From IMG/VR virus record IMGVR_UViG_3300043436_001324, positions 1 through 30,761 of that record: 30,761 nt of DNA. The stretch is one strand, 5' to 3'. This DNA comes from a virus. Positions within the stretch are counted from its first letter, which is position 1. Every line of letters starts with the position of its first letter. Shown in pieces: positions 1 to 30,761 of the stretch. The notes below the pieces were generated by a model. That model had not been told where the DNA came from and ran no database searches. It worked only from the letters and a program-made list of their open reading frames with translations. The position numbers were made by a program, and so were the translations under genes.

Positions 1-81
1 CGGTACAAAGCAACTACCAAAGCAAGACCAAAGCACAGTACAAAGCACTGTTAGTATAGATAAACAAGAAACAAGTAACAA
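1..81. repeat. left copy of 81-bp terminal direct repeat
   Basis: The first 81 bases are identical to the last 81 (30681-30761). The initiator gene reads in frame across the join, so this is most simply the overlap of a circular or circularly permuted genome rather than two physical copies. It contains four copies of the AAAGCA iteron motif. Confidence 0.97.
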
Positions 82-475
82 TGAACAAGGAACAAATAAC
101 AATTTAATAAGCAAAAAAATCCCAAGCATTGAAGAGTTCTTGTTTTACACTTCAAACATCAAGGAGTTTAAAGATAAATTTGAATCACTCAAATATTCTA
201 TTCAATCAAAATATGAACAGTGGGTAGAAAACGATTGGAAGGATGGGCATGATAAAGAAATCAAAAATTGGAAAACAAAAATTAAAAACACATTACCACA
301 TTTAAAACCCTTAAACAACTTTAACAATGGAACTACAACACAACCAAGAAGGACACTTGACGATCAAGTCAACGACCTTACAGCAAGAGTTTTTGGAATC
401 AATACAGAACAAAGTACAGGCACTACCAGCAGCGGGAACGGTATCGAAGAAGCTGATTGGAGCTTGTCTGAATGA
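2..475 (+). CDS. phage replication initiator, C-terminal part (continues from 30334)
   Basis: This is the 3' part of a 273-residue protein that starts at 30334 and crosses the contig join; the frame is open from base 2. The part here has a low-complexity Gln/Asn/Thr/Ser linker and then a folded C-terminal domain (about residues 155-215 of the joined protein) ending in a KIKNTLPHLKP-like stretch. That stretch is typical of replication initiators in Flavobacterium phages and prophages. In that family an N-terminal winged-helix domain binds the origin and the C-terminal domain is thought to recruit the replisome, as in lambda O or DnaD-like proteins. The linker DNA carries iteron-like repeats. 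The last 149 nt overlap the next gene in another frame. The start codon choice applies to the part at 30334. The role is inferred from resemblance to the family. Confidence 0.85.
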   Translation, partial: GTKQLPKQDQSTVQSTVSIDKQETSNNEQGTNNNLISKKIPSIEEFLFYTSNIKEFKDKFESLKYSIQSKYEQWVENDWKDGHDKEIKNWKTKIKNTLPHLKPLNNFNNGTTTQPRRTLDDQVNDLTARVFGINTEQSTGTTSSGNGIEEADWSLSE

Positions 476-1112
476 AACAAAAGAACTTTGCAAAGATGAC
501 TTAACACGGTTAACAAAGGCAATCGGTTACATCATTCGCGTTTATTACGGACTGAACGTTGACAACCTTGATGCCGATTTGATTCGGGTAACTATCCAAA
601 CAATCATGCAACGTCATCCGAGCCTAACTTTTGAAGAATTGAATTTAAGCTATTCTGAGCGCACGATTGAAAAGCGTCAAGGTGTTTCCCTTACACGTGA
701 CGAGATAATGCAACCAATCGAAGATATGACACGTAAAAAGGGATTAATACTTTCAATCTCGGAACAAGAAAAGCGAAAGTTTGAGCAAAAGGAATCCGAG
801 CAACAAGAAAAGCAACGATTCAAAGAGGAAAGTTATGCGCTGTACATCGACTGCCTAAACAACAAAAAAGAGTGGAGCGGTACACCGTTTCAGGCTGCAT
901 CATTTGCAGATAATTTCAAGGAACTTTTTACACGTGAGGAAAAGGATAAACTGTGGGGTGAATGCCAATTACAAGCCGAACGAATGAGAATTGAAGCAGC
1001 GAACGTAATAGATGCAACACTACCAATATCCGCACGGCATTTGTTTTGCGATGAGATTATTCGTAGAGCATTGAAAAGAGGATTGGATGGGTATTACCTT
1101 ATCAAAGACTAA
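327..1112 (+). CDS. phage protein of unknown function next to replication initiator
   Basis: A 261-residue protein with no domain I can name. The middle (about residues 140-170) is rich in Glu, Lys and Gln and is probably helical or coiled coil. The N-terminal 100 residues look globular, and the C-terminus contains a HLFCDEIIRRALKRG stretch. The ATG at 327 lies inside the initiator gene, giving a 149-nt overlap in a different frame. The next in-frame ATG would remove the whole globular N-terminus, so I keep 327, but an alternative start (GTG/TTG) nearer 475 is possible. It sits between the initiator and recT, so a replication or recombination role such as helicase loading is a guess from context only. 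It ends just before the recT promoter. Confidence 0.72.
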   Translation: MELQHNQEGHLTIKSTTLQQEFLESIQNKVQALPAAGTVSKKLIGACLNETKELCKDDLTRLTKAIGYIIRVYYGLNVDNLDADLIRVTIQTIMQRHPSLTFEELNLSYSERTIEKRQGVSLTRDEIMQPIEDMTRKKGLILSISEQEKRKFEQKESEQQEKQRFKEESYALYIDCLNNKKEWSGTPFQAASFADNFKELFTREEKDKLWGECQLQAERMRIEAANVIDATLPISARHLFCDEIIRRALKRGLDGYYLIKD

Positions 1113-1180
1113 CCACTCATCCGACATATTAACCGTTCATCACAATATAGAGCCATGAACGTAGGAAATGAGTAAATTTG
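1112..1180 (+). promoter_or_regulatory. activator-type promoter of recT-exo (tandem ACC repeats plus TAnnTTTG)
   Basis: ACCACTCATC at 1112-1121 and ACCGTTCATC at 1132-1141 form a direct repeat with a 20-nt period. Exactly 31 nt after the second copy lies TAAATTTG (1173-1180), a perfect Bacteroidota -7 box. No TTG is present 17-20 nt upstream of the box. The same arrangement occurs at 24208-24276 and 28640-28708. It starts 22 nt upstream of the recT ATG. Read as an activator-dependent promoter; the activator is unknown. Confidence 0.75.
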
Positions 1181-1202
1181 AGGAAATAAAAAACAAATAA
1201 CT

Positions 1203-2024
1203 ATGAATCAAAATCAAATTACAGTTAAGCAATTCTTCGCAAAAGATGCTGTTAAGAGCAAGTTTGAAGAACTGCTTGGTAAAAAAGCAAACGGTTTCGT
1301 TACGTCCGTTCTGCAAGTCGTAAACAACAACAACTTATTACAGAAAGCAACTCCAGAAAGCGTGTACAATTGTGCAGCGGTTGCAGCTACTTTGGATTTG
1401 CCTATCAACAATTCATTAGGCTTTGCGTGGATAGTACCATACGGAGGACAGGCGCAGTTTCAAATTGGGTGGAAAGGGTTGGTACAACTTGCAAATCGCA
1501 CAGGACAGTACAAGGCTATTAACGTCGTGGAAGTATACGAAAATCAATTCAAGTCGTTCAACCGATTGACTGAGGAATTGGATGCAGACTTCACACAAGA
1601 ACCGAGTTGTAAAATCGTTGGCTACGTTGCATATTTCAAACTATTGAACGGCTTTGAAAAGACTTCGTATTGGTCAGTTGCTGATGTTGAAAAACACGCT
1701 AAACGATTCAGTAAAACTTACGGAGGCGGTGTTTGGAAAAGTGACTTCGATGCAATGGCAAAAAAGACAGTGCTTAAAAACACACTTTCAAAGTGGGGTA
1801 TTCTATCAATCGAGATGCAGACGGCAACAATTGCAGATCAAGCGGTGATTAAAGATGCCGAAACATTGGACGTTGAATACATCGATGCAAGTGAGCCGAA
1901 TGCAGAACAGTTGCCAACAATTACGGATGAACAAGTAGCTGCATTAATCGAACAAGGCGCAACGCTTACACAGATTCAAACTACGTACACGGTAACGGAT
2001 GAGCAACTAATTAAATTTGGATAA
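1203..2024 (+). CDS. recT: RecT-family single-strand annealing protein
   Basis: A 273-residue protein that anneals complementary single strands during phage recombination, working with the exonuclease encoded next. The RecT signature is clear: LPINNSLGFAWIVPYGG followed by FQIGWKGLVQLA (about residues 66-96), and a later KKTVLKNTLSKWG segment near residue 190-203. The C-terminal 50 residues are acidic and variable, as usual for the family and the likely partner-binding tail. The ATG at 1203 follows a long A-rich leader with no clear Shine-Dalgarno, which is normal in this phylum. The stop overlaps the leader of the exonuclease gene, so the two form an operon. It is read from the tandem-repeat promoter at 1112-1180. 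Confidence 0.95.
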   Translation: MNQNQITVKQFFAKDAVKSKFEELLGKKANGFVTSVLQVVNNNNLLQKATPESVYNCAAVAATLDLPINNSLGFAWIVPYGGQAQFQIGWKGLVQLANRTGQYKAINVVEVYENQFKSFNRLTEELDADFTQEPSCKIVGYVAYFKLLNGFEKTSYWSVADVEKHAKRFSKTYGGGVWKSDFDAMAKKTVLKNTLSKWGILSIEMQTATIADQAVIKDAETLDVEYIDASEPNAEQLPTITDEQVAALIEQGATLTQIQTTYTVTDEQLIKFG

Positions 2025-2025
2025 G

Positions 2026-2883
2026 ATGACACACAACACAGATATCAAAGGTGCGGACGTAATGTTTCGCACCTACAACTTTGGAGATTTGATGGGTTCG
2101 TTGACAAAGAACAGCCTAACGGAAAAGCAAGAGATAATGCTTCGCGATTACATGACCAAAATTAAACTGACCGAAAACCAAGCAAAGGAGCGAGATAGGC
2201 TAATCGAAAAACGTGATGCACTACCCGAACTATCTGACACGGCAAAAACTCTTGTAAAGCAGTATTTTAATAGCGAGGTTCGTGGCACTTCAAAAATGCA
2301 CCTATCGAATAAGTACGTTGAAAAAGGGAAGCAGCTTGAGAATATGGCTTTGGCGCGTATCGCAAAGGTGAACGGTTGGAATGCACCTTTGAACGCTAAC
2401 AAGTTAGGCATTGAATTGAATGACCAATACGGATACGGTCATCCCGATGCAATCTACACAAACGCACGTTTTGGATTCGATTCGAAATGCAGTTTTTCAG
2501 ATGACACGTTTCCGCTATTCGCAAAGGATTTGAAAGAGGCAGCGAAATCTTCATTCAACCGCTACGAATGGCAATCAAAAAGATACGCAATGATGGCGGG
2601 GTTTGATCATTGGTATGTATGTTTTTCGCTTGAAAACACACCTGAACAGCTGATTGTTAATGAAGCGTGGAAACTTTGGAAGGAAAGCGGTAACGAAGGG
2701 CAACCCGATGAATCATTCATTGAACAAGTACGTGAGATGCACAACTTCGACCATTTACCCGATTGGGCGCGAGTTAAGACATTCCGAGTTGACCTTACCG
2801 AATCCGACATCGAAAAGGTAAAAGAACACGTTACACTCGCGCGGAATTACTTTGATGAGTTGATGAGTGGGTATGTGAGCTAA
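2026..2883 (+). CDS. PD-(D/E)XK exonuclease, RecT partner (YqaJ/RecE-like)
   Basis: A 285-residue nuclease expected to chew one strand of double-stranded DNA ends and hand the single strand to RecT. Visible active-site elements of the RecB/lambda-exo fold: E105 in KGKQLE, D141 in GHPD, the D-x-K pair in FDSK (D152, K154), and a QxxxY motif at Q183-Y187. The first 90 residues are a less conserved helical region. I start at the ATG at 2026, one base after the recT stop. A TTG at 2017 in the same frame would overlap recT and is less likely. It is the second gene of the recT operon. The stop codon TAA forms part of the GCTAAC that begins the inverted-repeat region downstream. Confidence 0.9.
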   Translation: MTHNTDIKGADVMFRTYNFGDLMGSLTKNSLTEKQEIMLRDYMTKIKLTENQAKERDRLIEKRDALPELSDTAKTLVKQYFNSEVRGTSKMHLSNKYVEKGKQLENMALARIAKVNGWNAPLNANKLGIELNDQYGYGHPDAIYTNARFGFDSKCSFSDDTFPLFAKDLKEAAKSSFNRYEWQSKRYAMMAGFDHWYVCFSLENTPEQLIVNEAWKLWKESGNEGQPDESFIEQVREMHNFDHLPDWARVKTFRVDLTESDIEKVKEHVTLARNYFDELMSGYVS

Positions 2884-3179
2884 CGTATTGCAAATAGGCT
2901 TAGTTTTTAGGCGAGTAGATAATGAAAAATTAGAATTATGCAAACACTTGTAAAAATAGAAGATAAAAAATGGGGATTTACTTTTAGGACATTTTATGGA
3001 AGATGGCAAAAAAGAAAAGCTGAAAAACTTATTGAACTATTGGCAAAAGATGGTATTAAGGCTGAAATATTAGCCTAAAAATTGAGCCTATTTGCTGTTA
3101 TAGCCACCTCGAATGTGTACGTAATTGGCTATAACAGTCGTGCAGGCGGTCGTTTTAATTCCGCTTGCGCTTTGTTAGC
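2879..3179. repeat. nested inverted-repeat region, possible MITE-like or structured element
   Basis: This stretch is built from inverted repeats. A 23-bp pair (2890-2912 and 3073-3095) matches at 21 of 23 positions and flanks a 46-codon ORF. Next is a perfect 11-bp hairpin, CTGTTATAGCC at 3095-3105 with GGCTATAACAG at 3127-3137. A third pair, GCAGGCGG/CCGCTTGC, lies around 3142-3168. The outer ends carry GCTAAC (2879-2884) and GTTAGC (3174-3179). It resembles intergenic palindromic elements of Bacteroidota chromosomes. Whether it moves or only folds is unknown. Confidence 0.6.
2938..3078 (+). CDS. small hypothetical protein inside inverted-repeat region
   Basis: ATG to TAA, 46 residues, beginning MQTLVKIEDKKWGF and ending KDGIKAEILA. 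The protein is basic, with a central GRWQKRKAEKLIELLAKDG helix that looks like real coding sequence (amphipathic, Lys/Leu rich). No family is recognised. Its stop codon lies inside the right arm of a 23-bp inverted repeat whose left arm is at 2890-2912, so the ORF travels with the repeat element rather than with the neighbouring phage genes. It could also be a chance ORF. Confidence 0.45.
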   Translation: MQTLVKIEDKKWGFTFRTFYGRWQKRKAEKLIELLAKDGIKAEILA

Positions 3180-3210
3180 GGAAAAATCGAATGCAAGTTT
3201 TTAGATTGAG

Positions 3211-3245
3211 AAAAGCCTCACTTCAAAAGTGGGGTTTTGTTTTTA
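3211..3245 (+). terminator. Rho-independent terminator after the inverted-repeat region
   Basis: CCTCACTT (3216-3223) pairs with AAGTGGGG (3227-3234), one G-T pair, followed by TTTTGTTTTT. It ends transcription coming from recT-exo. Confidence 0.75.
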
Positions 3246-3263
3246 CAAAAAGTTGTATATTAG
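3236..3263 (+). promoter_or_regulatory. possible promoter of the terminase-region operon
   Basis: TATATTAG (3256-3263) is one base off TAnnTTTG, with TTTG at 3236-3239 sixteen bases upstream, directly after a terminator and 4 nt before the ATG at 3268. The spacer is a little short and the leader would be very short. Confidence 0.45.
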
Positions 3264-3267
3264 CGAC

Positions 3268-3507
3268 ATGATTACAACGATACACGCAATACTTATCGCA
3301 TGGCTTTGGTGTTCTTTTTCACCAATCACTTGGGTTTCTATGAAAATTCAAAGTGATTTTGTGATTGTTCAGCTTGTTATCGACCACATCCAATGCCCGA
3401 AATGCGTTGGGTTTTGGTTGGCACTCGCAATGACAGGAAACATTTACCTCGCAATTACATCAGCAATATGCACACTACTCTTAGTCAAGATGACATCACG
3501 TATGTAG
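3268..3507 (+). CDS. small membrane protein with CPKC motif (DUF1360-like)
   Basis: A 79-residue protein with two or three hydrophobic segments (about residues 5-20, 30-40 and 48-72). A CPKCVGFW motif lies at residues 43-50, just before the last membrane segment. This Cys-x-x-Cys-x-GFW arrangement is what I know from DUF1360-like small phage membrane proteins; their function is not known to me. The ATG at 3268 follows a probable promoter by a few bases; the frame is open further upstream to 3229 but only into the terminator. It overlaps the next gene by 40 nt in another frame. Confidence 0.7.
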   Translation: MITTIHAILIAWLWCSFSPITWVSMKIQSDFVIVQLVIDHIQCPKCVGFWLALAMTGNIYLAITSAICTLLLVKMTSRM

Positions 3508-3680
3508 AGGGGGTTCAAAACCTCCGTGACCTTGTCAAGTACGGCTCAACTGTCAACCGTAGATTGGTCGACATTTACCAACGTTACACGGGCGAAGTCA
3601 TCGAGCAAAAATCGTGTTGTTCATCCGAGCGCAAAATATTCTTCAATCAATTCATGGAATGGTACAACTCTATAACATAG
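3468..3680 (+). CDS. small hypothetical phage protein
   Basis: A 70-residue soluble protein from the ATG at 3468. Its second half contains LVDIYQRYTGEVIEQKSCCSSERKI, written here in part, and ends in FNQFMEWYNS. The double Cys and basic stretch are notable, but no domain is recognised. It overlaps the upstream membrane protein gene by 40 nt and the downstream gene by 22 nt, so the three are translated from one message. The frame is open upstream to 3393, but that would double the overlap, so the later ATG is preferred. Confidence 0.65.
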   Translation: MHTTLSQDDITYVEGVQNLRDLVKYGSTVNRRLVDIYQRYTGEVIEQKSCCSSERKIFFNQFMEWYNSIT

Positions 3681-4144
3681 TAATTGAATCGAAGTATTCC
3701 GAGTTGGAAAAGTACGCTCATTTCATTAACGATGTGAGCAACAAGGGTCGCAATGTTTTGACCGCAATATCCAACGCATACATCCACGCTCAGAAACACA
3801 CTCCGAAAACTGAAGACGAAGCGAAAGCAATTCTTTTGCATTACATCAAATGTGAATTACTCTACACCCAAACTGCCACACACAAAGAGAATATTACTGC
3901 TATCGATTTTGAATCACTACACCAAGCAATTGACGAGCCAAAGGAACATATCGACTTTCATTACATTATAGAAAGGGAGGTCAAAGAATGGAATTTTATA
4001 GATCGGAAATTCTTTGAAAAGTGGATGGAGTTTAAAAAGCAAGGCAAAAAGGATTACGAACTTGCTGAATTGTACGGAATAGACAAGACCTATTGCCGTA
4101 AAAAGTTGCAACAATTAAAACGCAGAATAAGATGCAAAATCTAA
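3659..4144 (+). CDS. helix-turn-helix phage protein before terminase
   Basis: A 161-residue protein from the ATG at 3659 (the frame is open from 3614). The C-terminus (about residues 120-160) has the look of a helix-turn-helix: ELAELYGIDKTYCRKKLQQL followed by a basic RRIRCK tail, similar to sigma region 4 or a terminase small-subunit DNA-binding domain. The N-terminal 100 residues are helical, with no motif I can name. It sits two genes upstream of the small terminase. Options are a late-gene regulator with a sigma-like DNA-binding domain or an accessory packaging protein; I lean to the regulator, weakly. It overlaps the next gene by 13 nt. Confidence 0.7.
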   Translation: MVQLYNIVIESKYSELEKYAHFINDVSNKGRNVLTAISNAYIHAQKHTPKTEDEAKAILLHYIKCELLYTQTATHKENITAIDFESLHQAIDEPKEHIDFHYIIEREVKEWNFIDRKFFEKWMEFKKQGKKDYELAELYGIDKTYCRKKLQQLKRRIRCKI

Positions 4145-4401
4145 AAATCAAAGCCGAGTTAGCGGGAAAGACTATCACCAAAGATTTGGGATGGACACGG
4201 CTAACACTTAAAATCGACAACATCAAACCCGCGCAATACGGGCGATTATTTCAAATGGGATTCACAGAAATTTTTGAAAATGGGGAAGATAAAACCAATA
4301 CATCCAACGAGGAAACTGAAAACAGCGGAGGAACTACTCCAGATGTGGGAGGAACACAAACAGTGGCGAAAAAACCAAGGAAGAAGCGTTCCAACTCTTA
4401 A
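4132..4401 (+). CDS. small hypothetical protein upstream of terminase small subunit
   Basis: An 89-residue protein. The first 48 residues look folded and end in GRLFQMGFTEIFE; the rest is a Ser/Thr/Asn/Gly-rich tail closing with a basic KKPRKKRSNS end that could bind nucleic acid. The last 122 nt are also read in another frame as the start of the terminase small subunit gene, so the low-complexity tail here may be the price of dual coding. It belongs to the packaging operon. No function is recognised. Confidence 0.65.
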   Translation: MQNLKIKAELAGKTITKDLGWTRLTLKIDNIKPAQYGRLFQMGFTEIFENGEDKTNTSNEETENSGGTTPDVGGTQTVAKKPRKKRSNS

Positions 4402-4714
4402 CCAAAAAACGGGGGAGGTAATCTACATGGTGCATTACCCCCCTCTTACACTTGATGCGTTCATCATTTGGACTGTCAATCAGAAAGGTTGGGGAGTGGG
4501 AACGATGGACAATTACATCGAAAATAAGGATGGGTTGTATGATGATTTCGGGGGAATAGTCACACACATGAGAAAAGAGGCGAAACAAGACCGTTTCGAT
4601 GGTGCTGCAGTTGGTCAGTTCAAAGAGGGGTTAATTTCCCGTTTTGATGGATACACAGACAGACAAGAACACACTATCCAACAAGAACCTCGAATTTTTA
4701 AATTGGATGATTAA
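4280..4714 (+). CDS. terS: terminase small subunit
   Basis: A 144-residue DNA-recognition subunit of the packaging motor. It has the pattern I associate with small terminases of Bacteroidota phages: an AEELLQMWEEHKQWRKN start, then LTLDAFIIWT, an SYW-like DNYIENKDGLYDDF block, and a C-terminal AAVGQFKEGLISRFDG segment. Position immediately before the large subunit (stop and start overlap by one base at 4714) supports this. I start at the ATG at 4280; a TTG two codons earlier is possible. The first 122 nt overlap the previous gene, and the conserved EELLQ motif lies inside that overlap, so a later start is unlikely. Confidence 0.85.
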   Translation: MGKIKPIHPTRKLKTAEELLQMWEEHKQWRKNQGRSVPTLNQKTGEVIYMVHYPPLTLDAFIIWTVNQKGWGVGTMDNYIENKDGLYDDFGGIVTHMRKEAKQDRFDGAAVGQFKEGLISRFDGYTDRQEHTIQQEPRIFKLDD

Positions 4715-5895
4715 TGCCATTCCAATTAACAACAGCCGTTAAAAAGATGCTCCGAATGACTGGAAACAAAAAGGTCATTCAGGGTAGTACATCGTCAGGT
4801 AAGACATACGGCATTATTCCGATTTTATACGATAAAGCACTGAGTAAGCCACGCACCAAAATCACGGTCGTGGCTGAAACGTTACCCGCTTTGAAAGATG
4901 GGTGTATTGACATCTTCAAAAACTTCATGATGGACGAAGGGCGGTGGAACGATGCGCAGTGGAATGGAACGGATATGGTATACAAGGCTCTCAACGGGTC
5001 AACAATGCAATTCAAATCGTTCGATTCCGTAGGTAAAGCCAAAGCAGCGGGAAAGCGTGACATTCTTTTTCTGAATGAGGCGAATCATATCGACTACGGT
5101 ATAGCGGATGCGCTTATTATTCGTTCTAATGAAGTGTGGATGGACTTCAACGCAGATATGGAATTTTGGGCGCACACGGAAATACTTACCCAACCCGATT
5201 CTGAGTTTTTAAAATTGACATACTTGGACAATGAGGGTATTCCCGATGCCGTTTTAAATAACCTCATGCAACGTAAAGCAAAAGCCGAGGCAGAAGAGCG
5301 TAACGGAACGAAAGGATATTGGTGGAATTGGTGGCAAGTATACGGACTTGGCGAGGTTGGTATGCTTCAAGAGGCGGTTTATCCACGGTGGGAGATACTA
5401 AGCGAAAGACCTGAACGATTCACACGCTTTGTCTATGGGTTAGACTTCGGTTTTCAGCACCCTACCGCACTTGTGAAAGTTTGGTTTTGGGAGGATGAAC
5501 TGTTCATAGAGGAAGTCATCTACAAATCGGGGTTGACATCTAACGCACTCATTGAGGAAATGCGCAAAAAAGAGGTTTCACGTGAGGTCGAAATCATGTG
5601 CGACTACGCACGTCCCGAAATGATTGAGGATTTGGATAACGCAGGGTTTTACGTTTTGAAAGCGGATAAGAGCGTGGATGCGGGAATCAACTTCCTCAAT
5701 CAAATGAAAGTCTATGTACACGCAGATTCAATCAATATCCAACGTGAAAACAGACTATACAAGCGCAAGGTCATGAACGGCATTATATCGGAGCAAATCG
5801 ACAAAAAGAACGATGATGCAATGGATGCTGCGAGATATGCGGCTATGGAAATCAAGTCAGCTTTCTACGGTGGCTCGGCATACGAATCATTTTAA
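4714..5895 (+). CDS. terL: terminase large subunit
   Basis: A 393-residue ATPase and nuclease that drives DNA into the prohead and cuts it. Walker A is GSTSSGKT (residues 24-31); Walker B is DILFLNEAN (116-124) with the catalytic Glu at 122. The RNase H-like nuclease follows, with D244 in GLDFGFQHP, D297 in MCDYARPE, and the closing D-rich DDAMDAARYA (about 367-376). All key residues are present, and the length is normal for the short PBSX/Terminase_3-like class. ATG overlaps the small-subunit stop by one base. Unusually, tail genes rather than portal follow it. Confidence 0.96.
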   Translation: MPFQLTTAVKKMLRMTGNKKVIQGSTSSGKTYGIIPILYDKALSKPRTKITVVAETLPALKDGCIDIFKNFMMDEGRWNDAQWNGTDMVYKALNGSTMQFKSFDSVGKAKAAGKRDILFLNEANHIDYGIADALIIRSNEVWMDFNADMEFWAHTEILTQPDSEFLKLTYLDNEGIPDAVLNNLMQRKAKAEAEERNGTKGYWWNWWQVYGLGEVGMLQEAVYPRWEILSERPERFTRFVYGLDFGFQHPTALVKVWFWEDELFIEEVIYKSGLTSNALIEEMRKKEVSREVEIMCDYARPEMIEDLDNAGFYVLKADKSVDAGINFLNQMKVYVHADSINIQRENRLYKRKVMNGIISEQIDKKNDDAMDAARYAAMEIKSAFYGGSAYESF

Positions 5896-5897
5896 CA

Positions 5898-5909
5898 ACA
5901 TTATAAGTC
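5898..5909 (+). promoter_or_regulatory. ACATTATA box 4 nt before start codon
   Basis: ACATTATA (5898-5905), four bases, then ATG at 5910. The same box and spacing recur at 10083, 14288 (ACATTGTA) and 16851. Meaning unknown: translation element or late promoter. Confidence 0.45.
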
Positions 5910-7316
5910 ATGAGTCAGACATTAATAGCAAAGCCAAACACGTTCTATCCCGCATTTAATAAGATGCCTTACATTGTGGATAGTACCAACAAGAATAAAC
6001 AAGCATTCAACTACATTTTCGATGTATACGAGGCGGGTACTTCCAATCTATTGGCAAGATACCAACCAAAACCACGTTTCGGGGATGGTTACGGATATGC
6101 AGATATTTCAAAACTGATTCAATCCAAACTTGCGAGTGAGATTGAGAATGCAAATGCCACATCGTTTTTCAATGCGAATAATTCGTTTTACAAGTTTGAC
6201 GTAAAGATTGGTGAGAGTTACATTGATTCAATTGCATACACTTCCAATTTACAGAACAATGCGGGGTTTGTGCGTATCAATGTCAGCAATTCGTATGTAG
6301 CGGGAGATCAGGTATTCATCACCCAAGCGGATGGCGGTGTAGCCAATCCACAATTGGAGGGTTATCAAACGGTAACAAGTGCAACATCTACACACTTTCA
6401 CGTGAATGTGCCTTGGTCAAGTGTTACGAACAACTCAATCGATGGTACTGTTCAATATGCAGACAATCGCAGAACGGTCACAACTAACATACTGACTTAC
6501 TCAGACCAAATAGCATTTAACGGTGTATTCAATACGGCTCAGGAAATCGCATACGATGGTAATTGGTTTACGTTGGCAAATGATACAAGGCAGTTGCTAA
6601 CACCGATGAGTGAGATAACTATTTCCAAAAACTCACCTTTGCTTTTAAATATTCGCACTCAATCAAGCGGAACGGGTGAGGTTCGATTTCAGAATGACGA
6701 GGGTGAAACATTCAGTCTGCAATTGGTCACAACAGACGAAGTTACAACGGTTAACGTGGGTACATTCAACCTACCTACACTAACAGTCGTTTCTGGAACA
6801 TTACCACTTATCAAACCCACAACAAAGTATTACGATGTGTATTGGTTCAATAGTGGGCAAAAATCTAAAACGTACCGAATCAATTTGAGTCAGCAATGCG
6901 CAATTGAGGAAAAGTCGATTTTGTTTGTCGATAAATACGGTTCAATCCTTTCGATTCCCGTGACGTTGAAAAGCACGTTAAGAACCAATGTAAACCGTGA
7001 AACGTACACACGTGATTTGGCTGGAATTGTTACGGGAACTAAGTGGATACCAAAAGCAAGTGAGGGCGCAATCACTCAAGTGAACAGCAACCTTGAAAGG
7101 TCGATTGAATTGAACACGCAGTTTCTTGACAAGCCAATGCAAGAACTGTTCTTTCAAATGATTGAATCTCCACACAAAGTGCTATTCGATGCGGGTTCAT
7201 TTTTCCCTGTTGTGCTTGACGTTACAAATGCTGAATTTAAGCGCACACAGAACTCCAAACTATTCATGTATACACTGAGTGCGAGATACTCAAATAACGA
7301 GGCAGTAAATGGTTAA
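5910..7316 (+). CDS. phage tail/baseplate-type structural protein
   Basis: A 468-residue beta-rich protein with many Thr, Asn and Ser residues and no signal peptide. The first 110 residues, opening with LIAKPNTFYPAFNKMPYIV, and the last 120 (about 350-465) resemble a structural protein family found in Bacteroidota phages directly before a large baseplate-like protein. I recognise it as a family member but not an exact function; a distal-tail-like or tail-tip role is likely from its position between terminase and the 924-residue tail protein. The end resembles capping domains of tail proteins. It has the ACATTATA box 4 nt upstream of ATG and overlaps the next gene by 8 nt. Confidence 0.75.
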   Translation: MSQTLIAKPNTFYPAFNKMPYIVDSTNKNKQAFNYIFDVYEAGTSNLLARYQPKPRFGDGYGYADISKLIQSKLASEIENANATSFFNANNSFYKFDVKIGESYIDSIAYTSNLQNNAGFVRINVSNSYVAGDQVFITQADGGVANPQLEGYQTVTSATSTHFHVNVPWSSVTNNSIDGTVQYADNRRTVTTNILTYSDQIAFNGVFNTAQEIAYDGNWFTLANDTRQLLTPMSEITISKNSPLLLNIRTQSSGTGEVRFQNDEGETFSLQLVTTDEVTTVNVGTFNLPTLTVVSGTLPLIKPTTKYYDVYWFNSGQKSKTYRINLSQQCAIEEKSILFVDKYGSILSIPVTLKSTLRTNVNRETYTRDLAGIVTGTKWIPKASEGAITQVNSNLERSIELNTQFLDKPMQELFFQMIESPHKVLFDAGSFFPVVLDVTNAEFKRTQNSKLFMYTLSARYSNNEAVNG

Positions 7317-10083
7317 GATTCAAATTGAGGGCGGTTACTTAGAGCCTGTTGAGGGAACGAATATCCCTTTAAACTTTAGCGTTCAAGACATTCGGGATAT
7401 AAGCGCAAAGAGTGGCGCATTCAGTAAGTCGATTGAACTTACAGGCTCACGCAATAACCTTGAGTTGCTTGGTCATTTGTACGAGGTGAACATTGAGGAT
7501 GCGACATTCAACATTAACACACGAACTGAGTGTAGCGTTATTCAGAACGGCATCACAGTTGTTGAACGTGCGTACTTGCAGTTATTGTCAGTGAACAAGC
7601 AAGAACCCTCAACAGTCAATCATGAAAAGGTGACTTTCACGGTAGCAGTCAAAGATACGGCAGCGGACTTGTTTACAACGACCAATAACCGATATTTGAG
7701 CGAGGTTGACTTAACCGACCTTAACCATACACTAAGTGCGGCAAATATCGTTAACTCATTCACGAATGATGTCACGGATGGGTATAAGTACTTCCCATGC
7801 TACACACCGACAAACACAATTCCCGTAAAGGAGTTTAAGCCGTGGATATACGCAAAGACTTACCTTGATAGAATCTTCGCAAAGGCGGGGAAAAGTTACA
7901 CATGGGCGGGATTACAAGAGGCACGTTTTGACAAGTTGGTAATTCCTTACAATGGAGATGGCACAAAGATAAACGTGGATGCGTATAAAGTTGCATTCAA
8001 CAAAACAAACACGTTATCAGGTACGCATACGGGCGGGGTTATCAATATCAATAATACGCAGCAGTTAACCAACGTAACGGAAACGGTTGACAATGCTTCA
8101 ATATTCAACCCAACTACGGGACAATACACTTCACCATTCTATGTGTCAACAGGTGAGAGTATTAATGTGAGCGTGAGCGTTTCACGGTTGTTTCAATTAA
8201 CTAACCCAATCGCACAACAAGCACGAATAAAAGTACTCGGTACAACAGGTCAATACTTTGCAGGTTCGGCTCAGTACACGGTTGGATTCTTTGTTTATCG
8301 AAACGGTTTACAAGTTGGTGCTGCTCCACTTATTCAACACGTTTACAACGGACTTTTAAATTCAGGTACACAAACGATTATAAACGATTCAACCACTATC
8401 AATATCCCAATCACGGGACTTTCACAAGGTGACATTATTACATTTAGGATACGAATATTAAACCAATTCATGAATGGCGAATGGCGCAATAACGCAACGA
8501 ATGCAACTGTAAATGTAGGGTACAATTTCTCCCTTACATCAAGCGTTACCGTTACCCCATCGGATAACAATATCGGGTTGTTTGGCACGGTTGACATGAA
8601 TAGTTTTATCCCTCGGCAGATTAAACAGTCTGATTTTGTCAAGGCATTCTTAACCATGTACAACTTGGTTGCCGTTCCTGATGAATTGCAACCTGACAAT
8701 ATTATTTTCCTACACCGTGACGAATACTATGACAGTGGAAAAGAAAAGGATTGGAGTAGGAAATTGGCAAATGACCGCGAGAAACAAATCACGTTCCTAC
8801 CAGACATCACTAAAAAGAAAATACAACTATCCTATAAGGATGATTCCGATGAAGTAAACAAGGCTTACAAGTCATTCACCAATGAAACATTCGGACAGGT
8901 TGAATATACACTTGACAATGAATACGTTCGTGACATTGACCGTAACGAAATTGTGTTTTCACCTACACCAAGTGCGGTTACTTCATACGGTGCTACTGTG
9001 CCAATGCTTTTGGGTAGTTCGCCAAAGACCAATATCCGTGTATTGATAGACAACGGTGCGCAATCTTTGACAACTCCGATAATCGTTCAAAATTACACGG
9101 GCAACACTGTAACGTCATCCACTTACGCTCAGGCATCGCACTTTGAAAACCCCTCAAACCCATCGTTCGATATTAACTTTGGGGTTTGTGATTATTACCT
9201 TTATTCAATCGGTGTTGTAACGGGTAACAACCTTTACAATCTGTATTGGCGAAGAACAATGGCGCAGTTGAATAGCGGTAAGATGCTAACGGCTTACTTC
9301 GATTTGAATGAGGCAGATATTCAGTCTTTGAAACTCAATGACAAAATCTACTGCGAGGGTGCATGGTGGAATATCAACCGTGTAATTGATTACAACGCTA
9401 ATAAGTCAACGCTCACAAAGGTCGAATTGATTTCGATTGATGAGGGGATAAAATTGCCACAGTTCAAAATTAGACCAACAAGACCATCTGTGTTTTTAGA
9501 TTCACTACCTATTAGAGGGAATATTACAAGACGATTCTATGAGGTTAACAACGTAATCGAAGAGGGTGGAGATGTTACCGGGCAGACAGGATTAGTTGTC
9601 AAAGGTGGCGAAATTGTAGCGGGAAATATTAAGGTCGATTCAATCAACGGGGTGGTTCAATCAACTGACCGCGTTTACAAAGCATTAATCACTCAAACGT
9701 CAACGAATGCGCCAAGCATCTCACAGATATTGCGCAATGATTACGATATAGTTTTACTGCCCGAATATGTATCAACGGGAACATACAAGTTCACCAATTT
9801 CGTCACAACGTCAATCGATACCTACTTTATAACCGAGGATCTCGAATGGATTTATACCGAAGATGAAATGTATTTAATGGATGAGAACAGCGACACTGAG
9901 TTATTAGGCTCAACCACTTTGGAAGCGTTACACAATGGTAACTTACTAGATGGAAACACTGCACGTTTTTCTATTCAAGGCAATGACTTGTATCTATACA
10001 CCTATTCAAGCGGTACGTTGTCAAACGATGTGCTACCAACTGACATACCATGGGTAATGACGTTAACATTTTGGGATAAGTAA
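7309..10083 (+). CDS. large tail-tip / baseplate hub-like protein
   Basis: A 924-residue structural protein. The N-terminus has the pattern LNFSVQDIRDISAKSGAFSK followed by SIELTGSRNN (about residues 22-52). I know this as the opening of a large tail protein widespread in Bacteroidota phages, crAss-like phages included. Around residues 440-540 there is a hub-like region (TMYNLVAVPDE, then W-S-R-K-L and KIQLSYKDD). Residues about 760-924 form a beta-rich C-terminal tail probably exposed on the virion. It is likely the tail-tip or baseplate hub that meets the host surface. It overlaps the upstream gene by 8 nt and is followed by the tape measure gene after 11 nt. The precise place in the tail is an inference. 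Confidence 0.78.
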   Translation: MVKIQIEGGYLEPVEGTNIPLNFSVQDIRDISAKSGAFSKSIELTGSRNNLELLGHLYEVNIEDATFNINTRTECSVIQNGITVVERAYLQLLSVNKQEPSTVNHEKVTFTVAVKDTAADLFTTTNNRYLSEVDLTDLNHTLSAANIVNSFTNDVTDGYKYFPCYTPTNTIPVKEFKPWIYAKTYLDRIFAKAGKSYTWAGLQEARFDKLVIPYNGDGTKINVDAYKVAFNKTNTLSGTHTGGVININNTQQLTNVTETVDNASIFNPTTGQYTSPFYVSTGESINVSVSVSRLFQLTNPIAQQARIKVLGTTGQYFAGSAQYTVGFFVYRNGLQVGAAPLIQHVYNGLLNSGTQTIINDSTTINIPITGLSQGDIITFRIRILNQFMNGEWRNNATNATVNVGYNFSLTSSVTVTPSDNNIGLFGTVDMNSFIPRQIKQSDFVKAFLTMYNLVAVPDELQPDNIIFLHRDEYYDSGKEKDWSRKLANDREKQITFLPDITKKKIQLSYKDDSDEVNKAYKSFTNETFGQVEYTLDNEYVRDIDRNEIVFSPTPSAVTSYGATVPMLLGSSPKTNIRVLIDNGAQSLTTPIIVQNYTGNTVTSSTYAQASHFENPSNPSFDINFGVCDYYLYSIGVVTGNNLYNLYWRRTMAQLNSGKMLTAYFDLNEADIQSLKLNDKIYCEGAWWNINRVIDYNANKSTLTKVELISIDEGIKLPQFKIRPTRPSVFLDSLPIRGNITRRFYEVNNVIEEGGDVTGQTGLVVKGGEIVAGNIKVDSINGVVQSTDRVYKALITQTSTNAPSISQILRNDYDIVLLPEYVSTGTYKFTNFVTTSIDTYFITEDLEWIYTEDEMYLMDENSDTELLGSTTLEALHNGNLLDGNTARFSIQGNDLYLYTYSSGTLSNDVLPTDIPWVMTLTFWDK

Positions 10084-10094
10084 CATTATAAAGT
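10083..10094 (+). promoter_or_regulatory. ACATTATA box 4 nt before start codon
   Basis: ACATTATA (10083-10090) overlaps the last base of the upstream stop codon and precedes the tape measure ATG at 10095 by four bases. Second instance of the shared box. Confidence 0.45.
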
Positions 10095-12149
10095 ATGGCA
10101 GTAGCGGGAGGAATAGAAGTACCAATAACCCTTGGCGGTGTTCGTGAGGTACGTCAACAGATAAAACAATTAAGAGGTGAGTTGATTAATGCGACTGACC
10201 CCACAGAAGTAGCACGTCTATCCGAGAATATCGGTCAACTATCCGACCAATTAAAGGATGCAAATGAGAAAGCGAACGTCTTTGCAAGTGGTTCAAAGTT
10301 TGAACAAGCGGGTAATGCGCTCGGCTTAATGCGTTCACAAATTGCGTCCTTAGATTTTGAGGGTGCGGGAGAAAGTGCTTCGTTATTTGCAAACCGTATC
10401 CGAGCAATCAACCCCGCTGAATTTGGTACACAGATAAAGGGTCTTATTTCGGTAGTTGGAAACTTAGGAAAAGCGTTCCTTTCAATGGGTGCATCTTTGC
10501 TGATGAATCCGATTTTCCTCATTGCCGTTGCTATTGTCGCAATCATTGCGGCTGTTGGTGCGTTGCTAAATAAACTCGGTATTTTGAAACCCGCATTAAA
10601 GGCAATCGGTGCAGTGTTTGAAGTAATTGGTGATGCAATCAATTGGGTAATCGACAAGATAAAGGAGTTCTTAGATTGGTTGGAAATATCCAATTTCGCA
10701 GAACAAGAAGCGGCTCAGAAAGCAGCGGAGGCGGCTGAAAAGCGTGCAGATGCTTGGGTTAAATTCAGCGAGGAACGAACACGTGTTATCGACCAACAGA
10801 TCAGAATGGACAAGTTGGATAACAAGAACACAACTGAACTTGAACTTAAAAAGCAATGGTTAATTAGACAGACTGCATTAGAGCGTATTAAGGCACTTGC
10901 AGCGAGGTTGAAAGAAAAGATTACATCTGGTAATATCGATGCCGAGGAAATCAAGGAATTGACCAAGCAGTACGAAGAGCAAAAGAAAATCATCCAACAG
11001 TCAAAGGACGATGCTGCTTACATTCGTAAGCAAGATGCAAAGCAACGTCAAGACGATGAAAAGAAAGCATCTGATACATCAATAAAGAACGCACAAGATG
11101 AAGCGAAGAAACGTGCCGATGCTTACAAGAAGTATAAAGAAGATAGGATAGCAGTTGAGCGTGAGATTCAGGATTTGATTTTACAAGCAATGCCTGAGGG
11201 CGAGGCGAAAGAACGTGCTGCAATAGAACAGAAATACGCACGTCAAATTGAAGATGTTAAGAAAAATGAGAAGTACTTAAAAGATGAGCGAACGAAAATA
11301 ATCAACCTCTTAAACCAAGAGCAACAAGCAGAACTCAAAGCAATCGATGATAAAAAGCACCAAGAAGAATTGGAGCGTAAACGTCAACAACAGATTGAAC
11401 TTGCAAAGGTAGAAAGTGATGAGAAAGCGGACTTAATGCAACAGATTGAGGCTATTGAAAACGCACAAGAAAATGCAACATTAAGCGCAAAGGATAGGGA
11501 AATCAACGCTGTTCGTGACAAGTATTTCACACTAATTGAAGAGGCGAAAAAGTACGGATTGGATACCACTGCTATTGAAAAGCAGATGAACGATGAGATT
11601 GACAAGATTAAAACAGACCAAGCAGAAAAAGACAAGGCTGCGCAAAAAAAATTAAATGAAGATAGACTGAACGCTGTTAAGGGTGGTTTGTCTGCGATTG
11701 GTGACCTTGCTGAAGCATGGGCGGGTAAAGATAAAGCACGCCAAAAGAAAGCGTTTCAAATCAATAAGGCAATGAATATTGCAACCGCTACTATCGACAC
11801 ATACAAAGGTGCAACGGCTGCTTATGCGTCAGCGGGTGGAAACCCTATACTTGGTGGTATTATGGCAGCTATTGTTGTCGCAAGTGGTTTGGCTAACATC
11901 GCAAAGATTAAAGCAACACAATTCGAAGGTGGCGGTAACGCTGCACCAACATCGACAGCATCAAGTGCAACGGCTACACCAACGGCAATGCAACCGACAT
12001 TTAACTTCCAAGGCAGCGGAAACAATGCAAACAGCCTTAACTCACAGAATGACCTATCTATGATTACAGTGAAAGCGGTTGTAAGTGAGAGCGAGGTGAC
12101 AAGCACACAAAACCAAGTTAGCAAATACGAAAATTCAGCGAAATTATGA
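10095..12149 (+). CDS. tape measure protein
   Basis: A 684-residue protein that sets tail length and is ejected ahead of the DNA. Typical features: a soluble helical start, a strongly hydrophobic segment at about residues 135-160 (LIAVAIVAIIAAVGALL) followed by amphipathic helices, and then a very long charged coiled coil (about 210-530) rich in Glu, Lys, Ala and Gln. A second hydrophobic Gly/Ala segment (about 560-610) and a Ser/Thr/Asn-rich C-terminus complete it. With roughly 1.5 angstrom of tail per residue, a tail near 100 nm is expected. Size and absence of a sheath gene suggest a siphovirus. It overlaps the next gene by 4 nt. Confidence 0.92.
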   Translation: MAVAGGIEVPITLGGVREVRQQIKQLRGELINATDPTEVARLSENIGQLSDQLKDANEKANVFASGSKFEQAGNALGLMRSQIASLDFEGAGESASLFANRIRAINPAEFGTQIKGLISVVGNLGKAFLSMGASLLMNPIFLIAVAIVAIIAAVGALLNKLGILKPALKAIGAVFEVIGDAINWVIDKIKEFLDWLEISNFAEQEAAQKAAEAAEKRADAWVKFSEERTRVIDQQIRMDKLDNKNTTELELKKQWLIRQTALERIKALAARLKEKITSGNIDAEEIKELTKQYEEQKKIIQQSKDDAAYIRKQDAKQRQDDEKKASDTSIKNAQDEAKKRADAYKKYKEDRIAVEREIQDLILQAMPEGEAKERAAIEQKYARQIEDVKKNEKYLKDERTKIINLLNQEQQAELKAIDDKKHQEELERKRQQQIELAKVESDEKADLMQQIEAIENAQENATLSAKDREINAVRDKYFTLIEEAKKYGLDTTAIEKQMNDEIDKIKTDQAEKDKAAQKKLNEDRLNAVKGGLSAIGDLAEAWAGKDKARQKKAFQINKAMNIATATIDTYKGATAAYASAGGNPILGGIMAAIVVASGLANIAKIKATQFEGGGNAAPTSTASSATATPTAMQPTFNFQGSGNNANSLNSQNDLSMITVKAVVSESEVTSTQNQVSKYENSAKL

Positions 12150-12583
12150 CATCGATTAAATATCTAAAAACAGAACTTGAAACGTGGCTCTCGTCGCATC
12201 CCGCAAATCCTAAAGTATTCTTTGAGTTCACGGAGCAGATGCCTAATTTGGCAACGATTAACGAAGCCTATCCGCTTATTTTCTTTGCGTTTAATACATC
12301 CGAAAGTTACACCAATGTAATTACACACAACTTTACGGTGTATTGTTTAGATCGTATCTCAGATGACCGTTCAAACATTGTCGATGTGGTTAGTGAGATG
12401 CAACTATTAATGAATGACATATTTATGCACTTCCAAGCTAATCACCCAGTCATTGACGTTATCGGCTTGGTATCGGCAGAACCGCTAAACAACTTCGATT
12501 TGGATTACGTTGGTGGTTGTTCTTCAATTGTCACATTTGAACTACCGCAGATTTGCATTAATTACACTAACTTTGGCTACTGA
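12146..12583 (+). CDS. tail terminator-like protein
   Basis: A 145-residue soluble protein. The alternating hydrophobic pattern and the segment ITHNFTVYCLDR followed by VDVVSEMQLLMNDI is like tail-terminator/minor tail proteins that cap the tail tube, where a beta sheet packs on one long helix. I infer this from fold-like pattern and position between tape measure and a gp10-like gene; no exact family is recalled. Start and stop overlap both neighbours (ATGA at 12146, stop-start at 12583), so it is tightly coupled. Confidence 0.6.
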   Translation: MTSIKYLKTELETWLSSHPANPKVFFEFTEQMPNLATINEAYPLIFFAFNTSESYTNVITHNFTVYCLDRISDDRSNIVDVVSEMQLLMNDIFMHFQANHPVIDVIGLVSAEPLNNFDLDYVGGCSSIVTFELPQICINYTNFGY

Positions 12584-13002
12584 TGGCGACATTCAAAGTA
12601 AAATATGCGACACGGAATAAGTTAGCGAAAACGCTTCAACGGCAAATCATGGATATGGGTTTGTTTCAAGAAGGTACACTTGAAAATTCAATTCGTATTT
12701 CTGCAGTTAGTTCTGCCGAGTTAAACAAAATAGACATAACTGTTAATGCTGTCTATTATTACTTTTTCCTTGACGATGGCACGGTTAATATACCCGCATT
12801 TAACATTACGGATAAATGGCTCAGACGTTCAGACACCAAAGAAGTCATCGCAGAAATCGTCAAAGAGTTCATGCAATGGCAACTTAAACAGTACCCGTTC
12901 TTGGATTACGCTAAAATTCTGAATAACCCGAAAGTTAATCTGTTCTTTAATTGGATTGATGACCCATATGGACTACCAACCGCGCCTTACTCATTGAGAT
13001 AG
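12583..13002 (+). CDS. HK97 gp10-like head-tail/tail-completion protein
   Basis: A 139-residue protein. The pattern TLENSIRISA, then ITVNAVYYYFFLDDGT, then PAFNITDKWLRR matches the order of conserved blocks in HK97 gp10-like tail-completion proteins (Leu-x-x-Ser-Ile, a Tyr-rich strand, Gly-Thr, a Pro, then a helix). The last 40 residues form an extra helical and aromatic tail. It overlaps the tail-terminator-like gene by one base and is the last plus-strand gene before the minus-strand pair, separated by a terminator hairpin. Assignment rests on pattern and context. Confidence 0.6.
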   Translation: MATFKVKYATRNKLAKTLQRQIMDMGLFQEGTLENSIRISAVSSAELNKIDITVNAVYYYFFLDDGTVNIPAFNITDKWLRRSDTKEVIAEIVKEFMQWQLKQYPFLDYAKILNNPKVNLFFNWIDDPYGLPTAPYSLR

Positions 13003-13003
13003 A

Positions 13004-13025
13004 AAAAAGGGAGTTCATATCTCCC
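13004..13025 (-). terminator. terminator of the minus-strand gene pair
   Basis: GGGAG and CTCCC pair across ttcatat, with an A-tract on the plus-strand side (13004-13008) that reads as a T-run on the minus strand. It lies between convergent genes and suits the minus-strand direction best; plus-strand readthrough may be only partly stopped. Confidence 0.6.
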
Positions 13026-13717
13026 TATTCATTTATAAGTTTTTTCATTGATGCCAAGTTAAGAGCGTATATCACGGGGAAGTTTAGCACTTGTTCAACG
13101 TCTGTTAGCTTGTTATCAGCGAGCCAATATACGAAAATCTCCCAAGTGTATTGCGCAACTTGTTTTTCTTTTTCGATTTCCTTTTCTAAGTCACGTATTT
13201 CAGACTCACTTAACCCATCCGTTTCAACCGGTTCGGGTTCGTCAATAGAGAATATAGTCTTATAGGTCGAATGTATTGACTCACGGAATTTGAGGTACTC
13301 ATTTACCCCACCAACTACATCGTCAATGTCAGCATCTTCATAATGCTTTGCCCGCTTATCAATGTCGAAGTTCACTGGCTCATATTCCCAATGACCCCAT
13401 TCGTTTTGTCTTTTTTTACGGTGCAATATTGCGCACACCTTTCCAAAGTTGTCAGGGTTTTGCAAGTACCTTTCTAAGTCGATGAAGTTGCCAAGCGTTA
13501 ACACACTATTGGGTACAACGTCTTTTGGCTTGTAGTTCTTGTTCAGAATCTTATTAAGGTCAAGCAGATGTTTGTTCAACTCAGATACGGTCATGTTTTC
13601 GACTTCATCCGTGTCAACATCTAAGTAAACAGAAACGAGTTCAACATTTCTGTCAAACTCGCTTTCAAAATCTGCTTTCTTGATTTTATTTATCTGAATC
13701 AGATCGTTGACTTTCAT
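13025..13717 (-). CDS. tail assembly chaperone-like protein, second of pair
   Basis: A 230-residue acidic protein. The order of elements resembles proteins encoded before tape measure genes in Bacteroidota phages: TLGNFIDLERYLQNPDN, a KVCAILHRKK block, EPVNFDIDKRAKHYEDA, and DVVGGVNEYLKF. Those proteins occupy the tail assembly chaperone position. The ATG at 13717 lies inside the upstream gene (32-nt overlap) and has GAGGTGAAAG just before it, one of the few good Shine-Dalgarno sequences here, so it is translated by coupling rather than by a needed frameshift. One of only two minus-strand genes. Function inferred. Confidence 0.65.
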   Translation of the reverse strand: MKVNDLIQINKIKKADFESEFDRNVELVSVYLDVDTDEVENMTVSELNKHLLDLNKILNKNYKPKDVVPNSVLTLGNFIDLERYLQNPDNFGKVCAILHRKKRQNEWGHWEYEPVNFDIDKRAKHYEDADIDDVVGGVNEYLKFRESIHSTYKTIFSIDEPEPVETDGLSESEIRDLEKEIEKEKQVAQYTWEIFVYWLADNKLTDVEQVLNFPVIYALNLASMKKLINE

Positions 13718-14234
13718 CTTTCACCTCTTTCATTAGAACGTTCGCACTATTGGTTAAGTATTCCATAATTTTAGCAACGGCAACCACAAAGTTAGCAGCG
13801 GGTAAATCTTTCAATTTGGAAATCTTGTGTTTAATATGCGCTTTGTCAAAATGTTCTGCATCCGTTAACTTTTCATCTTGGTAAAAGAAAGCAATCAGTG
13901 CGAGTGTAGGGTTGCCGATGTCATGCAGTTTGTCAATCATTTTACCCATTTTAACTGTGAACACACGTGACAAATCAATTCTGTAACCGTTCACCTCTTC
14001 GACAAGCTCTAAATTCTCACCACTTGAATCCATTGCATCGAATAACTCCGTGCTAAATGATAACGGTACATTGTCAATCTCTTTGTCTGGAACACCGATG
14101 GCTTTTAAAACCGCTTCAAATTGTAGCAAAGGCTCTTTTTCAAAAATGCGCACGGCATCACTCACATCTACCCACTGTTGCAACGTCATGTCATGAATCG
14201 TTGTAGGGTACTCTTTTTCATTTATTGTAATCAT
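13686..14234 (-). CDS. tail assembly chaperone-like protein, first of pair
   Basis: A 182-residue protein from the ATG at 14234; the frame is open to 14273 but the extra residues would cover the promoter. It opens with MITINEKEYPTTIHDMTLQQ, a start typical of small phage chaperone-like proteins in which a short beta hairpin is followed by helices. The C-terminus is helical and charged. It overlaps the next gene by 32 nt in the +1 (equally -2) frame. In many phages a chaperone gene and its frameshift extension lie in this order, so the pair may be functionally alike; I see no slippery sequence and the second gene has its own ribosome site. Confidence 0.6.
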   Translation of the reverse strand: MITINEKEYPTTIHDMTLQQWVDVSDAVRIFEKEPLLQFEAVLKAIGVPDKEIDNVPLSFSTELFDAMDSSGENLELVEEVNGYRIDLSRVFTVKMGKMIDKLHDIGNPTLALIAFFYQDEKLTDAEHFDKAHIKHKISKLKDLPAANFVVAVAKIMEYLTNSANVLMKEVKDESQRSDSDK

Positions 14235-14250
14235 ATCTAATTCGTTTGTG

Positions 14251-14258
14251 CGAATATA
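14251..14258 (-). promoter_or_regulatory. possible -7 box for minus-strand gene pair
   Basis: On the minus strand TATATTCG (one base off TAnnTTTG) lies 16 nt before the ATG at 14234. No good TTG is found at the expected upstream distance. A CCACT/AGTGG hairpin (14270-14284) lies between it and the divergent plus-strand gene. Confidence 0.4.
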
Positions 14259-14287
14259 AGCAAAAATATCCACTTTTTCAGTGGCTT

Positions 14288-14299
14288 ACATTGTACGTT
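14288..14299 (+). promoter_or_regulatory. ACATTGTA box 4 nt before start codon
   Basis: ACATTGTA (14288-14295) then four bases and the protease ATG at 14300: third instance of the shared box, one base different. Here it opens a divergent operon, so a promoter role is more plausible than at the others. Confidence 0.4.
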
Positions 14300-15286
14300 A
14301 TGGATGATTTGGTAACTTATAAGATACTGAAAAAGGATTTGGAAACGGGCGAAGAGTTCACGGGACTTGATGAAATCGCGTTTACTTCCGATCCCGCTAT
14401 CATTGTCAAAGGTATGGCATTCAACGCACAGAAAAAGTTGGTTTTTAAAGACGAACCAAAGATGCGTATAGTTGCACCCGCAATGATTCCTATGGAAATC
14501 TACCGCAATCAAGATGGTGAGGAGTTCAATGTTGAATTTACAGCCGAACAGATTGAGTTGATTCACACAGAAATCATGCAGTTAGTAGCAAAGGGTGAAA
14601 GCCTTTTCAATTTTGAGCATGACAAATCACAGAAAGTACCCGCGTATATTTTGGAAGCGTGGATAGTGGATAATCCAGAAACGGACAAAGCGAAAACCAC
14701 ATACGGTATTGATGTGCCAAAAGGAACACTGATGCTGACTACTCAGATAACAGACCGTAAATATTACGATGAGTTGGTTGAGAATGGGCAGATAGGGTAC
14801 TCCATTGGTGGTTCGTTCGGTCTTAAATTAAGCAAACAATTAAATACAAATACAATGAGTTTACCAGAGGGAACACAATTAACCGAGGGGAAACAATACA
14901 TCTTTTCAAATGGTGTATTGACTGAGGTTACTGTTGAACTTTCTGAGACAACCGAAATCGTAGAAGAGGAAGTAAAGGAAGAGGAAACAGAAATGGCTTC
15001 CGACACTACTGAGACTACTGAGGAAGTTGTTGAAGAAAAGGAAACTGAAATGGCTGAGGAAACTGCAACGGAAGATGCACCCGCTGAAACAATCACGGAG
15101 GAAAAAGTAGCCTCAATGATTGAAGAGCGTATGGGTGAAGTCTTGAATATGTTGGCAGAATTGAAAGCCGCAATCGAAGAAGCAAAACAAGAAGAGGCAA
15201 TGGATGAGGAAGAAGAGCAAGCGCCAGTCCAATTGTCAGTACACGAAAGACTTGCCAAATTTTCAGCATCATTTAAAACTAAATAA
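14300..15286 (+). CDS. prohead protease (XkdF-like) fused to acidic scaffold domain
   Basis: A 328-residue protein. Residues about 25-180 match the XkdF-type prohead protease: FNFEHD with His at 107, then VPAYILEAWIVDNPE, YGIDVPKGTLM and GYSIGG with the probable nucleophile Ser at 168. From about 195 the sequence turns into a long Glu/Thr/Ala-rich stretch with a coiled coil near 265-315, typical of a capsid scaffold. So one polypeptide probably guides capsid assembly and then cuts itself and the capsid protein. Located directly before the major capsid gene, with a 2-nt gap. I use the ATG at 14300; the open frame reaches 14246 but overlaps the divergent promoter region. Confidence 0.85.
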   Translation: MDDLVTYKILKKDLETGEEFTGLDEIAFTSDPAIIVKGMAFNAQKKLVFKDEPKMRIVAPAMIPMEIYRNQDGEEFNVEFTAEQIELIHTEIMQLVAKGESLFNFEHDKSQKVPAYILEAWIVDNPETDKAKTTYGIDVPKGTLMLTTQITDRKYYDELVENGQIGYSIGGSFGLKLSKQLNTNTMSLPEGTQLTEGKQYIFSNGVLTEVTVELSETTEIVEEEVKEEETEMASDTTETTEEVVEEKETEMAEETATEDAPAETITEEKVASMIEERMGEVLNMLAELKAAIEEAKQEEAMDEEEEQAPVQLSVHERLAKFSASFKTK

Positions 15287-15288
15287 TC

Positions 15289-16221
15289 ATGCAAAGAGAC
15301 TTAAGATTCTCATTAACGATTGAGACAAACGCATTACTTTGTCCTAATCCTCAGGAGTTCTACTCCCGCTCATATATCGATGAGCAAGTTGTTGACAATT
15401 TCCGTGTGTTACCGGGAATCAAAGCAGCGACTAAATTGGCTAACGTTACTTTCGGACAAGTGACTAAGGCTTCAACTTGTGGCTTTACCGCACCAACTGA
15501 GGACTTGGATGCAATCGACATCGATGTAACACCTACTTCAATCATGGCGCAGATCTGTCAGTTCGATGTTGAGCAATCATTCTTGGCATTGCAAATGGCT
15601 AAAGGTTCTAACGGTGACTTTTCAGTTCAATCGTTCATGAACTACTATTGGTCAGAGTTGGCTAACAAGGCTCGTGAAGAACGTGCTATCCGCCGTTGGC
15701 AAGGTGACACTTCATCTTCTGATGCAAACTTGCAATTAGTTGATGGTCACTTGAAAAAGTTGGCTGCTGATTCAACTGTTATCGACATCGATTCAGGTGT
15801 TATCACAATTACTGCATCGAACGTAATTGCGGAGATGACTAAGGTATACAACGCTCTACCTGCACGTGTACGTGTTAAGGTTGCTGATTTGCGTTGGTTC
15901 GTATCTCCTGACATCGCTGCGGCTTACCGTTTGGCTACGGCATCACAAAACACCGTTAACAACGTAACTGCACAACTTGGTTTGACATTCTTGGGCATCA
16001 AGATTGTTGAGGATGCGGGATTACCTGCAGCTCGTCAGGTATTGACTGTTAAGGACAACCTTATCTACGCATTCGATGGTGAAAAAGATGGTGAGCAATT
16101 GAAAGCAGTTAACTTGTCTGATACAGTTGCTGAGCCTTACATTCGTACACGTGCTAACCAAAAAGAGGGTTACCAACACGTTAACGGAAACGAAATCGTT
16201 TACTATTGGAATGCTCCTTAA
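15289..16221 (+). CDS. major capsid protein (HK97-like)
   Basis: A 310-residue protein expected to form the shell. It has no long N-terminal delta domain, since the scaffold is encoded upstream. Supporting features: mid-region AREERAIRRWQGDT, a long beta-rich part and the closing pattern AFDGEKDGEQLK, LSDTVAEPYIRTRA and HVNGNEIVYYWN, which is like capsid proteins of Bacteroidota phages. Codon use is shifted toward GCT, CGT and TTG compared with neighbours, as expected of the most highly expressed gene. A strong terminator follows at 16244-16276. The fold is inferred from context and pattern. Confidence 0.88.
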   Translation: MQRDLRFSLTIETNALLCPNPQEFYSRSYIDEQVVDNFRVLPGIKAATKLANVTFGQVTKASTCGFTAPTEDLDAIDIDVTPTSIMAQICQFDVEQSFLALQMAKGSNGDFSVQSFMNYYWSELANKAREERAIRRWQGDTSSSDANLQLVDGHLKKLAADSTVIDIDSGVITITASNVIAEMTKVYNALPARVRVKVADLRWFVSPDIAAAYRLATASQNTVNNVTAQLGLTFLGIKIVEDAGLPAARQVLTVKDNLIYAFDGEKDGEQLKAVNLSDTVAEPYIRTRANQKEGYQHVNGNEIVYYWNAP

Positions 16222-16243
16222 TTAACTGATTAATTTACCAAGA

Positions 16244-16276
16244 GGGGAGGGCGGTTAAATTCTCCCTCCCTTTTTT
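16244..16276 (+). terminator. terminator after major capsid gene
   Basis: GGGAGGG (16245-16251) pairs with CCCTCCC (16264-16270), then TTTTTT. Isolates the capsid operon from the next gene. Confidence 0.85.
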
Positions 16277-16289
16277 AATACTTTAAATT

Positions 16290-16793
16290 ATGTCTTGTAC
16301 ATCATTAATACAAATTCTCAACGGATGTGATAACAACGTTGGAGGAATAGTTGAGGTAAAAATCAACGATATGTCTGCTATCACTTCTGAGGATAGAGAT
16401 GCAGCAACACACACTGTAACTGAGCGTGTAGTATCTGATGACTATGTGAAGTTTGAATTCCGCAGAAACGTAGGTAACTACACGGAGGAGGCGCAAATTA
16501 ACATGGAGAACGGTTCGACATTTTGGTTGCAAACTGTGATGCTTAAACTATTCAAACGTGAGGCTTCAAAATCAAAGAGCATCCAAATTGCCGCGGAGGG
16601 TCAACGTGACTTGTCTGTGATGGTTAAGTGTGCTGATGGTTCTTGCTGGGACTTCCCTTACTCACAGTTAGCAACTGACACGGGTGGCTCAGGAACTGCC
16701 AAGGCTGATGGTTCAAATTACGAGATTACTTTCCGTGCTGAGTCGTTAACGAAGGCGTACGAAATTGATCCCGTTTTATACGAGTCTTTGTAA
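16290..16793 (+). CDS. probable major tail tube protein
   Basis: A 167-residue mostly beta-strand protein with four Cys residues (Cys3, 13, 113, 118). It stands alone between two terminators, one codon-biased gene downstream of the capsid gene, which is the position and expression pattern of the second most abundant virion protein. The strand pattern (VKFEFRRNVGNYTEEAQINM and SNYEITFRAESLTKAYEIDP) fits a tail-tube-type beta barrel. No named family is recalled, so a head decoration or other abundant protein is the alternative. The ATG at 16290 follows an A/T-rich leader 14 nt after the upstream T-run. Confidence 0.6.
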   Translation: MSCTSLIQILNGCDNNVGGIVEVKINDMSAITSEDRDAATHTVTERVVSDDYVKFEFRRNVGNYTEEAQINMENGSTFWLQTVMLKLFKREASKSKSIQIAAEGQRDLSVMVKCADGSCWDFPYSQLATDTGGSGTAKADGSNYEITFRAESLTKAYEIDPVLYESL

Positions 16794-16815
16794 TCTGTTC
16801 AGATTCGTTTCGATG

Positions 16816-16841
16816 AAGGGGTGCATTTAGTACCCCTTTTT
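16816..16841 (+). terminator. terminator after tail-tube-like gene
   Basis: AAGGGGT (16816-16822) pairs with ACCCCTT (16832-16838) and runs into Ts. Confidence 0.85.
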
Positions 16842-16850
16842 CATTTCCCT

Positions 16851-16862
16851 ACATTATATGTT
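16851..16862 (+). promoter_or_regulatory. ACATTATA box 4 nt before start codon
   Basis: ACATTATA (16851-16858), four bases, ATG at 16863. Fourth instance. It follows a terminator directly, so some promoter must lie near it. Confidence 0.45.
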
Positions 16863-17189
16863 ATGATTTACACGCAGAAAAACATATCATCCGCCTTCGC
16901 TCTTCCACTCTTGGAATTGACAACTTATGCGAATCACGGCTATCTGTTCAAGTTGATTTCATCTTTTTCATCTGAGGCGGTTACATACTTTATTCCCGTT
17001 GTATCGGGCGAGAATGAACGGCTCACTCAAATGACTTGGAGACCTAATATTAAAGCGGGTCAGTACAAATATGAGGTTTACGAATTTGATTCAACTCAAC
17101 CAAACCCCGAAGATGAAACGGGATTAACGCACATCGCAACGGGATTCTTTGTAATCGTAGAAACAGACACTAATAGCATTTACATATGA
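16863..17189 (+). CDS. conserved phage structural protein upstream of portal
   Basis: A 108-residue beta-sandwich-like protein: a strand-rich middle with SFSSEAVTYFIPVVS and WRPNIKAGQYKYEVYEFDS, then a GLTHIATGFFVIVE block. The IKxGxYxYxVYE element recurs in small structural proteins of Bacteroidota phages next to head genes; I do not know their exact role (neck or decoration are options). The ATG at 16863 is chosen because it has the shared ACATTATA box at the right spacing. A GTG at 16821 lies inside the upstream terminator and is unlikely. It overlaps the portal gene by 4 nt. Confidence 0.65.
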   Translation: MIYTQKNISSAFALPLLELTTYANHGYLFKLISSFSSEAVTYFIPVVSGENERLTQMTWRPNIKAGQYKYEVYEFDSTQPNPEDETGLTHIATGFFVIVETDTNSIYI

Positions 17190-18511
17190 AACTATTTAAA
17201 TTCACGGACAATGCGCCACAACCAACGCAAGTTAAAGAATCTTATCAATCGTTTTCGACTCCATTTGGTAAGGTTGGCAACGGTAACTTGGCACTACCTT
17301 ATGTTGATACTACCCGCGTAGTCAACAACTATGTGTGGTTTGGGTGGGACAACCTTTATCCGCAAATCATAACGCAGATGTACTACACATCGCCAATGCA
17401 CTCAAGTATTACCAACTTCAAGAAGAATGCTGTTCTTGGTGGTGGGTACGAATTAGTAAAAGATGCGGGTGCAAGTTTGGAGGAAGATGTCTACCTACGT
17501 TCAATGAATATACGTCTACGCATTGAAAAGAACGCACCAATGGTATTGACCGACCAAATACTTCACAGACGAGTTTATTTCCGTGTGATATTCGATAATT
17601 TTGGGGATTTCGTACGTGCGGAATATGTGAGTGCGGATAAGGTGCGTTCATCCAAAGAGAAAGACTGCTATTACATAAATGACGATTGGTCACGTGGGGT
17701 GTATGATGTTGAGGAAATCAAGCCTTATAACCGAAAGAACATCGCAAAGAAATGTAGAAAGATGCTCTACGTGTGGGAGGATAGGAGTGCGGGTCAAGAC
17801 GTTTATCCGATTCCATCTTACACAAGCGCGATGAATTGGATTTTCTTGGATGGTGAGATGTCAACCTTGCAAAAGGAGTACATCGTTAACGGAATCTTCC
17901 CAAGTTACGCTATCTCGTTCCCTAAAAAACCACAGACCACAGAAGAAAAAGAGGAACTGAAAAAGACTATACAAGGGCAACGAGGCTCAGGCGGTGCGGG
18001 TAAGATTTGGACGTTCTTTGGTCGCGGTGCGGAGGATTTGCCAAAGATTGACACTATACCTGTGAGCAATTTGGATAACGCATTTCAAGCAACAACTGAA
18101 AGCATCGATTCAAAGATATGTCAGGCGCACACAATCGATCCAATTCTGATGGGTGTTCGTGTGAGTGGTAAACTTGGTAGCGGTTCAGACATCAAACAAG
18201 CGTACACAATCTTTGAAAAGAATGTTATCATGCCGTTACGCGCTGAATTACAGCAAGTATTCAATGACTTGTTAAAGATTGCAAAAGCTAAAGGTAAATT
18301 CGTTGTGAGCAAGTTTGAGATTATCAACGAAACGATTGTGCAAACTGAGAATGACAAGGACACACGCACCATTGATGCGTTAAATTCAATGTCTCCGCTA
18401 CTTGCAACTAAGGTACTTGAATCAATGACTGACGAGGAGATACGTGCATTGGCGGGATTGAAGCCGAGAAAGCAACCTATTGTTACACCTGACAACACAA
18501 CACAACAATGA
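17186..18511 (+). CDS. portal protein
   Basis: A 441-residue protein that forms the ring at the head vertex through which DNA is packed and ejected. Supporting segments: SPMHSSITNFKKNAVLGGG (about residues 71-89), the crown-forming helical region around QRGSGGAGKIWTF, and the stretch DNAFQATTESIDSKICQAHTI (about residues 293-312; one residue left off) followed by GVRVSGKLGSGSD and EKNVIMPLRAELQQVF. This order is characteristic of portals in Bacteroidota siphoviruses. Unusually the gene lies far from terL, after capsid and tail-tube genes. It overlaps both neighbours by 4 nt. Confidence 0.88.
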   Translation: MKLFKFTDNAPQPTQVKESYQSFSTPFGKVGNGNLALPYVDTTRVVNNYVWFGWDNLYPQIITQMYYTSPMHSSITNFKKNAVLGGGYELVKDAGASLEEDVYLRSMNIRLRIEKNAPMVLTDQILHRRVYFRVIFDNFGDFVRAEYVSADKVRSSKEKDCYYINDDWSRGVYDVEEIKPYNRKNIAKKCRKMLYVWEDRSAGQDVYPIPSYTSAMNWIFLDGEMSTLQKEYIVNGIFPSYAISFPKKPQTTEEKEELKKTIQGQRGSGGAGKIWTFFGRGAEDLPKIDTIPVSNLDNAFQATTESIDSKICQAHTIDPILMGVRVSGKLGSGSDIKQAYTIFEKNVIMPLRAELQQVFNDLLKIAKAKGKFVVSKFEIINETIVQTENDKDTRTIDALNSMSPLLATKVLESMTDEEIRALAGLKPRKQPIVTPDNTTQQ

Positions 18512-19017
18512 TTTACTTCGTTACCGAAACTTGGTTAAAAACTAATACTCCCGTAACCGCTAACATCGATGCGGTCAAGATATTCCCGTTCGTTCAGTCG
18601 CAGTCTGATATGAGAATGCAACCGATTCTTGGTACTTACTTTTACAAGCATCTACTCAACGCATACAACGCACAAACGTTGACCAACGATGAGGAAACAC
18701 TTGTCGAAAAGATGCAATATGCCATTGCTTGGAGAGCGGTTGAGGATTGCGTGCTTGGGATTTCCTACGCTTTAAAAAACAAAGGTATCCAACAGCAAAG
18801 CGGTGACTACTCACAGCCTGTTACATTCCAGGAAATCGCACACATTCAAAATCACTACTCGCAGAAAGCTGAGTTTTACGAGCGTAGAGTTATCGAATGG
18901 CTGAAAGCTAACAAAGACCTTTACCCGCAATTTACAAGTACGTTAAACACGGACAGTGACATTAAACCGACAAAGGTTGAGGATAGCGGATATAACGATT
19001 TTTTCACAATAATCTGA
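18508..19017 (+). CDS. head-tail connector-like protein (DUF6712-like)
   Basis: A 169-residue helical protein, directly after portal (ATGA overlap). The opening FVTETWLKTNTPVTANIDAV and the block LGTYFYKHLL, then MQYAIAWRAVEDC, remind me of DUF6712-type proteins of Bacteroidota phages, thought to be head-tail connectors by position, like the gp6 family of HK97. Length and helical nature agree. I recall the family by pattern only, so the name is tentative while the connector role follows from position. Confidence 0.65.
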   Translation: MIYFVTETWLKTNTPVTANIDAVKIFPFVQSQSDMRMQPILGTYFYKHLLNAYNAQTLTNDEETLVEKMQYAIAWRAVEDCVLGISYALKNKGIQQQSGDYSQPVTFQEIAHIQNHYSQKAEFYERRVIEWLKANKDLYPQFTSTLNTDSDIKPTKVEDSGYNDFFTII

Positions 19018-19023
19018 TAACAT

Positions 19024-20169
19024 ATGCCAACAGGAGCAAAGAAAATAAGCCAATTACCCGCATTAACGCGAAACGATAGCGAGATTATTCCCGTGGTTCA
19101 AGACGATGGACTTGGGAATCTAACCACGGGTACACTACCGATTGCAGACTTGGGTACTGATACCAATATCTACAACACAGATGGCACATTAACAGGTAAT
19201 AGAACTGTAACACAAGCGGGTAACTCATTAACATTTTTAGGCACAACCAACGGTGTAGTGGTCGAAAGCGCATCTACAACACGTTCACTTTACGGATTGA
19301 ACACAGGCAACGGAATCGGTGTACTTGGTGTTGGTGGTGTTGAAGATGGTGTAAGAGGTGAAAGCAACAGCGGTGCGGGTGTTAGCGGATTAAGTAACAC
19401 TTCATACGGTGGTGAATTTATTGGTGCGAGTGGTATATTAGGACAAGGTACAACATACGGAGTTGTTGGTGTATCTGTTGGTTCGGGTGTTTACGCTTAC
19501 TCAACAGGTTCGGGTTACGGTGTTGTGCCTTATGAAAACACAGGTTCAGCGGGTGCGTTAAATTGTCAAGGTAAAGCGTTATTCAACGGCACTGCCGCTA
19601 CAGGTTCATCATTGGTTCAGATTGATTCGACCACTCAAGGTGTCCTGTTACCTCGCATGACCACAACACAACGCAATGCGATTGCATCACCCGCAACAGG
19701 ATTGGAGATATACAACACAACTACCAATCGTAAAGAGGTATACAACGGTACGTTTTGGCAAGGCATTTCAATGCGATTTTTGCAAATTCAACACGCTGCA
19801 TGGTCGCCTGTTGATGCGCAAACAGTTGCATTTGGTGTACTCCCGTTAATACCTGTTACTGCTACCATTAGCCCAGCGCCATATGAAATTGTAATGCGTG
19901 GAAACGGTGTGATTAGAGGGTGTGATTTTGAAAGTTACGCAAGTGGTGTAGCGGGAACGAATGAATCTTGGTCATTGTACGTTAGGCATCAAGGAACAGA
20001 CTATTTAGTGCAGACTGTTTCTGCATCTGCAGCCGTTCGTAAATTTAGCAATACTTCATTAAATATTCCTTATGTGTCGGGTGACATTGTGCGAATGGTA
20101 TTTGTCAACCCAACATGGGCAACAAACCCGACATTAGTCGGAGGCGGTGGATTTTTAACACTTCAATAA
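19024..20169 (+). CDS. tail fibre / receptor-binding protein
   Basis: A 381-residue fibre protein. The N-terminus (about 1-45) with KKISQLPAL and EIIPVVQDDG is the usual virion-attachment start of Bacteroidota phage fibres. Residues about 95-175 form a Gly/Val/Ser-rich shaft of repeats of the type GxGVxGxS. A conserved adaptor follows at about 208-245 (TTQGVLLPRMTTTQRNAIAS; then GLEIYNTTTNRK), which I know from many Bacteroidota phage and surface proteins. The C-terminal 130 residues are a variable beta-rich tip, the likely receptor-binding part. Starts 6 nt after the connector stop. Confidence 0.85.
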   Translation: MPTGAKKISQLPALTRNDSEIIPVVQDDGLGNLTTGTLPIADLGTDTNIYNTDGTLTGNRTVTQAGNSLTFLGTTNGVVVESASTTRSLYGLNTGNGIGVLGVGGVEDGVRGESNSGAGVSGLSNTSYGGEFIGASGILGQGTTYGVVGVSVGSGVYAYSTGSGYGVVPYENTGSAGALNCQGKALFNGTAATGSSLVQIDSTTQGVLLPRMTTTQRNAIASPATGLEIYNTTTNRKEVYNGTFWQGISMRFLQIQHAAWSPVDAQTVAFGVLPLIPVTATISPAPYEIVMRGNGVIRGCDFESYASGVAGTNESWSLYVRHQGTDYLVQTVSASAAVRKFSNTSLNIPYVSGDIVRMVFVNPTWATNPTLVGGGGFLTLQ

Positions 20170-20179
20170 TTTAGAAAAC

Positions 20180-20446
20180 ATGGCAGAAAAACTAATAAAT
20201 TCAGGCGACCTAATCAGAAAGCGGTCAATCAAAGGAATAAACGTCAACATTGACGGTGACTCTATCCAAATAATGTACAACGAATGGCTTGAAATCAACG
20301 ATGAGAAAATCATTGATTCAATTCAAGTGAAATCCTATATGCGCTCATTTACCGCATTCTCACAGTTGCCACAAGTCACTTCGTTAATGGATATGATTAA
20401 CGCAGATTTACAACGTGATAACCCGCAAGAACCCGCTAATAGTTAA
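20180..20446 (+). CDS. small hypothetical protein after tail fibre
   Basis: An 88-residue soluble protein of unknown function. The middle has IQIMYNEWLEINDEKIIDSI and the C-terminus is acidic, Asn- and Gln-rich. By position it could be a fibre assembly chaperone, as such short genes often follow fibre genes, but nothing in the sequence proves it. It starts 10 nt after the fibre stop with an A-rich leader and is the last gene of the structural operon before a promoter-like site. Confidence 0.6.
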   Translation: MAEKLINSGDLIRKRSIKGINVNIDGDSIQIMYNEWLEINDEKIIDSIQVKSYMRSFTAFSQLPQVTSLMDMINADLQRDNPQEPANS

Positions 20447-20475
20447 ATTGTTAGTTCTTGTTAATCAATAATTAG

Positions 20476-20483
20476 TACTTTTA
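20476..20483 (+). promoter_or_regulatory. possible -7 box upstream of holin-like genes
   Basis: TACTTTTA is one base off TAnnTTTG, 22 nt before the ATG at 20506, in a 59-nt gap between genes. A TTG at 20458-20460 is 15 nt upstream, shorter than ideal. Confidence 0.4.
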
Positions 20484-20505
20484 CGCACACACACTTATAA
20501 AAGCA

Positions 20506-20766
20506 ATGAATGCCGAAAAAATTATTCAATTTGTCAAGGTCAACGGAGGCGCAACAGTAGCCTTATTCCTATCCTTAATATACATCAACAAGTTGGAAAC
20601 ACGACTTGAAAAAGTAGAGCAACAGTTACATGATTGCTACACACGTAGCACCGCGATAAACTTGCTTGATTATTCAGGCACTCGTCCGAATCAGTTAGTG
20701 TGTGTACTTCCCAAAGAAACTAAAATCGAAACGAATGGAAAGAGGAAAAATCAAAAGATTGCTTAA
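20506..20766 (+). CDS. small membrane-anchored protein, holin/spanin-like
   Basis: An 86-residue protein with one hydrophobic segment at about residues 14-27 (ATVALFLSLIYI), followed by a short charged coiled coil (NKLETRLEKVEQQLHDC) and a basic C-terminus ending KRKNQKIA. An N-terminal anchor plus coiled coil fits an Rz-type inner-membrane spanin or a class III holin-like protein. The gene next door encodes a two-helix membrane protein, and lysis-type hydrolases follow. It overlaps that gene by 32 nt. Function inferred from topology and position. Confidence 0.6.
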   Translation: MNAEKIIQFVKVNGGATVALFLSLIYINKLETRLEKVEQQLHDCYTRSTAINLLDYSGTRPNQLVCVLPKETKIETNGKRKNQKIA

Positions 20767-20974
20767 AAGATTCACGGCTAAAACTCCCGCTGCGAATAAA
20801 AGACGTGGTCGATTAATGACCGTTGTCGGTACGGCTGCAAGTGCGTTGCTATTGGTTGGTGCTATCACTAACCCTTTCGGGATTGCGGCACTAACCACAA
20901 TTGCAGCGTTATCGGGTGGTACTGCACTATACGATGGTGCGCAAGTTGAATCTAAAGAGCAAGAAGATGAGTAA
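20735..20974 (+). CDS. holin-like membrane protein
   Basis: A 79-residue protein from the ATG at 20735 (the frame is open to 20702, but that would extend the overlap). The N-terminal 28 residues are strongly basic (Lys/Arg-rich), then two hydrophobic stretches at about 37-53 and 58-70 separated by a short turn with NPF. The C-terminus is acidic (ESKEQEDE). This size, charge split and hairpin topology is that of a class II holin. Its stop codon overlaps the start of the metallophosphoesterase gene. No family name is recalled; another small inner-membrane protein is possible. Confidence 0.6.
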   Translation: MERGKIKRLLKRFTAKTPAANKRRGRLMTVVGTAASALLLVGAITNPFGIAALTTIAALSGGTALYDGAQVESKEQEDE

Positions 20975-21842
20975 GAGCAATAACATTCACGTTGTAGATT
21001 TGGTTGGTGACCAAGTGCAAATCGGTATGTTCAGTGACTTACATTGGGATAATCCGAAAACACGCTTAGATGTTCTTAAACGTGACTTAGAACATTGCAA
21101 AAAGAACAACATTCCGATGTTTTTTAACGGTGACACGTTCTGTTTAATGCAAGGTCGAGGTGATCGTAGAGGAAACAAATCAGACATTCGACCTGAACAC
21201 AACAACGCTTTCTATTTTGATTCCATCGTTAACACAGCGGTGGATTTCTTTTTACCATACGCTGAACACATCATCGGATTTGGTCAAGGTAATCACGAAT
21301 TTGGCGTGGTTAAATTCCATGAAACGGACGTATTAAAACGCTTTGTTGACCTACTTAACGCGAAAGCAAATACCAAGATTGAGGTGGGCGGTTACGGTGG
21401 TTGGATTGTGATACGTCAACGTCTATACAATAGCAGCGCACAAAAGAAAACGTGGAAGATAAAATACTTTCACGGTTCAGGCGGTGGGGGAATTGTAACC
21501 AAAGGTGCGATTAACCTAACACGAGCAATGGAAACTTATGAGGATTTCGATGTGTTCTCGATGGGTCACATTCATGAGAATTGGGCATGGGATGTTAGAA
21601 GAGATACACTTAAAAATCATCCTAAAAAAGGGTACTACGTTGACCAAAGACAGATTCACATGATGATTACAGGTACTTACAAAGAGGAATACGGTGATGG
21701 CTCTAAAGGATGGCATATCGAAAGAGGCGCACCACCTAAGCCAATCGGAGGGCGTATCCTACAATTCACCGCAAAGCCTATGACCGTAGAAGGTGAGCTG
21801 AAAATTCATAACCAAATTGATTCATTTAAATTCCCCTTATGA
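20967..21842 (+). CDS. calcineurin-like metallophosphoesterase
   Basis: A 291-residue enzyme with all five metal-binding blocks of the calcineurin-like fold: SDLHWD (23-28), NGD (54-56), GNHE (108-111), FHG (168-170) and GHIH (200-203). Such enzymes hydrolyse phosphodiesters; the substrate here is unknown (a nucleotide, DNA end or envelope phosphodiester are options). The ATG at 20967 overlaps the stop region of the holin-like gene; the open frame upstream lies inside that gene. It is followed with a 4-nt overlap by a papain-like hydrolase, so the two are co-translated. The GRGDRRGNKSDIRPEHNN stretch (about 63-80) may form a substrate loop. Confidence 0.9.
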   Translation: MSKSNNIHVVDLVGDQVQIGMFSDLHWDNPKTRLDVLKRDLEHCKKNNIPMFFNGDTFCLMQGRGDRRGNKSDIRPEHNNAFYFDSIVNTAVDFFLPYAEHIIGFGQGNHEFGVVKFHETDVLKRFVDLLNAKANTKIEVGGYGGWIVIRQRLYNSSAQKKTWKIKYFHGSGGGGIVTKGAINLTRAMETYEDFDVFSMGHIHENWAWDVRRDTLKNHPKKGYYVDQRQIHMMITGTYKEEYGDGSKGWHIERGAPPKPIGGRILQFTAKPMTVEGELKIHNQIDSFKFPL

Positions 21843-22384
21843 AAGAAGTAAAAGTAAACCCTAGCCAATTACAGGATTTTGATATCCTTTTCTGCGTTGG
21901 TGATGGCTTATTGAGCAAGGCTATCACAACCATAGCAAACAGTGAGTTTTCCCACGCGGGACATTTCCGATTGATTAACGGTAAACCTTATGTAGTCGAT
22001 GCGCAACGTGAGGGACTAACCGCAAAACCATGGGATGAGTGGGTAGAGCGTTTCAATTACAAGTTTATCGTAATGCGTGAAACAGGAATGACCGATGAAA
22101 AGCGCAAACAGTATGAGGAAATCGAATTTGACTTGCTTGGCACTCGTTACGATTTTGAATCACTTGTAATTCGTCACCCGAGAAAAAGGTTTATCGACTT
22201 ACTCAATCGAATCTGTAAAAAGAAGCGCGACAATTGGAACGAAAAGAGCAAGGACAAAGAGCGCAAACGCTTGTATTGCACAGAACACGTTGCGTTGGTG
22301 CGAGGTTTTGAGAACTCACAACCAACACCGCGCGATTTATTATTTGAAACTATTGAAAAAGGATATTCGCGTGTAGTATTTTAA
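21839..22384 (+). CDS. permuted papain-like hydrolase (NlpC/P60 superfamily, YiiX-type)
   Basis: A 181-residue protein. His39 in FSHAGH comes first and Cys147 in LYCTEHV comes later, the order expected of circularly permuted NlpC/P60 (YiiX/YebB-like) hydrolases, in which His precedes the nucleophilic Cys. The start FDILFCVGDGLLSKAIT is also typical of that group. These enzymes cut peptide or fatty-acyl bonds, often in the cell envelope. Here it shares an operon with the metallophosphoesterase and follows holin-like genes, so a role in lysis or envelope modification is possible. The true CHAP endolysin is elsewhere (24956). Terminator follows at 22407. Confidence 0.8.
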   Translation: MKEVKVNPSQLQDFDILFCVGDGLLSKAITTIANSEFSHAGHFRLINGKPYVVDAQREGLTAKPWDEWVERFNYKFIVMRETGMTDEKRKQYEEIEFDLLGTRYDFESLVIRHPRKRFIDLLNRICKKKRDNWNEKSKDKERKRLYCTEHVALVRGFENSQPTPRDLLFETIEKGYSRVVF

Positions 22385-22406
22385 TTCCATAACAACCAGT
22401 AAAAAC

Positions 22407-22436
22407 GGGGGTGCAAGTAGCATCCCTTTTTTATTT
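22407..22436 (+). terminator. terminator closing the late operon
   Basis: GGGGTGC (22408-22414) pairs with GCATCCC (22420-22426) with one G-T pair, then TTTTTTATTT. Confidence 0.85.
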
Positions 22437-22474
22437 CAAAAAAAAAATGAAAATAAAAATATTTCAATAAACGC

Positions 22475-22504
22475 TTGCAGATATAAAAAGTTTGTGTACC
22501 TTTG
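22475..22504 (+). promoter_or_regulatory. strong consensus promoter
   Basis: TTG at 22475-22477, a 19-nt spacer, and a perfect TAnnTTTG box, TACCTTTG (22497-22504), 24 nt before the ATG at 22529. The best housekeeping-type promoter in the genome, driving the small early gene cluster; no ACC repeats are present. Confidence 0.8.
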
Positions 22505-22528
22505 TAAGGTAATCAAAAACAAAAAGCT

Positions 22529-22678
22529 ATGACAACAGTAATTAAAAACGGAGACTACTCAATCGAATTTAACGGTTCAAAAACATGGTTTGTGAATATC
22601 AACGAAACTTGTGTTAAGTATTTCGATACAGAAAGAAAAGCAATGAATTATTTTAATAGACTTTTAAAAGGTTGTTGA
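22529..22678 (+). CDS. 49-residue small phage protein behind a consensus promoter
   Basis: Begins MTTVIKNGDYSIEFNG and ends YFNRLLKGC; 49 residues. It looks like a small beta-alpha fold with aromatic residues. The family is not recognised. It is the first gene after the strongest promoter in the genome, which is where phages often place early host-takeover proteins, but no motif supports that. An A-rich leader is present, without Shine-Dalgarno. The gap to the next gene (45 nt) holds only an 11-codon ORF that I do not call. Confidence 0.65.
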   Translation: MTTVIKNGDYSIEFNGSKTWFVNINETCVKYFDTERKAMNYFNRLLKGC

Positions 22679-22723
22679 TATGGATAATGAAGAAATATTT
22701 TGTGAAATAGACTAAATGTTAAT

Positions 22724-22939
22724 ATGCCAAACATTAAAGACAGAAACACACAAAGGACTATCCAACACATAGAAGAGCGTGGCTCTTTTAAGTGTTGGAA
22801 TCCTGAAACTGTTGCAGATAGATTAAACAGCTATCTAAACAAAGAGGTTTACATTTCAATCAATACGCACGTTGTAAGGATTGACAGTGTTGAGTACGAT
22901 AGATTTATAAATGAACGGATATGGGGAGAGAAAAAATAG
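22724..22939 (+). CDS. small hypothetical phage protein
   Basis: A 71-residue protein, basic at the start (KDRNTQRTIQHIEERG), with an HVVRIDSVEYDRFI strand-turn-helix near the end. AT-rich codons. The family is unknown. It overlaps the next gene by 19 nt. It is part of the early cluster read from the promoter at 22475. Confidence 0.6.
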   Translation: MPNIKDRNTQRTIQHIEERGSFKCWNPETVADRLNSYLNKEVYISINTHVVRIDSVEYDRFINERIWGEKK

Positions 22940-23157
22940 TAATGCACTTTGGGGATAACATTCCAATTTGTGGCGACGGTTGTTGTAAAGACGACGGATT
23001 AATCTTGTACTTCTATTCACGCGAAGGGATGGAAAATGATGATATAGGTTTTTATAGCGACCCGACAAGACGAGAGGTTATAAAGCTAATTGAAATGTTT
23101 GAAGGCTTAGGCTATGAAGTTGATAGTAGTAACATTAAAAGAAAGTTTGGATTATGA
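22921..23157 (+). CDS. small Cys-containing hypothetical protein
   Basis: A 78-residue protein. The ATG at 22921 gives a 19-nt overlap with the upstream gene; an ATG at 22942 (residue 8) would begin right after the stop and is a good alternative. Near the N-terminus is ICGDGCCKDDG, with Cys residues at about 17, 21 and 22; this could bind a metal. The second half is a predicted helix (REVIKLIEMFEGLGYEVD). No family is recognised. Overlaps the next gene by 4 nt. Confidence 0.6.
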   Translation: MGREKIVMHFGDNIPICGDGCCKDDGLILYFYSREGMENDDIGFYSDPTRREVIKLIEMFEGLGYEVDSSNIKRKFGL

Positions 23158-23369
23158 GTAAAATAATAGATTGGTTAGTTGGCGAACTTGGTATCGAATA
23201 TAGCGAGCGTAACAATAAATCAATTAATGATGCTAAAATAATGGATATGCTACTACAAAAAGAAATTTGGGATTCGGCACACCAAGCAGGAAGATTTGAG
23301 GGTAAGGGTATTGCAGATGATAATTGGCAAACATTCGAAGATTGGTATAATGAAAATGTAAAGCGATGA
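23154..23369 (+). CDS. small phage protein, first of three related genes
   Basis: A 71-residue acidic protein. The framework IIDWLVGELGI, then KEIWDSAHQAGRFEGKG, then FEDWYNENVK matches the layout I know from short proteins in Flavobacterium phages: an N-terminal VEWL-like helix, a central helix with Ala and Gly, and a final YYNET. Two genes downstream share this layout loosely. Function unknown. ATGA overlaps on both sides. Confidence 0.65.
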   Translation: MSKIIDWLVGELGIEYSERNNKSINDAKIMDMLLQKEIWDSAHQAGRFEGKGIADDNWQTFEDWYNENVKR

Positions 23370-23629
23370 AAAGGGTAACAACATCAGAATTATTTAGAGA
23401 AAAATTTTATGCTTATGGAAATTTAAAAGCAGACGGCACTAGATCTCTTACGGAAGAAGATTTAAATGAAATAATTGAATTGTGTTATGAGAAAGAAAAA
23501 GAAAATCTAACACACGCTTTTAATATAGGTTTTATTGAGGCACTTGACTTCACAAAATGCATAGATAGCGATCAGTTTTTTCATGGGACAAATGATCCAG
23601 AAGATTTTTTAATCGAATATTATTTTTAA
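23366..23629 (+). CDS. small phage protein, second of three related genes
   Basis: An 87-residue protein: TSELFREKFYAYG at the start, a central EIIELCYEKEKENLTHAFNI helix, and a Phe/Asp-rich end. It shares with the next gene the opening (LF/LRD-x-FYxYxx) and the Ala-x-x-x-Gly pattern of the middle helix, so I think they are divergent copies. It lacks the YYNET end. Function unknown. Confidence 0.6.
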   Translation: MKRVTTSELFREKFYAYGNLKADGTRSLTEEDLNEIIELCYEKEKENLTHAFNIGFIEALDFTKCIDSDQFFHGTNDPEDFLIEYYF

Positions 23630-23630
23630 T

Positions 23631-23906
23631 ATGAAACAACAAACGGCAGTAGAAAAATTAAGAGATGCTTTTTATAGTTATGCCACACAGGATGTGCGTA
23701 GTGTTGATAATAGCATGTGGATTATAGACGAGTGTATTTTTGGTGAGCTTATAGATGCGGCTCAAGGGGTCATGAAAAAACAAATCATTGATGCTTGGTA
23801 TTGTGGTCATACAGATGGAGCTACTATTTGCAGTCAAAAAGAAGACTTACCAGCAGAAAAATACTACAACGAAACTTATACATATGGGAAGAAAGAAACT
23901 GAATAA
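23631..23906 (+). CDS. small phage protein, third of three related genes
   Basis: A 91-residue protein: TAVEKLRDAFYSY, a central MKKQIIDAWYCGHTDGAT block and an EKYYNETYTYG end. This is the best match of the three to the VEWL...YYNETY family common in Flavobacterium phages, whose function I do not know. It starts one base after the preceding stop; its 3' end overlaps the next small ORF by 23 nt. Confidence 0.65.
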   Translation: MKQQTAVEKLRDAFYSYATQDVRSVDNSMWIIDECIFGELIDAAQGVMKKQIIDAWYCGHTDGATICSQKEDLPAEKYYNETYTYGKKETE

Positions 23907-23994
23907 CGCGGTTTTATACATGCGTGTTCCTAGCGATATGCTAGAAGATTTAAAAGAATTGCTAAAGGCAGAAATTAAAAAGCAAAAGAAATAG
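23884..23994 (+). CDS. 36-residue basic protein, possible ribbon-helix-helix fragment
   Basis: From the ATG at 23884: basic start, then AVLYMRVPSDMLEDLKELLK and a Lys-rich end. A beta strand of alternating residues followed by a helix is the first half of a ribbon-helix-helix DNA-binding domain (Arc/MetJ class), though 36 residues is short for it. It overlaps the upstream gene by 23 nt. Either a very small repressor, a remnant, or a chance ORF. Confidence 0.45.
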   Translation: MGRKKLNNAVLYMRVPSDMLEDLKELLKAEIKKQKK

Positions 23995-24041
23995 TTTTAA
24001 TTCGTATATTCGCTCAAGTTTTTGTTCATAGTTAGGTTTTG

Positions 24042-24070
24042 GCGCATCTTTCGGGGTGCGCTTTTTTATT
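24042..24070 (+). terminator. terminator upstream of the tRNA gene
   Basis: GCGCATC (24042-24048) pairs with GGTGCGC (24055-24061), then TTTTTTATTTT. Ends the 22529-23994 cluster. Confidence 0.8.
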
Positions 24071-24084
24071 TTAAAAACTATTTG

Positions 24085-24092
24085 TATATTTG
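24085..24092 (+). promoter_or_regulatory. perfect -7 box abutting the tRNA gene
   Basis: TATATTTG matches TAnnTTTG exactly and ends 3 nt before the mature 5' end of the tRNA. No TTG lies 17-20 nt upstream. Confidence 0.6.
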
Positions 24093-24095
24093 CTA

Positions 24096-24168
24096 CGTGA
24101 GGTGGAGCGGTTGGCAGCTCGTTTGGCTCATAACCAAAAGGTCGCAGGTTCGAGTCCTGCCCTCGCAA
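24096..24168 (+). tRNA. tRNA-Met (CAU), initiator-like
   Basis: All arms fold: acceptor 24096-24102 with 24161-24167, D stem GAGC/GCTC, anticodon stem TTTGG/CCAAA around loop CTCATAA with anticodon CAT, and T stem GCAGG/CCTGC around TTCGAGT. The first pair is C1 against A72, unpaired, and position 11-24 is A-U: both are marks of bacterial initiator tRNA. The body (GGAGC, GCTCG, AGGTC) also follows the initiator pattern. It differs in having only two G-C pairs next to the anticodon loop (T29-A41 in place of G29-C41) and G at position 14 where A is nearly universal. The 3' CCA is not encoded (A73 then CAA). Flanked by terminators on both sides. Confidence 0.92.
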
Positions 24169-24174
24169 CAAACT

Positions 24175-24204
24175 AAGCGGAGGATACTGTTCTCCGCTTT
24201 TTTA
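24175..24204 (+). terminator. terminator after the tRNA
   Basis: Perfect 8-bp stem AAGCGGAG (24175-24182) with CTCCGCTT (24192-24199), then TTTT. Confidence 0.88.
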
Positions 24205-24207
24205 TTT

Positions 24208-24276
24208 ACCACTCATCAAGTTTATTTACCGCTCATCACATTAACGGAAATCGGATGACTTTATTAAGTACGTTTG
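24208..24276 (+). promoter_or_regulatory. activator-type promoter of the endolysin operon
   Basis: ACCACTCATC (24208-24217) and ACCGCTCATC (24228-24237) form a 20-nt direct repeat; the whole units TTTATTTACC-plus-site at 24201 and 24221 are nearly identical. TACGTTTG (24269-24276), a perfect -7 box, begins after a gap of exactly 31 nt. No TTG at the -33 position. Same design as at 1112-1180. Confidence 0.78.
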
Positions 24277-24299
24277 TCATGTAATCAAAACGAAAAATT

Positions 24300-24512
24300 A
24301 TGAACACAACAATCACAAATCAAAACATTAAGAGAGGTAACGGATATGGTCAATATATCGTTACAGGAATAGTTAACGGAGTTGATGTAATCACTCACAC
24401 AACGAATAGCGAAGCGTTCGATTGGTTCGATGATGACTCAAACGATGAGAAACACATTGATGCAATATGCTACGTTGACAGTCTACTTGTTAGCACATAC
24501 GAAAACCTTTAA
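24300..24512 (+). CDS. small hypothetical protein at the head of the endolysin operon
   Basis: A 70-residue acidic protein; the middle has GYGQYIVTGIVNGVDVITH (beta hairpin-like) and an Asp-rich FDDDSNDEKH, followed by a helix. This looks like a short DUF seen often in Bacteroidota phages, without known function. First gene behind the tandem-repeat promoter; ATG after an A-rich leader. Confidence 0.62.
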   Translation: MNTTITNQNIKRGNGYGQYIVTGIVNGVDVITHTTNSEAFDWFDDDSNDEKHIDAICYVDSLLVSTYENL

Positions 24513-24523
24513 ACATTAACAAA

Positions 24524-24634
24524 ATGGAAGTAGCATTATTAGCATTCGGAATGATTGCGCTAATTACCCTTGCGAGGGCGATTAAGTCACTTGACAGAAA
24601 AGAGGATGAATTAACCAAACGATTTGAGGAATGA
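24524..24634 (+). CDS. 36-residue single-span membrane peptide
   Basis: From the ATG at 24524: a hydrophobic N-terminal segment of about 17 residues (EVALLAFGMIALITLARA) and then a charged tail with LDRKEDELTKRFEE. Its stop overlaps the next ATG (ATGA). Placed between a small gene and the endolysin operon, so it could be a tiny holin-like or regulatory membrane peptide. Translation is supported by the precise ATGA coupling, not by homology. Confidence 0.5.
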   Translation: MEVALLAFGMIALITLARAIKSLDRKEDELTKRFEE

Positions 24635-24945
24635 GAAAAAGAAAGGAAGTTAGGACAATGTTAGGGTTCAAATCGTTAAAGGACCTATTAACCGAAAAGA
24701 AACCATTTGCGGTGGTTCAACACTTTGTAGGTGCAAAATTCGACGATGAAAGGGATAAGGTATTTGAATCAATTTGGTATTGCGATAAACGTGGACTATT
24801 AACTCGGGAACTATGCCACAAAGAGGTACAGTATCTATTCAGTAACTTGCATCTATTCCGAAAGGTCATTGAGGGCAAAGATGGCACGGTGTACGAATAT
24901 CAATACTTTGAAGACTACTATCGCGCAAAATGCTTAAATTCGTAA
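24631..24945 (+). CDS. hypothetical phage protein upstream of endolysin
   Basis: A 104-residue soluble protein: basic start, KSLKDLLTEKKPFAVVQHF, then a charged helix, a VQYLFSNLHLFRK block and a Tyr-rich end (YEYQYFEDYYRA). Unknown function. The ATG at 24631 overlaps the preceding stop; an internal ATG at 24658 would remove 9 basic residues. The endolysin starts 10 nt after its stop. Confidence 0.65.
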   Translation: MRKRKEVRTMLGFKSLKDLLTEKKPFAVVQHFVGAKFDDERDKVFESIWYCDKRGLLTRELCHKEVQYLFSNLHLFRKVIEGKDGTVYEYQYFEDYYRAKCLNS

Positions 24946-24955
24946 ATAAAAAGAT

Positions 24956-25441
24956 ATGACAATTAAAGAAATAGCAGAAAGCTACATTGGACAAAAAGAG
25001 AAACGTGGGAACATGGGGTTCATCGATGAAGCATTTGACAAGAAAATGCGAGGGGTAGGCTTTTATGATGGTGCGCCTTGGTGCGGATTTTTCGCCATGT
25101 TAGTTTGGAAAGAGGCGGGTGAAAACATTAGCCTGTTAAGCGCATCTTCAAGACGTATAATCGAGAAAGCAACGAAAGCACGTAATTGGCATTCAGAACC
25201 CAAAGAGGGTGCGGTCGTTGTTTGGGCGACTTTCAGATCGGGCAAAAGACAAACGACAGGACATATCGGAGTTGTTACCGCTGTCGATGGAATGACCTAC
25301 ACAACGGTTGAGGGGAATACAACGGAGCGAGGTGGTAGAGATGGCGTAATAGTTGCACAACGTCACAGGGTGTTAAGTAAAGAGGCTTGGAAAACTACGA
25401 ACGGACTACGTCTTATGGGCTACGTCTACCCGGAACAATAG
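24956..25441 (+). CDS. CHAP-domain endolysin
   Basis: A 161-residue cysteine amidase/peptidase that cuts cell-wall peptides at the end of infection. CHAP signature: Cys43 in PWCGFFAMLVWKEAG, His103 in GHIGVVTAV, and an acidic/Asn pair in VEGN (119-121). No signal peptide, so it needs a holin for release. No separate wall-binding domain: single-domain enzymes are normal for Gram-negative hosts. The opening TIKEIAESYIGQKEKRGN is also seen in phage amidases of Bacteroidota. Last gene of its operon; strong terminator follows. Confidence 0.9.
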   Translation: MTIKEIAESYIGQKEKRGNMGFIDEAFDKKMRGVGFYDGAPWCGFFAMLVWKEAGENISLLSASSRRIIEKATKARNWHSEPKEGAVVVWATFRSGKRQTTGHIGVVTAVDGMTYTTVEGNTTERGGRDGVIVAQRHRVLSKEAWKTTNGLRLMGYVYPEQ

Positions 25442-25461
25442 GACTTTAACCACTACTACGG

Positions 25462-25500
25462 ATAGGAAGTTTCACCGCTTCCTATTTTTTTTTATTTTTT
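25462..25500 (+). terminator. terminator after endolysin
   Basis: Perfect stem ATAGGAAG (25462-25469) with CTTCCTAT (25478-25485), followed by a long T-run. Confidence 0.88.
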
Positions 25501-25514
25501 TTTTTGATGAATTG

Positions 25515-25544
25515 TTGTATATAACAAAAATATAACTACATTTG
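25515..25544 (+). promoter_or_regulatory. consensus promoter of the small-gene train
   Basis: TTG at 25515-25517, 19-nt spacer, perfect TACATTTG box at 25537-25544, 24 nt before the ATG at 25568. No ACC repeats. It should drive 25568 through at least 28657. Confidence 0.78.
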
Positions 25545-25567
25545 TTGAAACGAAAACACAAAACAAC

Positions 25568-26011
25568 ATGAACAAATTTGACGAAACATTGGACAAAGCT
25601 ATTAAGCAACTTAACGCACTCACTTCTTACGAGGGTGTTATCGAGGAAATCTACGAAGGCGGTAGACAGCCGAAACGAGTAACTGAAATCTATTGCAACA
25701 CCGCAGAATTTCACTACGAAATTGAAATCATCACAGGCAAACTTATTCAAGTAACAGGAAATGTAAAGTACGATTCAGATGGCTTGTATTGCGATATTGA
25801 CCAAATTCTCAAAGAAGATGGATTTGGCGACTACTTAGAGTTGCCTGACCACCTTTTAGAAACAGTGCGCACAATGATTCACAACCGAGTTGAGGGAAAG
25901 GTAGGTGACGAATTGGAAGAGGACTTCTTAGAGCATCAAAGCGAGTCACAAGATTGTTGGTTTGAGCGTGGGTGTGACATTTACCACGCATGCAGAGAAA
26001 ACGGAATATAA
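25568..26011 (+). CDS. hypothetical acidic phage protein
   Basis: A 147-residue acidic protein. Segments: helical start DETLDKAIKQLNALTSYEGV, a beta-rich middle with EIYCNTAEFHYEIEII, and a C-terminal part with four Cys in all. No domain is recognised. It is the first gene of the train and the only one with a full consensus promoter at hand. Confidence 0.65.
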   Translation: MNKFDETLDKAIKQLNALTSYEGVIEEIYEGGRQPKRVTEIYCNTAEFHYEIEIITGKLIQVTGNVKYDSDGLYCDIDQILKEDGFGDYLELPDHLLETVRTMIHNRVEGKVGDELEEDFLEHQSESQDCWFERGCDIYHACRENGI

Positions 26012-26028
26012 ACTAAAACACAAACAGA

Positions 26029-26184
26029 ATGAAAACTTATCACATTTGTTGGCTCATTGGAAAGGATGAGCAAGGCTTAGACCTTTTAACAGGAATAACA
26101 GTATTTGCCGAATCAATGGATGAAGCGTTAGCCGACTTCAAAAAAGAGTACAATGTTGAACCTTATTACATCACACGAAAATGA
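26029..26184 (+). CDS. 51-residue hypothetical protein
   Basis: From the ATG at 26029: MKTYHICWLIGKDEQG, then FAESMDEALADFKKEY and an aromatic YYITRK end. A strand-helix-strand layout; similar short proteins with a MDEALADF-like helix occur in phages, function unknown. Its stop overlaps the next start (ATGA), good evidence that it is translated. Confidence 0.6.
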   Translation: MKTYHICWLIGKDEQGLDLLTGITVFAESMDEALADFKKEYNVEPYYITRK

Positions 26185-26441
26185 GAACTGAAAAAGAACT
26201 ATGGGAACTTGTATTAAACAGAACAGGTTGGTTTGAGTTTGGGCTATGCCGTTGGGTTTATAATCTTATGTATTACGATGCGATAACATATGAGGAGCGC
26301 TTACTTTTAAAGTGTGTTTTAGATAAGCATTTACCAGAACCAAAATTTCCTTCGGTTTATTGTTGGACAATTAACGACATACAACCCCGCATTAATTGGA
26401 TTAACAAACGAATTAAACAATTAGAAGATGGAAATACTTAA
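26181..26441 (+). CDS. small Trp-rich hypothetical protein
   Basis: An 86-residue protein with six Trp: a WELVLNRTGWFEFGLCRWVY start, a helix with YEERLLLKCVLDKHLPEP and a C-terminal basic helix (WINKRIKQLED). Unknown family. Overlaps both neighbours (ATGA at 26181; 14 nt at 26428). Confidence 0.62.
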   Translation: MRTEKELWELVLNRTGWFEFGLCRWVYNLMYYDAITYEERLLLKCVLDKHLPEPKFPSVYCWTINDIQPRINWINKRIKQLEDGNT

Positions 26442-26643
26442 AAAACTTGGTGTAATTCAAGAGGTTTCAAATGAGGGTAGAAACCCGAAACTTGGTAGAG
26501 GATTTTCTACCGCAAGAAGATTTAACAAATGGCATCCTTTGAGCTACATTATAATACCTATGGTTTGGATAACTGTATTTATTGTAGATGGGATTACAGG
26601 TATTAAACAATCAAACCCAAAAAACCCTTTTAAATGGGATTAA
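26428..26643 (+). CDS. small single-span membrane protein
   Basis: A 71-residue protein with a basic N-terminal half and one hydrophobic segment at about residues 39-54 (YIIIPMVWITVFIVDG). The C-terminus is short and hydrophilic. Unknown function; inner membrane location expected. Overlaps the upstream gene by 14 nt. Confidence 0.6.
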   Translation: MEILKKLGVIQEVSNEGRNPKLGRGFSTARRFNKWHPLSYIIIPMVWITVFIVDGITGIKQSNPKNPFKWD

Positions 26644-26666
26644 CGAACGGATTAAACAGATTGAAA

Positions 26667-26873
26667 ATGAAACGATTTAAACAACTCATCTACCTCTTCG
26701 CACTTATCGGTGCGTGCGGGATGTTCTATGTAGCAGGACACAATAACGGATATGATTTAGGATTTGATTCAGGTGTTCAAACGATGCGCGACAGCATCAT
26801 CTATGAGAACCTAATACCCGAATCCTTACACGATGTTGAACGATTAATTGAGAAGCGAAATGAAAGCAAATGA
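26667..26873 (+). CDS. small N-terminally anchored protein
   Basis: A 68-residue protein from the ATG at 26667: MKRFKQLIYLFALIGACGMF is a basic start plus hydrophobic segment, either a membrane anchor or, given the Cys at about 17, possibly a lipoprotein-like signal. The rest is soluble (YDLGFDSGVQTMRDS). An upstream ATG at 26634 would add 11 residues and overlap the previous gene; the basic start at 26667 suits a membrane protein better. Confidence 0.6.
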   Translation: MKRFKQLIYLFALIGACGMFYVAGHNNGYDLGFDSGVQTMRDSIIYENLIPESLHDVERLIEKRNESK

Positions 26874-27273
26874 ATTAAGAATTGGGAATTGGGTTTATAT
26901 ACCACAAGCAAAAACAAATGAACAGATTGGTGTCATTGAAGAAAATGGGAGGTTTTTAACAAAAGGGTATAAAACATCATATTCTTCTATTGAATGTTTA
27001 AGACCAATCCCACTCACAGAAGAATGGTTGTTGCGGTTTGGGTTTAGAAAAAAGGCTTCTTTTTCAGACCATACCATACACATTGATATGACAAACATTC
27101 TTTGTCTAGATAATGACAATAATGAAAGTGAATTTTCAGCGGTGTCAATATACGATGTAGATGAAGGAGTGTGGATTTACTTAGAAAGTATTCAGTATGT
27201 ACACCAACTACAAAACCTTTATTTTGTACTAAGTAGAGAAGAACTAAAACTGAAAGACGATGAGAACAATTGA
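26860..27273 (+). CDS. conserved Bacteroidota phage protein (ELRIGN...PLTEEWLLRFGF family)
   Basis: A 137-residue protein of a family I know to be widespread in Bacteroidota phages and prophages but without known function. Conserved blocks: KANELRIGNWVY at the start, IPLTEEWLLRFGF in the middle (about 50-62), and YVHQLQNLYFVL near the end (about 113-124), followed by an EELKL. The first block forms a small beta barrel-like start. It overlaps its upstream neighbour by 14 nt and the downstream one by 14 nt. A TTG at 26848 is possible but the ATG keeps the family start. Confidence 0.8.
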   Translation: MKANELRIGNWVYIPQAKTNEQIGVIEENGRFLTKGYKTSYSSIECLRPIPLTEEWLLRFGFRKKASFSDHTIHIDMTNILCLDNDNNESEFSAVSIYDVDEGVWIYLESIQYVHQLQNLYFVLSREELKLKDDENN

Positions 27274-27496
27274 CAAACTAAACGCAATGCGAAACATAAA
27301 ACCAACGGTGTTTTCTCCGAATTGGTTGAGCGAATACACGAAAGTAAAGTACATACCAAAAAACGGTGTGGGAACGAATAAGAATGTTTCAACTGATCTG
27401 TTCGATGAGATTATCAAAATCGAAATGAAACAAGATGTAGTTCATTGTGTTGGACTTCGTGGCAAAAAGCAAACCATTTTAATACTAAGCAAATGA
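27260..27496 (+). CDS. small basic hypothetical protein
   Basis: A 78-residue basic protein starting MRTIDKLNAMRNIKPTVFSP. The second half is hydrophobic and beta-like (VVHCVGLRGKKQTILIL). Unknown. Overlaps 14 nt with upstream and 4 nt with downstream genes. Confidence 0.58.
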   Translation: MRTIDKLNAMRNIKPTVFSPNWLSEYTKVKYIPKNGVGTNKNVSTDLFDEIIKIEMKQDVVHCVGLRGKKQTILILSK

Positions 27497-27774
27497 AAAA
27501 AGAACTACTGAACAACGAAAAAATTGTTTTAATAGCAAAAGAGTTTATGAAATCATATTTTGCAGATGGAAAAGAAAAAACACCATCAGATTTTGACCAA
27601 GATATATTAGGAGGTGTTGACATTGATATTATGTTTGGACATCCTCCAAAATGGAATAGAACACCTTTTTTTGATGCGTTAACCGAATTAGTAGAAGATG
27701 GAGAGGTGAAATTTAAGGTGAACGATAATGGAGCTTGTATTTATTGGATGGAATCAAAAGAAAAATCAATATGA
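27493..27774 (+). CDS. hypothetical protein beginning MKKELL
   Basis: A 93-residue protein: MKKELLNNEKIVLIAKEFMK start, a DFDQDILGGVDIDIMFGH middle, then FFDALTELVEDGEVKF and a Trp-containing end. The last part resembles a winged-helix wing (VEDGEVKFKVNDNGACIYW), so a DNA-binding role is possible but weak. Its first 18 bases are identical to those of the next gene. ATGA overlaps on both sides. Confidence 0.6.
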   Translation: MKKELLNNEKIVLIAKEFMKSYFADGKEKTPSDFDQDILGGVDIDIMFGHPPKWNRTPFFDALTELVEDGEVKFKVNDNGACIYWMESKEKSI

Positions 27775-27980
27775 AAAAAGAACTACTGCGCGAGTTCATG
27801 CGGTTGCTGAATGACAATAATACAAACCTAAAAGACTTTTGCGAGAAACACGACATGAACTACAACACCGTGTACCAAAAGTTATCACGGTACAATATTA
27901 ATATTGACGAGATGAATGAGTTGATTGGCTTGGTAGACGAAAACAAACGGCTAAAAATTATAATATGCAGGGGAGAATAA
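27771..27980 (+). CDS. small helix-turn-helix-like protein A
   Basis: A 69-residue protein from the ATG at 27771 (frame open to 27735). LKDFCEKHDMNYNTVYQKLS looks like a helix-turn-helix, as in small Cro-like or Mor-like regulators. The next gene has the same layout. The C-terminus has a second helix and a basic end. Candidate regulator; no family named. Overlaps by 4 and 16 nt. Confidence 0.6.
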   Translation: MKKELLREFMRLLNDNNTNLKDFCEKHDMNYNTVYQKLSRYNINIDEMNELIGLVDENKRLKIIICRGE

Positions 27981-28225
27981 CAGACGAATCACTAAAACGT
28001 AGGGTAAGGAACTACCTACTTGTAATGCTGTCACGTAAGGGTATTGATTTTGAGGAATTGTGCCGAGTGCATAACGAGGATTACAATAACTTTTACTCAC
28101 GTGCAATGAATCAAAGTGGAATTGACTTAGAACACATTAATTACGTGCTGAAATTGGCAAACTACACGCATCGAGTTGACTTCATTAATGGTGACTTTTG
28201 CGAGGTGTACAAATCAAAACTATGA
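27965..28225 (+). CDS. small helix-turn-helix-like protein B
   Basis: An 86-residue protein: basic start (LKRRVRNYLLVML), then DFEELCRVHNEDYNNFYSRA, which lines up with the helix-turn-helix-like part of the previous gene, and an IDLEHINYVLKLANYTHRVD helix that lines up with its IDEMNELIGLV. A diverged tandem copy of protein A is the likeliest explanation. ATGA overlap with the next gene. Confidence 0.6.
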   Translation: MQGRITDESLKRRVRNYLLVMLSRKGIDFEELCRVHNEDYNNFYSRAMNQSGIDLEHINYVLKLANYTHRVDFINGDFCEVYKSKL

Positions 28226-28404
28226 TAATCGAAATCATTAGCGATGTGTACTACGTCTTTGACTTTCCAATGATGGACGTACTGTGCGAGGACAAAGGAA
28301 AGCGATTTGAAGCTACTATTTGCTGTCATCACATTGACATTGTAAAGAATGCTACACTCCCTTTCTCGCTTGAAAATGTCGATTATCAATTAAAACTATT
28401 TTGA
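28222..28404 (+). CDS. 60-residue hypothetical protein
   Basis: From the ATG at 28222 (the frame is open to 28198): MIIEIISDVYYVFDFPMMD, a Cys-His-rich middle with ATICCHHIDIV and a short end. Beta-rich. Unknown. Four-base overlap with the upstream gene, and one base before the next. Confidence 0.55.
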   Translation: MIIEIISDVYYVFDFPMMDVLCEDKGKRFEATICCHHIDIVKNATLPFSLENVDYQLKLF

Positions 28405-28405
28405 A

Positions 28406-28657
28406 ATGACAAACAACGGTAAACTACTCGCAGCCGTGGCACTTGCTCCAGTGGTTGCTGACTTCTTAGAAGATGCAGAACTTCGCTTTGAAGCAAAGAA
28501 ACGAGCAAACAGAATCATTGCGGAAATACGTTCATTCGACGAATGGATTTTGAAAGGAACGGAATCACAAGTTCATGAGCAACAAGTGAACATTCAAAGA
28601 GCGTTTAGGCAGTGGCTAAATGAAAACTTCACAGAACAAACCGATGAAAAGGAATAA
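28406..28657 (+). CDS. small helical hypothetical protein
   Basis: An 83-residue protein. The start has a hydrophobic stretch (LLAAVALAPVVADFL), too short and too interrupted for a sure membrane span, then charged helices: RFEAKKRANRIIAEI, and QVHEQQVNIQRAFRQWLN. Last gene of the small-gene train; its 3' end runs into the tandem-repeat promoter of the methyltransferase. Confidence 0.62.
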   Translation: MTNNGKLLAAVALAPVVADFLEDAELRFEAKKRANRIIAEIRSFDEWILKGTESQVHEQQVNIQRAFRQWLNENFTEQTDEKE

Positions 28658-28708
28658 CAACCGTTCATCACATTTAACAACCAGTAACAAAACGATACAC
28701 TAACTTTG
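28640..28708 (+). promoter_or_regulatory. activator-type promoter of methyltransferase-RusA
   Basis: ACCGTTCATC at 28660-28669 lies exactly 31 nt before a perfect -7 box TAACTTTG (28701-28708). A degenerate copy, ACCGATGAAA, lies 20 nt upstream (28640-28649), inside the previous gene. No TTG at -33. Same design and spacing as at 1112 and 24208. The box overlaps a TTG that could be taken for an upstream start of the methyltransferase. Confidence 0.72.
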
Positions 28709-28726
28709 AAAAAAAAAAATAAAACT

Positions 28727-29563
28727 ATGAAAGCGGAACTTTACAGAGATCATTTCCAAAATTTTAAAACGTATCAAATACCAAAGGCTCAGCTTATTAT
28801 TGCTGATATACCTTACAATCTTGGAAATAATGCTTATGCCTCAAATCCTAGTTGGTATGAGGGTGGAGATAATAAAAATGGTGAAAGCGCATTAGCTGGA
28901 AAAGAGTTTTTTGATACGGATAAAGATTTTAGACCAGCTGAATTTATGCACTTTTGCAGCACAATGCTAAAGAAAGAACCAAAAGAGAAAGGACAAGCTC
29001 CGTGCATGATTGTGTTTTGTGAGTTTGAACAACAATTTCAACTTATAGAACTTGCAAAAAGATATGGTTTAAACAATTATATCAACCTAGTTTTTAGAAA
29101 GAATTTTTCAGCTCAAGTACTAAAGGCTAACATGAAGATTGTGGGGAATTGTGAATATGGCATTTTGTTTTATCGAGAAAAACTACCCAAATTTAATAAT
29201 AAAGGCAAAATGATTTTTAACTGCATTGATTGGACTAAAGACACTAAAACACCAAAAATACACCCCACTCAGAAACCAATAGATTTGCTGAAAAAGTTAA
29301 TAGAAATTTTTACAGATGAAGGTGATGTTGTTATAGATCCATGTGCGGGTAGTGGATCTACTCTTTTAGCGGCTATTGAACTTAACAGAAAGGCTTATGG
29401 TTTTGAGATTAAAAAAGAATTTCATTCTGCTGCAACAGATTTGATAAACACGGCTTTGACAATTAAAAAAGAAGTATCAGAACTTGGATATAGTCCGACT
29501 GAAATTAAAAAGCAAGGCGCATTATTATTTGATTCAATAGATGAAAACGAGGCTGCCGATTAA
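28727..29563 (+). CDS. DNA methyltransferase, N4/N6-amino class, beta order
   Basis: A 278-residue enzyme that methylates adenine N6 or cytosine N4 in DNA. Motif IV is DIPY (27-30), with Ile in place of the usual second residue; then HPTQKP (179-184) and the AdoMet motif DPCAGSGS (204-211). Catalytic motif before AdoMet motif is the beta order. I recognise this DIPYNLG-type subfamily from Bacteroidota phages. No restriction enzyme is adjacent, so it is an orphan enzyme, probably for protection of phage DNA against host restriction. The ATG at 28727 is used: the upstream TTG at 28706 lies in the promoter box. Codons are AT-richer than in neighbours, suggesting transfer. Overlaps RusA by 23 nt. 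Confidence 0.92.
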   Translation: MKAELYRDHFQNFKTYQIPKAQLIIADIPYNLGNNAYASNPSWYEGGDNKNGESALAGKEFFDTDKDFRPAEFMHFCSTMLKKEPKEKGQAPCMIVFCEFEQQFQLIELAKRYGLNNYINLVFRKNFSAQVLKANMKIVGNCEYGILFYREKLPKFNNKGKMIFNCIDWTKDTKTPKIHPTQKPIDLLKKLIEIFTDEGDVVIDPCAGSGSTLLAAIELNRKAYGFEIKKEFHSAATDLINTALTIKKEVSELGYSPTEIKKQGALLFDSIDENEAAD

Positions 29564-29858
29564 ACCGCTATCTGTTAACCAAGCATGGCAGGGAAAAAGA
29601 TTCAAGACACCTGCCTATGTAAAGTTCCAACGTGATATGCTTTTATTATTGCCTAACGTGACATTACAAAGCATTTCGGAGGTTCACTTGCACTTTGGGT
29701 TCAGTTCAAAGTTGAGCGACCTAGACAACGGAGTTAAGCAAGTTTTGGACTGCATCGTGAAAAAGTACGGGATTGACGATCGCTACATCAACAAGATCGT
29801 GCTAACAAAAGAAATCGTGCAAAAAGGAAACGAGTTTATTGATATTCAGATTTTTTAG
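29541..29858 (+). CDS. rusA: RusA-like Holliday junction resolvase
   Basis: A 105-residue endonuclease that resolves branched DNA before packaging. The RusA signature is clear: SVNQAWQGKRFKTPAYVKFQ at the start (11-30), then D60-L-D62-N63 with K66, D70, and D79-D80 before RYI. These acidic residues form the metal site. Slightly short for the family (about 120) but complete. The ATG at 29541 overlaps the methyltransferase by 23 nt. Confidence 0.92.
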   Translation: MKTRLPIKPLSVNQAWQGKRFKTPAYVKFQRDMLLLLPNVTLQSISEVHLHFGFSSKLSDLDNGVKQVLDCIVKKYGIDDRYINKIVLTKEIVQKGNEFIDIQIF

Positions 29859-29866
29859 TATATTTG
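29839..29866 (+). promoter_or_regulatory. promoter for the candidate structured RNA and GIY-YIG gene
   Basis: TATATTTG (29859-29866) is a perfect -7 box with TTG at 29839-29841, 17 nt upstream. It overlaps the rusA stop. Transcripts should start about 5-8 nt after the box, right at the first stem of the RNA. Confidence 0.72.
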
Positions 29867-29871
29867 CATAC

Positions 29872-29963
29872 GGTTCGCTTCGACATTATAGAACCAAAGG
29901 AATTATTAATAACCCTTGTATGAAGTTAGAGGTCGAAGCCTAATGGATTACAAGGGTTTTTTA
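29872..29963 (+). ncRNA. candidate structured RNA with possible kissing loop and terminator
   Basis: Stem 1 is GGTTC (29872-29876) with GAACC (29891-29895). Its loop carries GCTTCGAC (29877-29884), which is a perfect complement of GTCGAAGC (29932-29939). That second sequence lies in the loop of stem 2, AACCCTTGTA (29911-29920) with TACAAGGGTT (29949-29958), which runs into TTTTTT. Three complementary segments of 5, 8 and 10 bp in about 90 nt, behind a perfect promoter, suggest a folded RNA that either ends here as a small RNA or acts as an attenuator of the GIY-YIG gene. An 8-codon leader ORF (29920-29943) overlaps stem 2. No known family is recognised. Confidence 0.5.
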
Positions 29964-29975
29964 ATTTTATACTGT

Positions 29976-30341
29976 ATGAAAGAAATACAATTAAATGAGA
30001 TTTTAACTTTCAAATCTATTCGCAAGAGCCATTCAGATTATAGGTATGGTGGATGGTATTTGATAGAAAACATTGTCAACGGAAAAAGATACATAGGTAA
30101 ATCGATTGACTACATGGTTAGATTAAGGCAACATCTCTTTGTTAAAAATCCAAAAACACTTATAGATACAGAAATTTCTATTCATGGAGTTGATTCATTT
30201 AGATTTTATGTTTTAATGCATTATCAAGAAGTTGGGGTTAATTTCTTTAATAGAAAGATTGAACATAAAATTGAAAACGATTTAATTATAAATATGAATA
30301 CTAAACACCCTTACGGGTATAATATGAGATTTTATGAATAG
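29976..30341 (+). CDS. GIY-YIG endonuclease
   Basis: A 121-residue nuclease from the ATG at 29976. The GIY-YIG signature appears as GWY (26-28) and YIG (39-41), followed by R49-x-RQH (49-53), a middle HGVDSFRFYVL and the final GYN typical of the family. No DNA-binding extension is seen, so it is a single-domain enzyme, either a solitary homing-type nuclease or a repair/recombination nuclease. An in-frame ATG at 29943 and a TTG at 29916 would place the start within the hairpin of the RNA and are less likely. AT-rich codons suggest acquired cargo. The last 8 nt overlap the initiator gene. Confidence 0.85.
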   Translation: MKEIQLNEILTFKSIRKSHSDYRYGGWYLIENIVNGKRYIGKSIDYMVRLRQHLFVKNPKTLIDTEISIHGVDSFRFYVLMHYQEVGVNFFNRKIEHKIENDLIINMNTKHPYGYNMRFYE

Positions 30342-30761
30342 TTACGACTTAAGTAGGGCATGGTTTGACTTTGCCTTTGAGAATCCTGATAAAATCAAAC
30401 CGATTCACACATCGATTTACTTCTTTGCTATTGAGCATTGCAATAGACTTGGATGGAAAAAAAAGTTCGGGTTTCCAACTTCAATGGTTTTAGAAGCTAT
30501 TGGTGTAAAATCTTATTCAGCTTACAAGAAGCATTTTGATGAAATTGCAGAATTTGGTTTTTTTATTGTTCACGAATATTCAAGAAATCAATACTCTTCA
30601 AACATAATTGAGTTATCGTCAAACGTCAAAGCACATACCAAAGCACATACCAAAGCACTAGACAAAGCACTGTCGAAGCACGGTACAAAGCAACTACCAA
30701 AGCAAGACCAAAGCACAGTACAAAGCACTGTTAGTATAGATAAACAAGAAACAAGTAACAA
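30334..30761 (+). CDS. phage replication initiator, N-terminal part (continues at base 2)
   Basis: Starts at the ATG at 30334, overlapping the GIY-YIG stop, and is open to the window end; joined with bases 1-475 it encodes 273 residues. The first 95 residues form a winged-helix-like domain: DLSRAWFDFAFENPDKIKPI, then IYFFAIEHCNRLGW, FPTSMVLEAIGV, and a wing ending FIVHEYSRNQYSSN. I know this start from replication initiators of Flavobacterium phages and prophages. A repeat-rich linker (KAHTKAHTKALDKALSKH) begins at about residue 100. Its DNA is an array of AAAGCA units, so the origin may lie inside the gene as in lambda O. Confidence 0.87.
   Translation, partial: MNSYDLSRAWFDFAFENPDKIKPIHTSIYFFAIEHCNRLGWKKKFGFPTSMVLEAIGVKSYSAYKKHFDEIAEFGFFIVHEYSRNQYSSNIIELSSNVKAHTKAHTKALDKALSKHGTKQLPKQDQSTVQSTVSIDKQETSN
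30628..30727 (+). repeat. array of nine AAAGCA-type repeats, candidate origin iterons
   Basis: AAAGCA begins at 30628, 30640, 30652, 30664, 30687, 30699, 30710 and 30722, with GAAGCA at 30675. Spacing is 11 or 12 nt, about one helical turn. Most copies read ACC-AAAGCA or TAC-AAAGCA. The array continues through the join (copies at 7, 19, 30, 42 are the same bases). It lies in the linker of the initiator gene. Confidence 0.72.
30681..30761. repeat. right copy of 81-bp terminal direct repeat
   Basis: Identical to bases 1-81. Removing one copy leaves 30,680 bases and an intact initiator gene across the join. Confidence 0.97.

Follow-up and report, generated by a model that had tools for sequence, protein, structure and literature searches.

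What reads the repeated 10-bp sites that precede three promoters of this phage, and is the reader encoded by the phage or by its host? The DNA in question is a 30,761-bp virus record, which is referred to here at its full length as the window. A preliminary description had placed tandem copies of ACCRYTCATC with a period of 20 nt at a fixed distance upstream of TAnnTTTG, the -7 box of flavobacterial sigma-A promoters (PMC9723704), and had proposed that a LytTR-family regulator of the host activates transcription from them. All elements of the three promoters (P1, P2 and P3) are found on the + strand at the coordinates first given. They are listed here together with the genes behind them, two ordinary promoters for contrast and two small open reading frames that bear on the identity of the regulator.

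1112..1121, + strand: upstream site of P1, ACCACTCATC
1132..1146, + strand: downstream site of P1, ACCGTTCATC, with the extension ACAAT, which is conserved across phages
1173..1180, + strand: -7 box of P1, TAAATTTG, 31 nt after the second site and without a TTG at -33
1203..2024, + strand: RecT-like annealing protein, first gene behind P1 (PHROG 148, E 1e-81)
2017..2883, + strand: exonuclease, second gene behind P1 (PHROG 5715, E 1e-31)
22475..22504, + strand: ordinary promoter, TTG-N19-TACCTTTG, no repeats
24208..24217, + strand: upstream site of P2, ACCACTCATC
24228..24242, + strand: downstream site of P2, ACCGCTCATC, with the extension ACATT
24269..24276, + strand: -7 box of P2, TACGTTTG, 31 nt after the second site
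24300..25441, + strand: operon behind P2, two small genes and a CHAP endolysin (24956-25441; CHAP E 1.2e-10)
25515..25544, + strand: ordinary promoter, TTG-N19-TACATTTG, no repeats, preceding the early gene block
27771..28225, + strand: two overlapping small HTH-like open reading frames (Mga HTH E 0.001, below the cut-off), the only candidates in the window for a phage-encoded activator
28640..28649, + strand: degenerate upstream half-site of P3, ACCGATGAAA, a 6/10 match within the upstream coding sequence 28406-28657
28660..28674, + strand: downstream site of P3, ACCGTTCATC, with the extension ACATT
28701..28708, + strand: -7 box of P3, TAACTTTG, 31 nt after the second site
28727..29563, + strand: DNA methyltransferase (N6_N4_Mtase), first gene behind P3 (Pfam E 4.6e-27)
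29541..29858, + strand: RusA-like resolvase, behind P3 (Pfam E 0.0018, below the cut-off)

The motif ACCNNTCATC occurs five times in the window, where 0.72 copies are expected, and all five copies lie in P1 to P3; none of 100 shuffled sequences reached this count. The box TANNTTTG by itself is found at chance level (36 occurrences versus 35.5 expected), so the significance of the promoters rests on their fixed geometry. When the first site, the second site, the extension ACAWT and the box were combined into a joint score with a maximum of 31, P1 and P2 both scored 31 and P3 scored 27, compared to 20 for the runner-up in the window and a peak of 22 in 40 shuffles. Judged by these scores, P1 to P3 are real promoters, and the window contains no others of this type. 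The lower score of P3 is due to its poor first half-site, which is unconvincing, and P3 is best called a single-site promoter. The claim of tandem repeats in all three promoters holds for P1 and P2, and is weaker than first stated for P3. The second site is longer than first described, as ACCRYTCATC is followed by ACAWT, and the leaders between the box and the ATG are short (18-23 nt). The methyltransferase starts at the ATG at 28727 and not at the TTG at 28706. Profile matches agree with the proposed targets recT-exo, endolysin operon and methyltransferase, whereas the assignment of the resolvase falls below the Pfam cut-off. The two ordinary promoters carry the TTG and lack the repeats, as had been described.

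The same arrangement recurs in other phages. The strict pattern with a spacing of 31 nt matched 11 viral stretches in IMG/VR, and the pair with the box matched 43 when the spacing was left free between 26 and 40 nt. Among the 39 distinct sequences the spacing was 32 in 25, 31 in 13 and 36 in one, and for the recT promoter alone it was either 31 or 32 among relatives. The exact distance of 31 nt first put forward therefore stands for P1 to P3, but in relatives it widens to 31 or 32 nt in 38 of the 39 sequences. A search in which the first site was not required, using only the second site with ACAAT and the box, returned 92 IMG/VR stretches in 40 sequence clusters. The spacing was 31-33 in 36 of these clusters, and a first site matching at least 8 of 10 positions was present in 29, every one at an offset of exactly 20. 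Two clusters with a spacing of 37 and without a first site look like chance matches. A logo of 20 clusters reads ACCRYTCATC-N10-ACCRYTCATC-ACAAT-N26/27-TAnnTTTG, with ACAAT or ACATT following the second site in relatives and a TTG at -33 in a single cluster. Two observations that the preliminary description had named as refuting, a lack of enrichment upstream of -7 boxes and a lost spacing, were looked for in related phages and did not turn up, and the -33 element is nearly always missing there as well. The tandem pair is absent from the stretches of RecT relatives with 47-68% identity (L052-L123), which shows that recT promoters do not carry the element as a rule. When the promoter was compared with named phages by blastn, the matches were weak and confined to staphylococcal phages.

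Relatives retain the promoter block while the gene downstream of it is swapped. RecT is found behind it in the window's own clade (G000) and in others, an Erf protein followed by a protein resembling a YqaJ-type exonuclease in G004, and in G003 a pentapeptide-repeat-like gene that precedes RecT, while other phages have YqaJ operons, small genes, a Cpn60 (GroEL-like) gene or a terminase-like gene in this position. Among these phages, G007 and G009 share with the window little beyond a distant terminase. Complete or long phages carry about one to seven such promoters each, with seven high-scoring copies in the 40 kb scanned of G325. This multiplicity would suit sites that act as decoys, titrating a host regulator instead of serving an activator. 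However, a fixed distance of 31-32 nt to the -7 box, the lack of a TTG at -33 and a position 18-23 nt before start codons constitute a promoter geometry for which decoys have no need, and this explanation is very improbable.

Outside phages, the relaxed pair-and-box pattern was found on six contigs among 84,980 bacterial and archaeal genomes, all of them from Saprospiraceae. In all six the spacing is 32 and the element lies upstream of the same secreted alpha/beta-hydrolase gene; the exact 31-nt pattern had no match in the genomes because the host copies have a spacing of 32. The hydrolase gene is followed by genes for a LytS-type histidine kinase (PF06580) and a LytTR-domain response regulator in three of the six stretches (L177, L179 and L181), the other three being cut or arranged such that the pair is not visible. 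Each of the six genomes contains exactly one tandem pair. These matches also bear on whether the phage promoters merely resemble one another by chance, as ordinary promoters of Bacteroidota might, a suspicion to which the chance frequency of the -7 box in the window lends some substance. The site counts, the distribution of spacings, the offset of exactly 20 and the host specificity are far outside what chance would give, and the idea is refuted by the spread among phages, the six matches confined to Saprospiraceae and the offset-20 clusters.

A scan of 298 Saprospiraceae genomes yielded 14 tandem pairs, of which eight precede the hydrolase-kinase-regulator operon, one sits between two stand-alone LytTR genes (L194), one comes after a receiver-LytTR gene (L188) and four look unrelated. 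A search of 395 genomes of the class returned the query genome as its sole match. Most Saprospiraceae genomes are without an exact pair, so the bacteria that these phages infect may be a subset of this family or a related group. In the same 298 genomes, a search with the terminase gave only distant relatives (the match with the best E-value being 36% identical), two 20-kb DNA searches gave tRNA matches and short, mostly low-complexity matches, and no convincing spacer or close prophage match was found. We infer Saprospiraceae as the phage host from the motif alone.

The strongest argument for a LytTR protein reading the site is the footprint upstream of the hydrolase operon. It was examined in the 30 best-scoring hydrolase homologues of the family, which are not a random sample and in which the regulator genes are partly cut by the locus ends. 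A tandem site is present 82-156 nt upstream of the hydrolase gene in 21 of 21 loci with an adjoining kinase and regulator, compared to none of six loci without them, and in 20 of the 21 its score exceeds that of all 200 shuffles. Three loci (L226, L229 and L252) were left out of this count since the pair was not fully visible there, owing to the contig or the gene order; all three carry the tandem site, and in L252 neither a kinase nor a regulator follows directly. Given the 21/21 versus 0/6 distribution, the site goes with the LytTR system rather than with the hydrolase. The ACAATT extension of the phage sites is likewise present in many host copies. The element, its geometry, its spread among phages, its near-exclusive chromosomal position before the LytTR operon and the lack of a detectable LytTR gene in the phages can be read directly from the sequences. 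A host LytTR paralogue of the same specificity, in place of the regulator of the hydrolase operon, could bind the phage sites as well, and the same tandem site does occur beside other LytTR genes in L194 and L188. The hydrolase operon, however, adjoins far more of the chromosomal sites than any other locus and is the one with a conserved footprint, and the paralogue is therefore considered unlikely, though less so than the other alternatives.

The anatomy of the element also agrees with published LytTR sites. LytTR operons have been described with 9-bp direct repeats separated by spacers of 11-13 bp, with a strong bias to a position 10 bp upstream of the -35 element, as in the BrsR repeat ACCACTTAT-12 bp-ACCGCTTAT (PMC6193735). 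AgrA repeats have their promoter-proximal copy centred near -60 in promoters with suboptimal spacing (PMC4227749), and AlgR binds CCGTTCGTC (PMC4064291). The 10-bp direct repeats with a period of 20 nt lie within the LytTR range of about 9-11 bp, and the 11 bp between the ACCRYTCAT cores fit the published spacers. The second site ends 9-10 nt before the position that the -33 TTG takes in the two ordinary promoters, and the chromosomal copies before LytTR operons occupy, as far as position goes, an autoregulatory place.

Searches for a regulator within the phages point in the same direction. No LytTR domain was detected with Pfam in 45 motif-bearing phage records, most of which are fragments and in which a divergent domain could be missed; this is in line with the earlier remark that the phage has no LytTR gene. 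The host regulator found one weak match among viral contigs (40% over residues 49-119), and in a structure search with this protein the best matches among the top 60 listed cover only the receiver part. A DNA-binding protein common to all motif-bearing phages was not found either, many of the records being fragments. A phage-encoded activator, such as the small HTH proteins at 27771-28225, might nevertheless bind the repeats, the resemblance of the host operon being due to convergence or to its capture from phages. The two HTH-like open reading frames are found immediately upstream of P3, within the early block, and phage-encoded middle and late activators are common in general. However, these frames are confined to the clade G000 (7-8 records), no DNA-binding protein common to the carriers of the motif was found, with G007 and G009 having little in common with the window, and a phage activator gives no account of a chromosomal site that tracks a LytTR kinase-regulator operon. 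This explanation is therefore improbable, and the missing LytTR domain and the missing shared DNA-binding protein make a host regulator the better reading.

Taken together, P1 to P3 are most probably promoters dependent on a host LytTR response regulator, namely that of the Saprospiraceae hydrolase operon, a reading to which we assign a probability of about 0.78. It is supported by the chromosomal copies with a -7 box, which precede only the LytTR operon, by the site tracking the kinase-regulator pair, by the lack of a LytTR gene in the phages and by the fit to published sites, and it upholds the host LytTR activator first proposed. Two regulator subunits would bind ACCRYTCATC-N10-ACCRYTCATC(ACAWT), roughly 43-72 nt ahead of the start, and would bring sigma-A RNA polymerase to a promoter of which only the -7 box (TAnnTTTG) is left. 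The host would use the same element for autoregulation of its hydrolase, LytS-type kinase and LytTR regulator operon, whereas in the phage recT-exo, methyltransferase-RusA and the lysis operon would be tied to the host two-component system and the early block would be driven from an ordinary promoter. Binding by the regulator, activation rather than repression, the signal and the timing of expression are what we infer from this arrangement. A wider proposal, to be regarded as tentative, is that several unrelated Saprospiraceae phages independently use, as a sensor, a single narrowly dedicated two-component system of the host, which on the chromosome acts mainly on its own operon, to time their recombination, DNA modification and lysis genes. 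This would be a Bacteroidota counterpart of CtrA-type lytic deferment, with the kinase possibly sensing infection or envelope damage.

If the main reading is correct, the element defines a class of promoters used by phages of a bacterial family that is large and mostly uncultured, and it provides a sequence tag by which these phages can be linked to a host regulator, which aids host prediction. It would also add a further family of host response regulators to those tapped by phages besides CtrA and PhoB, here for core recombination and lysis operons, and the host operon and the phage promoters would form a small, directly testable system.

Among known systems, the closest in anatomy are chromosomal. 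The LRS of Streptococcus mutans likewise consist of direct repeats, of ACC type and with spacers of 11-13 bp, just upstream of the promoter (PMC6193735), and the AgrA promoters P2 and P3 have direct repeats just upstream of a promoter with suboptimal -35/-10 spacing (PMC4227749). The targets of both are chromosomal, whereas the present sites show this anatomy copied into phage genomes. A close parallel in phages is with the CtrA-regulated promoters of pili- and flagellotropic phages of Alphaproteobacteria, where sites for a host response regulator occur in phage promoter regions in several lineages (PMC9437464). Those phages have high-density intergenic sites for which binding and regulation were demonstrated experimentally, while the present sites are LytTR-type tandems at a fixed distance from the -7 box of Bacteroidota-type promoters and are known from sequence alone. 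In the PhoBR control of cyanophage genes (PMC10976474 and work cited there), the box of a host two-component regulator has similarly been copied into the phage. That case is tied to phosphate stress; here the core recombination, methylation and lysis operons are concerned. No report joining Saprospiraceae, phage and LytTR was found in the literature. The use of host response regulators by phages is already known from CtrA and PhoB, and what would be new here is a LytTR-based case in Bacteroidota.

The window carries an inverted half-site look-alike (CATGAACGT, positions 1154-1162) in the spacer that separates site 2 from the -7 box of P1, the tandem-site promoter of recT-exo. A resemblance of this type is present at that place in most recT promoters of the window's clade (G000). 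The stretch immediately 5' of the lysis promoter P2 (24096-24201) holds a tRNA-Met gene followed by a terminator-like GC-rich hairpin and T-run. P3, the methyltransferase-RusA promoter, is also directly preceded by a gene:

28406-28657, 83-aa protein, immediately 5' of P3

The family of this protein is represented in 16 motif-bearing viral records, which places it among the most widespread of those families that have no known structural role. Genes of the window otherwise all point the same way; the exception is one pair that interrupts this order:

13025-14273, minus strand, two ORFs conserved in relatives

The motif-bearing phage contig L159 has a chaperonin (Cpn60) gene inside the operon 3' of its tandem-site promoter. 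A terminase-like match within a Saprospiraceae genome (L199, G041:C21:34845-35834) contains 13 in-frame TGA codons, which suggests a phage with recoded TGA.
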